A DNA stretch of 57,398 nucleotides, from assembly GCF_937873615.1 (NCBI RefSeq), contig NZ_CALMYP010000056.1, positions 1 through 57,398 of the forward strand, read 5' to 3'. The position numbers and the translations under genes were made by a program. Shown one piece after another: positions 1 through 57,398 of the stretch (positions are counted from its first letter, which is position 1; each line of letters opens with the position of its first letter). This DNA comes from an uncultured Paracoccus sp. (GTDB lineage Bacteria > Pseudomonadota > Alphaproteobacteria > Rhodobacterales > Rhodobacteraceae). The notes under the pieces were generated by a model. That model ran no database searches and was not told the DNA's origin. It was given only the letters and a program-made list of their open reading frames with translations.

Positions 1-17
1 AGCAAAATCAGGCGATC

Positions 18-605
18 TTGAAGTCAAGCGGCAGGCCACTTGGGGAATGTCGGTTGAAGAATGGATCGCAAAGCCGACGGAAAAACGCAAGTGCGCGCGT
101 GTTAACGGCCGCGCGCGCAATCGCCGCGCGCGAGGGTGTTTCACATATCTCCTTCGATGCGATTGCGCGGGAAGCAGGACTGAGCAAAGGCGGTGTTCTT
201 TACAACTTTCCGACCAAGCGCGACCTCATGGCGGCGCTGCTGAGGGACATGCTCTCCGAGCATGAGTCCCTAGAAGCGCGCCTGCCGCAGGACTCGCGAC
301 AACGCACCCTTCGTCGCCACCTTTGCTCGCTCCGCACCCTCGACGCAGCGGCTTCCGACGTTTCCATGGCGATCCTAGCCGTCGCGGCGGCCGAACCGGA
401 CCTTCTTGACCCGCTGCGTGACGCGCTTGAGGTCGATCTTTCCTGCATCGAGGCGGAAATGAAGGACACAAGCCTAGGGCGTCTGATCTTCTTCGCGCTG
501 CAAGGACTACGTTTCCATTCGCTCTTGGCACTTCCAGATGGTGGGCCATCGGTTCGCAACGAGCTTGCACAGAAAATTGAGGAGATGATCGACAATGCCC
601 ATTGA
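18..605 (+). CDS. TetR/AcrR-family transcriptional regulator
   Basis: Probable repressor of the efflux genes that follow. The N-terminal third has the TetR helix-turn-helix pattern: an alpha-helix rich in Ala/Arg, then FDAIAREAGLSKGGVLYNF, then KRDLMAALL. The C-terminal ligand-binding part is about 120 residues, and the total of about 195 aa is normal for the family. The reading frame is open to the left edge and the first start inside the window is a TTG, so the true start may lie outside. The end overlaps the membrane fusion protein start by 11 nt, which indicates one operon. The family is secure; the link to efflux control is inferred from position. Confidence 0.85.
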   Translation: MKSSGRPLGECRLKNGSQSRRKNASARVLTAARAIAAREGVSHISFDAIAREAGLSKGGVLYNFPTKRDLMAALLRDMLSEHESLEARLPQDSRQRTLRRHLCSLRTLDAAASDVSMAILAVAAAEPDLLDPLRDALEVDLSCIEAEMKDTSLGRLIFFALQGLRFHSLLALPDGGPSVRNELAQKIEEMIDNAH

Positions 606-1731
606 AGGCAAAGCGAGAGCGCTGCTTGGACTTGGTGTCGCAGGCTGCGTCTGTGCGCTCCTGTTTGCCGTGCCGAGTTGGCAGATCCATGCGCAGGATC
701 GGGAAGCGGCGAGCAGCAGTGACGTTGCCGGCCCTCCGTCAGGTGCTGAAGCGTCTGCGTTGCCCATGCCCGTCGAGATCACTCAGGCTGTCGCGTATTC
801 CGAGGCCAGAACCCGATCCTTTGCCGGGACAGTAGAGGCGCTGAAAACGGTGGATCTCGCCTTCCAGGTTTCCGGGCAGCTTGTCGAGTTTCCAGTCATT
901 GCCGGTGATCGGGTGACGACCGGCGACTTGATAGGACAGCTCGATAAGGCCGATTTCCAGCTTGCGCTGGACCGCGCGCGTGCCTCGTACGATCTGGCGC
1001 GCAGCGAGTTTACCCGCGCCTCCGCCCTGTCGGATCGCGGGGTCGCCACCGACGCGCAGCTCGACGCGGTGCGCGCGCAGCTTGCCCAGGCCGAGACGGC
1101 GCTGCGCGAGGCGGAACGGCGTCTGACCCAGACCGAGGTGCGCGCCCCCTTCGATGCCATCGTTGCCCGCACCTATGTTGAAGCCTATGCCAACGTGACG
1201 CCCGCCCAGCCGGTGGTGCGCCTTCAGGACGTCTCCGAACTCTTGATCCGCATTTCGCTGCCCGAGGATCTGGCCGCCGTGGCCCGCGTCCAGCCCGATC
1301 TGTTTTCGGTGACGGCCACCTTTCCGGCCGCGCCGGGCTATCGTCCGACGCTGGAGCCGCGCAGTTTCGCGGCCGAGGCCAATTCCTCGACCCGGACCTT
1401 CGATGTCGAGTTCAGGATCGCAGGCGATATCGACCCGCGCATCCTGCCGGGCATGACGGCGAACGTTGCGGTGGGCGAAATCGAAAGCAGCCGTCCTTCG
1501 CAGGCGGTGACGCTTCCCGTCTCGGCAGTGGACACGACCAGCCGGGCCAATCCGACGGTCTGGATCTACACTGCCGAGGACAGCACGGTCTCGCGCCGCG
1601 ATGTCCGGCTGGGCCTGCCGCGCGACAACTGGATCGTCGTGCTGGAGGGGCTGGAGCCCGGCGAAACGGTGGTCGCAACCGGCTGGTGGCGCCTGCGCGA
1701 CGGGGCACGAGTTGCGGTCGTCGGCCTTTGA
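595..1731 (+). CDS. RND efflux periplasmic adaptor (membrane fusion protein)
   Basis: Adaptor of about 378 aa that would link an inner-membrane RND pump to an outer-membrane channel. A hydrophobic N-terminal signal/anchor (about residues 8-26) is followed by a barrel-sandwich/lipoyl half (QVSGQLVEFPVIAGDRV), an alpha-helical hairpin rich in Ala/Glu/Arg (about residues 120-175), the second lipoyl half (TEVRAPFDAIVARTYVE) and beta-barrel and membrane-proximal domains ending in EPGETVVATGWWRLRDG. This order is standard for the HlyD/AcrA family. It overlaps the TetR gene and lies 45 nt before the pump gene. No outer-membrane factor gene is present in the window, so a channel encoded elsewhere is presumably used. 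Confidence 0.9.
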   Translation: MPIEGKARALLGLGVAGCVCALLFAVPSWQIHAQDREAASSSDVAGPPSGAEASALPMPVEITQAVAYSEARTRSFAGTVEALKTVDLAFQVSGQLVEFPVIAGDRVTTGDLIGQLDKADFQLALDRARASYDLARSEFTRASALSDRGVATDAQLDAVRAQLAQAETALREAERRLTQTEVRAPFDAIVARTYVEAYANVTPAQPVVRLQDVSELLIRISLPEDLAAVARVQPDLFSVTATFPAAPGYRPTLEPRSFAAEANSSTRTFDVEFRIAGDIDPRILPGMTANVAVGEIESSRPSQAVTLPVSAVDTTSRANPTVWIYTAEDSTVSRRDVRLGLPRDNWIVVLEGLEPGETVVATGWWRLRDGARVAVVGL

Positions 1732-1776
1732 CGGCAGGCGCTTTGACCGCCGTCCAACACACTGCGGAACGGGAGA

Positions 1777-4700
1777 ATGACCGCCATGGCATCTGAGACG
1801 GTTGATGCAGCACGCATGAGCATCGCGCGCGGCGCCATTCGCCGCCCCGTCGCCGTCTGGCTTGCGATCCTGTTCTGCCTGCTTGGCGGGCTCTGGGGGC
1901 TTGCCAATGTCGGCCGTCTCGAGGACCCGAGCTTCACGCTCAAGACCGCGCTTGTCTTCGTGCCCTATCCCGGCGCGACCGCCGAGGAGGTAGAGGAAGA
2001 AGTCGCCGATGTCATCGAAACCGCACTTCAGCAGATGCGGCAGCTTGATCGCGTGCAGTCGAAATCCATGCCCGGTATGGCGCAGATCACGGTCGAGATC
2101 GACATGCGCTACGGGCCCGACGAGATCCCGCAGATCTGGGACGAGATGCGCCGGCGCATCGGTGACGTGCGCGGCGAACTGCCCGCCGGCGCCCGCGCTC
2201 CGATCGTCAACGATGATTTCGGCGATGTTTACGGGCTGTTCTATGCCGTGACCACCCAGGGCCTGACGCCGACCGAACAACGCGATCTTGCCACGCTTTT
2301 GCGGCGCGGGCTGGTGACGGTGGACGGGGTGGCCAAGGTCGAGGTCCAGGGCCTGATCGAGGAAGAGATCACCATCGCGATCGACCCGGCCCGCTTGGCC
2401 GGTCTGGGCCTGCCGCCCGACCAGTTGATCGGCGTGATCGCCAGCGAGAACCAGGTTTTCGCCAATGGCGAGGTCACCGCCGACACCGCGCGCATCGCGC
2501 TATCCGTGCCGCAAGGCTATGCCACGGTTGAAGGGATCGAGACGCTGCGCCTCGGCGCAGCTGGCGAGGTCGGGCAGGCCACGGTTTTCGATATTGCCGC
2601 GGTCAGCCGCCACGAGGTGGAGCAACCCTCCCAGATCATTCGCCAGAATGGTGTCCGGGCCTTCACCATCGGCATTTCCGCACTGACCGACCGCAACGTC
2701 GTGGCTGTCGGCCAGGCGGTCGAGGCGCGCCTCGCCGAACTCGGCGAGCAGCTTCCCGAAGGAACAGAACTGGTTCCGATCTACGAACAGACCAAGGTCG
2801 TCGATGAAGCGGTGTCGAGTTTCCTTGTTGGTCTCTTGCAGTCGGTGGTTATCGTGGTCGGCGCGCTGATGCTTACGATGGGCTGGCGCGCGGGCCTTGT
2901 GGTGGGCGCCACTCTGGGCCTGACGGTGCTGGCCACCGTCTTCTTCATGGCGGTCCTCGGGATCGAGATGGAGCGTATCAGCCTGGGAGCGCTGATCATC
3001 GCCATGGGGATGCTGGTGGACAACGCCATCGTCATCGCCGAGGGCATGGTGATCGGCATGGCGCGCGGCCAGACGCCCGAGGACGCTGCCGCCGAGACCG
3101 AGAGCGCGACGAGCATTCCGCTGCTTGGCGCCACGGTCATCGGCATCATGGCCTTTTCGGGTATCGGCCTGTCGCCGGATGCGACGGGCGAGTTCCTTTT
3201 CTCGCTCTTTGCCGTCATCGGGATCTCGCTGTTGCTCAGCTGGGTTCTGGCAGTCACGGTCACGCCCTACCTGGGCAAGCTTCTGCTGAAGGCCCCGCGA
3301 GACATGTCGGCCGATCCCTATCGGGGGCTCATGTATCGGGCCTACCGCGGGATCCTGCACGGCTCGCTGCGCGCCCGCTGGCTGGTGATGCTGGTGATCG
3401 TGGGGATCACAGTCGCCTCAATCATGGCCTTCGGTCAGGTCAAGCAGGCCTTCTTCCCTGCCTCGAACACGCCGCTGTTCTACGTCCAGTTCCAGATGCC
3501 GCAGGGCACTGACATCCACACCACCGACCGCGCCATGCAGCGGCTGGAGCAGATTGTTATGGCCGAGCCCGATGTGGTGGCCGTGACGACGCTGGTCGGG
3601 CGCGGGGCCAGCCGCTTCATGCTGACCTACAACCCCGAACAGGCCGACCCCAGCTATGGCCAGCTGATCGTGCGAACGCGTGACGCCCTGGTGATCCCGG
3701 AACTGGCGGCCCGGCTGAACCGCGAGCTGGCGATGGAGTTCCCCCACGCGCTGGTGCGCACCGAGGAACTGGTCTTCGGCCCGCCGGCGGGGGCTGCGGT
3801 GGCGGTGCGCTTCTCGGGGCCCGATCCGCTGATCCTGCGCCAGCTGGCCGACGAGGCGCTGAAGATCTACGAGGCGGCCGGCACGATTATCGAGCCGCGC
3901 ACCGACTGGCGCCAGCGCGAATTGCGCGTCGTGCCGATCGTCGATGAATCGCGCATGCGCCTGACCGGCGCCACCCGCCAGGCGATCGCCGACACGGTGC
4001 AGTTCGGCACCTCGGGCCTGCGCGTGGCCGCCCTGCGCGAAGGCGACGCCGAGGTGCCGATCTACCTGCGCCTGCCCGAACCCCAGCGCGACGGCATCGA
4101 CCGCGTGCAGGACCTGCCGGTGTGGTCGCCGGGGGCCGGTGCCTATGTGCCGATGTCCAACATGGTGACCCGGATGGAGGTCGAGCTTGCCGAGGCGCTG
4201 ATCCACCGGCGCGACCGCGAGCGCACGATCACCGCCCAGGGCGGCAAGCGGCCCGATCTGACGGCCGACCAGGCCTTCCGCAGCGTGCGGGCGCAGATCG
4301 AGGCGATGGAACTGCCCCCCGGCTACCGGATGGAATGGGGCGGCGAGTTCGAAAGCTCGCAGCAGGCTCAAGAATCGCTAGGCAAGCAGTTGCCGCTGGG
4401 CTTCCTCGTGATGCTGACGATCTCGATCCTGATGTTCAACAAGGTGCGCCAGCCGCTGATCCTGTGGCTTGTAGTGCCGATGTCGGTCACAGGGATGGTG
4501 CTGGGACTGCTTGCCAGTGGGATGCCGTTCACCTTCACGGCTCTGCTGGGCTTCCTGTCGCTGTCGGGGATGCTGATGAAGAACGCCATCGTTCTGGTCG
4601 AGGAGATCGACCTCAGGCGCGCGTCCGGGGCGGCGGATTACGACGCCGTGGTGGATGGCTCGGTCAGCCGTCTGCGCCCGGTGGTGCTGGCGGCGGGGAC

Positions 4701-4893
4701 GACGATCTTCGGCATGCTGCCGCTGCTGCCGGACGCCTTCTTCGCCTCGATGGCGGTCACGATCATGGGGGGCCTTGCCTTCGCATCGGTTCTTACGCTG
4801 CTGGCAGTTCCAGTGCTCTATGCGATCTTGTTCCGCATCCGGCGACCCAACGCCGCTTCGGCACGGGAAATCCCCTCCGGTGCCACGACATGA
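1777..4893 (+). CDS. RND-family efflux transporter permease
   Basis: Proton-driven inner-membrane pump of 1038 aa, the usual AcrB/HAE1-family length. TM1 follows RRPVAVWLAILFCLLGG. Large periplasmic loops follow, then a TM cluster near residues 345-500 that includes ALIIAMGMLVDNAIVIAEG, where the Asp residues of the proton relay sit. A second half repeats the arrangement (TM cluster after GKQLPLGFLVMLTISILMF and the helix with SGMLMKNAIVLVEEI). It forms an operon with the adaptor and the TetR regulator. The subgroup looks like the alphaproteobacterial pumps annotated as multidrug or solvent exporters; the substrate cannot be told from sequence. No frameshift was seen. Confidence 0.92.
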   Translation: MTAMASETVDAARMSIARGAIRRPVAVWLAILFCLLGGLWGLANVGRLEDPSFTLKTALVFVPYPGATAEEVEEEVADVIETALQQMRQLDRVQSKSMPGMAQITVEIDMRYGPDEIPQIWDEMRRRIGDVRGELPAGARAPIVNDDFGDVYGLFYAVTTQGLTPTEQRDLATLLRRGLVTVDGVAKVEVQGLIEEEITIAIDPARLAGLGLPPDQLIGVIASENQVFANGEVTADTARIALSVPQGYATVEGIETLRLGAAGEVGQATVFDIAAVSRHEVEQPSQIIRQNGVRAFTIGISALTDRNVVAVGQAVEARLAELGEQLPEGTELVPIYEQTKVVDEAVSSFLVGLLQSVVIVVGALMLTMGWRAGLVVGATLGLTVLATVFFMAVLGIEMERISLGALIIAMGMLVDNAIVIAEGMVIGMARGQTPEDAAAETESATSIPLLGATVIGIMAFSGIGLSPDATGEFLFSLFAVIGISLLLSWVLAVTVTPYLGKLLLKAPRDMSADPYRGLMYRAYRGILHGSLRARWLVMLVIVGITVASIMAFGQVKQAFFPASNTPLFYVQFQMPQGTDIHTTDRAMQRLEQIVMAEPDVVAVTTLVGRGASRFMLTYNPEQADPSYGQLIVRTRDALVIPELAARLNRELAMEFPHALVRTEELVFGPPAGAAVAVRFSGPDPLILRQLADEALKIYEAAGTIIEPRTDWRQRELRVVPIVDESRMRLTGATRQAIADTVQFGTSGLRVAALREGDAEVPIYLRLPEPQRDGIDRVQDLPVWSPGAGAYVPMSNMVTRMEVELAEALIHRRDRERTITAQGGKRPDLTADQAFRSVRAQIEAMELPPGYRMEWGGEFESSQQAQESLGKQLPLGFLVMLTISILMFNKVRQPLILWLVVPMSVTGMVLGLLASGMPFTFTALLGFLSLSGMLMKNAIVLVEEIDLRRASGAADYDAVVDGSVSRLRPVVLAAGTTIFGMLPLLPDAFFASMAVTIMGGLAFASVLTLLAVPVLYAILFRIRRPNAASAREIPSGATT

Positions 4894-5187
4894 CCGCTTC
4901 GAAGCTGCCTTGCGGGGCGGCTTCGCCTGTCCGCATGATTGCGGACTTGTCGGACATCGAAGGGCCGCAACCTGACGCAAATCGGGGCAGGAGGACCGGA
5001 TCGGCGATGACGGAGCTTTCGTCCCGGACGATCTGATGCCGTCAAACGTATTGCCGAGACCCGGTCGCGGGACGCATCACCGGCAAAGTCCCACGGAGTC
5101 GAGGCGGCAGGGCGGCGGGAAAGGTTCGGCGCAGGGGGCGGGCCGGGCATCGGGCGAAATCCCGGCTCCGAGCGCGATACATGAAGC
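4894..5187. other. Intergenic junction without a recognisable gene
   Basis: Between the RND pump and the TIR reading frame no open frame looks coding on either strand. Short open frames exist because of high GC, but none matches a family I recognise. The TIR domain that follows lacks its first strand, so a recombination or deletion breakpoint probably lies between about 4900 and 5260. Confidence 0.5.
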
Positions 5188-6120
5188 TTGTCGCGATGCA
5201 GAAGGCGGCAAGGCTCGGGGCGCCGACGATCCGGGCCTTGCCTGCCAGCCCCTTTTTGGGGAACGTCCGTTGAAACGTGGTATGACCGCGACATCCTGGC
5301 AGGAAGTGACCTGAATGCCGAGATCGAACGGGAACTTGAGTCAGCAGACATTTTCCTGCTCTTGGTAAGTCCCGACTTCATCGCATCCGACTACTGCGTC
5401 GAACGTGAAATGGCACGGGCCCTGGAACGCCACGCCACCGGAAAGGCCCGTGTGGTGCCCATCATCGTGGAAGAATGCGACTGGAAGGCGATGGGCGAGT
5501 TGCGCCAGCTAAAAGCCGTGCCGACAGACGGAAAGGCGATCAGTGAATGGGCCAACGCCAACACAGCCTATCTGAATGTAGTGCAAGAGCTTCGCCGCAT
5601 CATAGACGCTGAGGGCCAGCCAGCGGCCGCAGCGAAGGCAGCCCCTGAGCCAGCTGCCATGCGCCCCTCACTGCCGCGATATCGCGCAAAGCGGCAGTTC
5701 GACCAAATCGACCGAGCTGACTTCCGCGATGCTGCGTTTGCCACCATCAAGAATTACTTTCGACGCGCGGCCGAAGAAATCGACTCAATCGAAGGATTGC
5801 GAAGCCGCTTCGTTGAAAGGGGCACAACCTCGTTCGGTGCGACGGTGGTGAACGGCAGCCATCGGAACGGCACCGCCCACATCACGGTACACTGTCGAGA
5901 TTCGCAGGTCGCTCTGGGTGACATTTACTACTCGTTCAGCGAAAACGCTGGCGCGAACACAGCAAACGGCGGCTTCAACGTATCGGCAGATGACTACGAG
6001 CAGTTCTTGGTCCAGACGATGAATATGTTCGGCAAAGCTGACGAGCGGCTGAAGCCCGATCGAGCGGCGGAAGTGCTCTGGAACGAGTTCATAGGCAATG
6101 CAGGCGTCACCTATGACTGA
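5188..6120 (+). CDS. TIR-domain protein, apparently 5'-truncated
   Basis: From about residue 27 (SVETWYDRDILAGSDLN) the protein follows the bacterial TIR pattern: AEIERELESADIFLLLVSP, then DFIASDYCVEREMARALERH with the conserved Glu, then RVVPIIVEECDW. TIR domains usually begin with a beta-strand and a SYSH-like motif about 35 residues earlier. That part is missing and is replaced by a Pro/Arg-rich stretch behind a TTG codon, with an in-frame stop just upstream. The C-terminal 170 residues form a separate domain I do not recognise. The last 8 nt overlap the zinc-ribbon gene. TIR proteins often act as NAD-cleaving effectors in phage defence; this copy may be inactive or a pseudogene. The start codon is very uncertain. 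Confidence 0.6.
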   Translation: MSRCRRRQGSGRRRSGPCLPAPFWGTSVETWYDRDILAGSDLNAEIERELESADIFLLLVSPDFIASDYCVEREMARALERHATGKARVVPIIVEECDWKAMGELRQLKAVPTDGKAISEWANANTAYLNVVQELRRIIDAEGQPAAAAKAAPEPAAMRPSLPRYRAKRQFDQIDRADFRDAAFATIKNYFRRAAEEIDSIEGLRSRFVERGTTSFGATVVNGSHRNGTAHITVHCRDSQVALGDIYYSFSENAGANTANGGFNVSADDYEQFLVQTMNMFGKADERLKPDRAAEVLWNEFIGNAGVTYD

Positions 6121-6277
6121 GCGCATTCGGTTCCGGTGCAGCAACTGCGGTCACCGCTTCGAAGCGGAGGTGCTTGACGAAGACGAGCGACGCGAGGCTC
6201 GGCGAGAAAACAGGCCGACCAACGCTTTGCATTGTCCTGAATGTCATCGAACGGAAATTCGGCGAGGGTGGGACTGA
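6113..6277 (+). CDS. Short zinc-ribbon protein (54 aa)
   Basis: ATG at 6113 overlaps the end of the TIR gene by 8 nt and opens a 54-codon frame ending TGA at 6275-6277. It encodes two Cys pairs, C9-x2-C12 (CSNCGHRF) and C41-x2-C44 (CPECHRTE), the spacing of a zinc ribbon, separated by an acidic/basic helix. The overlap suggests translational coupling with the TIR reading frame. Small zinc ribbons of this type can bind nucleic acid or act as partner subunits. Nothing shows the function here. The paired cysteines and the tight overlap support a real gene. Confidence 0.6.
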   Translation: MTERIRFRCSNCGHRFEAEVLDEDERREARRENRPTNALHCPECHRTEIRRGWD

Positions 6278-6299
6278 TGATGATTCAGGGAGAACACAT

Positions 6300-6821
6300 A
6301 TGCGAAGCACATTGAAAGCCAGATCAGCGAATCTGGTCGATGAACCAAAAGGCGCACTGTTTCTCATCAAGAGATATGGCCATCAGCCCATCTTTGGCAT
6401 CAAGCTTTCTGAACCTGTGGATCAAGCAAACGGCAAGCCGACCGTCTTGCTCTTGAATCCTGACTTCGGGCGCGATGGGGAACCGAATTGGCACCGGATC
6501 TTTCTATGGGAGGCGACGGAGCCATGCGTGTCCTTCGGGACTGACTGGGTAATCGAGCCTGACTTTTCGCCTGCCTCGCTGTCTGACGCAGACGATCCGC
6601 AGAAAGGGGCCTGCCTGACAATTGGACGCGACGGCATCCATTTTCGTGCAGCGCCTGGCGAGGGCTTCCGGCCGAACTATCGCCATTTCATCCATGTGGA
6701 GACGCTGGATCCGACTAAAGACCTCGGCAACGCACCTTTCCACCTCACAGGATACCGAATTTTCCTGAACCACGGGGATCGGGACAAAGGGCGACCTCCG
6801 ATCTTCCAGCACGGCGCCTAG
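6300..6821 (+). CDS. Hypothetical protein of the TIR/zinc-ribbon island
   Basis: I do not recognise the family. The frame is open further upstream, but ATG at 6300 is preferred because an AGGGAGA ribosome binding site sits about 6 nt before it and the upstream part overlaps the zinc-ribbon gene. The 173-aa product starts with a basic stretch, then alternates short strands (GALFLIKRYGHQPIFGIKL, TVLLLNPDFGRDGEPNW) with loops and ends with FLNHGDRDKGRPPIF. It looks like a soluble beta-rich protein with no membrane segment. It lies 22 nt after the zinc-ribbon gene on the same strand, so the genes may form one transcription unit. Confidence 0.6.
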   Translation: MRSTLKARSANLVDEPKGALFLIKRYGHQPIFGIKLSEPVDQANGKPTVLLLNPDFGRDGEPNWHRIFLWEATEPCVSFGTDWVIEPDFSPASLSDADDPQKGACLTIGRDGIHFRAAPGEGFRPNYRHFIHVETLDPTKDLGNAPFHLTGYRIFLNHGDRDKGRPPIFQHGA

Positions 6822-7005
6822 CCCGCAACCGGGGTGCCCTTGGGACCGAAGAAGGTGATAGGGTCGTGGCGCCCAGTTCTTCCCGGAGTCGACGGCGGAG
6901 AACCCATCCCTCCCATTGAGCCCACCGAATGTGGCCTGGCAAGCGGCGGCTTCGTCGGTCTCCACCGCCCGAGGCTTCTGCCACCTCCATGAAGGAAGAG
7001 CACCG

Positions 7006-7875
7006 ATGACGGCTAAGGAATACGGCGATATCGTCGCCGCAATGAGCGCCGAGGACCTCGCCCGCGAGATCGCCGATCCGCGCAAACTGCGCTTTGCCGC
7101 CACGAAGTCCGGATGGCGTCGCATCGAGATGGCTTGGGCCCCCTTCGATCCGATGAATAAGCAGGCCAAGATAGCCATTTTCGGGATCACCCCCGGTCGG
7201 ACGCAGATGGAAAACGCTCTGAAGGTCTACCAGCGCGAACGTCAGCGCGGCGCTACGCATCGCGAAGCGGCGATAATCGGCAAGAGGCAGGGTGCCTTTT
7301 CCGGCGATATGCGTCTGACGCTGATTCGCATCCTGAACGAAGTCGGAATACCAGATTACCTTGGAATCTCCGGCAGTTCCACCCTCTGGGGGAATGATGC
7401 GGACAAGGTCCACTTCAGCTCGGCCCTACGCTGGCCGGTCTTCGTGGAAGTGAAGGACAAAGACGGGGTGCACAGGATGGAGAACTACACTGGTAGCACA
7501 CCCGCAGTGACTAACCTGCCAATATTCAAGGAGACATTGAGGGGCGTACTGGCGCCGGAACTCGATGGGCTACCCAAAGACTGTCTGATCGCACCGCTCG
7601 GCGTCGCTGCGACAAAAGCTGTACTCTTCGCCACAGAACATGTTCCGGCCCTCGATCGCGATCGGATCCTAGTCGGACTGCCACACCCGGCAGGATCCGC
7701 GCGCGACGTGTCGAGCCAGTTCCTCGGCAATCCGGTGAACCCGAAACGGAAGAGCCCTCTGAACCCGGAATACCGGGAGACCGCGCTTCGTCTCCGCGCC
7801 CAAGTGCTCAAGCTGGCCGAAGCACGCGAACCGGTCAACCCGAACGATCGAGACTTTGGGCTGTCGCCTTCGTAG
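7006..7875 (+). CDS. Protein with uracil-DNA-glycosylase-like motifs
   Basis: A 289-aa protein starting at ATG 7006 behind a GAAGGAAG binding site. IAIFGITPGRTQ (about residues 57-67) resembles motif 1 of the UDG superfamily (Gly-x-x-Pro-Gly). PLGVAATKAVLF fits the central strand-helix, and VGLPHPAGS (about residue 223) resembles the His-containing motif 2. The middle contains a conserved-looking stretch with FSGDMRLTLIRIL. A DNA-base glycosylase or a nucleotide-binding relative is therefore plausible, but the match rests on motifs read by eye. The position after a TIR gene and a zinc-ribbon gene would fit an accessory or defence island. The name is tentative; the coding call is firm. Confidence 0.6.
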   Translation: MTAKEYGDIVAAMSAEDLAREIADPRKLRFAATKSGWRRIEMAWAPFDPMNKQAKIAIFGITPGRTQMENALKVYQRERQRGATHREAAIIGKRQGAFSGDMRLTLIRILNEVGIPDYLGISGSSTLWGNDADKVHFSSALRWPVFVEVKDKDGVHRMENYTGSTPAVTNLPIFKETLRGVLAPELDGLPKDCLIAPLGVAATKAVLFATEHVPALDRDRILVGLPHPAGSARDVSSQFLGNPVNPKRKSPLNPEYRETALRLRAQVLKLAEAREPVNPNDRDFGLSPS

Positions 7876-8018
7876 TCGAAGCTCCAATATAGGATCCTTC
7901 ACTGGTTCCGCGAAGGTTCGGCTTCGCGACGTACTGCAGTTCATCGTCTGCGCCATTTATAGTCTGCCTTCCGCCCAAAGTGTTGTTTGAGAGCGCCAGA
8001 ACGAACAAGATGCCCTTA

Positions 8019-8042
8019 GGCCCCGGTCTTTCGACCGGGGCC
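8019..8042 (+). terminator. Hairpin terminator between the UDG-like gene and DUF736
   Basis: GGCCCCGGTC and GACCGGGGCC form a 10-bp stem with a 4-nt TTTC loop, followed on the plus strand by TTTACTTCTT. It separates two convergent genes. A diverged twin lies at 22769-22792 in the same place relative to the second DUF736 gene. Confidence 0.7.
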
Positions 8043-8056
8043 TTTACTTCTTGCGA

Positions 8057-8380
8057 TCAGTCGCCGCGGCGGGTGTTGGGGCGGGACCAGATGAGGCTCG
8101 CGCCCTCGCCGTCTTCGTCATCGAAGAGGTTGGCGTAGATCGGGGCGGCAAAGCTCGGATCGTCGAGCTTCAGGCCCAGGTATTCGCGGCCCTCGTTCGA
8201 TTTCTTCGTCCAGGCGGCGCCGATCTCGGCGCGACCGACCAGGACCCGGTGCGAGGGCGCGTTCTCGCCCGAAGCGCGCAGGTCGGGGACGAGGCGCACA
8301 CCCTTGGCCTGCAGGCTGAGGGTGAAGATTTCGCCGGTGTATTCGGTGCCGGTCTTCTTGAAGGTGCCGATGGTCGCCAT
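8057..8380 (-). CDS. DUF736 family protein, copy 1
   Basis: A 107-aa protein of the DUF736 family, common on alphaproteobacterial plasmids and of unknown biochemical role. The family start MATIGTFKKTG is followed by a beta-rich body (YTGEIFTLSLQAKGVRLVP), a central GAAWTKKSNEGREYLGLKLDDPSF and a hydrophilic acidic tail. The start is fixed by the family N-terminus and an AGAAAGA-type binding site just before it. An identical second gene lies at 22807-23130. It lies within a 707-bp direct repeat and ends next to a hairpin terminator shared with the convergent UDG-like gene. Confidence 0.9.
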   Translation of the reverse strand: MATIGTFKKTGTEYTGEIFTLSLQAKGVRLVPDLRASGENAPSHRVLVGRAEIGAAWTKKSNEGREYLGLKLDDPSFAAPIYANLFDDEDGEGASLIWSRPNTRRGD

Positions 8381-8543
8381 GATCTTTCTCCGTTTTCTCT
8401 CTGTTTCGGGCCCGCGTCCTTGCGGCCTCGATGGCGATCGAAGAGCCCGGAGGCGACCGATGGCGCACCCCCTCCAAGGGGGCTGGACAGCACAGGAGGA
8501 ATTTTCTTGCCTCGCGAGGAATGACGGTGCCAACCCTCGGGGC

Positions 8544-8567
8544 CCCCATGCGACCTGTCGCATGGGG
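8544..8567. repeat. 24-bp dyad symmetry upstream of DUF736
   Basis: CCCCATGCGAC and GTCGCATGGGG form 11-bp perfect arms around CT. It sits about 165 bp upstream of the DUF736 start and is repeated exactly at 23294-23317. It could be an operator or an RNA hairpin in a long leader; no protein was identified that would bind it. Confidence 0.5.
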
Positions 8568-8825
8568 TGGGGGTCCGGCAGGGGAAGAAAGTTGTGACGA
8601 CGCTGTTGCGCCAAAGCGGTCGAGGCGAAGACGTCCTTCGGGCAGATCAGCCCATCACCAGAGGCCGTTTGGACGCGGGCTGGGACAGAGGGGGAGAGGA
8701 GATCAAGGCGACCCTGAAGGCCTGTCAGGAAAGACAGGACAGACACCTCAGGCGATTTGAACCATCTCAGCGGCCGTCGGGTTCCTGTGCGCATACCCCT
8801 GACCTGATGCCTCGCGGCAGTCGCT

Positions 8826-9040
8826 GCTTCGGGTCTTGGTCGGCCAGCGTGACGGCCAGTTCAGAGACGAAACTCGATCATGGGTCACGACCGGGCCATG
8901 GCGCCGGCCGATCCGATCTGCCGTGCCAAATCCTGACTGCCAACCTGGTGACGATCCGGCGGCGTGGTCCTTGCCAGGCTCCATGCCCCACCAACGCCGC
9001 ACAGTGATCGCTTGGCAAAGGCCTGTCGAAAACCGGGGCC
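8826..9040. repeat. Diverged intergenic repeat family, copy 1
   Basis: About 210 bp shared in diverged form with 23573-23790 and 25875-26075. Conserved blocks include GGGTCTTGG, GGCGTGGTCCTTGCCAGGCT, CGCCGCACAGT and AAAGGCCTGTCGAAAA. Copies 1 and 3 are closest. I see no gene in 8760-9191 other than this element. Confidence 0.6.
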
Positions 9041-9191
9041 GAACGGCCATGGAAATCCGCAAAGACCGGAGCGCGACTTGACGTGACCTGTGCAGCCTGG
9101 CCCACCTGCATACGCCAAATGCAAATACCCCCCGACGAGACCGCCGGAGGGGGCAAGTGTCAGATTGCAGTGGCCCGAGCGATTCTCGCCG

Positions 9192-9614
9192 TCAGTCGAT
9201 CGCCTTGAATATCTCGCCAGCCTCAGCATGCTCGCCCGCGAAGCCATAGAGCCGCAGATAGGCCTCGGACAGCTGGTCGACCTCATGCCGGAAGGAGAGA
9301 TGCGACAGCGCAAAGAGGGTGGCGATGATCCCCGCAGCCTCGGCCGAGACCTCGCCGACATAGCCGTTGGTCTCGCAGAAGAGGCGGAACCGCTTGTCGG
9401 TCGCGGGTGAGAGGAAGAGCGGCTGGCCGTCTCGTTCGTGGAACTGCCAGAGCCCGCCAGTATAGTCGTCGGGGGCGAGCCAGGACATGAACTGATAGAC
9501 AGCGCGTTCGCCGATCAGCATCAGCGCCGGGCTGAAGAGGGCGGGCAGGAAGGCCATGCGACGCGCCTTCGGCACGAGGGTCGCGAGGCCTGAGGTGGTT
9601 GCAGTGTCGGTCAT
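9192..9614 (-). CDS. ardB: ArdB/KlcA-family antirestriction protein
   Basis: A 140-aa protein of the ArdB/KlcA family, which protects incoming plasmid DNA from type I restriction by a mechanism that does not mimic DNA. Family hallmarks are the N-terminal LVPKARRMAFLPALF, the central ALMLIGERAVYQFMSWLAPDDYTGGLWQF-type core (a hydrophobic strand, then DDYTGGLW) and the C-terminal helical segment with LSHLSFRHEVDQL. The length is normal. The start is ATG at 9614. A stem (TCAGGGG/CCCCTGA) lies just upstream, about 15 nt before the start, in the same place as the leader hairpins of other genes here, but its interior differs. Confidence 0.85.
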   Translation of the reverse strand: MTDTATTSGLATLVPKARRMAFLPALFSPALMLIGERAVYQFMSWLAPDDYTGGLWQFHERDGQPLFLSPATDKRFRLFCETNGYVGEVSAEAAGIIATLFALSHLSFRHEVDQLSEAYLRLYGFAGEHAEAGEIFKAID

Positions 9615-9721
9615 CGGAAATCCTCCGGATCAGGGGTGAAACGCGCGCTCCGGCGGCTCCCCTGACCCGCCCGAACACCCCCGATTTCCAACCGAACTCT
9701 CCCTCTTTGATGGGGGTGAGG

Positions 9722-9750
9722 TTGATTTTGTTCCCTTTATGTTCTATATT
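9722..9750 (+). promoter_or_regulatory. Promoter with embedded SOS (LexA) box
   Basis: TTGATT (9722-9727) and TATATT (9745-9750) are 17 bp apart. The spacer holds GTTCCCTTTATGTTC at 9730-9744, an exact GTTC-N7-GTTC, the LexA operator of many alphaproteobacteria. LexA bound here would block the promoter of the gene starting at 9780. Confidence 0.75.
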
Positions 9751-9779
9751 GGTGAGACGATCCGCATGGGAGACCCATC

Positions 9780-10070
9780 ATGGACGCTGCCCCTTTCGCC
9801 CTGCCCGCCACCGAACGCCAGATCGCCTATGCGCGGTCGCTGGCCCTAAAAAACCAGAGCCTCCTGCCTTGGGAGGTTCAGCAGGATCGGCGCTCGCTCA
9901 GTGCCTGAATCGAGGCGCAGGCGAAGCTGAAGCCTGCGGACAGCGGCCAGCCGACCTCGAGACAGGTGGCCTTTGCCGAGCGGCTGGCGCGGATCAAGCG
10001 CCGCGCCGTTCCGGACGAATGCTTTCGCGACCGGCAACTCCTGTCGCGCTGGATCGACAGCAACCGGTGA
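9780..10070 (+). pseudogene. SOS-box-controlled small gene broken by an in-frame TGA
   Basis: From ATG 9780 the frame reads 42 codons (TERQIAYARSLALKNQ, LLPWEVQQDRRSLSA), meets TGA at 9906-9908, and continues in the same frame for 53 more codons (IEAQAKLKPADSGQ, RQVAFAERLARIKRRAVPDE, LLSRWIDSNR) to TGA at 10068-10070. Both halves look like one 96-residue protein and no indel is needed, so a single Trp-to-stop change (TGG to TGA) is the simplest explanation. The Arg-rich helical protein is a conserved plasmid hypothetical in this group as far as I recall; its function is unknown. The SOS box ahead of it suggests a DNA-damage or mobilisation-linked role. Confidence 0.7.
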
Positions 10071-10112
10071 ACGGGCGGCGCCGTCAACCCGGGGCATCCG
10101 GATTGCGGGGCG

Positions 10113-10757
10113 CTAACCGAACCGGCGGCCTTCCTCGGTGAATGTATAGCCATTGGCGATCAGAGTTTCGTCGACCGCTTCATCCGACGTCAGATAATCG
10201 TATTCCCGCTCCAACTGTCGGTAGAGCCAGCTTGCCAGATCGCGCAGGGCATCCACAATGATCGCCTCGGCATCCCCGGCGATCTCCTGTGAAAACGGGC
10301 CGTCGCGGGTCACTGCGATATCCATGCTGTAGGCATGGTAGTAATTCCCGCGATGGGTGACCTTGGCGCTGAGCTGATAGAAGTTCTGCCGCTGCGCCGC
10401 CTGTAGCCTTCCTGCGATGCGGTGCAGGGTCTGGTCCTTTGGCGCATAGACGCGGAGATCGGCGGCAGAAGATTTCCGGTAGGAATAGACGCCGGTCCAG
10501 CAAGCGCCATCGCCTTGGGACCAGAAGCCGCTGAACCAGATGCAGGGATCCTCACGGGTGTGTCCGCCAACGAGGCGGACGGTGCGGGTGTTCAGGCGGA
10601 TGCCGAGGATTTCCGCGATGCGCTCGAAATCCTCATAGACGGCATCGAACCAGTCGTGGTCGAAGCCGCCCTCACGATACCAAGCGCGAGCGCAGTTTTT
10701 CGCGCCTGCGGGCAGTTCATTCAAGTGATAGACGGTCGTCGCGATAACCTGGGGCAT
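10113..10757 (-). CDS. Conserved plasmid protein, 'antitoxin of TA stability system' type
   Basis: A 214-aa protein starting at ATG 10757. Relatives on Rhodobacteraceae plasmids carry the automatic name 'antitoxin of toxin-antitoxin stability system', but I see no toxin partner and the role is unproven. Visible features are ARAWYREGGFDHDWFDAVY near residue 25, IRLNTRTVRLVGG, the aromatic-rich CIWFSGFWSQGDGACWTG near residue 80, and the C-terminal LASWLYRQLEREYDYLTSD followed by YTFTEEGRRFG. It is soluble with no HTH that I can see. It is the last gene of a minus-strand series of plasmid hypotheticals that begins at DUF6878 (20165). Confidence 0.75.
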   Translation of the reverse strand: MPQVIATTVYHLNELPAGAKNCARAWYREGGFDHDWFDAVYEDFERIAEILGIRLNTRTVRLVGGHTREDPCIWFSGFWSQGDGACWTGVYSYRKSSAADLRVYAPKDQTLHRIAGRLQAAQRQNFYQLSAKVTHRGNYYHAYSMDIAVTRDGPFSQEIAGDAEAIIVDALRDLASWLYRQLEREYDYLTSDEAVDETLIANGYTFTEEGRRFG

Positions 10758-10818
10758 GGGAACGCCTTTCAAGCTCGACCCAGCGGCACGCCGGGGTGAA
10801 GTTCCGGGAGAGGGGAAG

Positions 10819-11382
10819 TCAGGCAGCCAGGGCCTGATCGACAGCGCTTTGCGCGAGATCGCGCCAAAAGGGATCGACAAGGCGACCCTCCAGCGCACGA
10901 GCCTGGGCGCGTCGTGCTCCAGCCAGCGAGGAATCTCCGGCATCCACAGCGGTACGGGCTTCGGCCCGAAGGCAGCAGGCTTCGCCGACGACCCGTCGGG
11001 CCTCGGCATCTGAGCGAACCGGATCGCACCAGCAAACCCCGCCGGATTGGACCGCGCCCGCCAGCACGAGGCAGCCTTCGGCATCGAGGATGGTGACGAA
11101 TTGCGGCACCAACCGCAGATCCGGGTCACGATCCGCAGTGATGTGGCCGGAGATGACGGCGGAAACGACCCGCGCCATGGCCATCGAGAGGGAGCCGAAG
11201 GTGCCCAGATCCACCTCGCGCTCGATCTGCAACTGGTCCAACGCCGGGTCATCCCAATGCGCCAGGCAGAGGCAGCGGACGCGAAGCGGCAGGCGATCCG
11301 CGAGGCGCAGATGGGCGAGTGTTTCGCCGACAAGGATATCGCGCGCCGCGCGAAAGGCGGACTGGGGCAGCGGGAAGTTCAT
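10819..11382 (-). CDS. Conserved plasmid hypothetical protein (187 aa)
   Basis: I do not recognise the family. ATG at 11382 (MNFPLPQSAF) is preferred to upstream starts because a structured leader (11397-11436) ends exactly 14 nt before it and a GGAG binding site lies between. The protein is Ala/Leu/Asp-rich, with ARDILVGETLAHLRLADRL, a segment ALDQLQIEREVDLGTFG, two cysteines in GGVCWCDPVR and a C-terminal helix. There is no membrane segment. It lies 61 nt upstream of the 214-aa gene. Confidence 0.65.
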   Translation of the reverse strand: MNFPLPQSAFRAARDILVGETLAHLRLADRLPLRVRCLCLAHWDDPALDQLQIEREVDLGTFGSLSMAMARVVSAVISGHITADRDPDLRLVPQFVTILDAEGCLVLAGAVQSGGVCWCDPVRSDAEARRVVGEACCLRAEARTAVDAGDSSLAGARRAQARALEGRLVDPFWRDLAQSAVDQALAA

Positions 11383-11396
11383 CGGGATCACTCCGC

Positions 11397-11436
11397 GACG
11401 GGCGGAAGGAGACTCTCTCCCACCCTGAAACCCGTC
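11397..11436 (-). promoter_or_regulatory. Structured mRNA leader (radC-like motif), copy A
   Basis: On the minus strand GACGGG ... CCCGTC forms the outer stem, and GGGAG-AGAGT-CTCCT forms an inner 5-bp hairpin (last pair G-U). The outer stem ends 14 nt before ATG 11382, next to the GGAG binding site. It is the same architecture as 28318-28356, 30199-30238 and 40550-40590. Confidence 0.65.
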
Positions 11437-11550
11437 ACAAAACCCCGAGCCCGGCTCTCCCTCCTGACGGGCGCCCGGCCTGAGACCGGGCACCTGACAG
11501 CAAATTAGCCCCCTGCCCTGCCCCGCCAACCAATGAAGCTCGACGGACAT

Positions 11551-12384
11551 TCATAGACGGCCATGGCGCGCTTCATCGATGACGAAGCCGAAGGGGCCAA
11601 CTTCGTAGTCCGCAGAAGGAATCAGAAAGTGACGCTCCTCGGCAGCCGGATCGCGCCGCCCGCCGCGCGTCGCAACGACCTCGGTGAAGCCGGGACGGTG
11701 ATCCGAATAGATCGCCGAGATCACGACCCAGTCGTCGGCGTGGAGCCGGGCGAAGGCCTCGGCATCGCGGGCGCGAGACTCGCCGGGGCGCAGCACCCGG
11801 TCGTGGATCGCCTCCCAGGCATCCGGCCAGCTGTGGCGCAAGGTTTCCTCGGCCTGCCGACGCTCAAGCGCCGTGAAGAGATCGGGCCAGGCCGTTGCAA
11901 CGGCAGCCCAGGCGGCGTCCTCTTCGTACCAACCGCCCGCCTCCCGCAGCAGGGGATGGACCCTCGCGTTTCGCTCGGGCGAGAGGTGGAACCCGCCATG
12001 ACCGGAGGTCGAGTGAAACGCGACGCCTTCGCCATAGCGGACCGCGCCTTGCGATCGCCCCCAGGGCGTGCTGGCATAGGCGCGGAATTCCTGCCGGCCG
12101 AGCGCGGCTTTTTCGGCCTGATGCTCGGCCTGTTCCTCGACGAAGGCGCGGAACGCGGCCTCGTCAGCGATGTCGCCGCCATGGCCGTAGAAGTCGGAGC
12201 GCTTCCACTCGACGAAGGGCCTGGACAGTCGCCAACCGCTGCCGAGGAAGTTCCCGCCATCCCGCTTGGGGAGCATGGCATAGGCGGCATCGCCGATCCG
12301 GGCGACCGTCAGGCCATCAGCACTCTGGCCGAATTCCGGGATGGGGAAGGAAGCGGAGGTGCGGGGTGCGACAGCGGTGCTCAT
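11551..12384 (-). CDS. DUF7007-domain protein
   Basis: A 277-aa protein. The central GHGGFHLSPERNARVHPLL, followed by REAGGWYEEDAAWAAVATAWPDL, is the signature I associate with DUF7007, a domain of plasmid-borne proteins in this bacterial group; the activity is unknown. The N-terminal 60 residues are less ordered. The C-terminal part has strand-rich DDWVVISAIYSDHRPGFTEV and ends near the membrane-free tail DEARHGRL. ATG 12384 overlaps the stop of the gene before it (ATGA), so translation is coupled. Confidence 0.75.
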   Translation of the reverse strand: MSTAVAPRTSASFPIPEFGQSADGLTVARIGDAAYAMLPKRDGGNFLGSGWRLSRPFVEWKRSDFYGHGGDIADEAAFRAFVEEQAEHQAEKAALGRQEFRAYASTPWGRSQGAVRYGEGVAFHSTSGHGGFHLSPERNARVHPLLREAGGWYEEDAAWAAVATAWPDLFTALERRQAEETLRHSWPDAWEAIHDRVLRPGESRARDAEAFARLHADDWVVISAIYSDHRPGFTEVVATRGGRRDPAAEERHFLIPSADYEVGPFGFVIDEARHGRL

Positions 12385-12818
12385 TGGACAAGCGCCTCCA
12401 CCGCGTCGATATCTTCGCCATTCAGCGCAGCGGTCAGCCATTCATGGGTGCTGATCCAGCCGATGCTCTTTCGGGCACCGAGGTCGATGACCTGCGCGCC
12501 ACCGCCGAAAGCCTCCAGCCGGGGACGCGAACAGGTGAATGAAGAGTCAAAACCCCAGAGGCCGGTCAGGTCGATCTCGGCGGCAAGGCGCAGCACGAAG
12601 GCGATGAGCCCTTCGACATCGCCCTGCCCGTCATCGTGGAACCAGAGGACCGAAGTTCCCGGGCCGTCCTGCAGCGCGATGGCGAAACCGGAATACTCCG
12701 GATCGTCGCTGCCCTCGTCTTCCGCGCAGAGACGGGCGTGCAGATCGAGCGCCTGGACGGCTTTCTCGGGCGTGCCCGCGTCCAGAACGCAGGAGAAGTG
12801 CGTGAAATAGTCAGCCAC
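12381..12818 (-). CDS. Conserved plasmid hypothetical protein (145 aa)
   Basis: The protein is acidic and soluble, with MADYFTHFSCVLDAGTPEKA at the start, SGFAIALQDGPGTSVLWFHD in the middle, and a helix IAFVLRLAAEIDLTGLWGF followed by SFTCSRPRLEAFGGGAQVID. A repeated theme of short strands and one long helix suggests an immunity- or ubiquitin-sized fold, but no family is recognised. It is coupled by ATGA overlap to the DUF7007 gene. A terminator for the preceding gene lies 30 nt upstream, so it probably has its own promoter. Confidence 0.7.
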   Translation of the reverse strand: MADYFTHFSCVLDAGTPEKAVQALDLHARLCAEDEGSDDPEYSGFAIALQDGPGTSVLWFHDDGQGDVEGLIAFVLRLAAEIDLTGLWGFDSSFTCSRPRLEAFGGGAQVIDLGARKSIGWISTHEWLTAALNGEDIDAVEALVQ

Positions 12819-12845
12819 GATGGGCTTCCTTTCAGAATGAAAAGA

Positions 12846-12866
12846 CCCGGGCGCCGATGGCCCGGG
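12846..12866 (-). terminator. Rho-independent terminator of the 68-aa gene
   Basis: On the minus strand CCCGGGC-(7 nt)-GCCCGGG is followed by TCTTTTCATT. It lies just after the stop codon at 12895 and closes the series DUF6878 / DUF6915 / 68-aa gene. Confidence 0.7.
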
Positions 12867-12894
12867 ATCGAGTTGGGGTTAGGGAAGAAAGTGG

Positions 12895-13101
12895 TCAGTT
12901 CGCTTCGGGGGGCTGCCGATGTTCGACGGCATTCCGCGCCGCGGCGTGGGCTTGCAGAAGTTCGCGGTAATAGCGCTTGCGCGCCTCACGCCAGCTGCGG
13001 ACAGCGAGCGTGTCAGGATGCAACCGCCGGATGGCAATGCGCAGAACCGCAAGGTTCGACAGCCCGGGCGGCAGGCCGAGGTTCAGATAGGCGCGGCTCA
13101 T
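12895..13101 (-). CDS. Small basic helical plasmid protein (68 aa)
   Basis: A 68-aa Arg-rich protein. MSRAYLNLGLPPGLSNLAVL is followed by AIRRLHPDTLAVRSWREARK and RYYRELLQAHAAARNAVEH. It starts 1 nt after the stop of the DUF6915 C-terminal fragment, so it was translated with the intact DUF6915 gene. The amphipathic basic helices could bind nucleic acid, but no family is recognised. It now depends on read-through from the transposon end or on an internal promoter. Confidence 0.65.
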   Translation of the reverse strand: MSRAYLNLGLPPGLSNLAVLRIAIRRLHPDTLAVRSWREARKRYYRELLQAHAAARNAVEHRQPPEAN

Positions 13102-13102
13102 G

Positions 13103-13336
13103 TCAGCTGATCTCCCGCACGGGGAGGACCAGATGCGGATCGACTTCGGCCTCGATCTTCTGCGTGCGGCCCATCCAGGGCTCAGCCCGGATCGAGCGCG
13201 CCCAGTCCGCGAAACTGGGAATGAAACCGAGGTCTTCCTTCACATGCTGCTCGCCGACCCAGCGGGTCGGGATCACCCGACCGGAGGACAGGGTCAGGGT
13301 CTTGCCGTGGATCTGCTCCAAGAGGAATATCCCTTC
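13103..13336 (-). pseudogene. DUF6915 gene, C-terminal fragment (interrupted)
   Basis: Reading inward from the transposon end, the minus strand encodes EGIFLLEQIHGKTLTL, SGRVIPTRWVGEQHVKEDLG, then FIPSFADWARSIRAEPWMGR. This is the C-terminal part of a DUF6915-type protein. Its missing N-terminus lies at 19517-19660. Joining the two at the shared GGCATG core restores a continuous 125-residue frame. A TTG at 13321 with GAAGGGA 8-9 nt upstream could still start a 72-aa fragment. The interruption is exact and recent-looking, since neither half carries other damage. Confidence 0.85.
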
Positions 13337-13342
13337 GGCATG
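13337..13342. repeat. GGCATG core duplication, right side of the transposon
   Basis: GGCATG here and at 19517-19522 flank the element in the same orientation. Removing the element plus one copy restores the DUF6915 frame, so this 6 bp is the probable crossover core or attachment site. Confidence 0.75.
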
Positions 13343-13498
13343 TTATCTGGACAGTCAAGTTGTCTCTTTTTGAAAACTTCCTGCCATCATTGGGGTTTTC
13401 CCGAGTGGCATCGGTGAGACAGTTCATTGGGGCTCCCTCTCTTCTCATCCCTGTTTCACCCCCACCCAGATCACCTCTTCCTCTCCCTGATCGCGAGC

Positions 13499-13936
13499 TC
13501 AGGTGCCAGCTCCGGACGGTGGCCTGAATGGCAGGACTTTCGGGTCAGCCCGCGCGATCTGCTCTTCAAGAACCGCGAGCAGGCGGCGTTGTTCTTCACC
13601 CTCAAGCGCGAGGATCTGAATTTGTTGCGCCAGTGTTTTGATGGTCGCGCGCAGCTCGGCCATCTCGCCACTGCGTGCGGCCCGGAGGTCGGCTTCGAGT
13701 TCGCGGATACGCTCCTTCAAGCCCGCGACAGATCCCGACCGGAACCGCGCTTCCGCCGCACGAAATTCCGCGAGAACGGCGGTGGCCCGGTTGGCCGTTG
13801 CGCGGCTGACACCGGCCTCGCGTGCGAGATTGGCGACGGTGAGGCACCCGTCGGTATGGACGGAGGTTCCTTCGAGCAGTCGCATCATGGCGGCGCGCAA
13901 GGCGTCTTCGGTCTTCTGACTGACGGGCCGTGTCAT
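13499..13936 (-). CDS. DUF6262/TnpC-like transposon accessory protein
   Basis: A 145-aa protein. The N-terminal half carries a helix-turn-helix (LTVANLAREAGVSRATANR) and the C-terminal half is a coiled coil (about residues 70-125, with LKERIRELEADLRAARSGEM). This matches the small HTH-plus-coiled-coil protein (DUF6262, TnpC of Tn554) found at the end of tyrosine-recombinase transposon operons, where it is thought to assist or orient transposition. Its ATG overlaps the stop of the third recombinase (ATGA at 13933-13936). Confidence 0.8.
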   Translation of the reverse strand: MTRPVSQKTEDALRAAMMRLLEGTSVHTDGCLTVANLAREAGVSRATANRATAVLAEFRAAEARFRSGSVAGLKERIRELEADLRAARSGEMAELRATIKTLAQQIQILALEGEEQRRLLAVLEEQIARADPKVLPFRPPSGAGT

Positions 13937-16080
13937 ACCTTTGGGTCCTCCAGATGAGCGATCAGCCGGCGTTTTCGATCATTGTCCTGCGCGATTGCGA
14001 CCTTCTGAACCGCTGACAGGGTGTTACCCTGCAGGAGGCGCTCGCCGTCCTCGATCGAAGCCCGCCAGGGCGCAACGTGGCGCGAGGTCAGACAAGAATT
14101 GGGGCAGCGGTCCGGGCTGCAGCGCGAAATCACCGGAGCCGCCGGCCTGTCGTCGGACCGCAGGCAGAGGGCGCTGGCGGGATCGAAGAAGCAATCGTTC
14201 AGAAATCCGACATGCAGCGTCTTTCCAAGATGCGCCAGCATCGTTCGCAGGCGCTTCTGATCGAGGATGCGCCCGGGCAGATCACCGAGGGTGTCCCGGA
14301 CGTGGTCGAACTCCTGCTTGAGGCGGGACGATGCCGGTCCGCCGGGCTCGTCACCCTGCAAGTAGGCCTCATAATAGGCGACGACATCGTCCAATTGGCC
14401 AAGGGCCCGTTCCTGCTCGACTGCCCGGCGAAAATCGCCATGCGGCGCACCGGCATAGCCCTCGAACATCGCCACGGAGGCGTGCTTGTACTGGATCTTG
14501 CCAGCGATCACGCCGAAGGGGCGGTTCGCGATGTACCATGCGATGGTGCGCCGGAACTGCCGGGTGCTGAAATGCCAAGCGCGCCCATCGACATGTGGAA
14601 TTGCGGGCGGGTTTACGACCTTTGCATCCAGACCGTCTCGAAACATCTTGATGATCGGCGACGCCTGCGCGGCCAGGTAGTCCGCAGTCCAGTCCCATGG
14701 CTTCAGCGAGACCCAGAGAGATCGAAGATCGCGGTCGCCGCGCGCTCGACGCGACAGGGCTTCCATGGCCTCGACGGCACGGGCGACCGGAGCGATGGTG
14801 ATCCAGTCGGCGGAAACACCCGCCGCCTCGCGGTGCTTATAGACGTAGCTGCGTACCCGATAGCGCTCGATCAGGTTGTCAGCACTGCGTTCAACCGAAA
14901 CGCAGCCCGGCTCCATGTCCTGCAACTCGCTGTCGCGCATGCCCGTCAGGTAGGCACAGACGATGTAGCAGGCCGCCTGCAGCATCTGCTCTTCATGTGG
15001 CAGGCTGTCCGTGTCGAAACGCTCCCGCCAAGGCAGGCCGGTATCGGGATCGAGGGTGATCGGGGTATCCATGCCGCCGACCTCGGTTCCCATCTCACCC
15101 GCCATCTGGTCCAGCATCCTCACGGTCGCGGTGGAACTACTGAGGTTCCCCGTTTGAGGACAGCCGATCTGAAGGCACATCAGCCTGAAATTATACGCGT
15201 TGCCTTCCTTAACATCGGGGACACCGCGGGTGGTGTTTGGACGGCGCTCCCAGATTGGCACGCCCCTCCCTTCCGCCCGGCGGGCCTCGAGCCAGGTACG
15301 AAGACGGTAGCGAAACCGTTCGTGGCGGGTTCGGCGCGCATCCTCGGCAATGATCTGGGCAGCACGGGCTTCAAGGCGATCCAGCTCTTCGCGCGCCGCG
15401 AGGATATCCGGGGCGAAGACATCGACGTATCGCATCGACCAGTGGAGCAACGCGCCGATGACCGGCTCGGGGATCCGCGGCGTGGTGTTCTCCGAGCTCG
15501 TCCGGCTCCGACCGCTGACATTACTTGCCGTGCGCCCGCCCCAGGGCAGGAAGGGAATGCCACCCCCGGTCACCCATGGCCCGAAATGATGGAGGTCGAT
15601 GGGGACATCGACATAGAGGCGGATCTGTTGCGATGAACGTGCGCCGTCTCCCCCCAGATGCGCCAGATACGCGTCCAGCACTTGCTGGTCGACGCGCGCC
15701 AATTCGACGGAACCGATACGATCGTGCAGGAACTCTCCGAAATGGCGCAGGAACAGCAATGTGCCCTTGGCGGTCGAGGGGCCGCAAGGGCCCCGGTAGC
15801 TGCGCAACGGCGCCTGAAGGCGGGCAAGCATATACTCCTTGGCGAGCCGTCGAAGCGCGGGGTCTGCAATGGCCCCGAAATCCACACGAAACGCGGCCGG
15901 ACGCGCGTTGGCGCGAAACATTGCCGGACTGAGATCCCAGACATCTTCGCCGAAGCGAGACAGCATCGAGTGCTCCGATCCCGGTCTGAGCGGTCTGCCT
16001 GCGAGAATGTCGACGTCGTCGGCATGGATTGCCGATGGCAGCGATGGCCTTGCGGTCGTGATGGCCGGATTTGCGCTCAT
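13933..16080 (-). CDS. Site-specific tyrosine recombinase, third of trio (715 aa)
   Basis: The catalytic domain is in the C-terminal 350 residues. TGMRDSELQDMEPGCVSVE carries the first Arg, STRQFRRTIAWYIANRP carries the second Arg in place of the usual HxLRHT, and IQYKHASVAMFEGYAG carries the His and the Tyr nucleophile. A Cys-rich tail (CFFDPASALC, then CSPDRCPNSC) suggests a C-terminal zinc-binding knot. The N-terminal half contains a SAM-like DNA-binding region. ATG 16080 overlaps the stop of the second recombinase, so the start is fixed by ATGA coupling. The protein is longer than typical integrases but fits this transposon type. Confidence 0.82.
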   Translation of the reverse strand: MSANPAITTARPSLPSAIHADDVDILAGRPLRPGSEHSMLSRFGEDVWDLSPAMFRANARPAAFRVDFGAIADPALRRLAKEYMLARLQAPLRSYRGPCGPSTAKGTLLFLRHFGEFLHDRIGSVELARVDQQVLDAYLAHLGGDGARSSQQIRLYVDVPIDLHHFGPWVTGGGIPFLPWGGRTASNVSGRSRTSSENTTPRIPEPVIGALLHWSMRYVDVFAPDILAAREELDRLEARAAQIIAEDARRTRHERFRYRLRTWLEARRAEGRGVPIWERRPNTTRGVPDVKEGNAYNFRLMCLQIGCPQTGNLSSSTATVRMLDQMAGEMGTEVGGMDTPITLDPDTGLPWRERFDTDSLPHEEQMLQAACYIVCAYLTGMRDSELQDMEPGCVSVERSADNLIERYRVRSYVYKHREAAGVSADWITIAPVARAVEAMEALSRRARGDRDLRSLWVSLKPWDWTADYLAAQASPIIKMFRDGLDAKVVNPPAIPHVDGRAWHFSTRQFRRTIAWYIANRPFGVIAGKIQYKHASVAMFEGYAGAPHGDFRRAVEQERALGQLDDVVAYYEAYLQGDEPGGPASSRLKQEFDHVRDTLGDLPGRILDQKRLRTMLAHLGKTLHVGFLNDCFFDPASALCLRSDDRPAAPVISRCSPDRCPNSCLTSRHVAPWRASIEDGERLLQGNTLSAVQKVAIAQDNDRKRRLIAHLEDPKV

Positions 16081-17903
16081 GCGAGACCCGCCTCCGGGGG
16101 AAGGTAGATCTGTGCCGACTGACTGGCTGCGAGGGCACGCGCGGCGGCGAGATCGGGTTCGGAGAATTGCGGTAATATCTGCGCAGATATCCTGTGGTGG
16201 ACCCGCCCGAACTTGGCCCGCCAGTCGACCTCGGTCAGCACCTTCCGCTGGTCCACAACGAAATCCAGAAACGCCATCAGCGCGGGAAGCTTGCGGGTGG
16301 TGATGACACCGTTGCGGCATTCGATGCAGCCCCAGAACGGCACCGGGCAGGCCTCGCCCGAGGAGGCGAACGGGCTGCTGTAGAAGCCGGAACAGCTTGC
16401 CAGCCACACATCCTGTTCGCCGGCCGGCAATGCCGGAACATCGGTCGCCAAACCCTGCGGAAAACCGGGCTGAGCCGAAGACGGAGCTGCCAAGACGTTG
16501 GCCTCGGCCTCCGGGGTCAACACGGTAGGCTGCAACGCGTCTTCGACAGCGTCCATCAACGCCTCGGCGATGGTAGCTTCGTGGATCGGCCGCAAGGCGG
16601 GAATGTCCCCATAGTGGTTCGCGGCAACCTCGACTGTATGTCCAACGGCAAACCGGCGCAGCTGACCGCCAGTCTTGCGATACCACGCAGCCTTGTGGGT
16701 CTTGCGCAAACGCGGGAGGCAGAGCTTCAACGGCTTACCATCATCATCCTGCAACCCGTGGCGTTTGACCCAGACCTTTCTAGCGGATTGCATCGGCAGA
16801 ACGACATCGGTCAGGCGGCCGCGGCAGTAATACGTGAAAAGCTGTTCGCTCTTGAGATGACCGCGCGCCGTCGCGGTCCACTGAATTGCGAGGCGCAGGA
16901 GGCCGCCCGGGGTGCCTGACCCTCCGTCCCGAACCCGCAGCCGCTTCCACTCGGCATGACGGGCGCGGCGCTTGCAATACTCGATCTCGACATAGCCGCT
17001 GGACGGGTTCTTGAGGCAGTCGGCACGCAGGGTCTTGATCGCCTCGATCTCGAGACCGGTCTCCAGCGACAGCAGAACGAACAGAGCAATCAGATCGCCG
17101 AGGAGCAGATGCCGCGTGCCATGCATCCAGTCGCTCAGCCCCTCATTCGAAATCCCTGCATAGTTCCGTGCCCCGTAGAGTTGACGAAAAAGGTCGTTCT
17201 TGACGGTAATGAAACCGACACGGTCGATCTCCGCGAAGGCGTCCATCTCCAGCCGGTCGATGCGTGTCTCGCACTCCTGTTTAAGCGCCGGACGGAATCG
17301 CTGCACGATCGCTGCAACATCGGCACGTGCGGCCGCCTTCAAGGCCACCCGGACACTGTCGCTGTAGGCATCGCGCGGGTGCGGTGGAACACCCGGGCGT
17401 GTACTGACATAGAATAATCGGCGGGAAGCCTCTTCGGAAAGGCGGCCTGGTTCGCCCGCATCCGCCAACCGCAGCAGCATCACTACATCTCCCATCTGGT
17501 GGCGGCGATGGTTGGGATGCTGCCCGCGCTCATCCATCCAGGCGTCGAAGCCTTCGATGGTAGCGACATCAATCTCGGCAAGCGCCTGTACGGATGAGTC
17601 TGTCGCATCGAGATAGCGCCAGAACCGATGGATGGCTTCGGCCAATGACATGGCGGTGCGGACGGTGCCGGCGGGGCCACCGACCTGACACGCCTGCCAG
17701 AGTGCTTGCGTGAAGGAACGCGCAAGCGAAGCCCGACCCGGCAAACGCGTCAGGTCCATCGTCGCGGTCCGTCCGGCCAGGGTAATCTCGAAACGGCCCG
17801 CGGCGATGGCACTGGCCGCGGCGGGGCCGGGATCGGGAAGGTGTTCGGGAAAGCTCGCCCTCCGTCCCGGGCGGGGATGAGCGACGCCGAATCTGCCGGT
17901 CAT
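16077..17903 (-). CDS. Site-specific tyrosine recombinase, second of trio (608 aa)
   Basis: About the size of Tn554 TnpB (around 630 aa). ETGLEIEAIKTLRADCL carries the box-I region. Box II reads LPRLRKTHKAAWY, where the usual first His is Pro but the Arg is kept. AVGHTVEVAANHYGD provides the late His and a candidate Tyr. A second cysteine-containing segment (CSGFYSSPFASSGEACPVPF, then GCIECRNG) suggests a zinc-binding element near the C-terminus. ATG 17903 overlaps the stop of the first recombinase. Catalysis is plausible but the box-II change makes this the least canonical of the three. Confidence 0.8.
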   Translation of the reverse strand: MTGRFGVAHPRPGRRASFPEHLPDPGPAAASAIAAGRFEITLAGRTATMDLTRLPGRASLARSFTQALWQACQVGGPAGTVRTAMSLAEAIHRFWRYLDATDSSVQALAEIDVATIEGFDAWMDERGQHPNHRRHQMGDVVMLLRLADAGEPGRLSEEASRRLFYVSTRPGVPPHPRDAYSDSVRVALKAAARADVAAIVQRFRPALKQECETRIDRLEMDAFAEIDRVGFITVKNDLFRQLYGARNYAGISNEGLSDWMHGTRHLLLGDLIALFVLLSLETGLEIEAIKTLRADCLKNPSSGYVEIEYCKRRARHAEWKRLRVRDGGSGTPGGLLRLAIQWTATARGHLKSEQLFTYYCRGRLTDVVLPMQSARKVWVKRHGLQDDDGKPLKLCLPRLRKTHKAAWYRKTGGQLRRFAVGHTVEVAANHYGDIPALRPIHEATIAEALMDAVEDALQPTVLTPEAEANVLAAPSSAQPGFPQGLATDVPALPAGEQDVWLASCSGFYSSPFASSGEACPVPFWGCIECRNGVITTRKLPALMAFLDFVVDQRKVLTEVDWRAKFGRVHHRISAQILPQFSEPDLAAARALAASQSAQIYLPPEAGLA

Positions 17904-19351
17904 CGGTCATCCGCCATGAGTTCGGCAGTCCAGCGGTCCGCTGCTGCGTCGACGAGTTCCTGCGCCTCGGCAAGGCTGTCGAGATAGATGTAGGTGCTGG
18001 TGATGTTCGTGTGGCCAAGGAGGTGTTGGAGATGGCGGAGCGGATCGCCGAGCATCTGGCGATAGGCGGCGCCGTGCGCGTCGGTCGGGTTAAAGATTGC
18101 GCCAACCTGTTCACGGATCAGCATCGACAGCATGTTGACCGCAAAGGTGTGCCTCAGCATGTGGGGCGTGACAGTAACATCGAGACCGAAGATCTGGCAT
18201 CGCTGGCTTGCCCTGCGAAAAGCAACCTCCCAGGTTCCGGACGACACGGGTTGACCACGCTCAGTGAGCCAAAGCGATGCGTGTTCAGGCATCCCATCAG
18301 GCGATCGCAGTAACCGTTGGCGGTCTTGCGGACGGAGCCTGGTCAGCGCGACGCGCCGACCGCTGCCATTGATGGCGTTGCAGCCATCAGATGACAATAC
18401 GAAGGGGACGACCGGAGGAGGCGGCGCCTTGGCGGCGGCAACGTGGCGCTCGATATCGCAATAATCCCCGATCAGCTTGAGCACACGGCGCGGCAACCGG
18501 ATGCGGCGCGGGCGTTCGCCCTTGGTGATCGCGCCCGGAAGATCGAAAAGAAGTATCCGCGGGCTGTCCGAAGTCAACCGAGGCAGTTCGTCGATGATTA
18601 GGCTACCAGCCTCACCGAGGCGCATCCCCGTTGTTACGAGCAGTTCCGCGAAGACGGCATTCCGCTCGCCATTGCGGCCGCGCCAGGCTGGGTCCTCGGA
18701 CCCGTCCGGCAATCTTCCTCTCAGGCCGATATCCCGGAACGCGAGGTAGCGGCCGATATCGACGAATTGCATGTCATGCCGACGTGCGGCACGTTCCCGG
18801 GCCCTGTTACCCTCGACGACCTTGGGCGCTCCCCGCCCATGACCATGACGAAAGAACTGGTCGTATCGAAACGGCGAGGATGCGATCAGGCCCTCTTCGA
18901 GCGCCCACCGATACAGTTTGTCAAGCGCCGCGATCGCCCTGTTCCAGCTGGATGCCGAAATCCGGAACGGTGCATCCGACAAACGCCGTGCATGGTGAAA
19001 CGCGATGACATCGTTGTAATCGGCACGCCAAAGCTGCTTGCCACCACGCCGTTCTTCCAGAAACCGAATCCAGACGAAGATGTCATGGGCGTAGGCGCGC
19101 AAACTGTGCCGCGAACGCACCCCCATGGTCGGACAGGCGCGAAAGAACCGGTTCACTTCATGCAAGTAGCTTCCGTCCCGATCCAGAAAGAACGGCATGC
19201 CATCCATCAGGCCGATCCTGCCAGCGGCCTCGGTCAAGGAAACGGAAAGATCGACCGGAACGCCTTCGACCGAAACGGGCGCGCGCAGCGCCGATCCGTC
19301 GGTGAAATAAAGCTGCGTCATCCATCCTCCAAAGGCGTTCGCGTCCAGCAA
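17900..19351 (-). CDS. Site-specific tyrosine recombinase, first of trio (483 aa)
   Basis: The first gene of the transposon operon. The N-terminal SAM-like DNA-binding region (SLRAYAHDIFVWIRFLEERR) is followed by a canonical catalytic domain: TTGMRLGEAGSLIIDEL (Arg I), TPHMLRHTFAVNML (HxLRHT box II) and LLGHTNITSTYIYLDS (His and Tyr). All key residues are present, so it should be active. The start is at ATG 19351, 165 bp from the element end. That end carries inverted-repeat motifs likely to be recombinase binding sites or the promoter. It is coupled to the next gene by ATGA. Confidence 0.85.
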   Translation of the reverse strand: MLDANAFGGWMTQLYFTDGSALRAPVSVEGVPVDLSVSLTEAAGRIGLMDGMPFFLDRDGSYLHEVNRFFRACPTMGVRSRHSLRAYAHDIFVWIRFLEERRGGKQLWRADYNDVIAFHHARRLSDAPFRISASSWNRAIAALDKLYRWALEEGLIASSPFRYDQFFRHGHGRGAPKVVEGNRARERAARRHDMQFVDIGRYLAFRDIGLRGRLPDGSEDPAWRGRNGERNAVFAELLVTTGMRLGEAGSLIIDELPRLTSDSPRILLFDLPGAITKGERPRRIRLPRRVLKLIGDYCDIERHVAAAKAPPPPVVPFVLSSDGCNAINGSGRRVALTRLRPQDRQRLLRSPDGMPEHASLWLTERGQPVSSGTWEVAFRRASQRCQIFGLDVTVTPHMLRHTFAVNMLSMLIREQVGAIFNPTDAHGAAYRQMLGDPLRHLQHLLGHTNITSTYIYLDSLAEAQELVDAAADRWTAELMADDR

Positions 19352-19516
19352 ACGACGCCCGCGACTCCAGTCGCGCTCAAACCGAAACGCCGCCAGCCCC
19401 GTCCCTACGGCCCTTTTGATGGAGAGCGGGCCGGGGCTGGCTCATCTCTCAATCCCAAGGCTCGGCATAACCCGAACCGTGCACAGGAATAAGACGCATC
19501 GATAGAGTCAGGATAA

Positions 19517-19522
19517 GGCATG
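19517..19522. repeat. GGCATG core duplication, left side of the transposon
   Basis: Partner of the copy at 13337-13342. The bases on the gene side continue GTGGCGCAG, which codes for the RHH of the DUF6915 N-terminal half. Confidence 0.75.
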
Positions 19523-19660
19523 GTGGCGCAGCGCCCGGTGCCGAAACTCCGCCAGAATGAGTTTCGAGGCGTCGAAGAACTCGTGAAGGGCGAGATAGTC
19601 CTCGACCGAGCCGCCCCATTTCTTCACCGAGGACAAGGCGTGGTGATACGGATGTGCCAT
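19517..19660 (-). pseudogene. DUF6915 gene, N-terminal fragment (interrupted)
   Basis: ATG 19660 opens MAHPYHHALSSVKKWGGS, then VEDYLALHEFFDASKLILAE and FRHRALRHHA, the DUF6915 N-terminus. After 48 codons the frame enters the transposon end and stops two codons later at 19508. The rest of the gene is at 13103-13336. The fragment starts 10 nt after the DUF6878 gene, so it was the second gene of that operon. Confidence 0.85.
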
Positions 19661-19670
19661 CGCCGCCCCC

Positions 19671-20165
19671 TCAGAAATCATGGGTGAAGAGTTCGGACGA
19701 CGTGAACCGCTCGTTGAACTCGAGATGGATCGACCGGGCGCGGGCGTCGATGCAGAATTCGCCATAGGCGCCGTCGTTGTTTTCCCAGCCGCCGTGGGTG
19801 TCGGAGAGAAGGTCGTAGACCAGGTCTTCGACGGCTGCCTCCAGCGTCAGGCGGTGCTCGATGGGCGTCCTCGTCTGCCAGTCGATCCCGGCGAAAATGA
19901 TCTGTGCGGCCGGAAGGCTGACGTGATGATCGGCATCATTGCGGGCATCGATGCTTTCGATCTGGCCGCTGTCGCCCGAGCCATCGAAACTGACGAGGAC
20001 ATGGGCGATGCCGGCAAGGCGCAGCCCGTCGAAGAGCACTTCCTTGTTCTGCGCGCGAAGCGTCATCTCCAAGGCGCTACGCTCGGCCTGTTCGGCCATG
20101 AACCGCGCCAGATCGGGCGCGATCTCGACCGGGGCCGCAGCGCGGCCGGGAAGGTGGATGGTCAT
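19671..20165 (-). CDS. DUF6878 family protein
   Basis: A 164-aa plasmid protein of unknown role. The family pattern is clear in VLVSFDGSGDSGQIESIDA, in LTLEAAVEDLVYDLLSDTHG followed by GWENNDGAYGEF, and in the C-terminal FNERFTSSELFTHDF. ATG 20165 (MTIHLPGR) is the conventional family start. A GC-rich hairpin (AGCCCGCC/GGCGGGCT) lies upstream and a GGAGATC binding site precedes the start. It heads the row of plasmid hypotheticals interrupted by the transposon. Confidence 0.8.
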   Translation of the reverse strand: MTIHLPGRAAAPVEIAPDLARFMAEQAERSALEMTLRAQNKEVLFDGLRLAGIAHVLVSFDGSGDSGQIESIDARNDADHHVSLPAAQIIFAGIDWQTRTPIEHRLTLEAAVEDLVYDLLSDTHGGWENNDGAYGEFCIDARARSIHLEFNERFTSSELFTHDF

Positions 20166-20307
20166 GTCTGGATCTCCGGGAGAGGGTGGAAGAGGGATAA
20201 GCCCGCCGCCGCTCTCTCTTTCCCCGGCGGGCTCCCCCTGCCCGCTCCCTTCTCGACCTCTCCCTTGCCGGACCCTTCGGTTCGGCACCGCTGCCCCCGA
20301 AAGGGGG

Positions 20308-20327
20308 TGAGGCGCTTGCGCGCCTCA
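20308..20327 (-). terminator. Hairpin overlapping the stop of the first mini-protein gene
   Basis: TGAGGCGC-TTGC-GCGCCTCA encloses the stop region of the gene ending at 20325, followed on the minus strand by CCCCCTTT. The paralogous gene at 37238 has the same arrangement. Confidence 0.5.
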
Positions 20328-20489
20328 TTGCCAGGGATCGATTTCCAGCGCGACGAGCGCCTCGTCGCCATCGTATTCATCGGACGGCATCGCCCCGTGG
20401 GTGCCGTCCCCGGCCTGAAACACGACGATCGCGACCATCAGCGTGGCGGCGAGGCTGGCGGCGTAAGCGGTGGCATCCTTCTTGGACAT
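20325..20489 (-). CDS. Single-pass membrane mini-protein (54 aa), paralog 1
   Basis: A 54-aa protein with MSKKDATAYAASLAATLMVA, a hydrophobic span of about 20 residues continuing into IVVFQAGDG, and an acidic tail DEYDGDEALVALEIDPWQ. It is paralogous to 37238-37402 (same length, about two-thirds of residues shared). One transmembrane helix with a cytoplasmic Lys-rich start and a charged tail is likely. The role is unknown. The long conserved leader before both copies suggests regulated translation. Confidence 0.7.
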   Translation of the reverse strand: MSKKDATAYAASLAATLMVAIVVFQAGDGTHGAMPSDEYDGDEALVALEIDPWQ

Positions 20490-20499
20490 GGGGTCGGCT

Positions 20500-20627
20500 C
20501 CTGTCTTTGGGGGCGGAGGACCATCCCCCGCGCAACAGGCGCCCGAAGTGTCTGACCGGATCTGCAATCACCCTCGTGCGTTCGGCCCAGTCCTTTCTAT
20601 TCGGGGCCGAATCCGCGAGGGCGGCAC
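20500..20627 (-). promoter_or_regulatory. Conserved structured leader of mini-protein paralog 1
   Basis: Next to the start (20500-20539), CCTGTT/GACAGG encloses GCGGGGG-AUGGU-CCUCCGC, and the AGGAGC binding site overlaps the outer 3' arm. Further upstream (20576-20627) GTGC/GCAC encloses TTCGGCCC/GGGCCGAA. Both modules recur before the paralog at 37413-37521 with base changes that keep the pairing. The rest of 20628-20960 holds no gene that I can see. Confidence 0.65.
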
Positions 20628-20960
20628 GCTCGCGTAGCCGACCCCCCCAGCCTGATGGGAAATCGGGGTTGAGTGTCGAAGAGACGGATCAGACCAAGGA
20701 CAGCGAATGGAAGCGGGGGATGGGGCTTTGACCCTGCGAGGAGCCCCGGCCCCGTCCGAGGATGCCCACCGCTCGCCAGCCTTGCCGCCACGCGGGTCGC
20801 GGAAGATCGGCGCGGTTCAGGCCGGAAAAGGAAAAACGGAACGCTGCACCAGATGACTACGGGCGGGCCTGCCCGCCACCTGGAAATCCCTGGCATCAGG
20901 TCGAAGCGCCGAACCCTTCGGCACCGCTTGCCTTCCGGCGGGGCCAGATGTTGCGTGGCC

Positions 20961-20991
20961 TTGGCAGGTGACATTATACGCCATATATGGC
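20961..20991 (+). promoter_or_regulatory. hipBA promoter with operator palindrome
   Basis: TTGGCA (20961-20966), 17 bp, TATATG (20984-20989). The -10 box lies inside GCCATATATGGC (20980-20991), a perfect 12-bp palindrome. HipB-type antitoxins repress their own promoters. Related palindromes occur after hipA at 22694-22738. Confidence 0.65.
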
Positions 20992-21026
20992 ATTATATCT
21001 TTATTAGATTGCCGCGTGAGACATCT

Positions 21027-21401
21027 ATGTCAAATCTGAGAGCCAATCGCTCCCTCACTGACCTCGGTCAGAACCTTCGTCAGGCGCGCCTCTCGCGCCG
21101 GTTTTCGATTGCCGAACTTGCTACCCGGGCCGATGTGTCCGAGCGCACGCTGATCCGATTGGAAAAAGGCGATCCGGGCGTCGGGATAGGCAATTTGGCT
21201 GCGGTTCTGGCGGCCTTGGGCAGCCCTGAAAGCCTTGCGGAGATCATGGCCCCGGAAAATGACCCTGTCGGCATGTCGCGCGCACTCGACGCTGTGCCGA
21301 AGCGCGGGCGCAGTTTCAAGGCCGGAAAGGCGACGATGCCTGCGGAGCGTGAACCCGTTGAAGCGGTGCCGAAGTCCGAGCGCAAAGGGATCTCCTTCTG
21401 A
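21027..21401 (+). CDS. hipB: HipB-like XRE-family antitoxin
   Basis: A 124-aa protein with an XRE helix-turn-helix (LGQNLRQARLSRRFSIAELA, then TRADVSERTLIRLEKGDPG), followed by an alpha-helix and a basic unstructured tail. It lies directly upstream of a HipA-type kinase and overlaps it by one base (TGATG), the usual antitoxin-toxin order. It would neutralise HipA and repress the operon through the palindrome in its promoter. ATG 21027 is chosen because the upstream part of the frame is unrelated and covers the promoter. The C-terminal tail is longer than in E. coli HipB (88 aa). Confidence 0.85.
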   Translation: MSNLRANRSLTDLGQNLRQARLSRRFSIAELATRADVSERTLIRLEKGDPGVGIGNLAAVLAALGSPESLAEIMAPENDPVGMSRALDAVPKRGRSFKAGKATMPAEREPVEAVPKSERKGISF

Positions 21402-22681
21402 TGGCGGATTCAGACCAACCTACCGTCCGCAGGTCGCGCACAGCTCCTGGCAAACAAGAGGCCGAGGTCCACCTTGGCCAGAGTCTGCTGCATGTCGGCA
21501 AACTGCGCTTCTCCTATGAGCGCGGTCGCCAGCATTCCGAATTCAGCTACAGCCCAAACTGGGTTGATGGCGACCCTGGATTTGCCCTTGCCCCCGATTT
21601 GCCCCTCGGCCTTGCGCCGTTCTTTGCATCGTCAGGGCGAAGCGGCGATCAGCGGGAAAGCCTGCCCGGCGTGTTTCAGGATGCCGCCCCCGACGCCTGG
21701 GGCCGCATGTTGATGGAGCGTCTGCACGGCGCGGGTCTGTCCGAATTCGACATGCTGACCCTGACGGATGACGCCACCCGCCAGGGCGCCTTGCGGTTCT
21801 GCGATGCACAGGGGCGGGTCATCACGGGCGACAGCGCTCCGGTCCCCCGTCTGATCGACCTTGAAGAATTGCGCAGCATCGCGGCCACCATCGAGCGGCG
21901 CGGCGAAGTGTCCAATGCTGCGCTGCGCCAGATGGCCGGGGCCGGGGGTTCCATCGGCGGGGCCAGGCCGAAGGCCAATGTCCTGGATGATGGCCAGCTC
22001 TGGATCGCGAAATTCTCCTCCGCGACCGATGCCAGCCCGGTCGAGCGCATCGAAGTGGCAACGCTCCAGATGGCACGGGAGGTCGGTCTGAACGCTCCGC
22101 AGGCGCGCCTGATGCTGGAGACGACCGACAGCCCGATTGCGCTGATCCGGCGGTTCGACCGCGAGGGACCGGCGCGCATTCCCTACATGTCGGCCCGGAC
22201 GGCCCTGCAGCGGCATGGGGCCGAACAAGGCGCCTATACCGAACTTGCCGGGTTCATCCAGCAACACAGCGACGATCCCCGCGCCGATCTGGCCGAGCTC
22301 TGGATGCGGATCGTCTTCACCGTTCTGGTGACAAACACCGACGACCACTTGAAGAACCACGGCTTTGTCTATGCCGGGGATGGTCAATGGAGCCTGTCGC
22401 AGCTCTTCGACGTGAACCCGCAGCCGGAGCGTCATCGACTGCTGAAGACGGCAATCATCGAGGGCGAGCCCTTCGAGGCGTCCATCGAGATGGCGATTGA
22501 GGCCGCGGAATTCTTCAGTCTCGCCGGACCCGAAGCGCGTGAAATGGCAGGCAAAATGGCACGCAAAATCCATGCGTCATGGCAAGCGATCATGCGACAT
22601 CACGGGGTAACGGATCGCGATCTTGGTCATCTTGCGCCAGCCTTCGAACATCGTGAGATGGAGAAGGCTTTGGCGCTATAG
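21401..22681 (+). CDS. hipA: HipA-family Ser/Thr kinase toxin
   Basis: A 426-aa protein with the HipA layout. An N-terminal lobe comes first (LHVGKLRFSYERG, then PGVFQDAAPDAWGRMLM, about residues 88-105). The Gly-rich loop GSIGGARPKA carries the regulatory autophosphorylated Ser (residue 184). The catalytic loop is NTDDHLKNHG (about 312-321), with the metal-binding Asp in FDVNP (about 337). All kinase residues are present. HipA toxins phosphorylate aminoacyl-tRNA synthetases or related targets, halting growth, and here would stabilise the plasmid. It is coupled to hipB by a one-base overlap. Confidence 0.9.
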   Translation: MADSDQPTVRRSRTAPGKQEAEVHLGQSLLHVGKLRFSYERGRQHSEFSYSPNWVDGDPGFALAPDLPLGLAPFFASSGRSGDQRESLPGVFQDAAPDAWGRMLMERLHGAGLSEFDMLTLTDDATRQGALRFCDAQGRVITGDSAPVPRLIDLEELRSIAATIERRGEVSNAALRQMAGAGGSIGGARPKANVLDDGQLWIAKFSSATDASPVERIEVATLQMAREVGLNAPQARLMLETTDSPIALIRRFDREGPARIPYMSARTALQRHGAEQGAYTELAGFIQQHSDDPRADLAELWMRIVFTVLVTNTDDHLKNHGFVYAGDGQWSLSQLFDVNPQPERHRLLKTAIIEGEPFEASIEMAIEAAEFFSLAGPEAREMAGKMARKIHASWQAIMRHHGVTDRDLGHLAPAFEHREMEKALAL

Positions 22682-22693
22682 GATCAGATTTAC

Positions 22694-22738
22694 TGCCGGA
22701 TACGGCACTCTAAATCACGAAGTTTGCCATATTTGGCA
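22694..22738 (+). promoter_or_regulatory. Two hip-type palindromes downstream of hipA
   Basis: TGCCGGATACGGCA (22694-22707) and TGCCATATTTGGCA (22725-22738) share the pattern TGCC(R)-N4-(Y)GGCA with the palindrome in the hipB promoter. They lie 12-57 bp after the hipA stop, so HipB may also bind behind its operon. Confidence 0.5.
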
Positions 22739-22768
22739 TACTTCTGAAGAGAAATGCATCAGAGCTTC

Positions 22769-22792
22769 GGCCCCGGTCATTTGACCGGGGCC
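22769..22792 (+). terminator. Rho-independent terminator after hipA
   Basis: GGCCCCGGTC-ATTT-GACCGGGGCC followed by TTCTGCTTT. It separates hipA from the convergent second DUF736 gene. The stem is the same as at 8019-8042. Confidence 0.75.
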
Positions 22793-22802
22793 TTCTGCTT
22801 TG

Positions 22803-23509
22803 GCGATCAGTCGCCGCGGCGGGTGTTGGGGCGGGACCAGATGAGGCTCGCGCCCTCGCCGTCTTCGTCATCGAAGAGGTTGGCGTAGATCGGGGCGGCA
22901 AAGCTCGGATCGTCGAGCTTCAGGCCCAGGTATTCGCGGCCCTCGTTCGATTTCTTCGTCCAGGCGGCGCCGATCTCGGCGCGACCGACCAGGACCCGGT
23001 GCGAGGGCGCGTTCTCGCCCGAAGCGCGCAGGTCGGGGACGAGGCGCACACCCTTGGCCTGCAGGCTGAGGGTGAAGATTTCGCCGGTGTATTCGGTGCC
23101 GGTCTTCTTGAAGGTGCCGATGGTCGCCATGATCTTTCTCCGTTTTCTCTCTGTTTCGGGCCCGCGTCCTTGCGGCCTCGATGGCGATCGAAGAGCCCGG
23201 AGGCGACCGATGGCGCACCCCCTCCAAGGGGGCTGGACAGCACAGGAGGAATTTTCTTGCCTCGCGAGGAATGACGGTGCCAACCCTCGGGGCCCCCATG
23301 CGACCTGTCGCATGGGGTGGGGGTCCGGCAGGGGAAGAAAGTTGTGACGACGCTGTTGCGCCAAAGCGGTCGAGGCGAAGACGTCCTTCGGGCAGATCAG
23401 CCCATCACCAGAGGCCGTTTGGACGCGGGCTGGGACAGAGGGGGAGAGGAGATCAAGGCGACCCTGAAGGCCTGTCAGGAAAGACAGGACAGACACCTCA
23501 GGCGATTTG
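22803..23509. repeat. 707-bp direct repeat, copy 2
   Basis: Identical to 8053-8759. It includes DUF736 copy 2, its upstream region and the 24-bp dyad (23294-23317). Sequence diverges immediately at both ends. Confidence 0.9.
22807..23130 (-). CDS. DUF736 family protein, copy 2
   Basis: Encodes a 107-aa protein identical to the one at 8057-8380. The same start, binding site and upstream region are present because the gene lies in the duplicated 707-bp block. The lack of any synonymous difference shows the duplication or gene conversion is recent. The neighbour on the 3' side is the convergent hipBA operon with its terminator; on the 5' side about 770 bp without a gene precede the MarR gene. 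Confidence 0.9.
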   Translation of the reverse strand: MATIGTFKKTGTEYTGEIFTLSLQAKGVRLVPDLRASGENAPSHRVLVGRAEIGAAWTKKSNEGREYLGLKLDDPSFAAPIYANLFDDEDGEGASLIWSRPNTRRGD

Positions 23510-23572
23510 GAACCCACGGCAAGCCTCAGTCAGCATGCGCATCCCCCTGCCCTGCCACCTCAGGACACTACC

Positions 23573-23790
23573 CGCTGCACTGGGTCTTGGCCCGCAAACT
23601 CGATGGCAAGAACACTGACGAGATCGAACGGGTGCCGTGACTGGGCCAATGGCTGGTCGATCCGAGATACTGCGTCGGGATGCACCCGCCCGAACCGGTG
23701 ATGATCCGACGGCGTGGATCTCCTCTAGTCCCCCTGCCCGGCCGCCGCGCCTCTGATCGCTCTGCAAAGACCCGTCGAAAACCCGGGTCG
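23573..23790. repeat. Diverged intergenic repeat family, copy 2
   Basis: The most diverged copy. It keeps CACTGGGTCTTGG, GGTGATGATCCGACGGCGTGG, GATCGCTCTGCAAAG and CCCGTCGAAAACCCGGG. No gene is seen between 23131 and 23903 apart from this element and the repeat that precedes it. Confidence 0.5.
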
Positions 23791-23903
23791 GTAGAGTTCG
23801 GTTTTGCCTATCATAACGAACGATGAGCCGGCTTCATCGCACGCCAATTCCACAGCGTTCCAGGTAAGCCAATGGATCGTAGCGACGATAGCTCCATAGC
23901 GGA

Positions 23904-24380
23904 TCAGCCGTGCTTGTCAGCGTCGTTCACTCCTTCGAGTTTTTGCTGAAGCGCCAGCAAGACGCGGTGCGCGGTTTTCATGTCTTCAACCGAAAGCCCC
24001 TCTGCCAGCATGTTGGCGCGCGGGTAATAGGAGCCAACCGCTGCGTCGTAGGTCTGCCGGCCTTTCCCGGTCAGCACGACAAGATGCGCCCGGCGATGGT
24101 GTGGATTAGGCTGGAACTCGACCAGGCCCTCTTTTGCCAGATCGTTGACGATGCGCTGGACGTTCTGGCGGTTCGCGCCCAGATCACGGGCAAGCCATGC
24201 CACGGGCTGCGAACGGTCGGCCAGGGCGATGGCGCCGAGAATCTGCCACCGGGCGCTGGTCAGCCCAAGCGGCCCGACGATCCGGTCGCCCCATGTCAGC
24301 GTCAGGTTGTTCACCCGGAACATGGTGAGGATCAGTTCGGTCAGGGCGTCGCCTTCAGGGCTGCGTGCTGTGTCGTTCAT
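23904..24380 (-). CDS. MarR-family transcriptional regulator
   Basis: A 158-aa MarR-type winged-helix protein. ALTELILTMFRVNNLTLTWG is the dimerisation helix, LTSARWQILGAIAL starts the winged helix, SQPVAWLARDLGANRQNVQR is the HTH with recognition helix, and HHRRAHLVVLTGKGRQTYD is the wing. It is divergent from the flavin oxidoreductase gene. The shared intergenic region carries a TTGACAT-N4-ATGTCAA palindrome 20 nt from its own start, so it probably represses both genes until an oxidant or phenolic ligand is bound. The ligand is unknown. Confidence 0.88.
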   Translation of the reverse strand: MNDTARSPEGDALTELILTMFRVNNLTLTWGDRIVGPLGLTSARWQILGAIALADRSQPVAWLARDLGANRQNVQRIVNDLAKEGLVEFQPNPHHRRAHLVVLTGKGRQTYDAAVGSYYPRANMLAEGLSVEDMKTAHRVLLALQQKLEGVNDADKHG

Positions 24381-24399
24381 GTGTCACCTTATGACCCAG

Positions 24400-24417
24400 T
24401 TGACATGATGATGTCAA
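24400..24417. promoter_or_regulatory. Probable MarR operator
   Basis: TTGACAT-GATG-ATGTCAA, two 7-bp perfect arms. A related half-match, TGACATCATAGAGTCA, lies about 25 bp further right. Both are between the divergent MarR and oxidoreductase genes. Confidence 0.6.
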
Positions 24418-24598
24418 TTCGATATGTCGCCATTGCTACGAAATGACATCATAGAGTCAAAGTGAACGATAAGCCATCCATGTCCCTTGTGAGGCCTCTG
24501 GACGAGACGCTTCCTGTCGAACGCCAGCCTGGCATCGACACTGCGGATGGCCTGGGTTTCTGCGGCCTGTGGGCCATCAGCCAGTGAAAGGAACCACC

Positions 24599-25756
24599 AT
24601 GCCAAGGATCATCCACCCGCTCGCCGGTATGATCGCCCTCCTGACGATCGCGACCTTCTGGCTTTCGACAGCGATTTCCGAACTGTTCCTGTCCGAAGCG
24701 GCGGTGGTGGCCGTGAAGACCACCATCCCCTGGGGCTTCCTGCTTCTGGTCCCGGCTCTGGCCGCGACGGGCGGCTCGGGCTTTTTCCTGTCGCACGGCC
24801 AGCGCGCGGGGCTGGTGGGCGCCAAGCTGAAACGGATGCCCTTCATCGCCGCCAACGGGCTGCTGATCCTGATCCCTGCGGCGCTGTTCCTCGCCTCGAA
24901 AGCGCGGGCCGGTGACTTCGATACGACCTTCTATGTCGTGCAGGGCATCGAGCTGCTTGCCGGGGCCACCAACATCGCGCTTCTCGGCCTCGGGATGCGT
25001 GACGGGATGAAGCTGACCCGATGGAAGCGCGGGAACTTCCTGCGCCTGGCGGCAAGCCACACGACGACACTTGCAGGCAAGGAAGAGGTTGCGCGCGACA
25101 CCTTCGCCTTTCGCCTGCAAAAACCTGAAGGCTTCACCTTCAGGGCGGGTCAGGCTGTCTATGTGACCCTGCCCGGCCAGAAGGAAACCGACAACAAGGG
25201 CAGTATCCGCACCTTCTCCATCGCCAGCGCACCACAGGAGCCGGATCTGGTCATTGCCACCCGCATGATCGGCACCGCCTTCAAACGCTGCCTTGCGGGC
25301 CTGCCGGCCGGATCGCCCGTCGACATCGAAGGCCCCTATGGCGATCTGACGCTAGACGGCGACACGCGACCGGCGGTGTTCCTCGCCGGGGGTATCGGCA
25401 TCACCCCGTTCCGCAGCATGATCGTCGATGCGGCGGCACGGGGCCTCTCCCGCGACCTTACCTTGTTCTACAGCAATCGCAGCGCCGACGATGCCGCTTT
25501 TCTGTCCGAGCTGGAGCAGCTTGCGCAGCAAAATCCCCGGTTCCGGCTGGTTGCGACGATGACCGAGGCTCCCGACTGGCAAGGCGAGCAAGGCTTCATC
25601 ACCCGAGACATGATCGAGCGACATGCAGGCGACATCGCCAGGCCGATATTCTACATCGCCGGTCCTCCCGCAATGGTCGCTGCGATGGAACGCCTGCTGA
25701 GGGAAGCGGGGGTTTCGGTCGAAAACACCCGGGCAGAAGAGTTTGGTGGATACTGA
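24599..25756 (+). CDS. Membrane flavin reductase (FNR-type FAD/NAD(P) domain)
   Basis: A 385-aa fusion. Residues 1-140 hold about four hydrophobic helices (GMIALLTIATFWLSTAISEL, IPWGFLLLVPALAATGG and others). Residues 155-385 are a ferredoxin-NADP reductase domain with GSIRTFSIASAP (FAD-binding RxFS), FLAGGIGITPFRSM (NAD(P)-binding), FYIAGPPAMVAAM, and the C-terminal EEFGGY. No iron-sulfur ligands are visible. It would pass electrons from NAD(P)H to a membrane acceptor. ATG 24599 has GAAAGGA 7 nt upstream. Control by the divergent MarR gene is likely. Confidence 0.82.
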   Translation: MPRIIHPLAGMIALLTIATFWLSTAISELFLSEAAVVAVKTTIPWGFLLLVPALAATGGSGFFLSHGQRAGLVGAKLKRMPFIAANGLLILIPAALFLASKARAGDFDTTFYVVQGIELLAGATNIALLGLGMRDGMKLTRWKRGNFLRLAASHTTTLAGKEEVARDTFAFRLQKPEGFTFRAGQAVYVTLPGQKETDNKGSIRTFSIASAPQEPDLVIATRMIGTAFKRCLAGLPAGSPVDIEGPYGDLTLDGDTRPAVFLAGGIGITPFRSMIVDAAARGLSRDLTLFYSNRSADDAAFLSELEQLAQQNPRFRLVATMTEAPDWQGEQGFITRDMIERHAGDIARPIFYIAGPPAMVAAMERLLREAGVSVENTRAEEFGGY

Positions 25757-25874
25757 CGGGTTCCGATGAGCGCCCGTCTACCCGGATACTGCACTCCAGC
25801 CAGCCAGAGCGAAGGCAGATTTGGGTCGATCTGGGGTCAGTGGTCTGGTGATGTTGCACCATGTCGTAAGTTCG

Positions 25875-26075
25875 CCGCTCCACTGGGTCTTGGTCTGCCG
25901 GCGTAGTGGCAAGCTCAAAGGCGAAACCCGACCAGATGCCGCGACAGGTTCATTGCGACAGATCCCAACTGCCAACCCGGTGACGTTCCGATGGCGTGGT
26001 CCTTGCCAGGCTCCATGCCCCATCAACGCCGCACAGTAATCGCAAGAAGCAAAGGCCTGTCGAAAAACGGGGCTG
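25875..26075. repeat. Diverged intergenic repeat family, copy 3
   Basis: Close to copy 1: GGCGTGGTCCTTGCCAGGCT, CATGCCCCATCAACGCCGCA and AAAGGCCTGTCGAAAA are shared nearly exactly. The gap 25757-26155 contains only this element and the parB-like terminator. Confidence 0.6.
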
Positions 26076-26125
26076 AACTGTTCCCCAGGCGCGCAAAGGG
26101 AGCCTCGATCAGGCCACATGGAAAA

Positions 26126-26149
26126 ACGGGGTGGCCGAAGCCACCCCGT
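26126..26149 (-). terminator. Rho-independent terminator of the first large ParB-like gene
   Basis: On the minus strand ACGGGGTGGC-TTCG-GCCACCCCGT is followed by TTTTTCC, directly after the stop at 26156. Confidence 0.85.
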
Positions 26150-26155
26150 CCTGGG

Positions 26156-28303
26156 TCATTCCGCGGCGATCAGGTCTTGCCGCTCGTCTTCCTCATCGGC
26201 CTGCGGATCGTCGTCCGCCGTCAGGAAAGCAGGCAGGTCATCGCTGGTACCTTCCGTCACGGCTGCACCCTCCGCATCCGGATCATCCATCCGCAGCGGT
26301 TCGGGCAGCCAACCGGAGCCATCCAGGAGCCGTTCGGCCTCCCGCGCCATGTCGCCCTTCTTCAGATGGTCGATCAGCTGTGCCGCACCCTCGCCCACGC
26401 CTTCGCGCACCGCCTCCAGGATCCGGCTCTTGGTGACGCGGCCGAGGTAGTTGGCGACGGTCGGCCTCCAGCCTGCTTCGACCATGTCGAGCCGGGTGGT
26501 CCGCGCAAGGCGGTCAGCCTCGCGCAGGCGGCGGTCGAGGCCTTGCTGGCTTAGCCCCATGCCGCTGTAGGGGTTCGGACGCTCGTAAAGCGCGGTCACC
26601 CCGAAGCTGAGGCAATGGGCGAGGAGCGACTGACGGCTGGCTTCATCCAGTGCATGCAGCCAGTCCCAGATCACGTCATCCCCCTGCCCCAGGGGCATGT
26701 CCGCGCGCCAGCCAGCGTGCCGGGCGTCGATGTTCTGGGCAGGATAGCTGTCGGCCAGGTCAGCGGCCTGCACCGGCAGGTGAATGTCGCGCACCGACGC
26801 TTCGACGGCTGCACCGGAACTGCGGCTGCCGAAGCAATCCAGCACCAGCTTGTGCAGAAGCGCCGTCATCGCGATGCGCGGATTGTTCGCCACCGCGTCG
26901 CGCAGGGCCAGGGTGCGGTGCGCGGTCAGTTCGATGACAAGCCGCTCGGGCAAGGGCTTGATGCCGTCGCCTTCCTCCTCATCCTCCTCGGTCACTCGCG
27001 GCTCACCAGTGACGCTGATCTGGGTGACATGCGCGGGGCGGTGATCGCTGTCGGCATCGTCGGCATCATCCCCTTGAAGGGAAGAGGGGCCGCCGTGCTG
27101 GCCTTCGGGGGCCGCCCGCACCTCGTCCTCGGGCCGCACGAACCCGCGCTCGACGAGCAGACTGCCGTCACTGTCGATGCTGACGAAGGCCCCTGCCCTG
27201 CCGACCTGATCCGGGTCGAAGGCCATCGGGCGGCTGTCGAAGGCATCGAGGCCGCGCTCGATCTCGCCAAGGCGATGGTCGACCTCGTCGGGCAGTTCCT
27301 CGGCCTCGCCATATTCCGCTTCCAGACGGTCGTATTCGTCGCGCAGCGCCTCGCGGGTGGCCCGCTCCTCGTCAGTCAGATCGATCGTGGTGCCCAGAAG
27401 GTCGCGAAGGCCCATCCTGTGTCCATAGGGGAAGCCAACGGCGACCTCGATCCACTTCCATCCCTCGCCGGCGATGGCTTCGGCCTCAAGCTTCAGCTTC
27501 TCGCCCACCAGCCGTTCGAGCAATACCGGATCCTGCAGCCAGCCACCGTCGTCCTGCTGGAAGAGGTCACGCAGGACGAAACCACCGGCCGCCTCATAGG
27601 CATCGAGCCCCAGGAAACGGGCGCGCTTGTCGGAGGCCCGCACTGCGGTCTCGGTCAGCATCCGGCGGATCTGGTAGGGTTCCTTGGACCAGGAGTTCCG
27701 GACCGCGTCCCAGACCTGCTCCTGCCGCGCATGATCGCCCGAAACGGTGAAGGCCATTAGCTGTTCCAGGGTCATGCCATCCTCGGCGTAGGCCTCGAGA
27801 AGCGACGGTGCGACCGAGACCAGGCGCAGACGCTGCTTCACGACCTTCACATCGACGAAGAAGGCCGCCGCGATGACCTCCTCGGTCATGCCCTTCTCGC
27901 GCATGGCCTGGAAGGCGCGGAACTGGTCGAGTGGATGCAATGGCGCGCGCTCGATGTTTTCCGCAAGCGAAAGCTCGTCGATCAGCACCGAGTCATCGGC
28001 GGCGCTGACGATGCAGGGCACCGGCGCAGTCTTGGCGAGGCGCTTCTGCTTGACCAGCAGTTCCAGCGCCCGGTAACGGCGGCCACCCGCCGGAACTTCA
28101 AAGGTGCCGGTATCCGCACCATCCTCGCCCAAGACAGGGCGGACATGCAGGCTCTGGATCAGGCCGCGGCGGGCGATCGACTCGGCCAGTTCATCGACCG
28201 AGACCCCGGCCTTCACACGTCGGACGTTGGACTGGCTCAGCACCAGCTTGTTGAACGGGATGTCCCGCGAGGACGCGAGGGTGATTTTCTGCATATTGGT
28301 CAT
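26156..28303 (-). CDS. Large ParB/RepB/Spo0J-family plasmid protein, paralog 1
   Basis: A 715-aa protein. The N-terminal ParB/Srx fold has DIPFNKLVLSQSNVRRVKAG, SVDELAESIARRGLIQSL, the nucleotide-contacting PAGGRRYRALELL and ENIERAPLHPLDQFRAF, followed by an HTH around EEVIAAAFFVDVKVVKQRL. The remaining 500 residues are acidic and not recognised. It is a close paralog of 38364-40535. Unlike RepB it has no ParA partner, so classical segregation is doubtful. Such large ParB-like proteins are common beside DUF932 and RadC on these plasmids. ATG 28303 is set by the structured leader 14 nt upstream. A strong terminator ends the unit. Confidence 0.85.
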   Translation of the reverse strand: MTNMQKITLASSRDIPFNKLVLSQSNVRRVKAGVSVDELAESIARRGLIQSLHVRPVLGEDGADTGTFEVPAGGRRYRALELLVKQKRLAKTAPVPCIVSAADDSVLIDELSLAENIERAPLHPLDQFRAFQAMREKGMTEEVIAAAFFVDVKVVKQRLRLVSVAPSLLEAYAEDGMTLEQLMAFTVSGDHARQEQVWDAVRNSWSKEPYQIRRMLTETAVRASDKRARFLGLDAYEAAGGFVLRDLFQQDDGGWLQDPVLLERLVGEKLKLEAEAIAGEGWKWIEVAVGFPYGHRMGLRDLLGTTIDLTDEERATREALRDEYDRLEAEYGEAEELPDEVDHRLGEIERGLDAFDSRPMAFDPDQVGRAGAFVSIDSDGSLLVERGFVRPEDEVRAAPEGQHGGPSSLQGDDADDADSDHRPAHVTQISVTGEPRVTEEDEEEGDGIKPLPERLVIELTAHRTLALRDAVANNPRIAMTALLHKLVLDCFGSRSSGAAVEASVRDIHLPVQAADLADSYPAQNIDARHAGWRADMPLGQGDDVIWDWLHALDEASRQSLLAHCLSFGVTALYERPNPYSGMGLSQQGLDRRLREADRLARTTRLDMVEAGWRPTVANYLGRVTKSRILEAVREGVGEGAAQLIDHLKKGDMAREAERLLDGSGWLPEPLRMDDPDAEGAAVTEGTSDDLPAFLTADDDPQADEEDERQDLIAAE

Positions 28304-28317
28304 CGGACCGATCTCCC

Positions 28318-28356
28318 GACGGGTCCCGAGAGCCTCTCTCTCGGTCCAAACCCGTC
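28318..28356 (-). promoter_or_regulatory. Structured mRNA leader (radC-like motif), copy B
   Basis: Minus strand: GACGGG/CCCGTC outer stem and GAGAG-AGAGG-CTCTC inner hairpin, ending 14 nt before ATG 28303, with GGGAGA as binding site. Relative to copies C and D the inner stem changes on both sides. Confidence 0.7.
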
Positions 28357-28415
28357 GAAAACCCCCTGCCCTTCTTTCCCTCTCTGACCCGCCCGGACCG
28401 CACGCCGACGGGCGG

Positions 28416-28859
28416 TCATTCGAGATCACCCCGACCGCGCAGGCTGACCTCCCGGCCCGCGCCGGTGATGATGTGGTCGTGCAAGACCAGGCCGAGCGCA
28501 GCGCATGCCTTCTGCACCTCCTTCGTCATGGCAATGTCGGCATCCGACGGCTCAGGATCACCCGACGGGTGGTTGTGGATCAGGATCAGGGCGCTGGCGT
28601 TCAGCATCAGCGCCCGCTTTATCACCTCACGCGGATAGACCGGGACATGGTCAACCGTGCCGGTCGAGAGAAGCTCATCGGAGATGATGCGGTTCTTGCG
28701 GTCGAGGTAGAGCACGTGGAACCGCTCGATGGGGCCGCGGACGGTCAGCGCGCAATAGTCCATCAGCGCCTGCCAACTGCCGATGACCGGGTTCTGGCTG
28801 AGGTATCGGCCGAGGATGTCGCGGGCTTCGAGGACGATGGTTTCTTCCTGGGGGGTCAT
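28416..28859 (-). CDS. radC: RadC-like JAB/MPN-domain protein
   Basis: A 147-aa protein consisting of a RadC/JAB domain. The JAMM zinc motif is complete: LIHNHPSGDPEPSDAD gives His-x-His-Pro, Ser and Asp at about residues 95-108. The upstream part has ARDILGRYLSQNPVIGSW and FHVLYLDRKNRIISDELLST, typical of the family. RadC-like genes are frequent on mobile elements; the old DNA-repair role has been withdrawn and the true substrate is unknown. ATG 28859 follows a bulged stem-loop leader. The gene lies between the ParB-like and DUF932 genes on the same strand. Confidence 0.88.
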   Translation of the reverse strand: MTPQEETIVLEARDILGRYLSQNPVIGSWQALMDYCALTVRGPIERFHVLYLDRKNRIISDELLSTGTVDHVPVYPREVIKRALMLNASALILIHNHPSGDPEPSDADIAMTKEVQKACAALGLVLHDHIITGAGREVSLRGRGDLE

Positions 28860-28872
28860 GGGTGTCTCGCTG

Positions 28873-28928
28873 AAATGCGCAGGCCAAAGCCCCCCGCCCT
28901 CTCGGGGCGGGGCCACTGGCCTGCATTT
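28873..28928 (-). promoter_or_regulatory. Bulged stem-loop leader of the RadC gene
   Basis: AAATGC-GC-AGGCCA pairs with TGGCCTGCATTT (12 bp, 2-nt bulge) and encloses a GC-rich hairpin with a CGAGA-type loop. It ends about 14 nt before ATG 28859. The geometry is similar to copies A-D, but the sequence is different. Confidence 0.5.
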
Positions 28929-28984
28929 GGAAAGGGAATGCGCGACCGCCGCGCGCGAGGGCGGTCGCGTTGTCGGGTCCGGCG

Positions 28985-30184
28985 TCAGCCGACCCGGTCG
29001 AGGAGCTTCTTGGCGCGCCCCTCCATGTCGAGGCGGGCATCCTGCTGGGTCTTGTCGCGCGCAAGCCGCGTGATGCCCTGCACGAAGTCGAAGATGCTCT
29101 CGGGCGGGCGGCCCTCTTCCATCAGCACTTTCTCGATGATCTTGCCCGACTCCGCCTTCGAGAAGCCGCGCTTGCGCAGGAAGTCATCCCTGTCCTCGTC
29201 CGTCCGCGCGACGATCTGTTGCCGCGCCGCCTTGATGCCGTTCACGAAGCCCTGCGGCGAGGAATTGGCAAACCGCGTCAGCGCCGGGGAGGCCTCATGG
29301 GCGAAGCGCGAGGCGGCATATTTCGAATGCCGGATCCGGATTTCCTGAAAATCCTCGACGCCCCATAGATTCCTGTTTTGACACACGGCCCGCAGGTAGA
29401 AGCTCGCCATGCCGAGGGTCTTCGCGCCCACCTCGGAATTCCAGCAGTAGAAGCCCCGGAAGTAGAGGTCGGGGGAGCCGTCGGGCATACGACCCGCCTC
29501 GATGGGGTTGTGATCATCGACCAGGAACAGGAAGACATCGCGGTCCGAGGCATAGAGCGTGGTCGTGTCGCGGCTGATCTCGACATCGGGGTTGTAGACC
29601 CCGGTCGACCAGTCGAGCACGCCCGGCACCTTCCAACGCGTGTCGCCGGTACCATTGCCCGCGATCCGCTGTACCGCCTCGACCAGTTCATGGTCGTGGA
29701 TACGGCCATACTCGGGGCCAGTCACCGCGCGCAGTTCGGTGCGGCCATCTTCCGTCTCGAAGGTCTTCACCTGCTCAGCGCGGTGGTTGGTCAGACCGTA
29801 TTGCAGGTTGATGCCCGCCAGTGGCGCGGGCAACTGCCGAAGGTAGGAGGCCGGTGCGCCGACGATGCTGGCCAACTGGCCAAAAGCCCAATGCGTGGGT
29901 GCGACCGGTTCATGTGCCTTCGGCAGCATCAGATGCAACCGCTCGGGGTTGTCGCGTGCGGCCTCGACGCGGATGTCGGCGGTCTGCACCACCCGGCTAC
30001 GGCTGCGTTCGGAGCGGCTCTTCACATTGGCCCAGAGATCGTCGAGCGACAGATACCGCTCGTCATCCGGCCGGTTGAACCATTCGGACGACACCCGCCC
30101 ATTCCGCTCACCCCGGCTCACGTCCACTTTCCAGCCACCCGTCCGCGTAGGTGTGACCGGATCCAAAACTTCCACAACGCCCAT
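28985..30184 (-). CDS. DUF932 (phage/plasmid-like) protein
   Basis: A 399-aa protein of the DUF932 family, found on plasmids and phages; the biochemical role is not established. Family features include the early LMLPKAHEPVAPTHWAFGQL, YLRQLPAPLAGINLQYGLTN, LRAVTGPEYGRIHDHELVE and VFLFLVDDHNPIEAG. It ends in a Lys/Arg-rich tail (ARLDMEGRAKKLLDRVG). The start at ATG 30184 is fixed by the leader hairpin at 30199-30238. It is upstream of radC on the same strand, separated by another GC hairpin (around 28940-28970). Confidence 0.85.
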   Translation of the reverse strand: MGVVEVLDPVTPTRTGGWKVDVSRGERNGRVSSEWFNRPDDERYLSLDDLWANVKSRSERSRSRVVQTADIRVEAARDNPERLHLMLPKAHEPVAPTHWAFGQLASIVGAPASYLRQLPAPLAGINLQYGLTNHRAEQVKTFETEDGRTELRAVTGPEYGRIHDHELVEAVQRIAGNGTGDTRWKVPGVLDWSTGVYNPDVEISRDTTTLYASDRDVFLFLVDDHNPIEAGRMPDGSPDLYFRGFYCWNSEVGAKTLGMASFYLRAVCQNRNLWGVEDFQEIRIRHSKYAASRFAHEASPALTRFANSSPQGFVNGIKAARQQIVARTDEDRDDFLRKRGFSKAESGKIIEKVLMEEGRPPESIFDFVQGITRLARDKTQQDARLDMEGRAKKLLDRVG

Positions 30185-30198
30185 CGGCTATCTCCCGT

Positions 30199-30238
30199 GA
30201 CAGGCGCCGGGAGCCACTCTCCCAGCCTTTAACCTGTC
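30199..30238 (-). promoter_or_regulatory. Structured mRNA leader (radC-like motif), copy C
   Basis: Minus strand: GACAGG/CCTGTC outer stem, where both sides differ from the GACGGG/CCCGTC of the other copies, and GGGAG-AGTGG-CTCCC inner hairpin. Exactly 14 nt to ATG 30184, with GGGAGA between. Confidence 0.7.
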
Positions 30239-30419
30239 GCGAAAGCAACCAGCCTTTCTCTCACTCTTCAAAAGAAGCACGAGCGTCGGCAATGCGGGAC
30301 GAAGCGGGCGCTCGCTGCGATTGCGCCATCGCCGAATTTCCTACCCAGATTCGGTTGTGACAGCGCAGTAAGGGTCCATATCTAGATGTGCGTGGGAATC
30401 TCAGACTTAGGGGTGAAGG

Positions 30420-31493
30420 GTGAGCAAGTTGCAGGATGAAGAGGGCAAGACCGACGAACTGCCACAAGGCGTTACGATTCCGAGCGATCTTCAGTTTTCC
30501 GCCAGAATGTTTCCAGACGAGGACTACGCCAAAGAGGCGATGTACAAGTTGCATTCCGTTCTCAGCGTCATCAGTCAATCCATCGACCTAACCAATCTGG
30601 ATGGCGTGACGGTCGCCTTCGACTACGACGAAGCACTGGCTGATCTTGATCGTGGATATGAGACAACCTACACACTCACTGCCACCAAAGGTGTCGCCAT
30701 CGGTGTTGCAATGGCGCCCACGGTAATTCGCGGAGGTGTGATCAAAACGCATCTAGTACTTAACGCGAACTACGCGCTTAGCATCCTAGAAGGACCTGGG
30801 GAGGAAACCGAATACTTTTGGCAATCACTTCATCTAATTGCACACGAATGCGCGCATGTGGAGGTGACAGCAGCATTTGACAAGTCGTTCCCAGGTTTTC
30901 TTCTTCAGAAAACACACAGCAATATTCTAGATAACATGCGCTGGCAGGTTATTCTGGCAACGTGGGATGAGTATGCTGTATGCCGCATCGCCGGCTCTAT
31001 CGGATATGACCCCGCAGAGGGTTACCTCGAAACCTTGGTCAAGGTGTTGGGCGATACCAGGGGCCAATGCTACGAGCTGATCAAAGCATATCGGACCCAT
31101 GGGGATGTTGGGCAGATTGTAGGGGAAGTGTATGGGAAGCTCGGCGATCTGCTGAAGTATTCATCTTACTTTGTGGGTGCTGCAGCGGCGCAGGAAACCC
31201 CAGAAACGCATCCGCCTGCTCTCACCGATGAGGCTGAGTTTGGGTGGTTTTCTCCGTTCTACGAACGCTTGCTTGAAGTGCACGAGGCGCTTTGGAGCGA
31301 TTTTGGGAGATGGAAGAATTTGGATGCCTTCGAGGCCATCGGCGATATCTTAGAGGACATGGCTGAGAGCATTGGTGTCGAAGCGTCGCGCGAGTCCGAC
31401 GACGTAATCCGATTCAATATTCCGTACCGACCGGAAAGCATGCCTGACATTGCCATGACGAACCCCTTAATGCGTGCACTGCTCGGCAGATAG
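30420..31493 (+). CDS. Putative zinc metallopeptidase, lone gene
   Basis: A 357-aa soluble protein with one clear motif, LIAHECAHVEV (about residues 140-150), an HExxH zinc-binding helix as in gluzincins and M78/ImmA-like peptidases. The downstream Glu ligand could be in the region WDEYAVCRIAGSIG (about 180-195), which would fit HExxH...E. The rest is not recognised. It starts with GTG behind AGGGGTG. The gene is visibly AT-richer than its surroundings and stands alone, with opposite orientation to both neighbours, which suggests separate acquisition. A role as a defence or stress-response protease is possible but speculative. Confidence 0.6.
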   Translation: MSKLQDEEGKTDELPQGVTIPSDLQFSARMFPDEDYAKEAMYKLHSVLSVISQSIDLTNLDGVTVAFDYDEALADLDRGYETTYTLTATKGVAIGVAMAPTVIRGGVIKTHLVLNANYALSILEGPGEETEYFWQSLHLIAHECAHVEVTAAFDKSFPGFLLQKTHSNILDNMRWQVILATWDEYAVCRIAGSIGYDPAEGYLETLVKVLGDTRGQCYELIKAYRTHGDVGQIVGEVYGKLGDLLKYSSYFVGAAAAQETPETHPPALTDEAEFGWFSPFYERLLEVHEALWSDFGRWKNLDAFEAIGDILEDMAESIGVEASRESDDVIRFNIPYRPESMPDIAMTNPLMRALLGR

Positions 31494-31550
31494 CTGGATT
31501 GCATCATCGGCCAAAGTGGGCTCGAAGCTACATTGTAGCAGCTCAGCGAA

Positions 31551-31572
31551 CCCGGCGGGTTTCCCCGCCGGG
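31551..31572. terminator. Hairpin between the metallopeptidase and ssb
   Basis: CCCGGCGGG-TTTC-CCCGCCGGG lies between two convergent genes and could end both. There is no strong T-tract. Confidence 0.5.
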
Positions 31573-31583
31573 CGAGCCCGCCG

Positions 31584-31988
31584 TCAGAACGGGATCTCGT
31601 CGTCGCGGTCGACCAGCTCGGGGTTGTCGTTCTCGGCCGACTTCGGGCGGCTCAGGAAGTCGACCTTCTCGGCGATGATCTCGCAGCCGTAGCGGTCGTT
31701 CCCCATGCTGTCGATCCACTTGGTGTAGTGGATGCGGCCGTGGACGAGGACCTTCATGCCCTTTTCGCAATGCTCCGCGACGGTCTTGCCGAGACCGTTG
31801 AAGCAGGTGATGCGGTGCCATTCGGTGTCCATGACCCGGTAGCCGTTCTCGTCGCGCAGGACGCGACCTTCCGAGAGGCGGGGGCGGGAGGTGGCGAGGC
31901 TGAAGTTGGTGATCTTGGTGCCGCCCTGGGTGGTGCGGACTTCGGGGGTCTGACCGATGTTGCCGGCGAGGATGACGATGTTCTGCAT
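31584..31988 (-). CDS. ssb: Plasmid single-stranded DNA-binding protein
   Basis: A 134-aa SSB with one OB fold: MQNIVILAGNIGQTPEVRTT, then ITNFSLATSRP, WHRITCFNGLGKTVAEHCEK and GMKVLVHGRIHYTKW. It has a short linker and the intact acidic C-terminal tip DDEIPF that recruits partner proteins. It is shorter than chromosomal SSBs, as usual for plasmids. It probably coats the incoming single strand during transfer or replication. A stem-loop leader at 32005-32035 overlaps the region of its AGGAGC binding site. Confidence 0.92.
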   Translation of the reverse strand: MQNIVILAGNIGQTPEVRTTQGGTKITNFSLATSRPRLSEGRVLRDENGYRVMDTEWHRITCFNGLGKTVAEHCEKGMKVLVHGRIHYTKWIDSMGNDRYGCEIIAEKVDFLSRPKSAENDNPELVDRDDEIPF

Positions 31989-32004
31989 GGTAAGCTCCTG
32001 TGTG

Positions 32005-32035
32005 TCCTGTCTTCGGGACCGTCCCTTCGACAAGA
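32005..32035 (-). promoter_or_regulatory. Stem-loop leader of ssb
   Basis: Minus strand: TCTTGTC/GACAGGA enclose GGGA-CGG-TCCC. The outer 3' arm runs GACAGGA as in the mini-protein leaders. The rest of 31989-32413 shows no gene. Confidence 0.55.
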
Positions 32036-32413
32036 CCCGGAAAAAGCCCGTCGGGTGACGCGTGCACGGTGGACGGAACGGACGCCGGAAACCCCCAGAG
32101 GACCGGGGTGGAGCGGGCAGCCCCGAAGGGGCAACACGGCCCGGACTGACGCGGGGTTGCGCGCAGGAGCCCGAACGGGATTAGGGGATTGTCAGTCGAA
32201 GGGATGGCCCAGAAGACAGAGATGCGCGGGGAGCCCATGCCAGACCCTGTCACCCTGCTCATCGGGGCAGCCTGACCCCCAGTCCAGCACCTCACTGGCG
32301 CCGAAAACGGCGATCACCAGCCTTTGCCACCCCTGCCCTTGCCCTCCGGGAGTTGCGGCACCCTGCCGCGACGGGCTATCGATACAGGGACATTCAGGAC
32401 ACGGACCGCATCA

Positions 32414-32734
32414 ATGGCTGATTACGATCTCGAGGCACTGTCGCTCGGCGAGCTGAAGAAAATGCAGAAGGACGTCGCCAAGGCAATTTCCACATTCGAG
32501 GACCGGCAGAAGGCGGAAGCCCGCGCCAAGGTGGAAGCTCTCGCACGGGATCTGGGCTACTCTCTGGCCGAACTCGTCGGGCCCGAGACGAAACCCTCGC
32601 GCGCGCCAGCAGCGGCGAAGTACCGGCACCCTGAGAACCCGGCGCTCACCTGGTCCGGCCGTGGGCGCAAACCGCAGTGGTTCGTCGAGGCTTTGGAGGC
32701 GGGAAAGACCGCGAGCGACCTGGCCATCAGTTGA
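32414..32734 (+). CDS. H-NS/HvrA-family nucleoid protein
   Basis: A 106-aa H-NS-like protein. The N-terminal half is a coiled coil (LEALSLGELKKMQKDVAKAI, then STFEDRQKAEARAKVEALAR). The C-terminal DNA-binding motif is KYRHPENPALTWSGRGRKPQ followed by WFVEAL. It would oligomerise on AT-rich DNA and silence foreign genes. Plasmid-borne copies are thought to reduce the fitness cost of the plasmid. ATG 32414 begins the family N-terminus; the longer upstream frame is not supported. Confidence 0.9.
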   Translation: MADYDLEALSLGELKKMQKDVAKAISTFEDRQKAEARAKVEALARDLGYSLAELVGPETKPSRAPAAAKYRHPENPALTWSGRGRKPQWFVEALEAGKTASDLAIS

Positions 32735-33039
32735 AGGCTTGACCTACACGATCGGCCCAAGGCGGACATTGATACCGAGTGCGAGAAATGCTTTGAACAG
32801 TCAAACCCGCCCTTCGAAACGTTTGGCGAGTTTCAGTTGGCTGACCACCACCAGTCCGATATCGCCCCCGAAGTTCCTTCGTACTTTGCTGGTACTATCA
32901 CGTTTCCACTGGGAAGAACGACATCCCTGCGGTAATCACTGACTTGAGCGAAGCAGGAGATACGACCGCCGCACACTTCAATGCGCACCTTTCAAGGGCC
33001 TTGACGGCGTCGCCGAAAGCAACAGTCGGGGGAAACGGC
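32735..33039 (+). other. Coding-like remnant between the H-NS gene and TrlF
   Basis: Immediately after the H-NS stop a 66-codon frame without a start codon runs to TAA at 32933-32935, with a C-x-x-C (ECEKCF) and PEVPSYFAG. The TrlF frame is also open from 32845 and reads WYYHVSTGKNDIPAVI. Switching between the two frames would give one plausible protein segment, so this may be a frameshifted gene relic. No family is recognised. Confidence 0.3.
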
Positions 33040-36000
33040 GTGACCGGAAGCAAATGGCCGCGGGGTGCGGAGTGGCGGAAGTGGGACCTGCATGTCCACA
33101 GCCCTGCATCGCACGGGTTTACTGGCGACTATAACCAGTTCATCATCCAGCTCGGCAACGCCGATTGCGACGTGATCGGCATCAATGACTATTTCTCGGT
33201 CGCGGGCTACCGCGAAGTAGTCCACCGGCTGGCCAATCCGGCTGGCGACACGGAAGGCAACGCAGCCTACCGCGACGCCTTGGAAAAGCTGCGCAGGAAG
33301 ATTCTGCTGCCGGTTGTCGAGTGCCGCATGACGAATGTGCTGATGAATAAGCAGGGCAAGGGCGGTCAGCGTCTAAACTTCCACCTGATATTCGACCCGG
33401 CACTCGAGCCGGAAGATATCGAGACGTTCCTCAAGAATCAGCAGGCAGGCGGCAGCTCGATCGGGGCACGCTATGCCAGCAGCGAGTTCCTGCTGAGCGT
33501 GCAGGTAGATTTCAACGAAATCCTGAAGAAGCTGCGCACGGACGGCAGCTTCCGCGGCCGGTATCTCGTCTGGCTGCCCTATGACGAATATGGCGGCATA
33601 GACAACATCGACCCGAATACCGATGTGATGCTCAAGCAGCACCTGATCCGCGACGCGGATATCCTGGGGTCGGCCAACAAGGCGCAGGCCGACTTCTTTC
33701 TATGGAAGAACCCCAAATATAGCGAAGCTTCCTACCGCGAGTGGTTCGGAAACCGGAAGCCATGCGTCAAGGGCAGCGACTCCCACAACGTCAACGACGA
33801 GCTCGGCAAGCTGAAGGACCAAGACTCCAGGCCGACCGACAAGTATTGCTGGATCAAGGCCGACCCGACCTTCGCCGGACTGCGCCAGATCATCAACGAG
33901 CCGGAGGACCGCGTCTATATCGGCCGCATCCCGCCCAAGCTCGAAGAGGTGCGCGGCAATGCCACGCGGTTCATAGACCGGCTTCACATCCGAAAAATCG
34001 CCGACGCCGAAACTGCTGATACTTGGTTCGACAGCGAACTGCCGCTCAACTCCGACATGGTCGCCATCATCGGTAACAAGGGCAGCGGCAAGAGTGCGCT
34101 CGCCGACATCCTCGCGCTCGCCGGCAACACGCACTGCGACCCGGTGCATTTCTCGTTCCTCGTCAAGGACCGATTCTGCGAGCGTAGCGGGAAGCTCGCC
34201 AAGCAGTTTACGGTCCGCCCTGTCTGGGCCGACGGCACGGAAACAGCGCTGCCGTTGAACGCGAAGCCCGATACCACCGGCGTCGAGCGGGTGCGCTACA
34301 TTCCGCAGACCTATCTAGAGAAGGTCTGCACCGAGACGGAGCCCGGCCAGCAGAGCGAATTCCAGGCCGAGCTGCGCAAGGTCATCTTCTCCCATATCAG
34401 CGACGCCGACCGGCTCGGTCAGCAGTCGCTCGACGAGCTGATCGAATACAAGACCGAGGAACTGAAGGGACAGATCGACAACGCGCGGCGCGAGATCGAG
34501 CGCGTAAACGGCGAGCTTGTGCGCCTCGAAGAAAAGGCGACGCCTGCCTACGCCGCTCGGATCGAGGCGCTGCTGCGCCAGAAGCAGCAAGAACTGAAGG
34601 CGCACAAGGAGATCGAGCCGGCGAAGGTCGAGCAGCCGGGCGAAGTCAGCCCCGAACAAAAGGCCGCTTACGACGTCATTGCGGAAAAACTCGCCGGCGA
34701 GCGTACCACGCTCAACCGGATCGACGCGGAGACGGCGGAGAAGACGCAGCGGCAGAAGACGCTGACGGAAAAGATCGCGCTCGCCCGGAAGGTCGAGGGC
34801 AAAATCGACAATTTCGAAAGCGAGTACGCCCGTCTCAACCGCGAGACCGCCCCCGATCTCGAAAAGCTCGGATTGTCGCTTTCCGCCCTGGTCTCCATTA
34901 CTGTCGATAAGACGGTCCTTACGACCGCGCGTGATAAGCTCATTGACGAAAAGACGCTCGTCGATACCGCGCTGGATGATGTCGGCGCCGGCAGCCTTCC
35001 TGCGCAGAAGGCGGCGTGCCTGCAACGTATAGCCGGGCTTCAGGGGCAACTCGATGCGCCAAACAAGCGCTTTCAGGAGTACAACGAGGCGCTCCGGGCC
35101 TGGCAGGAGAAAGGACTTCTGATCGAGGGCGCCGCTGACAAGCCTGACACGCTGAAGGGTTATGAAGCGCAGCTGTCCTACCTCAAGACCGGCCTTCCCG
35201 ACGATATAGAGAAGCTGCGCGTGCAGCGCCGGGAGATCGCTCGCGGCATCCACAAATGCGTCGCCGCGATCCGCGACGCGTACAAGGAGCTGTTCTCTGC
35301 GGTGCAGGAGCTGATCGGCTCCAGCGTCGTTATCAAAGAAGGATTCAAGCTCACGTTCGAGAGCACCATCATCGAGCGTAACCTCGAAGGCGACCTATTC
35401 GACAAATTCGTTTCAACGGGCGTCGCCGGCTCGTTCTACCGCAAGGAAAAGGGCACGGCGCTCGAAGAAATCCGCGCGGATTTTGACGTCAACGACGAAG
35501 ACGATGCGCTCGCCTATGTCGAGAAGATCATCGCTCATCTAGAACGCGATATGCGTACGGTGCAGCAGACGCCCACAGGCATCGCCGGCCAGCTACGCAA
35601 GAATGTCGAAGTGAAGGCGCTCTACGATTTTCTGTGGAGTCTCGGTTACCTTGAGCCGGAGTATTCGCTGAAGCTAGACGGCAAGGACCTCAGCCACCTC
35701 TCGCCCGGCGAACGCGGTACGCTCTTGCTGGTCTTCTACCTGCTGGTCGATAAGAGCAACAAGCCGATCATCGTCGATCAACCGGAAGAAAATCTCGACA
35801 GTCAGACAGTGTATCGGCTGCTGATTCCGGTCATCAAGGATGTGAAAAAGCGCCGTCAGATCATCATGGTGACGCACAGCCCTAATATTGCTGTGGTCTG
35901 TGATGCGGAGCAGATCATTCACGCCCATATCGACCGCGCGGCGGGCAATGCGGTCATCTATACGATGGGCGCCATCGAGTCGCCCGCCATCAACCGCTTC

Positions 36001-36066
36001 CTCGTCGATGTCCTAGAAGGCACACGGCCCGCTTTCGACAATCGCGACGCCAAGTATTTCGTGTGA
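33040..36066 (+). CDS. TrlF-family PHP-SMC ATPase/phosphoesterase
   Basis: About 1008 aa. The N-terminal PHP domain has its metal ligands: WDLHVHSP (His 18, 20), VVECRMTN (Glu 94), NFHLIF (His 115) and KGSDSHN (Asp 247, His 249). An SMC/ABC-type ATPase follows: Walker A IIGNKGSGKSAL (about 343-354), a long coiled coil (about 455-770), signature HLSPGERGTLLL (about 886), Walker B KPIIVDQPEENLDS (about 909) and H-loop MVTHSPNIAV. GTG 33040 is preferred, just ahead of the conserved WPRGAEWRKWDLH; a TTG at 32944 would add 32 residues. PHP-SMC proteins are recurrent in defence islands. Twelve nt downstream is a DUF2971 gene, likely its partner. Confidence 0.85.
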   Translation: MTGSKWPRGAEWRKWDLHVHSPASHGFTGDYNQFIIQLGNADCDVIGINDYFSVAGYREVVHRLANPAGDTEGNAAYRDALEKLRRKILLPVVECRMTNVLMNKQGKGGQRLNFHLIFDPALEPEDIETFLKNQQAGGSSIGARYASSEFLLSVQVDFNEILKKLRTDGSFRGRYLVWLPYDEYGGIDNIDPNTDVMLKQHLIRDADILGSANKAQADFFLWKNPKYSEASYREWFGNRKPCVKGSDSHNVNDELGKLKDQDSRPTDKYCWIKADPTFAGLRQIINEPEDRVYIGRIPPKLEEVRGNATRFIDRLHIRKIADAETADTWFDSELPLNSDMVAIIGNKGSGKSALADILALAGNTHCDPVHFSFLVKDRFCERSGKLAKQFTVRPVWADGTETALPLNAKPDTTGVERVRYIPQTYLEKVCTETEPGQQSEFQAELRKVIFSHISDADRLGQQSLDELIEYKTEELKGQIDNARREIERVNGELVRLEEKATPAYAARIEALLRQKQQELKAHKEIEPAKVEQPGEVSPEQKAAYDVIAEKLAGERTTLNRIDAETAEKTQRQKTLTEKIALARKVEGKIDNFESEYARLNRETAPDLEKLGLSLSALVSITVDKTVLTTARDKLIDEKTLVDTALDDVGAGSLPAQKAACLQRIAGLQGQLDAPNKRFQEYNEALRAWQEKGLLIEGAADKPDTLKGYEAQLSYLKTGLPDDIEKLRVQRREIARGIHKCVAAIRDAYKELFSAVQELIGSSVVIKEGFKLTFESTIIERNLEGDLFDKFVSTGVAGSFYRKEKGTALEEIRADFDVNDEDDALAYVEKIIAHLERDMRTVQQTPTGIAGQLRKNVEVKALYDFLWSLGYLEPEYSLKLDGKDLSHLSPGERGTLLLVFYLLVDKSNKPIIVDQPEENLDSQTVYRLLIPVIKDVKKRRQIIMVTHSPNIAVVCDAEQIIHAHIDRAAGNAVIYTMGAIESPAINRFLVDVLEGTRPAFDNRDAKYFV

Positions 36067-36078
36067 TAGGGGACGGAA

Positions 36079-37023
36079 ATGGCAATGAGGAAAATTCCGG
36101 AGAGGCTCTATAAATACCGTACTTTCAGCAACCGCACACTCGATGCGCTGATCGCGGATCAGGTATTCTTTGCTGACCCGAGCACATTCAACGATCCGCT
36201 CGACACGAAGCCCACTCTCGACACGGATATTGACGCCGACGCGCTAGCAGGAATCCTTTCCCGCCTTGTCGAGCAGCGTGTCAATGCCGAAATGAGTGCG
36301 GCTGCAAAAACGATACGGTACAGAGGGCCGAAGACGATCAGCCACATAGCGGCCCACAGTCGGCGGCGCGCGGAACAGGTAGTTGCCGAAATTCGCTACC
36401 ATGCGACGAACCCCGAATACGATATCGAAGATCCGGCCCGCTTCCTCTTCGGGCAATATATCGAGGAAGAACTCCTGAGGCGCTACGGCAAAGGTATCTT
36501 TTCACTTGCCGAACGGGCCGACTGCCCGCTGATGTGGAGCCACTATGGCGACCAGCACAAGGGCGTGTGCATCGGTTATTCGATACCCCCGCGGGCAGCG
36601 GGCGACCTGCACAAAATCAGCTACGGCGGCAGCCGGTTGATTGCGGCGAGCGCGGTCGCCGCAATGCTCGACGGCGACGAAGAAGCCCGCCATCAGGTAG
36701 ATGAGGCCGTCCTAACGAAAAAGGCCGTCGACTGGCGCTACGAGCGCGAATGGAGGCTCGTCGGCCCGCGCGGCCCGCATGACTCCCCGCTTGAGATGGA
36801 AGAAGTCGTTTTCGGGATGCGTTGCTCGCACACTGTAAAATTCGCCATAGTCAAAGCGCTCACGGGCCGCAGCCGACCGGTGCGATTTTATGAGATACGC
36901 GAGCGCCACGGGCGATTCCTGCTGGGCCGCTACACGCTCGACGTCGATGAGCTTTCCGCATCGTTACCGAGGCGCGCCCTCGAAATGTATGACCATTTCG
37001 ACGATCTGTCCGGCGAAGCATAA
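36079..37023 (+). CDS. DUF2971 family protein
   Basis: A 314-aa protein of the DUF2971 family. RLYKYRTFSNRTLDALI, then VFFADPSTFNDPLDTKP, gives the family N-terminus. ADCPLMWSHYGDQHKGVCIG (about residues 150-170) is the family signature, followed by KAVDWRYEREWRLV and VVFGMRCS. The function is unknown; the fold has been compared with ADP-ribosyltransferase-like or toxin proteins, which I cannot confirm from sequence. The start has GGGGACGG 5-8 nt upstream. It lies 12 nt after TrlF and is surely co-transcribed. DUF2971 genes often sit beside ATPases in variable genome islands, which favours a two-component system. Confidence 0.85.
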   Translation: MAMRKIPERLYKYRTFSNRTLDALIADQVFFADPSTFNDPLDTKPTLDTDIDADALAGILSRLVEQRVNAEMSAAAKTIRYRGPKTISHIAAHSRRRAEQVVAEIRYHATNPEYDIEDPARFLFGQYIEEELLRRYGKGIFSLAERADCPLMWSHYGDQHKGVCIGYSIPPRAAGDLHKISYGGSRLIAASAVAAMLDGDEEARHQVDEAVLTKKAVDWRYEREWRLVGPRGPHDSPLEMEEVVFGMRCSHTVKFAIVKALTGRSRPVRFYEIRERHGRFLLGRYTLDVDELSASLPRRALEMYDHFDDLSGEA

Positions 37024-37223
37024 AGGCCAAGCGGAGCAGTGCACCCGACGTCCGCTATCGCGCATCTTGCTCATTTGTGCCTTTCGCAGTGAAGGTTCGC
37101 TCCCCGCCCATACGCACCACGATCTGCGCAGGCGGCGCACTGTGTTCCCAAGAGCGACGCCGCCGATCACTCTATCGGCGATAGGCCCGGAAGTGTAACC
37201 GCGCCGTGCCGGGCCCTCGGAAA

Positions 37224-37241
37224 GTGAGGCCGAAGCCTCAC
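37224..37241 (-). terminator. Hairpin overlapping the stop of the second mini-protein gene
   Basis: GTGAGGC-CGAA-GCCTCAC includes the stop region at 37238 and is followed on the minus strand by TTTCC. It matches the arrangement at 20308-20327. Confidence 0.5.
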
Positions 37242-37402
37242 CCGAAGGGATCGTATTCCGAGACGATCACGACCTCGTCTCCGTCGATTTCGTCGGCGGG
37301 GACGGCGCCAAAGGTTCCATCCCCTGCCTGAAAGACAACGATCGAGACCATGAGCGTGGCGGCGAGGGAGGCGGCGAAGGCGTGTGCATCTTTGCGGGAC
37401 AT
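37238..37402 (-). CDS. Single-pass membrane mini-protein (54 aa), paralog 2
   Basis: A 54-aa protein with MSRKDAHAFAASLAATLMVS, a hydrophobic helix continuing to IVVFQAGDG, and an acidic tail (DEIDGDEVVIVSEYDPFG). It is paralogous to 20325-20489 in length, helix and tail pattern. Conservation of a tiny protein, its stop-codon hairpin and about 170 nt of leader in two places 17 kb apart argues for real function, perhaps at the membrane during plasmid establishment. No family name is known to me. Confidence 0.7.
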   Translation of the reverse strand: MSRKDAHAFAASLAATLMVSIVVFQAGDGTFGAVPADEIDGDEVVIVSEYDPFG

Positions 37403-37412
37403 CTGTTTGGCT

Positions 37413-37521
37413 CCTGTCTTGGAGGCGGGGGACCATCCCCCGCGCGACAGGACCCCGCAGGCCCGAAGACTGGCTGACATCACCGGGTGCGTTCGGCTTG
37501 CCCGAATCCACCCGGCGGCAC
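37413..37521 (-). promoter_or_regulatory. Conserved structured leader of mini-protein paralog 2
   Basis: Near the start (37413-37451) CCTGTC/GACAGG encloses GCGGGGG-AUGGU-CCCCCGC. Upstream (37487-37521) GTGC/GCAC encloses TTCGG-GCAAG-CCGAA. Compared with 20500-20627 the loop AUGGU is constant while stem lengths and pairs change. The remainder to 37790 holds no gene that I can see. Confidence 0.65.
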
Positions 37522-37790
37522 GGGCTTGCCCGTAGTCCGACCCCTCGCGGGTTGATCTCGAAGACAGGATTCGGGGCAAGGAAGGGAATGGCGAGCGGGG
37601 GATGGTGCCCCAACGTCAGGAGCCGGTTGTCCCGCTCATGCTTGGAACGCCGCCAGCCTCCCGGGCAGGCTGTTGGTTGAAGACCTCCGTCTGTGGTGAT
37701 GGATCCTTTGGCGCCCCGCGGCATCGCGGGACGAGGGTATGATTGGTGAGAGGCCTGCCCTTCAGAAGGCCCCTCATGCATTGTCAGGGC

Positions 37791-38264
37791 TCAGGCGGCC
37801 AGGTCTGCGCCCCCTGCCCTCTCGCCGTCCTCGGCACCGACGATATCGAGCCTCGCGTTGCGATAGCCTTCCCGTGCAATCCAAAGCTCGGCCGCAGTGA
37901 TGGATTCCGCCAGATGCAGCAACTCGGTGTTTCCACCGAAGTCCAGAAGTACGCGGACCTGCCCGGGCTTCGGTTCCTCGGCCACCTCAAAGATCAGACG
38001 GCTATCCGCCGAATGGCTGCGCATGATGGTGACGAGAATGACCCCGTCCGAGGAGAAGTTGCCCTCATGCAGCGTGAAGGAGGCCGGAGCCGTCCAGGTG
38101 GGATAGACCCGCGGCAGTACCTTCTTCACGAGGCGGCCGACGCCGTTCGATCGCTCCCAGGCCGCGAGCTTCTTCGTGAAACGTGCCGGCGGTCTGGGAC
38201 TGCCGTCGGTGTAGCGGATCAGCGCCCCCAAAGGGGCCGAGTCGATGATGTTTGTTGCAGACAT
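37791..38264 (-). CDS. Conserved plasmid hypothetical protein (157 aa)
   Basis: A 157-aa soluble protein starting at ATG 38264. The N-terminal APLGALIRYTDGSPRPPARF and KKLAAWERSNGVGRLVKK are followed by a beta-rich half (ASFTLHEGNFSSDGVILVTI, QVRVLLDFGGNTELLHLA) and an Ala-rich tail. I recall similar proteins beside large ParB-like genes on Rhodobacterales plasmids, but no function is known. A stem-loop or operator (38278-38297) and an AT-rich stretch precede it, so it probably has its own promoter and is not simply read from the ParB-like gene upstream. Confidence 0.7.
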   Translation of the reverse strand: MSATNIIDSAPLGALIRYTDGSPRPPARFTKKLAAWERSNGVGRLVKKVLPRVYPTWTAPASFTLHEGNFSSDGVILVTIMRSHSADSRLIFEVAEEPKPGQVRVLLDFGGNTELLHLAESITAAELWIAREGYRNARLDIVGAEDGERAGGADLAA

Positions 38265-38277
38265 GATTCCTCATCCC

Positions 38278-38297
38278 GAATGCGAGAATTCGCATTC
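38278..38297. promoter_or_regulatory. Inverted repeat before the 157-aa gene
   Basis: GAATGCGA-GAAT-TCGCATTC, 8-bp perfect arms, 13 bp from the start codon, next to an AT-rich stretch (38298-38330). It could be an operator or an mRNA hairpin that affects translation. Confidence 0.4.
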
Positions 38298-38363
38298 ATC
38301 ATATTGATATTGTTGTATATTGTGAGAGTGAGGGCGAGTTTCCTCGCCCCCGGATGGCTCAGA

Positions 38364-40535
38364 TCACTCCGCCGCCATCATCGATGCATCGCCGTCGGGC
38401 AGATCAGCCGTCAGGAAAGCCGGGAGATCGATGTCGTCGGGCTCACCCGCGTCCTCCCCCTGCCCTTCCGCGATCGCCTCACCATCGCGTGCCGCCAGAT
38501 CGGCCCGGCGCAGGACCTCGGGCAGCCAGCCGCTGCCCTTCAGAAGTCGCTCGGCCTCGGTCGCCATCTCGCCTTTCTTGAGGTGATCGAGAAGCTGCGC
38601 GGTCCCCTCCCCCTTTGCCTCGCGTACGGCTTCGAGGATCCGTGCCTTGGGCACACGGTTGAGATAGGCATCAACCGTGGGCTCCCAGCCCGCCTCGACC
38701 ATGTCGAGATCGAGCGCGCGCGCCACGAGATCGGCGTGCGCCATGCGGCGGGTCAATCCAGTGGCCGAAATGCCAGCCCCATAGGGGTTCACCTTCTCAT
38801 GAAGCGCGTTGACCCCGAAGCTGAGGCAATGCGCAAGAAGAGCGAGACGACTGCCTTGATCGAGCGCGGCCAGATAGTCCCAGAGGGCGGCATCGTCGCC
38901 GAGGGGCAGATCGGCCTCCCAGGCTGCGTGACGCTCGTCGACCAGCTTCGCCACCACACTGTCCTTCAGGTCCGGTGCCTGCGCCGACATGTAGACGTGA
39001 CGCACCGAAGCCTCGAGACAACTGCCAGTGGCCGAGGAGGTGCGGAAGGTATCCGTCACCAACTTCAGGAGCAGGAGCGTCAGCGCGACGTCCGGCGACC
39101 GCCCGATGGCCTCACGCAGCGCGAGGGTCCGGTGGGCAGTCAGTTCCATGACCAGCCGCTCGGGCAACGGCTTCAGCGCACCGTCATCTTCCTCATCGGA
39201 CGCATCCGCCCCGATCGGCTGCCCCCCCGAAGTGATGACGGTGCACCCGGCGGAGGTCGCCGACAGTTTCCAACTGGAACCGCCGACATCACCCCCCTGC
39301 CCCATGGCATCCACACCATCGCCATCCTGGACCGCGGTCTCCTCGTGCGGCTCGTCCTCTGGCCGAACGTACCCACGATAGATCGCAAGACTGCCATCCC
39401 GATCCAGCGTCACGAAGACGCCCGCGCGCGCAATCTCGGTCGGGTCGTAGATCAGAGGCCGCTGTTCGAGCGCTTCCATCGCCATCTCGAGTTGACCCAG
39501 CCGGGCATCGATTTCCTCGGGGTACTCGTCCTGGCCGGAGTATTCCTCCTCCAGCTCGCGGTACTCGGCGAGGAGCACAGCGTGGGCAGCGCTTTCCTCC
39601 TCGGTCATCGGTGCCGGGTCACCGGCCAGGCGCCGCAGACCATGGCTGTAGCCATAGGGCAGGTCGGTCGCGACCTCGATCCACTTCCAGCCCTCGGAGG
39701 CCAGCGCCTCGGCTTCGGCCTGGAGCTTCTCGGAGACCAGCCGATCGAGCAGGGCAGGGTCCTCAAGCCAACCACCGTCATCGCCCTGAAACAGATCGCG
39801 CAGCACGACACCGCCTGCCGCCTCATAGGCATCGAAACCCACGAAGACCGCACGGCGATCCGAGGCCCTGATCGAGGTCTCCGTCAGCATGCGCCGGATC
39901 GCATAGGGCTCCTTGTTCCAGGAGTTCTTCACCGTATCCCAGACCTGCTCCTGACGCGCATGGTCCGGGTTCACGGTGAAGGCCATCAGCTGTTCCAACG
40001 TCATGCCGTCCTCGGCATAGACCCCGAGCAGGGCAGGGGCCACAGAGGCGAGCTTCAGACGCTGCTTGACGATCTGCGGCGTCACGAAGAAGGCCGCGGC
40101 GATCGCTTCTTCACTCTGACCCTTCTCGCGCAAGGCCACGAAGGCGCGGAATTGGTCCAGCGGGTGCAGAGCGACGCGCTGCATGTTCTCTGCCAGCGAG
40201 TCGTCCTCGGCCAGAATGTCGGACGCAGCATCCCGCACGATGCAGGGGATCGGCGCGGTCTTCGCCAGTCGCTTTTGCTTCACCAAGAGCGACAGCGCCT
40301 GGAAACGACGACCGCCGGCGGGGATCTCGAACGTGCCGGTTTCGACCCCGTCGGCATCAAGCACGGGCCGGACGTTCAAGCCCTGCAGCAGGCCGCGCCG
40401 GGCGATGTCCTCGGCCAGTTCCTCGACCGATACGCCGGCCTTGATGCGCCGCACGTTGGACTGGCTCAGCACGAGCTTGCCGAAGGGGATGTCCCGCGAC
40501 GGGGACAGGGTGACTTTCTGGGCTGCTTTCGTCAT
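38364..40535 (-). CDS. Large ParB/RepB/Spo0J-family plasmid protein, paralog 2
   Basis: A 723-aa paralog of 26156-28303. It shares DIPFGKLVLSQSNVRRIKAG, SVEELAEDIARRGLLQGLNV, PAGGRRFQALSLLVKQKRLA and ENMQRVALHPLDQFRAFVAL, then the helix-turn-helix around EEAIAAAFFVTPQIVKQRL. The long acidic C-terminal region is similar in outline but diverged, and ends LPAFLTADLPDGDASMMAAE (paralog 1 ends in a related way). No ParA neighbour is present. The protein may bind or load on DNA in a CTP-dependent way like ParB, but this is inference from the fold. Its leader 40550-40590 belongs to the same RNA motif as paralog 1. Confidence 0.85.
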   Translation of the reverse strand: MTKAAQKVTLSPSRDIPFGKLVLSQSNVRRIKAGVSVEELAEDIARRGLLQGLNVRPVLDADGVETGTFEIPAGGRRFQALSLLVKQKRLAKTAPIPCIVRDAASDILAEDDSLAENMQRVALHPLDQFRAFVALREKGQSEEAIAAAFFVTPQIVKQRLKLASVAPALLGVYAEDGMTLEQLMAFTVNPDHARQEQVWDTVKNSWNKEPYAIRRMLTETSIRASDRRAVFVGFDAYEAAGGVVLRDLFQGDDGGWLEDPALLDRLVSEKLQAEAEALASEGWKWIEVATDLPYGYSHGLRRLAGDPAPMTEEESAAHAVLLAEYRELEEEYSGQDEYPEEIDARLGQLEMAMEALEQRPLIYDPTEIARAGVFVTLDRDGSLAIYRGYVRPEDEPHEETAVQDGDGVDAMGQGGDVGGSSWKLSATSAGCTVITSGGQPIGADASDEEDDGALKPLPERLVMELTAHRTLALREAIGRSPDVALTLLLLKLVTDTFRTSSATGSCLEASVRHVYMSAQAPDLKDSVVAKLVDERHAAWEADLPLGDDAALWDYLAALDQGSRLALLAHCLSFGVNALHEKVNPYGAGISATGLTRRMAHADLVARALDLDMVEAGWEPTVDAYLNRVPKARILEAVREAKGEGTAQLLDHLKKGEMATEAERLLKGSGWLPEVLRRADLAARDGEAIAEGQGEDAGEPDDIDLPAFLTADLPDGDASMMAAE

Positions 40536-40549
40536 CAGATCTTCTCCAC

Positions 40550-40590
40550 GACGGGCGTCGGAAGCCACTCTTCCGATCTCACTTCCCGTC
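40550..40590 (-). promoter_or_regulatory. Structured mRNA leader (radC-like motif), copy D
   Basis: Minus strand: GACGGG/CCCGTC outer stem, GGAAG-AGTGG-CTTCC inner hairpin, 14 nt to ATG 40535, with TGGAGA as binding site. Against copy C the middle G-C pair of the inner stem is A-T here. Confidence 0.7.
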
Positions 40591-40644
40591 ACCCCTCAAA
40601 CCCCCAACCTCTTCCTCTCGAACATCCTGTGACTGCCAACAGGC

Positions 40645-40664
40645 GACTTAACAGCTGTTAAGTC
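40645..40664. repeat. parS-like palindrome 1
   Basis: CTTAACAGCTGTTAAG (40647-40662) is a perfect 16-bp palindrome; with flanks GA/TC it extends to 20 bp. Palindromes of this size near rep genes are the RepB-binding parS sites of repABC plasmids. It lies just after repC. Confidence 0.65.
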
Positions 40665-40692
40665 ATGACGCGCGAGCCATGGACAATCTGAA

Positions 40693-40708
40693 CTTAACAG
40701 CTGTTAAG
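40693..40708. repeat. parS-like palindrome 2
   Basis: A second CTTAACAGCTGTTAAG, 46 bp from the first, overlapping the TAA stop codon of repC. An 11-bp match (CTTAACAGCTG) also occurs inside repB at 42561-42571. Confidence 0.65.
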
Positions 40709-41915
40709 CCGCACTCCGCCGACCGATCAGCGCCATGACCATCGGTCCGCAGGAGAACTCGCCAGCTGCGGCTTTGGATGTCAGCGCGCGGAGATAGCCA
40801 CCCGGGGATCTGATGTCGGCAAAGCGTTCCAGCATGGCGACGACGACGATTGACGCCTGCTCAGGGCCCATGAGCCGCTGCGCTTCTTCCCAAGCTGATG
40901 CACTGATCCCCATGGCGGGCCGGACGTGGCACGCCGCGTCGAAAAGCTGATGCCAGTGCCGGATATCACCTTGGTAGAAGGTCTTGAGGGAAGGGCAGGC
41001 GGCAAGTACCAAGTGGAGCGGGATTTTCGGGACTTGTCGAGTATCCAGCTCTTCAACGTCAGCAACAGGCGCATCGGTATCATCATCTGGCGCGCCGGCC
41101 GCCGCCCCGCCTTTTTCTAAGGCAGGTTCAAGATCTATAGATTCTTTATTTGAATTATGATGGTGACGCTCAAAACGAGCATCATTGGTGTTCATTTCTT
41201 CTGTTTCAGGCCCATCGATGAGGTTGCGAGCCTGATCGAGGAGAGCTTCAAGTTCGGCCCGATAGGCCGAGAGGTCCTCAAGCGACAACTTGCGGCGAAG
41301 CGCGCGTGCCGTGAGGGCGGCCATGTCGCGCAGCTGATCCCAGAGGCCAAGGCCAGGCCGGATCTCCTCTCCGAACTCCGCGAGGGCTGCGAGATCGCGC
41401 CGCATGAGGCTGACGACCTCCCTCAACCGCCTGACACGCTCCTCGGCCTCACGCACGGCCTCTGCGGCCCGCGCGATCTCCTCGGACCGGCAGTAGAGCG
41501 GCGAGAGCTCGAAGCCGAAAGCCACATGCTCTTCACCGTGCTTGCGGACGTAGCGCTTCCCGTTGGGGCTATCGCGTCGCATCAGCAAGCCGGCCTCGAC
41601 CAGGCGGGCCAGGTGACGGCGCATCGTGGAGCAGGGCATGCCGTTCAGCCGCTCGCAGATTGCCTTGTTGGACGGGAAGACGACCATCTCGGCGTTCCCG
41701 CCAAGCGCATCATCGGGAAAGAAGCTGAGCAGCCCCTGGAGAACCGTCAGATCGCGCTCGGAAACCCCAAAGGCAGCCTGCGCCTTGGACAGCTCACGCA
41801 AGAGCTCCCACTTATTGACGGGCTTGCCTGAAACGGACGCTTCGGGTCGCTCGACCACACGCAAATGGGCGTGCGAAATCGGCCGCATAAACGGCGAAAT
41901 AGGTGTGTACTCCAT
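40704..41915 (-). CDS. repC: RepC replication initiator
   Basis: A 403-aa RepC, the initiator of repABC plasmids, which binds an origin inside its own gene. The N-terminal winged-helix region is PVNKWELLRELSKAQAAFGV, SERDLTVLQGLLSFFPDDAL and SNKAICERLNGMPCSTMRRH, then LARLVEAGLLMRRDSPNGKR. A coiled coil follows (about residues 150-190), then a low-complexity linker and a C-terminal domain with GPEQASIVVVAMLERFADIR. It lies 212 bp after repB, the normal gap that holds the ctRNA. The stop overlaps a parS-like palindrome. Confidence 0.92.
   Translation of the reverse strand: MEYTPISPFMRPISHAHLRVVERPEASVSGKPVNKWELLRELSKAQAAFGVSERDLTVLQGLLSFFPDDALGGNAEMVVFPSNKAICERLNGMPCSTMRRHLARLVEAGLLMRRDSPNGKRYVRKHGEEHVAFGFELSPLYCRSEEIARAAEAVREAEERVRRLREVVSLMRRDLAALAEFGEEIRPGLGLWDQLRDMAALTARALRRKLSLEDLSAYRAELEALLDQARNLIDGPETEEMNTNDARFERHHHNSNKESIDLEPALEKGGAAAGAPDDDTDAPVADVEELDTRQVPKIPLHLVLAACPSLKTFYQGDIRHWHQLFDAACHVRPAMGISASAWEEAQRLMGPEQASIVVVAMLERFADIRSPGGYLRALTSKAAAGEFSCGPMVMALIGRRSAA
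41118..41215. other. Candidate oriV (AT-rich tract inside repC)
   Basis: In repABC plasmids the origin maps to an AT-rich segment in the middle of repC. Here about 100 bp (including TCTATAGATTCTTTATTTGA) is distinctly AT-rich in an otherwise GC-rich gene and encodes the variable linker. The call rests on position and composition only. Confidence 0.45.
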
Positions 41916-42001
41916 GATTTTCGTTCACGAAGGCAAAATTTCCCTGGCCCGCGAATCGCTTTGCGCTTGCGGGAAAGGGGCCAGATCGCTACATTCAGAG
42001 G

Positions 42002-42091
42002 TGCGAAAACTGAAGTTTTGTAGCGGGCTGGTCCCGTGCGAAACCTAAGAAAGGTCTCGTGAAGCTTGCTTCTCGGGGCCTTTTTCTTTTC
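42002..42091 (+). ncRNA. Antisense counter-transcribed RNA (ctRNA) of repABC
   Basis: Between repB and repC, on the strand opposite the operon: -35 TTGCGG (41967-41972), 17 bp, -10 TACATT (41990-41995), then about 90 nt ending in a 12-bp stem (42053-42080, one mismatch, CTTG loop) and TTTTTCTTTTC. It contains a small internal hairpin, AAAACTGAAGTTTT. Position, size and terminator match the incompatibility RNA that represses repC. Confidence 0.7.
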
Positions 42092-42127
42092 TGCCTGTCT
42101 CGTGCCTCCTTTGTTTGTTGCTCTTCC

Positions 42128-43060
42128 TCAGTCTTCCGAACGCTTCCAGCGCTCGTGAAGCTCGGCGATCAACTGCGGGGCATGTCCCTCCAACCAGCTG
42201 ACGAAATCACTGTCCTCGGCCTTCAACTCGAGCTTGAGTTGCTTGCCACGACGTCCAGTCGTGACAGTGGCTGCACCGACGCCCGGAATGACCGTGCCAG
42301 GCTGCCCGAGAGGGCGAGACGAAGACGCGGTCTGTTCAGGCTTTCCTGCAGCGGAGAGGACAGCCAAGAATGCATTATCGGACTTCTCGTTTATCCCGCC
42401 TTGGTGGGTGTTCTTCGCCTCACCGGCCAAAGCGGCAAGCCGTTCGCGATCGACATCTTTAGATCCAAGCAACTTCTTGAGCTCTTCCCATCGCGGCCTT
42501 CCGATGCCCGGTGCCGCGCCAATGGCCAGGATCAAGTCCTCTCCCACGGTGCGAACCACGCTTAACAGCTGAGAAACGCCTGCCTCAGTCAAATTGAGAA
42601 CCTCGGCGACACCCTTGTTTGTGCGTTCGGATGCGGTCAGATGATCACCGTCAAGCAAGGCGGCGGCGACAAGCGCGCGTTCGATGAAGCTAAGGTCCCG
42701 ACGCTCCTGGTTCTCCAAAAGCTGATCGCGAAGCGCCTGATCGCCCTCCATCTCCGTGACGATGGCGCGGACCTTGATCCCGAGTTCCCTGCAAGCTTCC
42801 AGACGACGACGGCCATAGATTAGGCTGTAACGCTCACCCTCAAGCGGCCGGACAAGGATAGGCACGCGCTGACCATTCTTGGAAATCGAGGCTTTGAGAC
42901 CCTCGGTCTCGATGTGCAAACGGTCATCAAGCCGACCTGCGGTCTCGATTTGGTCAGGCTCGATTTCGAAGACGCCGCCGCGCAGCCTGCGCCCTTCCAG
43001 TGCGTCCGGCGCGTTGCGCAGGGTCTGCAACGGCAGCCCGAGTTTAGGCTTTCTTGCCAT
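42128..43060 (-). CDS. repB: RepB plasmid-partition protein (ParB family)
   Basis: A 310-aa RepB. The ParB N-terminal fold has KASISKNGQRVPILVRPLEG and YSLIYGRRRLEACRELGIKV, followed by LLENQERRDLSFIERALVAA and an HTH (ERTNKGVAEVLNLTEAGVSQ). The C-terminal part carries the repABC-type dimerisation region. It would bind parS-like palindromes near repC and work with RepA. Its ATG overlaps repA by 17 nt, as is usual in repABC operons. It is about 310 aa, smaller than the two large ParB-like paralogs, and clearly the true partition partner. Confidence 0.92.
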   Translation of the reverse strand: MARKPKLGLPLQTLRNAPDALEGRRLRGGVFEIEPDQIETAGRLDDRLHIETEGLKASISKNGQRVPILVRPLEGERYSLIYGRRRLEACRELGIKVRAIVTEMEGDQALRDQLLENQERRDLSFIERALVAAALLDGDHLTASERTNKGVAEVLNLTEAGVSQLLSVVRTVGEDLILAIGAAPGIGRPRWEELKKLLGSKDVDRERLAALAGEAKNTHQGGINEKSDNAFLAVLSAAGKPEQTASSSRPLGQPGTVIPGVGAATVTTGRRGKQLKLELKAEDSDFVSWLEGHAPQLIAELHERWKRSED

Positions 43061-44237
43061 TTCGGCCCCACGTGTTCTGGATGATCTCAGCGATCTCGTC
43101 GTTGACAGCGTTCATGGACTCGATTGCGCGGTCGAATGTCTGACGCGTGAAGTCCTTCTTGTCGGCCTCATAGAGCGTCTGCTTGGTCAGCCCCGCGTCA
43201 GAGATAGCCGTCGACTCAACCATATGGTTGGTCAGGACTGACCTACCGAACAGTCCACGGATGAAGGCAATGACCTCGGTCTGTGGGGCATCGCCCACCT
43301 TGTATCGGGTCGGTAGGAACCGCAGCCAGTCGAAACGAAGATTTGCACCGGCATCCCGGATGACACCGAGCAGATCAGCGGTCATGCGCAGGAACTGCGA
43401 CATGGACATTAGATCGAGCATCTGCGGGTGAACGGTTACAAGGACGCCGGAGGATGCCGATAGGGCGGACATGGTCAGGAAGCCGAGCTGCGGGGGACAG
43501 TCGATGACGACGACGTCGTAGTCTGCTTCGACACTGTCGAGCGCATCACGCACCCGCGCGAAAAAGGCGCGCGCACCACCTCGCTGAATGGCGGCCGGCG
43601 TCTCGTGCTCGAATTCCATGAGTTCGAGGTTGCCGGGAATCAGATCAAGACCGCGGATGTAGGTCTTGCGGATCACATCCGAAATCGGAACCGGCTCATC
43701 GTAGCGCACCGCGTCATAGAGGGTCCCGCCCTCCATCAGGTCCAATTCAGGCTGGATGCCATGCAGCGCGGAAAGGGAAGCCTGTGGATCAAGGTCGATC
43801 GCAAGCACCCGATATCCTTTGAGCGCCAAGCGTTGCGCCAAGTGCGCTGATGTGGTCGTTTTGCCTGACCCACCCTTGAAGTTGACGACAGAGATAATCT
43901 GAAGCTCATCCCCGCTACGACGTCCCGGGACGTAGGTGCCAGGCTTTTTTGCATTTGCCTCAAGGGCGTGGCGGATGTCCCAGACATCATCCAGCGTATA
44001 CCGACGGTGACTTCCCGCAGTCGTCTCGACCTCAGCGATCTTTCCTTCTCGATGTAGCTTGCGAAGATAGGTATGGTCGACCCCAAGCAACTCGGCCGCT
44101 TCACCGCTGGTCAGGCTGCGCATGACCTTCTTGGCGTCAGGAGGGAAATGAGCCGCACGTTGCGCGTGAAGGTTCGACGCGAGAAGCTCTGCGTAGTGCC
44201 CGATGGCAATGTCTAGGTCCTGCTCAGCGTCGCTCAT
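43044..44237 (-). CDS. repA: RepA plasmid-partition ATPase (ParA family)
   Basis: A 397-aa ParA-type ATPase and the first gene of the repABC operon. The N-terminal HTH region is SLTSGEAAELLGVDHTYLRK, then LHREGKIAEVETTAGSHRRY. The deviant Walker A is VVNFKGGSGKTTTSAHLAQR (P-loop about residues 121-128), followed by VLAIDLDPQASL (Walker A') and YDVVVIDCPPQLGFLTMSAL (Walker B). It segregates plasmid copies with RepB and represses the operon. The upstream region holds an inverted repeat (44308-44338) that may be an operator. Confidence 0.93.
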   Translation of the reverse strand: MSDAEQDLDIAIGHYAELLASNLHAQRAAHFPPDAKKVMRSLTSGEAAELLGVDHTYLRKLHREGKIAEVETTAGSHRRYTLDDVWDIRHALEANAKKPGTYVPGRRSGDELQIISVVNFKGGSGKTTTSAHLAQRLALKGYRVLAIDLDPQASLSALHGIQPELDLMEGGTLYDAVRYDEPVPISDVIRKTYIRGLDLIPGNLELMEFEHETPAAIQRGGARAFFARVRDALDSVEADYDVVVIDCPPQLGFLTMSALSASSGVLVTVHPQMLDLMSMSQFLRMTADLLGVIRDAGANLRFDWLRFLPTRYKVGDAPQTEVIAFIRGLFGRSVLTNHMVESTAISDAGLTKQTLYEADKKDFTRQTFDRAIESMNAVNDEIAEIIQNTWGRNGKKA

Positions 44238-44307
44238 CTCTGCCTCGATCCGTGGGCGCGATTTTTATGTGACCACGCGGTATTTTTCGAGACTATTGCC
44301 CGACATG

Positions 44308-44338
44308 CCAGATTCGCGCAAGCTCTTTCTAAATCTGG
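44308..44338. promoter_or_regulatory. Inverted repeat upstream of repA
   Basis: CCAGATT (44308-44314) and AATCTGG (44332-44338), 7-bp arms 17 bp apart, about 70-100 bp before repA. It is a candidate RepA/RepB operator or promoter element. Support is weak. Confidence 0.35.
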
Positions 44339-44405
44339 TGTCAGTAGCTGCGTCGTGCACAAGAGTGGCTACGGTTTGGTGGAAGGCTTGTTCTTGTAGC
44401 CCTTC

Positions 44406-44431
44406 GGATATACATTACTAAGAGTATATCC
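44406..44431 (+). promoter_or_regulatory. Operator of the VapBC-type module
   Basis: GGATATAC and GTATATCC, 8-bp arms around a 10-bp spacer, 15 bp before the antitoxin start. AbrB/VapB antitoxins autoregulate through such sites. Confidence 0.6.
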
Positions 44432-44446
44432 AACCAGGAGGCCACA

Positions 44447-44674
44447 ATGCAGGTCGCAAAATGGGGCAACTCGCTTGCCGTCCGTCTGCCCGCGGAGCTT
44501 GTTCGCGAACTTGGCTTGAAGGAAGGCGATCAGATCGACTTGGTCAAGGACGACGGCCAAGTGAGGGTGCGACGCCACGCGCGTGCGGACGAGGTGCTGA
44601 ACGGCCTGCGCCGCTTCCGGGGCAAGCTACCCGCCGCAGAACGCCTGAGCCGCGACGACGCGCATGAGCGCTGA
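44447..44674 (+). CDS. vapB: AbrB/MazE-type antitoxin (VapB)
   Basis: A 75-aa protein with the swapped-hairpin AbrB domain: MQVAKWGNSLAVRLPAELVR, then ELGLKEGDQIDLVKDDGQVR. A basic C-terminal tail binds the toxin. It would repress its own operon through the palindrome at 44406-44431. AGGAGG lies 5-8 nt before ATG. It overlaps the PIN toxin by 11 nt, the typical order for VapBC. Confidence 0.9.
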   Translation: MQVAKWGNSLAVRLPAELVRELGLKEGDQIDLVKDDGQVRVRRHARADEVLNGLRRFRGKLPAAERLSRDDAHER

Positions 44675-45059
44675 ATTCGCGGACACGAATGTCGTTCTAT
44701 ACCTGCTCGACGACGGCCCAAAGGCCGATCGCGCCGAGGTCATCCTGGGGCAGGGACCGCGGATCAGCGTTCAGGTCCTGAACGAGGCGCTGGTGAACTG
44801 CCGCCGCAAGGCTAGCCTCAGTCGGGAGGAAGCAGCAACATTTCTCGAAGGCGTACGCGCCTTGTGTCCCGTCGAAGAGCTGACCCTTCAGACACATGAC
44901 GTCGGTCGCGCCTTGGGGGAACGCTACGGCTTCTCGATCTATGATGCGATGATCGTGGCGAGCGCCCTGATTGCGGGTTGCGCCACGCTGTGGAGCGAGG
45001 ACATGCAAGATGGACTGCTCGTTGAAAACCAGCTGCGGATTGTGAACCCGTTTGCATAA
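44664..45059 (+). CDS. vapC: PIN-domain ribonuclease toxin (VapC)
   Basis: A 131-aa PIN protein. The four acidic metal ligands are visible: FADTNVVLYL (Asp 7), QVLNEALVNC (Glu 41), SIYDAMIVASA (Asp 94) and LWSEDMQDG (Asp 113). VapC toxins cut tRNA or rRNA and stop translation when the antitoxin is lost. The start overlaps vapB. Ending 21 nt before the convergent resolvase, it completes a plasmid-stability module next to repABC. Confidence 0.9.
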   Translation: MSAEFADTNVVLYLLDDGPKADRAEVILGQGPRISVQVLNEALVNCRRKASLSREEAATFLEGVRALCPVEELTLQTHDVGRALGERYGFSIYDAMIVASALIAGCATLWSEDMQDGLLVENQLRIVNPFA

Positions 45060-45079
45060 GGGGTGGCGGTCCGCTGCGT

Positions 45080-45964
45080 CTACCCCAGCAGCCCTAGCCT
45101 TTCGGCCCGCTCCAGCAGCATCTTTACCGACGAGGGCTGCCAGCTGGTCCGCCCACGCGGCGTCCGCTCCCGCATCTTCTCGAGCCGGTTGCAGATTTCT
45201 TGCAGCGTAATTTCCGGGTTTGCGCCCTTGATGCCGGCCACGATGGCGGGCAAGCGGTCGTCGGTATCGCGACGACCGGCACGGCCCAGAACGGTTTCCG
45301 GCAGGAAGCCGTCGCGGACATAGGCATTCACGGCGCGTAGCAATCGGCTTTGTGTCCACTGGCGCTCATGGGGCAGGGGGCCGTTGACGATGCGCACTAC
45401 GTCTTCCCAGGCCAAGTCCGGGCGCAGGCGACGGACATGGGGAACCCAGTCCTGCGCCGTCTCGTTCAGGCGTTCCATGTAGCCATCCTGCCGCGCCAGC
45501 CGCACCTTGCGCAACGCCGCCGGATCGCGGGCGCGCAAGCCCGGATTGCCGCCGATCCGGCCCTTGCTGCGCGCGCTGGCCAGCCCCGCCTTGGTGCGTT
45601 CGCGGATCAGGGCGCGCTCGAACTCGGCCGCGGCGCCGAGAATTTGCAGGGTGAACTTGCCCTGCGGCGAAGACGTGTCGATCGGGTCGGTCAGAGAGCG
45701 GAAGAAGGCACCCTTCGCCTCCAGCCGCTCGATCACCTCCAGCAGATGCGAGAGGGATCGCGCCAGGCGGTCGATGCGCACGACGACCAGCGTGTCGCCT
45801 TTGCCGATCCGTTCCAGCACGCGGGCCAGCACGGGCCGCGCGCGGTTCCCGCCAGAGGCCTGCTCCTCGTGGATCTCGACGCAGCCCGCAGATTTCAGGG
45901 CCTGCGACTGGGGCAGGGGGGTCTGATCTTCGGTCGAGACGCGCGCGTAGCCGATCAGGGGCAT
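45080..45964 (-). CDS. Serine recombinase (resolvase/invertase family)
   Basis: A 294-aa resolvase. The catalytic domain starts MPLIGYARVSTEDQ with the nucleophilic Ser 10 and includes DTLVVVRIDRLARSLSHLLE with the active-site Arg residues, GAFFRSLTDPIDTSSPQGKF and the helix-E region FERALIRERTKAGLASARSK. The C-terminal 150 residues are longer than in Tn3 resolvases and probably hold DNA-binding domains. It may resolve plasmid multimers or be a transposon remnant; no matching transposase is seen. ATG 45964 is used because the frame's earlier start is a TTG with no better support. Confidence 0.85.
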   Translation of the reverse strand: MPLIGYARVSTEDQTPLPQSQALKSAGCVEIHEEQASGGNRARPVLARVLERIGKGDTLVVVRIDRLARSLSHLLEVIERLEAKGAFFRSLTDPIDTSSPQGKFTLQILGAAAEFERALIRERTKAGLASARSKGRIGGNPGLRARDPAALRKVRLARQDGYMERLNETAQDWVPHVRRLRPDLAWEDVVRIVNGPLPHERQWTQSRLLRAVNAYVRDGFLPETVLGRAGRRDTDDRLPAIVAGIKGANPEITLQEICNRLEKMRERTPRGRTSWQPSSVKMLLERAERLGLLG

Positions 45965-46035
45965 CAAAACAGGCCGTTTGCAGTTTCACATACCATCAAT
46001 AAACGACCGATTGGCTGGCACGGCACAGGGCACGC

Positions 46036-46064
46036 TTGTCGCACGGCAATCTTTGCCATAAGTT
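46036..46064 (+). promoter_or_regulatory. Predicted promoter of parDE
   Basis: TTGTCG, 17-bp spacer, TAAGTT, about 20 bp before the parD start. It is a prediction from spacing and partial consensus. Confidence 0.4.
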
Positions 46065-46084
46065 GTGAGCTGAAGGAGACCGCC

Positions 46085-46330
46085 ATGGGCACCATGAACA
46101 TCTCGCTGCCGGATCCCATGAAGAGCTGGGTCGAAGACCAGACCAGGTCAGGTCGCTACGCCAACTCCAGCGACTATGTGCGCGATTTGATCCGTCGCGA
46201 TCGGGAACGTCTGGACGCCATCGCCGAGATTCAGGCGGCCGTCGATGCTGGCCTGGCGAGCGGACCTGCCAAGCCGCTTGACCGGCAGGGGTTCAAGGCC
46301 CGAATGCGCGCACAGCATGCAGGGAAGTAG
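46085..46330 (+). CDS. parD: ParD-like type II antitoxin
   Basis: An 81-aa protein with a ribbon-helix-helix N-terminus: MGTMNISLPDPMKSWVEDQT, then GRYANSSDYVRDLIRRDRER, the CopG/ParD pattern. The C-terminal acidic/Ala tail (FKARMRAQHAGK) would clamp the toxin. The AAGGAG binding site is 8 nt upstream. Its end overlaps the toxin gene by 14 nt. Confidence 0.88.
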   Translation: MGTMNISLPDPMKSWVEDQTRSGRYANSSDYVRDLIRRDRERLDAIAEIQAAVDAGLASGPAKPLDRQGFKARMRAQHAGK

Positions 46331-46625
46331 CGGCTGGGTCCTGCGACCTGCTGCGGAAGCCGATCTTTCGGACATCTGGCTGCAGGGGGCACTGGCGTGG
46401 GGCGTTGATCAGGCCGAGCGCTATGCCGACGGCCTGTTCGCGCTCTTTGATCTTCTGGTCGAGTTCCCCGAGATCGCCCACGAGCACACCGAGTTCACGC
46501 CCGCGGTGCGGATCCATCCCAGCGGCGCGCATCTAGTGATCTATAGGCAAGCAGATCAGGGGATAGAAATCATCCGCATCCTGCACGGCCATCAGAACCT
46601 CGCCGCCTACCTTTCGAACGGCTGA
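46317..46625 (+). CDS. parE: ParE/RelE-family toxin
   Basis: A 102-aa RelE/ParE fold protein: GWVLRPAAEADLSDIWLQGA, then AERYADGLFALFDLLVEFPE, and the C-terminal HPSGAHLVIYRQADQGIEII followed by RILHGHQNL. The pairing with a ParD-type antitoxin suggests a ParE-type gyrase poison rather than a ribosome-dependent RNase. ATG 46317 is used because it begins the family N-terminus; the longer frame upstream is inside parD. Confidence 0.88.
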   Translation: MQGSSGWVLRPAAEADLSDIWLQGALAWGVDQAERYADGLFALFDLLVEFPEIAHEHTEFTPAVRIHPSGAHLVIYRQADQGIEIIRILHGHQNLAAYLSNG

Positions 46626-46645
46626 TCGGCATCCAAAGTGACCCC

Positions 46646-47650
46646 TCAGTCCCCCAACAGGTCTGCCGCCGGGTTCTCGCTGATCTCGACATCGGCGTAG
46701 TATTTCTGGGCTTGCACGGCCGACCTGTGAAGGCTCAGCTTCATCGCGGCCGCCAGCGGCGCTCCGTCCAGCGCGGCCTGGGTTAGGAAGCCTGCCCGCA
46801 ACCCGTGCAGCGTAGCGAAATCCACCGGCAGACCTGCCAACTGCAGCCGGTAGCGGAGTATGGTCCGTAGAGCGTCGGAAGCGAGACGCCGGGGCAGGGG
46901 GCGGTCGGCCTTGCTGACCGGGCGAAACAGCGGGCCGTCCTTCAGCCCGGTGACTTCCAGCCAATGGACGACGGCACGCGCGCCGCGGCCCTTCAAGGGC
47001 AGCTTCGGCGCTTGGTCTTTCTTAGTGGTCTTGGTTTCCAGGAGGCGAACCCAGAGGAGGCCCTTGGCCAGGAAATCATCCCGGCCAATGTCCTCGACGT
47101 TCAGCCCCGAGACTTCTGACCGCCTCCGCCCGCCCGAGGCGAAGGCGAGCATCAGCATCGCCCGATCGCGGATGCCACGATGGGTGTCATCGCAGGTGGC
47201 AAGCAGCGCCTCCAGGATATCCCGCGTGACCGGCTTCGGTGACTTCGGGGTGCGTGGCTTGGCATTCGCCCGGCGGGCTTTCTGCCGCGCCTGCTGCACC
47301 AATGGGGTCGAGAACGGCGACGTCAGATTGCGCATCCGGTGGAAGGCCTGCCAGGAGGCGATGCGGCGGTCGAGCGTGGCCGGGGAGGGGCAGGTCAAAG
47401 CAACCCGCAGGCCGATGGCGATCAGCTCCAGCGCCACGTCCTGCGCCGGGCCGGGCTTTTCGGTCAGGTCCTGGGCATGGTCCAGAATGAAGCGCAGGGC
47501 GACCTTCTCGTCCTCCGGCCAGGCCAGTGACTTCCCGAAGGCCGCCATCTTCCAGGCGGAGATGTAGGCCTGTCGCGTTTGGTTCCCGATTTCAATTGAA
47601 GCGATTAGGCGAAACCTGAGCGGTCTGGTTGGAGCTTGGCATTTCAGCAA
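46646..47650 (-). CDS. Tyrosine recombinase, second of a pair
   Basis: A protein of up to 334 aa with a tyrosine-recombinase catalytic domain: ASGGRRRSEVSGLNVEDIG (first Arg), LHGLRAGFLTQAALDG (HxLR), and LHRSAVQAQKYYADVE (His and Tyr). The N-terminal part is a SAM-like DNA-binding domain. The frame begins with a TTG at 47650 only 24 nt after the previous stop, with no clear binding site; an ATG 34 codons later is possible but would remove part of the domain. It follows another integrase and forms a pair seen on related plasmids. Confidence 0.8.
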   Translation of the reverse strand: MLKCQAPTRPLRFRLIASIEIGNQTRQAYISAWKMAAFGKSLAWPEDEKVALRFILDHAQDLTEKPGPAQDVALELIAIGLRVALTCPSPATLDRRIASWQAFHRMRNLTSPFSTPLVQQARQKARRANAKPRTPKSPKPVTRDILEALLATCDDTHRGIRDRAMLMLAFASGGRRRSEVSGLNVEDIGRDDFLAKGLLWVRLLETKTTKKDQAPKLPLKGRGARAVVHWLEVTGLKDGPLFRPVSKADRPLPRRLASDALRTILRYRLQLAGLPVDFATLHGLRAGFLTQAALDGAPLAAAMKLSLHRSAVQAQKYYADVEISENPAADLLGD

Positions 47651-47674
47651 AAGCTCGTCGGAAGGGCAGGGGGC

Positions 47675-48802
47675 TTACAAGCCTGCGGCCTTGGTCAGGT
47701 TGACGCGGAACCTGTCGCGGCGTCGCTGGTAGCGGCGGGTCATCTCTGCGCTTGCATGACCGAGCTGTTTTTGAACATAGCGCTCATCAACTTCCGCGCT
47801 GCTGGCAAGGCCCGCGCGCAGGGAATGGCCGGAATACAGCGCCAGCCGCTCTGCTTTTGACAGCTCCGGGCGCAGACCGGCTTCTTCGACGGTCTGCTTG
47901 ATCAGACGGGCAACGTGTTTGTCGGAGAGCCGCTCGCCGGTCGCCTTCCGCCCGTTACGGCTGACGGCCACAAAGAGCGGACCAAAGTCGATGCGGGCAT
48001 AATGTAACCATTGGTTCAGGGCATGAACCGGGCAGGTCTGGTCGGACGACCCGCGGGCAATCTCCACCTCGCGCCAGCCGGTCTTGCCGCGCAGGGTGAG
48101 GAGCACGCCGTCCTCCAGGATCTCGACCCAGCCGCCGCTGTCGGGCGTGTCATCCTTGCCGTGATCGAGGCTGACAATTTCAGACCGACGCAGGCCGCCA
48201 GCAAAGCCGATCAGCAGGATCGCCCGGTCGCGCAACCCGCGCAGATCGTGGGGCAGGGTGGCCAGCATGTCGCGCAAGTCCTCCGGCAGGATGGCCTCCT
48301 TCTGCACCGGAGGGCGGGCGTGCCTGCGGCGGATGCCGGCGAGGACAGTGGCGATGTGCCGGTCCTTGCGGTCGAGGCGCTCACCGCGCTGCGCATAGCC
48401 CCAGGTCAGGCCGGAGATCCGCCGCTCTATAGAGGAGACCGCAAGGGGTCGGAACGCCGACTGCGACGGGGTCGTGCCGCCCGGTGCTGCCAGATCGGCG
48501 ATGTAGAGGCCGATCAACTGGGACGACGGGGGCAGGGGGTCTGCGCCGCGCATCCGGCACCAGCGGGCGAAATGGGCCCAGTCCTTGGCATACGCCTTTA
48601 GTGTGTTCTCCGACGCCGCCTGCCTCGCATAGTCTCGCGCGGCCTCAATCAGGCGGTCGAGTGTGGCCGAGCCAGCGATGTGGGACGGCAGGGCGATCGT
48701 GTCGCGCTCCGGATCAGCGCTGTCGTCCCCTTCCTGGCGATCGGGGAGTTCCGGGGGTTCTAGGGGCGATTTCTCGGGTGTTTCGGTCATGCTTCTGAGC
48801 AT
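47675..48802 (-). CDS. Tyrosine recombinase, first of a pair
   Basis: A 375-aa integrase-type protein. The N-terminal linker is Pro/Glu-rich, then a SAM-like domain (ASENTLKAYAKDWAHFARWC), then the catalytic domain: GFAGGLRRSEIVSLDHGKD (Arg I), YSGHSLRAGLASSAEV (HxLR; the usual second His is Ala) and LGHASAEMTRRYQRRR (His and Tyr). Two starts are possible, ATG 48802 and ATG 48790. A 25-bp inverted repeat 12 bp upstream (48814-48838) looks like its recombination or operator site. It may resolve or invert plasmid DNA. Confidence 0.83.
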   Translation of the reverse strand: MLRSMTETPEKSPLEPPELPDRQEGDDSADPERDTIALPSHIAGSATLDRLIEAARDYARQAASENTLKAYAKDWAHFARWCRMRGADPLPPSSQLIGLYIADLAAPGGTTPSQSAFRPLAVSSIERRISGLTWGYAQRGERLDRKDRHIATVLAGIRRRHARPPVQKEAILPEDLRDMLATLPHDLRGLRDRAILLIGFAGGLRRSEIVSLDHGKDDTPDSGGWVEILEDGVLLTLRGKTGWREVEIARGSSDQTCPVHALNQWLHYARIDFGPLFVAVSRNGRKATGERLSDKHVARLIKQTVEEAGLRPELSKAERLALYSGHSLRAGLASSAEVDERYVQKQLGHASAEMTRRYQRRRDRFRVNLTKAAGL

Positions 48803-48813
48803 ATCTTCTTTGC

Positions 48814-48838
48814 GTCCGATAAGGCAAACTTATTGGAC
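48814..48838. repeat. Inverted-repeat site before the integrase pair
   Basis: GTCCGATAAG-GCAAA-CTTATTGGAC, 10-bp arms with one mismatch and a 5-bp centre, the layout of a tyrosine-recombinase core site. The right arm resembles the end repeat of the 6.17-kb transposon (TTATCTGGAC). Confidence 0.5.
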
Positions 48839-48916
48839 ATCATCTGAAAGTGACAGGCGCGGCGCTTGGTCGCGAAAAATATGGTAGTAACCGCCGCCAT
48901 CTGCTAGCCTGCCGCC

Positions 48917-49834
48917 ATGCCGCGCGATCAGAAACCTGCTCCTGTCCCCCGTTCCGATCCCGCGCTACCGCGCTGGGTCCGGCAGGGCGCGGGTCGGGAA
49001 GATGTTGAGACTGTGCTGTTTTCGGCGGGTGCGGCGCTGGCGCTGCTCGATCCCTTGACCCGCTCCGAAGACCCGGTCGGAACCCTGTGGCGCAAGCGGC
49101 TGGCGCTTTCGGCAGCGGCGGCGGTTGCCGCGCTGGAGGGGCGCCGCGAAGCGGAGGGACAGTTGCGCGACGCCCTCGCCCTCTGCCGTCCCGGGGATGA
49201 CCCCGGCCCGGGTGGGCGGCTGCTGATCGCGTGGCGACATCTGGGCGCGGCGCGGGCGCTGCACTCGGCCGACTGGCCAGCGCGGTTGCCGGGGCTGTTC
49301 GATCTGCCGCCGCACCCCCTCACTGACCTGCTGCGCGATCTGGCCGCGCGGTTTGCCGGGCGCATCCCGCCCTTGCGGTTTGCGGCCGAGGCGGCGCGCG
49401 ACGTGCTGGCCCTTGGTCCGGCGCATCGCGGCCTGGCGCTCTGGCTGGCCGATGCGGCTCTCGCCCGCGCGCTTGGCTGGGATCGCCCGCTGCCGCTACT
49501 GGCGGCGCATCTGCCGCGTGCGGCTTTCCGGCTCGAGGGCGAGGCGTGGTTGGCCGCCTGTGCCGCGGCCTGGGGCAGGCGGGCCGTGGCGGCGTTTGAT
49601 CTGCACACCGACCTGGCCCGCCGCGCCGCTGCGCTCCGCGCGGTCGCTCCGAAGTTGCGCGGCAAGGATGCCGCCGCCATCATTGTCGCCTTGCTGAGCG
49701 AGGATGCGCTGGCTGCCCAGGCGGGCGCGCAGACCAGCGACCGCGCCGCGCGGCGGCTGTTCGAGCGGCTGACCGGGCTTGGCGTCGTGCGCGAACTGAC
49801 CGGCCGGCCGACCTTCCGGCTTTACGGGCTATGA
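48917..49834 (+). CDS. DUF1403 family protein
   Basis: A 305-aa Ala/Leu/Arg-rich protein of the DUF1403 family. ALPRWVRQGAGREDVETVLF starts the conserved region. A long all-alpha middle (SAGAALALLDPLTRSEDPVG, WRKRLALSAAAAVAALEGR) and the C-terminal SDRAARRLFERLTGLGVVRE, then LTGRPTFRLYGL follow. The function is unknown. It overlaps the scpB gene by ATGA, so the two proteins are made in a fixed ratio. Together with a pair of integrases this four-gene set is common on alphaproteobacterial plasmids, as far as I recall. Confidence 0.85.
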   Translation: MPRDQKPAPVPRSDPALPRWVRQGAGREDVETVLFSAGAALALLDPLTRSEDPVGTLWRKRLALSAAAAVAALEGRREAEGQLRDALALCRPGDDPGPGGRLLIAWRHLGAARALHSADWPARLPGLFDLPPHPLTDLLRDLAARFAGRIPPLRFAAEAARDVLALGPAHRGLALWLADAALARALGWDRPLPLLAAHLPRAAFRLEGEAWLAACAAAWGRRAVAAFDLHTDLARRAAALRAVAPKLRGKDAAAIIVALLSEDALAAQAGAQTSDRAARRLFERLTGLGVVRELTGRPTFRLYGL

Positions 49835-50472
49835 CGATGGCCCGAAAATCTACCGAACTGCTGGATACCGAATTGGCCGATCTGCCGCAGGCTTTGCGCT
49901 GGCGCGAGTGGATGGCGCGGGTCGAGGCGGTGCTGTTTGCCTCTGCCGATCCGGTGAGCCGCGACATACTGGCCCGCGTGGTCGGCCGGGACTGTGCCCT
50001 CGATCTGCTGATCGAGGATATCTGCGCCGAACTGGCCGACCGGCCCTATGAGATCGCCCGCGTCGCCGGCGGCTGGCAGTTCCGCACCCGGCCGCGCCAT
50101 GCCGAGGCGATCCGCACCGCGCGTGGTGATACCGACAGCCCGCGCGACCTGACCTCGACCGAGGCGCTCGTGCTGACCATCGTCGCCTATCTGCAGCCGG
50201 TGACGCGCGGCGCGATCTCGCGGCTCACGGGGCGCGAGGTCAGCCGCGACCTGATCGCCCGGCTGCACCGCCAGGCCCTGATCGCCCGCGGCCCGCGCAG
50301 CCCGGAACCCGGCGCGCCCTACACTTACGTCACCACGCCGGGGTTTCTGGAGCAGTTCGGGCTGGAGACCCTGCGTGACTTGCCGGATATTGAGGCGCTG
50401 GAGGATGCGGGGTTGCTGAAGCCCGCCGCGGATGTCGCGCTGGATCTGCCGATCGCAAGTGAGAGCAATTGA
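49831..50472 (+). CDS. scpB: ScpB-like SMC-complex subunit
   Basis: A 213-aa ScpB family protein with two winged-helix domains. WMARVEAVLFASADPVSRDI starts the first, then YEIARVAGGWQFRTRPRHAE. The second has TSTEALVLTIVAYLQPVTRG, ISRLTGREVSRDLIARLHRQ and YTYVTTPGFLEQFGL. Chromosomal ScpB works with ScpA and SMC; neither is encoded in this window, so this copy may serve DUF1403 or the recombinases. ATG 49831 overlaps the DUF1403 stop; ATG 49837 is an alternative. It is convergent with the helicase operon. Confidence 0.88.
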   Translation: MTMARKSTELLDTELADLPQALRWREWMARVEAVLFASADPVSRDILARVVGRDCALDLLIEDICAELADRPYEIARVAGGWQFRTRPRHAEAIRTARGDTDSPRDLTSTEALVLTIVAYLQPVTRGAISRLTGREVSRDLIARLHRQALIARGPRSPEPGAPYTYVTTPGFLEQFGLETLRDLPDIEALEDAGLLKPAADVALDLPIASESN

Positions 50473-50499
50473 ATGCCCGAACCTATAATCGGCACGATT

Positions 50500-53400
50500 T
50501 CACGGTTGGAGCCGGATTTGCAAGTCGGCGAGATCCTCAGCCGACAAGGTGGTTTCCATGAGGCTATGCAAATACTCCAGCAGGTCTTCCTGGCGCGGCT
50601 GGCCGAAAGCAAGACGATAGACGGTCAGGCTCCGCTTGAGCCACCCGAGTCTGCGCACCTCGCGGCTGAACGGGAGCAAGGGCACGCGGCGTTCAACCTT
50701 CACCGGTCCTTCGTAGACCCAGTAGGGAATGAGGTCTGAGTCGTGGTCGGTCTCGACGCGGGCGGCGTCGAACATGATCTGCCAAGGATCATCGTGACCT
50801 GTCTCGCGCCCACGCACCACATCGACCTGCCGGTGCGCCAGATTGAGGCGGATCGCGTGACCCTTGAAACGGTGGACACGCCCTTCGCGCTGTTCCAGAT
50901 CGACCGGATTTCCGGGCAGGTTCCAGTGATAGAGGCGGTAGCAATAAGGGTGAAAGTCGAGGCCCTCCTGTCCGACGGACGTCGTGGCCAGCGCAAATGG
51001 CCGGAAGGGTGAGTTGAAGGCGTCCCGAACGCTTCCCAGGCGTGCAGCCCCGCCTTCCTCGTCCTTGTAATCGGCCAGGCGCATGGCAAATCGACCCCGC
51101 ATCTGGAACTTGTTTATGACAAGTTCTTTGCCAGCGACGGTCGGATCCTCGACGTCGATCTGCGATGGGCGAATGGCCAACGCCTCCGAGATCGCTTTGC
51201 TGATCCCAGCGATGCGATCTGCGGATGGCTTGGCGCCCAAGCCCTCTGCGTCGAGCAGATAGTGGACATATTCGTCGAGAACCGCTTGGAGGTTGTGCTC
51301 CACCCCGTAGGTGAGTACCTGGCGCCAATAGCGGTCATCGTCGTCCTTGCGGAGCAGAGCGACGGCCTCATGCTGGTTGAAAAGCGTGCGGAAGCCCCAG
51401 GAGATCTGGTTGGCCGCCTTCAAGAGCCGATGATCGTCCCAAGAGAGATCGGGCGAGATCCGATGCAAGGCGCGCAACGCGCAGACAGCAGGGCTACCCA
51501 GAGCGACGTCTACCAGCAGATCAATCAGCGTGTCCGGTACAGGCCCGAAAGTGCGCTCGGTCGTCACGGTGCGCAGTTCGGCGACATGCTCCTTGAAGCC
51601 CTCCTCACTGCCGAGCAGCGCGAAGCCGTAAGGAGAGTTCACCCAAGCGACAGAGTTGGCTTTCGCCATGGCGTCGATGACGGCGGGGGCAGCCCATTCC
51701 CAATCGCGGCCGTCGGCTGCGTCGCCTGATCGCTCGGCGAGTGCGGAAACGCTCTCGCGAAGGCGGTCGGCGACGGCCTTGCGCATTTCTTCGACCGACA
51801 GGGTTTCGTTCGCCACCGCGAAGATCGCAAGCGGGTCGGCGAGGCGTGCCAATGTCGGCGACGGATAGACCAGGTGCATCGCGCGCATGGCGACAAGTCG
51901 GCCCTGATTTTGCCGGAACTGGATCGGGCGTGGGCGAACATGGCCGAAATATCGCTGCCCCGAAGCACCGACGCCCATACGCCGTTCGGCTTCGTAGGAC
52001 AGGATTGCCGCGATCGCATCGGGCACCATCGACCAAGATGAGAAGATCAACGCCTTGGTCAACGGCGGCCCGGATCGCTCGGGACCGTAATAGGGTAGGG
52101 ATGGCGGAATCCACAGATGCTGATCAAGACCATCGCCGAACACATCATCCATGACGCCGCGCATCCGACCATTAGCGGGTTCGAGCGGCTCGTAGGCGTC
52201 TAGCCGGTCGTGATCCAGCATGGCGGGCCGTGCGCGTTCGAGCGCCGCGCACAGATTGGGCGCCGGATTGTCGAGCTGTTCTTTCAACAGCCGCTTGAGC
52301 GCATAATCGCGCATGAAGTTCAGGAGATAGGGCGCGGACTTCCAGTATTCGGTGATCTCCGGCGCATCCAGCGCGCGCGCAACGTCCGACACTGCTGCGG
52401 CTTGGCGCAGATCAGCTGGCAGGATCGTGATGACCATCGGCGGCTCGCTTACCATTGAGTCGCGCTCGATGGTGCTGGCCACGCGTTCGGTGCGCGCCAT
52501 CACCTTGCGGAGCCGGTTCTCGACGACATGGCGTGCGCTGATGGCCTCGTTCCGTGCGCCGGGCATCGCGTGAAGGAAGCCGCGAAACTCGCGCATTTCG
52601 CGTTCCAGCGCCTTGGCTACGTCGGGACCGTTGGTCCGACCGTAGAGGAAGGACAAGGTCTCCAGAAAGTCACGGTAATGCTCGCCGTCATCGGGTTCAT
52701 CTCCCGATAGAGTCAGCATCCGGTAGGGCGTTGCGGAAAGCAGGAGCGTGCGTGCTGCATGACCCTTGCCGTCCGAATAGTCGAACAGCTCGCGAGCCAG
52801 GTCAGCAGCCGGGGTGTCGCCGTGGAGCAAGTCGCGGAACCGTTGAAACTCGTCCATGATGATAAGATCGGGTTTCAGGGCGTCGATGCAGGCGTGCGAG
52901 AGTTTGCCGCGAAGGCGACCGACCAAGGCGTTGCGCCGCTGGTTCAGCTCTTGTGGATAGGTCTCACGGCGACGCGGGAAGAGGTCGCATACCGCCACCA
53001 GTTCCGTGAACAGCTCAGCATCTTTTTCGACGTCGCGGCGGAAGCGATCAATGATCCGTTGATCGACACCGTCTAGGGACAGCTCGCGGACGGCGCCATT
53101 CCAGCCATCAACACCGGCGGATACCTGAAGCAGATTGTGCAGGCCGCGCGGTCGCGGCACCCGGTCTTCGAGCATTCGCAGCAGTAATGCGCGCTCCTGC
53201 GTAACGCCTGTGGTCGAGCGCAGGTCAAAGGTCGTACCCGGTGTCAGGCTGATGAAATTGACCTTGTTGGCGTCGAGCCCATGATGGCCCCGGACCTGTA
53301 GCGGTATGAGTGTCATGCGGGTCGGCAACGCCAACTCGCGCCGCCCAAGCACGTTGAGGCGATTGATGTTCTGAGCTGCAACCGCCTGATTGGAACAGAT

Positions 53401-53628
53401 ATAGAGGATATCGATCCGGTCGGTGCTGTCCCAAAGTGTCTCGATGGTGCGGGCGATGACGCCGCGCGCGACCATGGTTTTGCCAAGGCCCACTTCATCC
53501 GCGACGAGAAATTGCCTCACGGGATCCTGATCGCCGTAAAGCCGGTCAAACACATAATCGACTGTACGACGCTGAAAGGCTTTCAGCGGAGCGAGGGCAG
53601 CTTCAGCATCAAATCGGTTATCCGCCAT
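50500..53628 (-). CDS. SNF2-like DEAD/DEAH helicase of a PLD/DUF6361 operon
   Basis: A 1042-aa SF2 helicase. Motif I is ADEVGLGKTMVA (about residues 43-54), motif II LIIMDEFQRF (DEFQ at about 259-262), motif III LLLSATPYRM (298-304). The C-terminal RecA domain has SVGQEGLDFHPYCYRLYHWN and LPGNPVDLEQREGRVHRFKG (motifs V and VI). A large insert of about 400 residues lies between the domains. ATG 53628 overlaps the PLD gene by 11 nt. As the last gene of an operon with a PLD-like protein and DUF6361, it probably moves or remodels DNA for a nuclease partner. No methyltransferase is nearby. Confidence 0.85.
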   Translation of the reverse strand: MADNRFDAEAALAPLKAFQRRTVDYVFDRLYGDQDPVRQFLVADEVGLGKTMVARGVIARTIETLWDSTDRIDILYICSNQAVAAQNINRLNVLGRRELALPTRMTLIPLQVRGHHGLDANKVNFISLTPGTTFDLRSTTGVTQERALLLRMLEDRVPRPRGLHNLLQVSAGVDGWNGAVRELSLDGVDQRIIDRFRRDVEKDAELFTELVAVCDLFPRRRETYPQELNQRRNALVGRLRGKLSHACIDALKPDLIIMDEFQRFRDLLHGDTPAADLARELFDYSDGKGHAARTLLLSATPYRMLTLSGDEPDDGEHYRDFLETLSFLYGRTNGPDVAKALEREMREFRGFLHAMPGARNEAISARHVVENRLRKVMARTERVASTIERDSMVSEPPMVITILPADLRQAAAVSDVARALDAPEITEYWKSAPYLLNFMRDYALKRLLKEQLDNPAPNLCAALERARPAMLDHDRLDAYEPLEPANGRMRGVMDDVFGDGLDQHLWIPPSLPYYGPERSGPPLTKALIFSSWSMVPDAIAAILSYEAERRMGVGASGQRYFGHVRPRPIQFRQNQGRLVAMRAMHLVYPSPTLARLADPLAIFAVANETLSVEEMRKAVADRLRESVSALAERSGDAADGRDWEWAAPAVIDAMAKANSVAWVNSPYGFALLGSEEGFKEHVAELRTVTTERTFGPVPDTLIDLLVDVALGSPAVCALRALHRISPDLSWDDHRLLKAANQISWGFRTLFNQHEAVALLRKDDDDRYWRQVLTYGVEHNLQAVLDEYVHYLLDAEGLGAKPSADRIAGISKAISEALAIRPSQIDVEDPTVAGKELVINKFQMRGRFAMRLADYKDEEGGAARLGSVRDAFNSPFRPFALATTSVGQEGLDFHPYCYRLYHWNLPGNPVDLEQREGRVHRFKGHAIRLNLAHRQVDVVRGRETGHDDPWQIMFDAARVETDHDSDLIPYWVYEGPVKVERRVPLLPFSREVRRLGWLKRSLTVYRLAFGQPRQEDLLEYLHSLMETTLSAEDLADLQIRLQP

Positions 53629-55480
53629 GGCTGAGGCCCTGATCCTGGAGGGCGATGCGGAATGCATCCCAAAGGGTTCGGAAATCACTGGGTATCGGAT
53701 CGGCACCGGTATCGTTGTCGGCCTCCAATCGCGTCATCAGGCGTTCGATCGCATGAAGCCTTTCGCCTCCCCGGCACATGGCGCGAACCATATCTTCGAG
53801 GAGCGGCGCGTCGTCGGCGGCACTGGCCCAGGCCATGCTGCCGGAACCTTCTTGCGCTGCCAAGGCTGCGCTGAATGAATCGCCGAGTTCTGACAAGAGG
53901 AGCCGCAGATAGCGGAAAAACGCATCACGGCTGTCGATCACCCAGCGAAGAATGGCGGCGTGGCGCTCGGGGGGCAGGCCTTCCATCACCAGACTGGTGC
54001 TGAACAGAGCTGATACCTGGGCGCTGTCTGCGGTCAACCGAAAGGCCAGAAAGCGGGTGAGATCGACGATCGGCATGGCGCCGAGATCGACGGCCGTTCC
54101 TGCGCGAAGGGCATCCAGAACATCACTGGCATGGCCATCTCCTCGGGTGATGGGCCAAACCTGCAGCGTGGCAATGCCGACAAGCGGCAACGGCTGAGTG
54201 GGGATGAGCCAGACACGCCACGGGTGCGAATCGCCGTCGATGCTTTCGAGTCGCTCACAGCGCAGGCACAATCCGCCGCGGCACAAGGCGCGGCGTGCGT
54301 CGTCGAGCCGGGCCTCTGCGGCGATGGTGGCGGGATCGATGGGTTCGAGCTCGCTGGCAACGAAGGTGCGGGTGAGGCGCCCAAAGCCTTTCTCGCCCAT
54401 GATCTGTTCGACACTGCCGACCTTGGACCGCTTGCCTCTGAGCGAGGCGAAAAGCTCCACATTGTTTCCCGACAGCAGGGCGGGACGCGTGGCGTTTCCG
54501 GACCCGATTGTCAGGATCGTGTCCCAGCCCACCTCGGCGATGAACGCCTTGGCGTGTAGTCCCTGAAGCGCGCTGGTGGAGACCTCCTCGCCGTCTTCGC
54601 TGGCGGCCATTTCGTCAAGGACGGAAACGCGGTCAAAAGCGTCCAGCGTGGCGCTGTCGATGCAAGCCAATTGATCCGGGCGGCTGATGAGAACGGGCTT
54701 TTCCGCTGTCGGCAGTCCGCTGAGCAGGTTGAGCGCACTGGTATCGCAAAAGGGCGAGATGATCCCCAATCGAGCGCAGGACGCAGGCTGCCAGGATTTT
54801 CCCCCGAACCCGTTCACCGCGAAGCTGACGGCGTCGAACCGGTCAGGCACGGTCCACCGGGCGCGCCGAATATCTTCGGCAACTTCATCGGTCAGTGCGC
54901 GTGCACCGTCGGAGATGCCGGCGACGGCGAGGTCTGGCAGTCGGCTCAGAAGATCGAACAGTGGCCGGTTGTTCGCATCGGGGCGGCGCGTCAGCTTGCC
55001 GTCGAGGCGTAAAGAGATGTCCCAGGACCGATCTCGCGTAAGATTGCGCGAGAGCACCAGCAGCCGCAGGAGCGTCGGATCTTCGGCACGCGTCGGCCGA
55101 TAGCGGAGAGCCCAAAGCTTGGGATGGAATGCGCCTTCTCGCGGTGCGGCGACTTCGACGATGATGCGTTCGAGCAGCGAGCAGAGGCGTGAATGAGGGC
55201 GGCTTTGAGCATGAAGATGTCCTGCATCGGCATAAACGACGAGGCGCCCTGCGATCCGTTCGGCGCCTTCGAGCAGCGCCAGCGGGTGGGTGAGAATGTC
55301 ATCTCGATTTTCAGCCGCGAACAGGGCGAGACTGACGGGTGCGGCGAGTGCCGTTTCGAAATCGAGCGAGAAAGTCGTCGTGATCGCAGCGTCGAAGACG
55401 TAGCCCGGAGGGGGCTGAAGGCTGTCGCCGTAGAGAACGCGGGTTTCCGGATCGAGCGTCGTTCTATTCAGCACTGGCAA
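53618..55480 (-). CDS. Phospholipase-D-like (HKD) nuclease-type protein
   Basis: A 620-aa protein with two HxK-type motifs of the PLD superfamily: GAFHPKLWALRY (His 119, Lys 121), followed by VLSRNLTRDRSW, and LQGLHAKAFIAEV (His 309, Lys 311), followed by LTIGSGNATRPALLSGNNVE (GSGN). Many PLD-fold proteins with this pattern are DNA or RNA nucleases in restriction or defence operons. The C-terminal 200 residues are not recognised and include CRGGLCLRCERLE. The start is TTG 55480 or GTG 55474. It overlaps DUF6361 by 17 nt and the helicase by 11 nt, so the three are translated together. Confidence 0.82.
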   Translation of the reverse strand: MPVLNRTTLDPETRVLYGDSLQPPPGYVFDAAITTTFSLDFETALAAPVSLALFAAENRDDILTHPLALLEGAERIAGRLVVYADAGHLHAQSRPHSRLCSLLERIIVEVAAPREGAFHPKLWALRYRPTRAEDPTLLRLLVLSRNLTRDRSWDISLRLDGKLTRRPDANNRPLFDLLSRLPDLAVAGISDGARALTDEVAEDIRRARWTVPDRFDAVSFAVNGFGGKSWQPASCARLGIISPFCDTSALNLLSGLPTAEKPVLISRPDQLACIDSATLDAFDRVSVLDEMAASEDGEEVSTSALQGLHAKAFIAEVGWDTILTIGSGNATRPALLSGNNVELFASLRGKRSKVGSVEQIMGEKGFGRLTRTFVASELEPIDPATIAAEARLDDARRALCRGGLCLRCERLESIDGDSHPWRVWLIPTQPLPLVGIATLQVWPITRGDGHASDVLDALRAGTAVDLGAMPIVDLTRFLAFRLTADSAQVSALFSTSLVMEGLPPERHAAILRWVIDSRDAFFRYLRLLLSELGDSFSAALAAQEGSGSMAWASAADDAPLLEDMVRAMCRGGERLHAIERLMTRLEADNDTGADPIPSDFRTLWDAFRIALQDQGLSHGG

Positions 55481-56648
55481 GATCCCGCAAGTGCGACTTG
55501 GCTTGTGCCCATCGGAAGGTCAGCGGCTCGACACCCGAAGCGCCTGTCCACCGGTCTCGCACGGTTCGGTTTGCAAAGCGGGACTGGCTTGTTTTCAGCC
55601 GTCGCTCGCGATCCTGGACGAGACGTGCGGCCGGCGTTAGCGCACCGTTCATGACGCTGCCCGAAGTCAACAGGCCAAGCCATTCGGAGACGAAGCGCTT
55701 GGCGGCAGGCTGGATGCTGTGCGCGGGATGATCGATCGCCGCCCAGAAGGCATCGAGTGACCAAGCCCGGATCGCGGCCATGTCCAGGCTGGACTGCCAA
55801 TCGGCAAACCGCGCCTCATACTTCTCGATCCATTCGGCCCGATCACGTAGTCGGCTGAGCAGCAAGTTGTAGAGCAGCGAGGCGCCGTGCATCACGCTGG
55901 AAAACATCGCGCCATGCCCAACCAGCGTACGGGCGTTGTCAGGGAAGTCGGCAAGATTGGGGTGCTCCCAGATGTTGTCACATTCAGCTTGGCCGGACCC
56001 GCTTCGCGCTAAAAACGCCAGGAGGCTGTGCGGTTGATGTGCGACGAGCCGGTCGATGATGAACTGTGCCTCGTCGAGCGAAAGCTTGAACTGCGTCTGG
56101 TCGAGCAGGTCGGTGGGACGTGCCGGCAGCGTCGCGGTCCAGATCTGAAGTGCCTGGGCCTCAGACGCGGAGTCCTCGCTTTCGCGGACGCGAGGTCGCG
56201 CGCGCTGGAGATGGCGCATGGAGGAAAAGAGGTTGTCTATTGAGCCCGGGAAGAGACGGATACCCCATGTGCCGAGCCCGGCCCAGTAGACTGAACTGGG
56301 TAGTCTTTGGAGGTCTGCACCGGCGTCCCTACCAATGACGCCGTTGGACTCGCCGCCGACCTTGAGCGCGTTGGCGAGCCGGTTTTCGAGGGCGCGGGCT
56401 TCGCTCGTGAGTTGATCCGCCCCGACCGATGATCCTTCGAGCATCTGGAACAACCAAGGGATAAACAGCATGTAGCGCAGCCGGGTTTGGATCGTGCTGG
56501 TGCCAGGGAAAAGATGGTCGGCAATCGAATCGCGGATGCCACCCAAACCCAGTTCGTCGCGGGTTTCCCGCTCCTGGAATAACGCCATGATCCGCTGCGC
56601 GCGCTGGCGCTCGGCTTCATCGAAATCAATCCAGGCAAGTGAAGACAT
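55464..56648 (-). CDS. DUF6361 family protein
   Basis: A 394-aa DUF6361 protein. SLAWIDFDEAERQRAQRIMA is the family N-terminus, followed by ETRDELGLGGIRDSIADHLF and PGTSTIQTRLRYMLFIPWLF, with a predominantly alpha-helical body (LSDEAQFIIDRLVAH-like, LLAFLARSGSGQAECDNIWE) and the C-terminal FRWAQAKSHLRDLASAE. The biochemical function is unknown; I recall it next to PLD-like proteins and helicases in mobile or defence islands. ATG 56648 is the first start of the frame. It overlaps PLD by 17 nt. The gene upstream in the operon is 94 nt away. Confidence 0.83.
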   Translation of the reverse strand: MSSLAWIDFDEAERQRAQRIMALFQERETRDELGLGGIRDSIADHLFPGTSTIQTRLRYMLFIPWLFQMLEGSSVGADQLTSEARALENRLANALKVGGESNGVIGRDAGADLQRLPSSVYWAGLGTWGIRLFPGSIDNLFSSMRHLQRARPRVRESEDSASEAQALQIWTATLPARPTDLLDQTQFKLSLDEAQFIIDRLVAHQPHSLLAFLARSGSGQAECDNIWEHPNLADFPDNARTLVGHGAMFSSVMHGASLLYNLLLSRLRDRAEWIEKYEARFADWQSSLDMAAIRAWSLDAFWAAIDHPAHSIQPAAKRFVSEWLGLLTSGSVMNGALTPAARLVQDRERRLKTSQSRFANRTVRDRWTGASGVEPLTFRWAQAKSHLRDLASAE

Positions 56649-56742
56649 TGGCTCCCCGCAGTTCCGTAAATGGGTGACTGGCGTTCTTGGTGATCGATTG
56701 TCAGTCGCTACCTATGACACGAACCAGGATTGCTCATGTCGA

Positions 56743-57398
56743 TCAAGCGCCCTTCAGTCCGACAATACGGGTGCCTGCGCTGTCTGCCCGCACATCAAGG
56801 ACGTTAGATAACGAGAGCACATAGCCAAGATTGTCACCGAGAGAGAACGGAAACATCGTCGGCTGTCCGGAAAGCCCGTCCAGAATGAGTGGGCGGCCCA
56901 CATGCGTGAGGAGAGCCTCAGACAGCCACTGAACTGTGTCAGGGCTTTGGATGGCCACCGGTGGCTTCCGGTACAGGGTCTTGCCGCTGTCACTCTTGCT
57001 GAGCAGTGACCAGTCAACTTGCGACTGGAGAACCATATTTGTCATGCGGCGAGTACCCTCTCGCTCGCCATAGATCTCGGCCATTCTTCTGTGGACTTCC
57101 GCTGTGGTGCAATCTCCCTGAAGGGACGTCAGCCGACCCACGATCTCAGCAACCTTCGCGAAAAACGGATAAACCGCCAAAGCCATGCCCCAGGTCAAAG
57201 CTGCGACCTGCGGATCCGTCACCCCGCGAAAGATGGCGACGCCCCTATCTGCCAAGCCGGCGAGCTCTTCGCGCGGCTCGAGCCAGAGACGGTTCAAGAC
57301 CGTCCTCGTCTTCTTCTTTGCCTCTGGCCCAGCATGAGCCTCTGTAAGGATTTGGTCGAGTTCGCCTATATCAGCAGCACCCGATCGCACCCGTAACG
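56743..57398 (-). CDS. Unknown first gene of the helicase operon (partial at window edge)
   Basis: At least 215 codons, with the frame open to the right edge, so the start is probably outside. The product is helical and soluble: VLNRLWLEPREELAGLADRG, PQVAALTWGMALAVYPFFAK, VAEIVGRLTSLQGDCTTAEV, then RRMAEIYGEREGTRRMTNMV, and LQSQVDWSLLSKSDSGKTLY in the C-terminal half. That layout of an N-terminal helical domain and a strand-rich end recalls small DNA-binding subunits of phage-resistance operons such as BrxA (DUF1819), but no clear match can be claimed. It is on the same strand as DUF6361, PLD and helicase and probably belongs to their operon. Confidence 0.6.
   Translation of the reverse strand, partial: LRVRSGAADIGELDQILTEAHAGPEAKKKTRTVLNRLWLEPREELAGLADRGVAIFRGVTDPQVAALTWGMALAVYPFFAKVAEIVGRLTSLQGDCTTAEVHRRMAEIYGEREGTRRMTNMVLQSQVDWSLLSKSDSGKTLYRKPPVAIQSPDTVQWLSEALLTHVGRPLILDGLSGQPTMFPFSLGDNLGYVLSLSNVLDVRADSAGTRIVGLKGA

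Follow-up and report, generated by a model that had tools for sequence, protein, structure and literature searches.

Structured mRNA leaders at the ribosome start site suggest a shared RNA switch for establishment genes of alphaproteobacterial plasmids

The window, a 57,398-nt stretch of an uncultured Paracoccus sp., carries a nested hairpin shortly upstream of four start codons, which raises the question whether these hairpins form a shared RNA element and what such an element might do for the genes behind it. A sequence-only reading had described four copies (11397-11436, 28318-28356, 30199-30238, and 40550-40590, all minus strand) with an outer stem GAC(G/A)GG/CC(C/T)GTC around an inner hairpin and 14 nt between the 3' arm and the ATG. 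All four copies are present at these positions, both stems are seen in each, and the 14-nt spacing holds in four out of four. Its naming of the genes (two ParB-like, one DUF932, one encoding a 187-aa protein) was agreed with, the DUF932 Pfam match being weak and the ParB-like pair paralogous. Two related longer leaders (9612-9710 and 20163-20265, minus strand) had been overlooked. Overall, the window contains six leaders, four of type I and two of type II:

9192..9614, minus strand: antirestriction protein, 140 aa (PF03230, E 3.6e-33)
9612..9710, minus strand: type II leader, a long hairpin ahead of the antirestriction gene; first a weak match to covariance model R2 (21.9 bits, outside R2 training), 65 bits with R3 (training row)
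10819..11382, minus strand: 187-aa protein without Pfam or NCBIfam match
11380..11468, minus strand: type I leader ahead of the 187-aa gene, made up of an AGAG-type element, the nested hairpin at 11397-11436, the Shine-Dalgarno (SD) sequence, and the ATG; 79.4 bits with R2 (training row)
19674..20165, minus strand: DUF6878 protein, 164 aa (E 4.3e-47)
20163..20265, minus strand: type II leader ahead of the DUF6878 gene; scores 71.5 bits with R3 (training row)
26156..28303, minus strand: ParB_N protein, 715 aa (ParB-like gene 1)
28301..28387, minus strand: type I leader ahead of ParB-like gene 1, with its hairpin at 28318-28356; 66.2 bits with R2 (training row)
28416..28916, minus strand: RadC-like JAB protein, between DUF932 and ParB-like gene 1
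28985..30184, minus strand: DUF932-like protein, 399 aa; its Pfam match is weak, with an E value of 0.00044 and a score under the gathering threshold
30182..30271, minus strand: type I leader ahead of the DUF932 gene, with its hairpin at 30199-30238; 78 bits with R2 (training row)
38364..40535, minus strand: ParB_N protein, 723 aa (ParB-like gene 2), directly downstream of repC
40533..40622, minus strand: type I leader ahead of ParB-like gene 2, with its hairpin at 40550-40590; 76.2 bits with R2 (training row)

The two ParB-like genes are paralogues with 73-79% DNA identity in aligned stretches, and their two hairpins alone are therefore not independent. A relative of the 187-aa protein on Paracoccus pAMI8 (48% identity) carries the same leader. 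For the RadC-like JAB gene no leader of its own was found with models R2 or R3. A further candidate at 13388-13488 (25.5 bits with the type II model) was rejected, only an 11-aa reading frame following it.

A simple stem pattern matched the genome of origin four times, always within the window, and a reversed control pattern matched three times, so that the pattern alone proves little. The covariance-model search that had been proposed together with the hairpins revealed a large family with a clean score gap: 141 matches were found in 87 fetched sources (1.12 Mb) at E <= 4.3e-5 and none between that value and 0.01. Model R1 was built from 11 copies, leaving out one (L026:15227) that MAFFT had placed off by one. 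Within the genome of origin only the four type I copies of the window were strong, the next match having an E value of 0.28. Matches occurred in at least 28 out of 385 genomes of a class sample and at least 66 out of 295 genomes of a family sample, searches over more than 40 genomes being run with stricter filters that lose weak matches. Outside the class, three matches among 398 genomes (E 0.0018-0.0099) were taken as noise. The 141 matches correspond to 139 distinct sequences, of which 116 remained after removal of those with short flanks or >70% alike; these 116 were used for all counts of the AGAG element.

The leaders are about 85-105 nt long, and those of type I combine nested stems of 6-8 and 7 bp with a loop that mostly reads AGAGG, AGTGG, or AGAGT. 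In type I, conservation starts about 28 nt before the outer stem, where an element (AGAGNNAGAG) begins 27-29 nt upstream in 111 out of 116 copies; at least seven of its eight fixed letters are present in 112 out of 116 when the best-fitting of some 25 tested positions is taken. Between element and hairpin, the sequence has diverged among copies. At the other end, 13-15 nt separate the 3' arm from the ATG in 119 out of 125 distinct copies, a position that is partly built in because the seed search was filtered for SD and ATG and the models include the ATG, and a GGAG lies 7-10 nt before the ATG in 108 of these copies. The consensus fold (RNAalifold) makes the outer stem two pairs longer, reaching the SD GGAG. 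The idea that every leader has an upstream stem enclosing the AGAG element was rejected: flank complementarity carries some signal (mean 13.1 vs. 11.6 with shuffled partners, whose highest value in 200 shuffles was 12.5), and a helix of at least 5 bp with a score of 12 is found in 50 and a score of at least 16 in 24 of the 116 copies, so that the stem was left out of the family definition as not general. Inspection of the upstream sequences by eye showed no constant reading frame for a leader peptide before the hairpin.

The structure proved to covary, as had been claimed from the four copies. Among 11 copies 98.6% of the cells are paired, and in a model-fitted alignment of 125 distinct copies 97.3%, with both-side changes at 12 out of 13 pairs (137 cells; 0 out of 500 shuffles). 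When 50 diverse copies were aligned by MAFFT alone, 95.3% of the cells were paired, compared with 38-50% for slid controls, and 12 out of 15 pairs showed both-side changes (80 cells; 0 out of 500 shuffles). In alignment A6, four out of 46 rows (odd or weak copies) were left out according to a manually compiled exclusion list, and a later step brought in eight others. On the coding strand, G·T cells outnumber A·C cells by 147 to 20 (47 to 7 in 46 rows <80% alike), indicating that it is the mRNA-sense strand that is under selection. Where the outer stem extends to the SD, covariation is weak (71.7% paired vs. 69.7% when shuffled, 37 out of 500; covariation score 12 out of 500, pair types 317 out of 500). 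Across the leader family, compensatory base changes on the strand read as mRNA preserve the structure, which keeps a set position ahead of SD and ATG and precedes seven different gene families. By covarying in this sense next to the ribosome site of several different genes, the leaders show a general mark of cis-regulatory structured mRNA leaders, and the wide alignments together with the strand asymmetry strongly support the shared RNA regulon before several unrelated plasmid genes that the sequence-only reading had put forward.

Type II leaders form a longer hairpin, whose loop is rich in GAGAG; the AGAG element and the location at the ATG are common to both types. The best 36 of 107 matches to the type II model precede strawberry-notch, DUF6878, antirestriction, and one other gene, and 68 of the other 71 re-find type I leaders at their exact places (E 6e-4 to 0.1), which shows that the two classes share signals. 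Covariation is weaker than in type I (83.4% paired vs. 73.5% shuffled), and its 11 both-side pairs were equalled by some shuffles.

The 141 type I matches stand before ParB-like genes (70), DUF932 (29), ArdC (26), the 187-aa family (7), and others (9). All 78 DUF932 loci with upstream DNA have the leader at the ATG, and plasmids of Agrobacterium, S. meliloti, and R. leguminosarum carry a DUF932 gene (72-73% identity) without it. Divergent ParB-like genes (32-37% identity, loci L241-L249) gave no match >12 bits with all filters off, one of them (L246) having a 10.9-bit match (E 0.17) that ends at the ATG of the gene. Around a ParB-like homologue elsewhere in the genome of origin (contig C22, 38%) lie diverged leader copies of 24.9 and 43.6 bits. 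Every one of the 48 fetched loci that have more than one leader carries them on a single strand; among the family-sample matches listed, stretches of about 2.5 and 24 kb on contigs G485:C8 and G606:C1 hold copies of both orientations, so that this rule has exceptions. On three plasmids the cluster of leader genes points toward the relaxase-side gap. The putative role in plasmid establishment that was proposed from the sequence alone agrees with the kinds of genes involved, with their clustering, and with their location next to relaxase genes.

Genomes with and without leaders were also compared for a possible regulator, the 39 leader-negative genomes being picked nonrandomly from listed rows of the sample searches. 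DUF736 is present in 33 out of 40 leader-positive vs. 7 out of 39 leader-negative genomes, and ParB-like relatives at E <1e-50 in 35 out of 40 vs. 0 out of 39, with remote ones (E 1e-31 to 1e-40) in 8 out of the 39; the ParB-like association is partly circular since the leader precedes that very gene. Both are missing from some positives, so that neither was named as the regulator, and DUF736 was rejected in this role.

The leaders matched no Rfam 15 family. At E <= 1 the window matched only ctRNA_p42d, located away from the leaders; the four hairpin loci gave, apart from ctRNA_p42d, two matches (0.74 and 0.87) that stay far below their gathering scores, and loci L114, L116, and L133 gave a single match, far from its gathering score. 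The likeness to the radC RNA that the sequence-only reading had suggested survives in gene company and fails in sequence, fold, and Rfam match. The radC RNA is a candidate cis-regulatory RNA of proteobacteria found in the company of antirestriction and DNA-handling genes, and only in this does it resemble the leaders, which precede ArdC, antirestriction, ParB-like, and helicase genes. Its model (RF01754, gathering score 40 bits) matched neither the window at E <= 1 nor the four hairpin loci at E <= 10, and its consensus of 149 positions consists of several successive hairpins without the GACGGG/CCCGTC nested hairpin; membership was therefore rejected. Sub-threshold RF01754 matches (E <= 1) in 37 out of 61 genomes were taken as noise, as they also occur in 4 out of 14 control genomes and none exceeded the cut-off (0 out of 61). 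Two out of 200 genomes of a phylum sample exceeded it, both outside this class, and radC is listed with taxa Proteobacteria in Table 1 of PMC2864571.

The EGeRS1 regions of pLS20-family Bacillus plasmids are repeated, conserved structured regions directly upstream of the ribosome-binding sites of establishment operons that include ardC; their mechanism is given there as unknown, and they are not thought to be a single-stranded DNA promoter (PMC8708921). The leaders resemble them in being structured, repeated, and placed at the ribosome-binding site of establishment genes including ardC, whereas EGeRS1, as compared by description, measures 400-600 bp with multiple inverted repeats or branches and belongs to plasmids of Gram-positive bacteria; the alphaproteobacterial leaders have one fixed hairpin and a length of about 85-105 nt. 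Autogenous ribosomal-protein leaders of the S15 type are small, protein-read structures that set translation start (PMC4137082); the leaders differ from them in having several unrelated targets, and none of the genes observed behind them encodes a ribosomal protein. Structured leaders of the present family were apparently undescribed before.

Several explanations other than translational control have to be weighed. Gene company and orientation resemble leading regions, where Frpo/ssi elements, i.e., conserved hairpins before genes such as SSB and anti-defence genes, serve as single-strand DNA promoters with -35 and -10 boxes (PMC11541004), and the hairpins could likewise act on the entering strand in conjugation. 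This is improbable given that the G·T cells (147 vs. 20 A·C) would become A·C mismatches on a template-sense entering strand, that a site 13-15 nt before the ATG and abutting the SD suits a leader read in the mRNA sense rather than a promoter, and that stems of 6-8 and 7 bp look, in our judgement, too short for a promoter mimic; the strand argument would be void if the coding strand entered, as is reported for pLS20 (PMC8708921). Transcription attenuators or DNA operators are slightly less probable still. Inverted repeats near a start can be operators and parS-like palindromes occur further upstream of some copies, but an SD and not a U run follows the 3' arm, and strand asymmetry and compensatory changes of nested stems ill suit a double-strand binding site. 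It is most improbable that one upstream region was simply carried along without function by gene duplication or cassette shuffling: the paralogous ParB-like genes of the window and the close copies in close relatives would fit, yet unrelated genes have the leader, stems have changed on both sides in many copies with pairing kept, and the element-to-hairpin stretch has diverged.

A doubtful alternative, which still deserves more weight than these three, is a constitutive leader that fixes the state of the ribosome site or shields the mRNA 5' end without any regulator. Conservation of structure by itself would fit this, as would an outer stem that ends right before the SD and the lack of a known regulator. 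However, the letters of the AGAG element and the loop are conserved across genes and genera, and two different folds carry the same letters, which points to specific recognition. The best reading is, in our assessment with moderate confidence, a translational establishment regulon in which the two leader types control translation start of establishment and anti-defence genes in alphaproteobacterial plasmids and integrated elements via a common trans-acting factor, the downstream genes probably helping mobile plasmids to become established in a bacterium that they have newly entered.

In most type I leaders of such a regulon, the linker before the outer stem (TTTTCCGT-like) is predicted to pair with GCGGAGAA, which would bury the SD in an extended stem and create a default-low state. 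Predicted SD pairing (114 of the 116 copies, 112 measurable; 12 swap and 8 shuffle rounds) averages 0.78, with the linker 0.73 (87 out of 112 above 0.5), compared with 0.71 (linker 0.64) when upstream parts were swapped and 0.54 (linker 0.34) when linkers were shuffled. Within the window, pairing of SD and linker is predicted for copies 28301 and 30182. SD burial is not general, as judged from near-nil linker pairing in some copies (0.01 in window copy 40533, 0.00 in L025:3693, 0.06 in L026:35030), a type II mean of only 0.45 (35 out of 36 measured) and the weak covariation of the SD extension. A putative factor, either an RNA-binding protein or a small RNA, would read the AGAG element and the AGAG loop and set ribosome access, so that leader genes would be expressed together, most likely in a burst on entry of the DNA into a new cell and at a low level afterwards. 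More tentatively, alphaproteobacterial plasmids and ICEs may use a translational form of zygotic induction, in which an RNA-binding factor of the donor shuts both AGAG-leader classes, a factor-free recipient simultaneously translates the mRNAs of all establishment and anti-defence genes, and repression sets in again as the factor builds up.

The survival of a plasmid on entry depends in part on its leading-region genes. To our knowledge, how they are switched on jointly outside the F-type plasmids is largely open, and a common element read in the mRNA offers a handle on their co-activation. The leader marks candidate establishment genes of alphaproteobacterial plasmids, including the unnamed DUF932, DUF6878, and 187-aa families, the covariance models can be used as finders of candidate anti-defence genes, and the family predicts a regulator that reads the AGAG signals. 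The findings suggest a shared RNA switch for plasmid establishment, placed at the ribosome start site.

Four nested hairpins (type I leaders) that the sequence-only reading had placed before plasmid genes of the window were found again at their positions, all on the minus strand and each with 14 nt between the 3' arm and the ATG. A simple letter pattern of the hairpin matched only these four places in the assembly that holds the window contig (3.86 Mb, 74 contigs), but since a reversed control pattern matched three times the simple pattern alone is weak evidence. With R1, a covariance model of type I leaders, the next match in the same genome after these four lay at E = 0.28. The window contains six leaders in total (four of type I and two of a longer hairpin, type II), all of them on the minus strand:

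9612-9710, minus strand, type II leader of an antirestriction gene
11380-11468, minus strand, type I leader of the 187-aa gene
20163-20265, minus strand, type II leader of a DUF6878 gene
28301-28387, minus strand, type I leader of ParB-like gene 1
30182-30271, minus strand, type I leader of the DUF932 gene
40533-40622, minus strand, type I leader of ParB-like gene 2
40704-44237, repABC

Several other features of the window were recorded. Its two DUF736 genes (8015-8314 and 22765-23064) share 97% identity across 300 nt, and repeated stretches lie upstream of both and near 25.9-26.1 kb. A match to the ctRNA_p42d antisense RNA (42048-42092, plus strand; 29.4 bits against a gathering score of 50) falls in the repB-repC gap on the opposite strand. 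The palindrome CTTAACAGCTGTTAAG (approximately 40647-40662) lies between repC and the ParB-like leader, 16-bp palindromes occupy a like place in several other leader copies, and these resemble repABC parS sites. Amid the leader-bearing genes and on the opposite strand to them, 32944-36066 (plus strand) encodes a protein of 1040 aa that matches AAA_21 (AbiEii-like) and, below threshold, SMC_N. Elsewhere in the genome, contig C22 (36962-46441) carries three diverged leaders (43.6, 26.9, and 24.9 bits), two of which flank a ParB-like homologue (38% identity), one on each side.

Five annotated relatives, obtained via protein similarity, were scanned for nested hairpins before a Shine-Dalgarno sequence (SD) and ATG, giving, in addition to chance hits, eight clear copies before ParB-like, DUF932, ArdC, and 187-aa family genes. 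R1 was trained on seven of the eight together with the four window copies, and it yielded additional copies in the same loci. Counting the own genome in each sample, R1 matched 28 of 385 genomes of the class and 66 of 295 of the family (E ≤ 0.001), and 38 of 398 of the phylum (E ≤ 0.01), where three matches outside the class had E values of 0.0018-0.0099. Over 87 fetched sources, R1 returned 141 matches at E ≤ 4.3e-5 and none from there to 0.01; the sources partly overlap, leaving 125 distinct rows. Two contigs filed under Cyclobacteriaceae (L217) and Enemella (L188) carry DUF932 genes 95-96% identical to that of the window, and they are probably misbinned or contaminant.

Covariation persisted in the wider alignments. 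Among the 125 distinct copies, in an alignment fitted to the model, 97.3% of cells were paired and 12 of 13 pairs changed on both sides (137 cells); slid controls were 31-64% paired. When 50 diverse copies were instead aligned with plain MAFFT (42 from a non-redundant set of 46, after four were dropped by hand, plus eight added), 95.3% of cells were paired and 12 of 15 pairs showed both-side changes (80 cells), with slid controls at 38-50%. None of 500 shuffles matched the covariation of either alignment. The outer stem covaries too (variants GGCGGA/TCCGCC, GACGGC/GCCGTC, and GACGAG/CTCGTC) and was extended by RNAalifold by two pairs, reaching the SD. Non-Watson-Crick cells were mostly G·T, with few A·C (147 vs. 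20; 47 vs. 7 in the 46 rows <80% alike), so that selection acts in the mRNA sense. Some preference of the model search for G·U is possible, although the matches lie far above threshold. The loop reads AGAGG, AGTGG, or AGAGT in 109 of 125 copies. The outer stem is preceded by an AGAGNNAGAG element whose start lies 27-29 nt before the stem in 111 of 116 copies; this element retains at least seven of eight fixed letters in 112 of 116 (best of approximately 25 positions tried), and conservation fades upstream of it.

R2, a model that includes the AGAG element, gave weak matches that proved to be the longer leader class. R3, trained on nineteen type II copies and no type I, recovered its training copies among a total of 36 type II leaders (E ≤ 5.1e-5), which stand before strawberry-notch helicase (approximately 22), DUF6878 (7), antirestriction (6), and unassigned (1) genes, assigned by Pfam for four genes and by annotation or protein-start likeness for the rest. 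Pairing was 83.4% of cells vs. 73.5% in shuffles (maximum 76.5), with 46 both-side cells vs. 16 (maximum 29) and 90 G·T vs. 22 A·C cells; both-side changes occurred at 11 pairs, a number that some shuffles attain. Of 71 further R3 matches (E 6e-4 to 0.1), 68 coincided exactly with type I leaders. Weak type II leaders were also seen at an SNase-family gene and a similar-looking gene without a Pfam match (L128:10604-11125 and L117:10462-10950).

Folding from the AGAG element through 12 nt beyond the ATG predicted a mean SD pairing probability of 0.78 for type I leaders; for pairing with the linker before the outer stem it was 0.73 (>0.5 in 87 of 112). With upstream parts swapped, the two values were 0.71 and 0.64 (at most 0.73 and 0.67 in 12 rounds), and with shuffled linkers 0.54 and 0.34 (8 rounds). 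SD-linker pairing was 0.95, 0.99, and 0.64 in three window copies and 0.01 for 40533-40592. The SD is thus likely to be buried in most type I leaders according to these predictions, but because covariation of the SD-linker extension is weak and type II leaders reach only 0.45, burial is not established as a mechanism common to the family. The AGAG letters shared by the two folds suggest a common reader, which would recognize them in both.

The 141 type I leaders precede ParB-like (70), DUF932 (29), ArdC (26), and 187-aa family (7) genes and other or truncated frames (9). By hand count, a leader stands at the DUF932 ATG in all 78 loci having upstream DNA (80 fetched), and a stricter outer-stem letter pattern fits 71 of these. 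Three rhizobial plasmids carry a DUF932 gene without a leader; the ParB-like gene keeps its leader in two and none is annotated in the stretch of the third. On a Bradyrhizobium plasmid the DUF932 leader is present. All 48 fetched loci with at least two leaders carry them on a single strand, and both-strand copies occur on two contigs (G485:C8 and G606:C1) among the matches listed for the family sample. On three plasmids (pSymA of Sinorhizobium meliloti, pAMI8 of Paracoccus, and one from Agrobacterium) the cluster is directed at the gap adjoining the relaxase or mobC genes, as expected for a leading region, the place being judged from genes; pCHQ1 and pRLG203 showed no clear direction. In 118 kb of additional stretches from four of these plasmids, R2 found no type I leader and R3 one type II leader, at a previously seen place (L026:41334). 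Gene context was drawn from parts of PMC7213743 (ArdC) and PMC5512222 (polyvalent proteins).

Rfam 15 gave no match at E ≤ 1 on the leaders of the window and three further loci. The leaders do not belong to the radC RNA family (RF01754), to which the sequence-only reading had likened them. Among the papers that searches of an open-licence library listed, none was on this element, and the nearest idea is EGeRS1 of pLS20 (PMC8708921). The two cis-acting RNA leader classes are real and widespread and apparently not previously described; a switch mechanism is what we infer for them, and their context supports a role in establishment.
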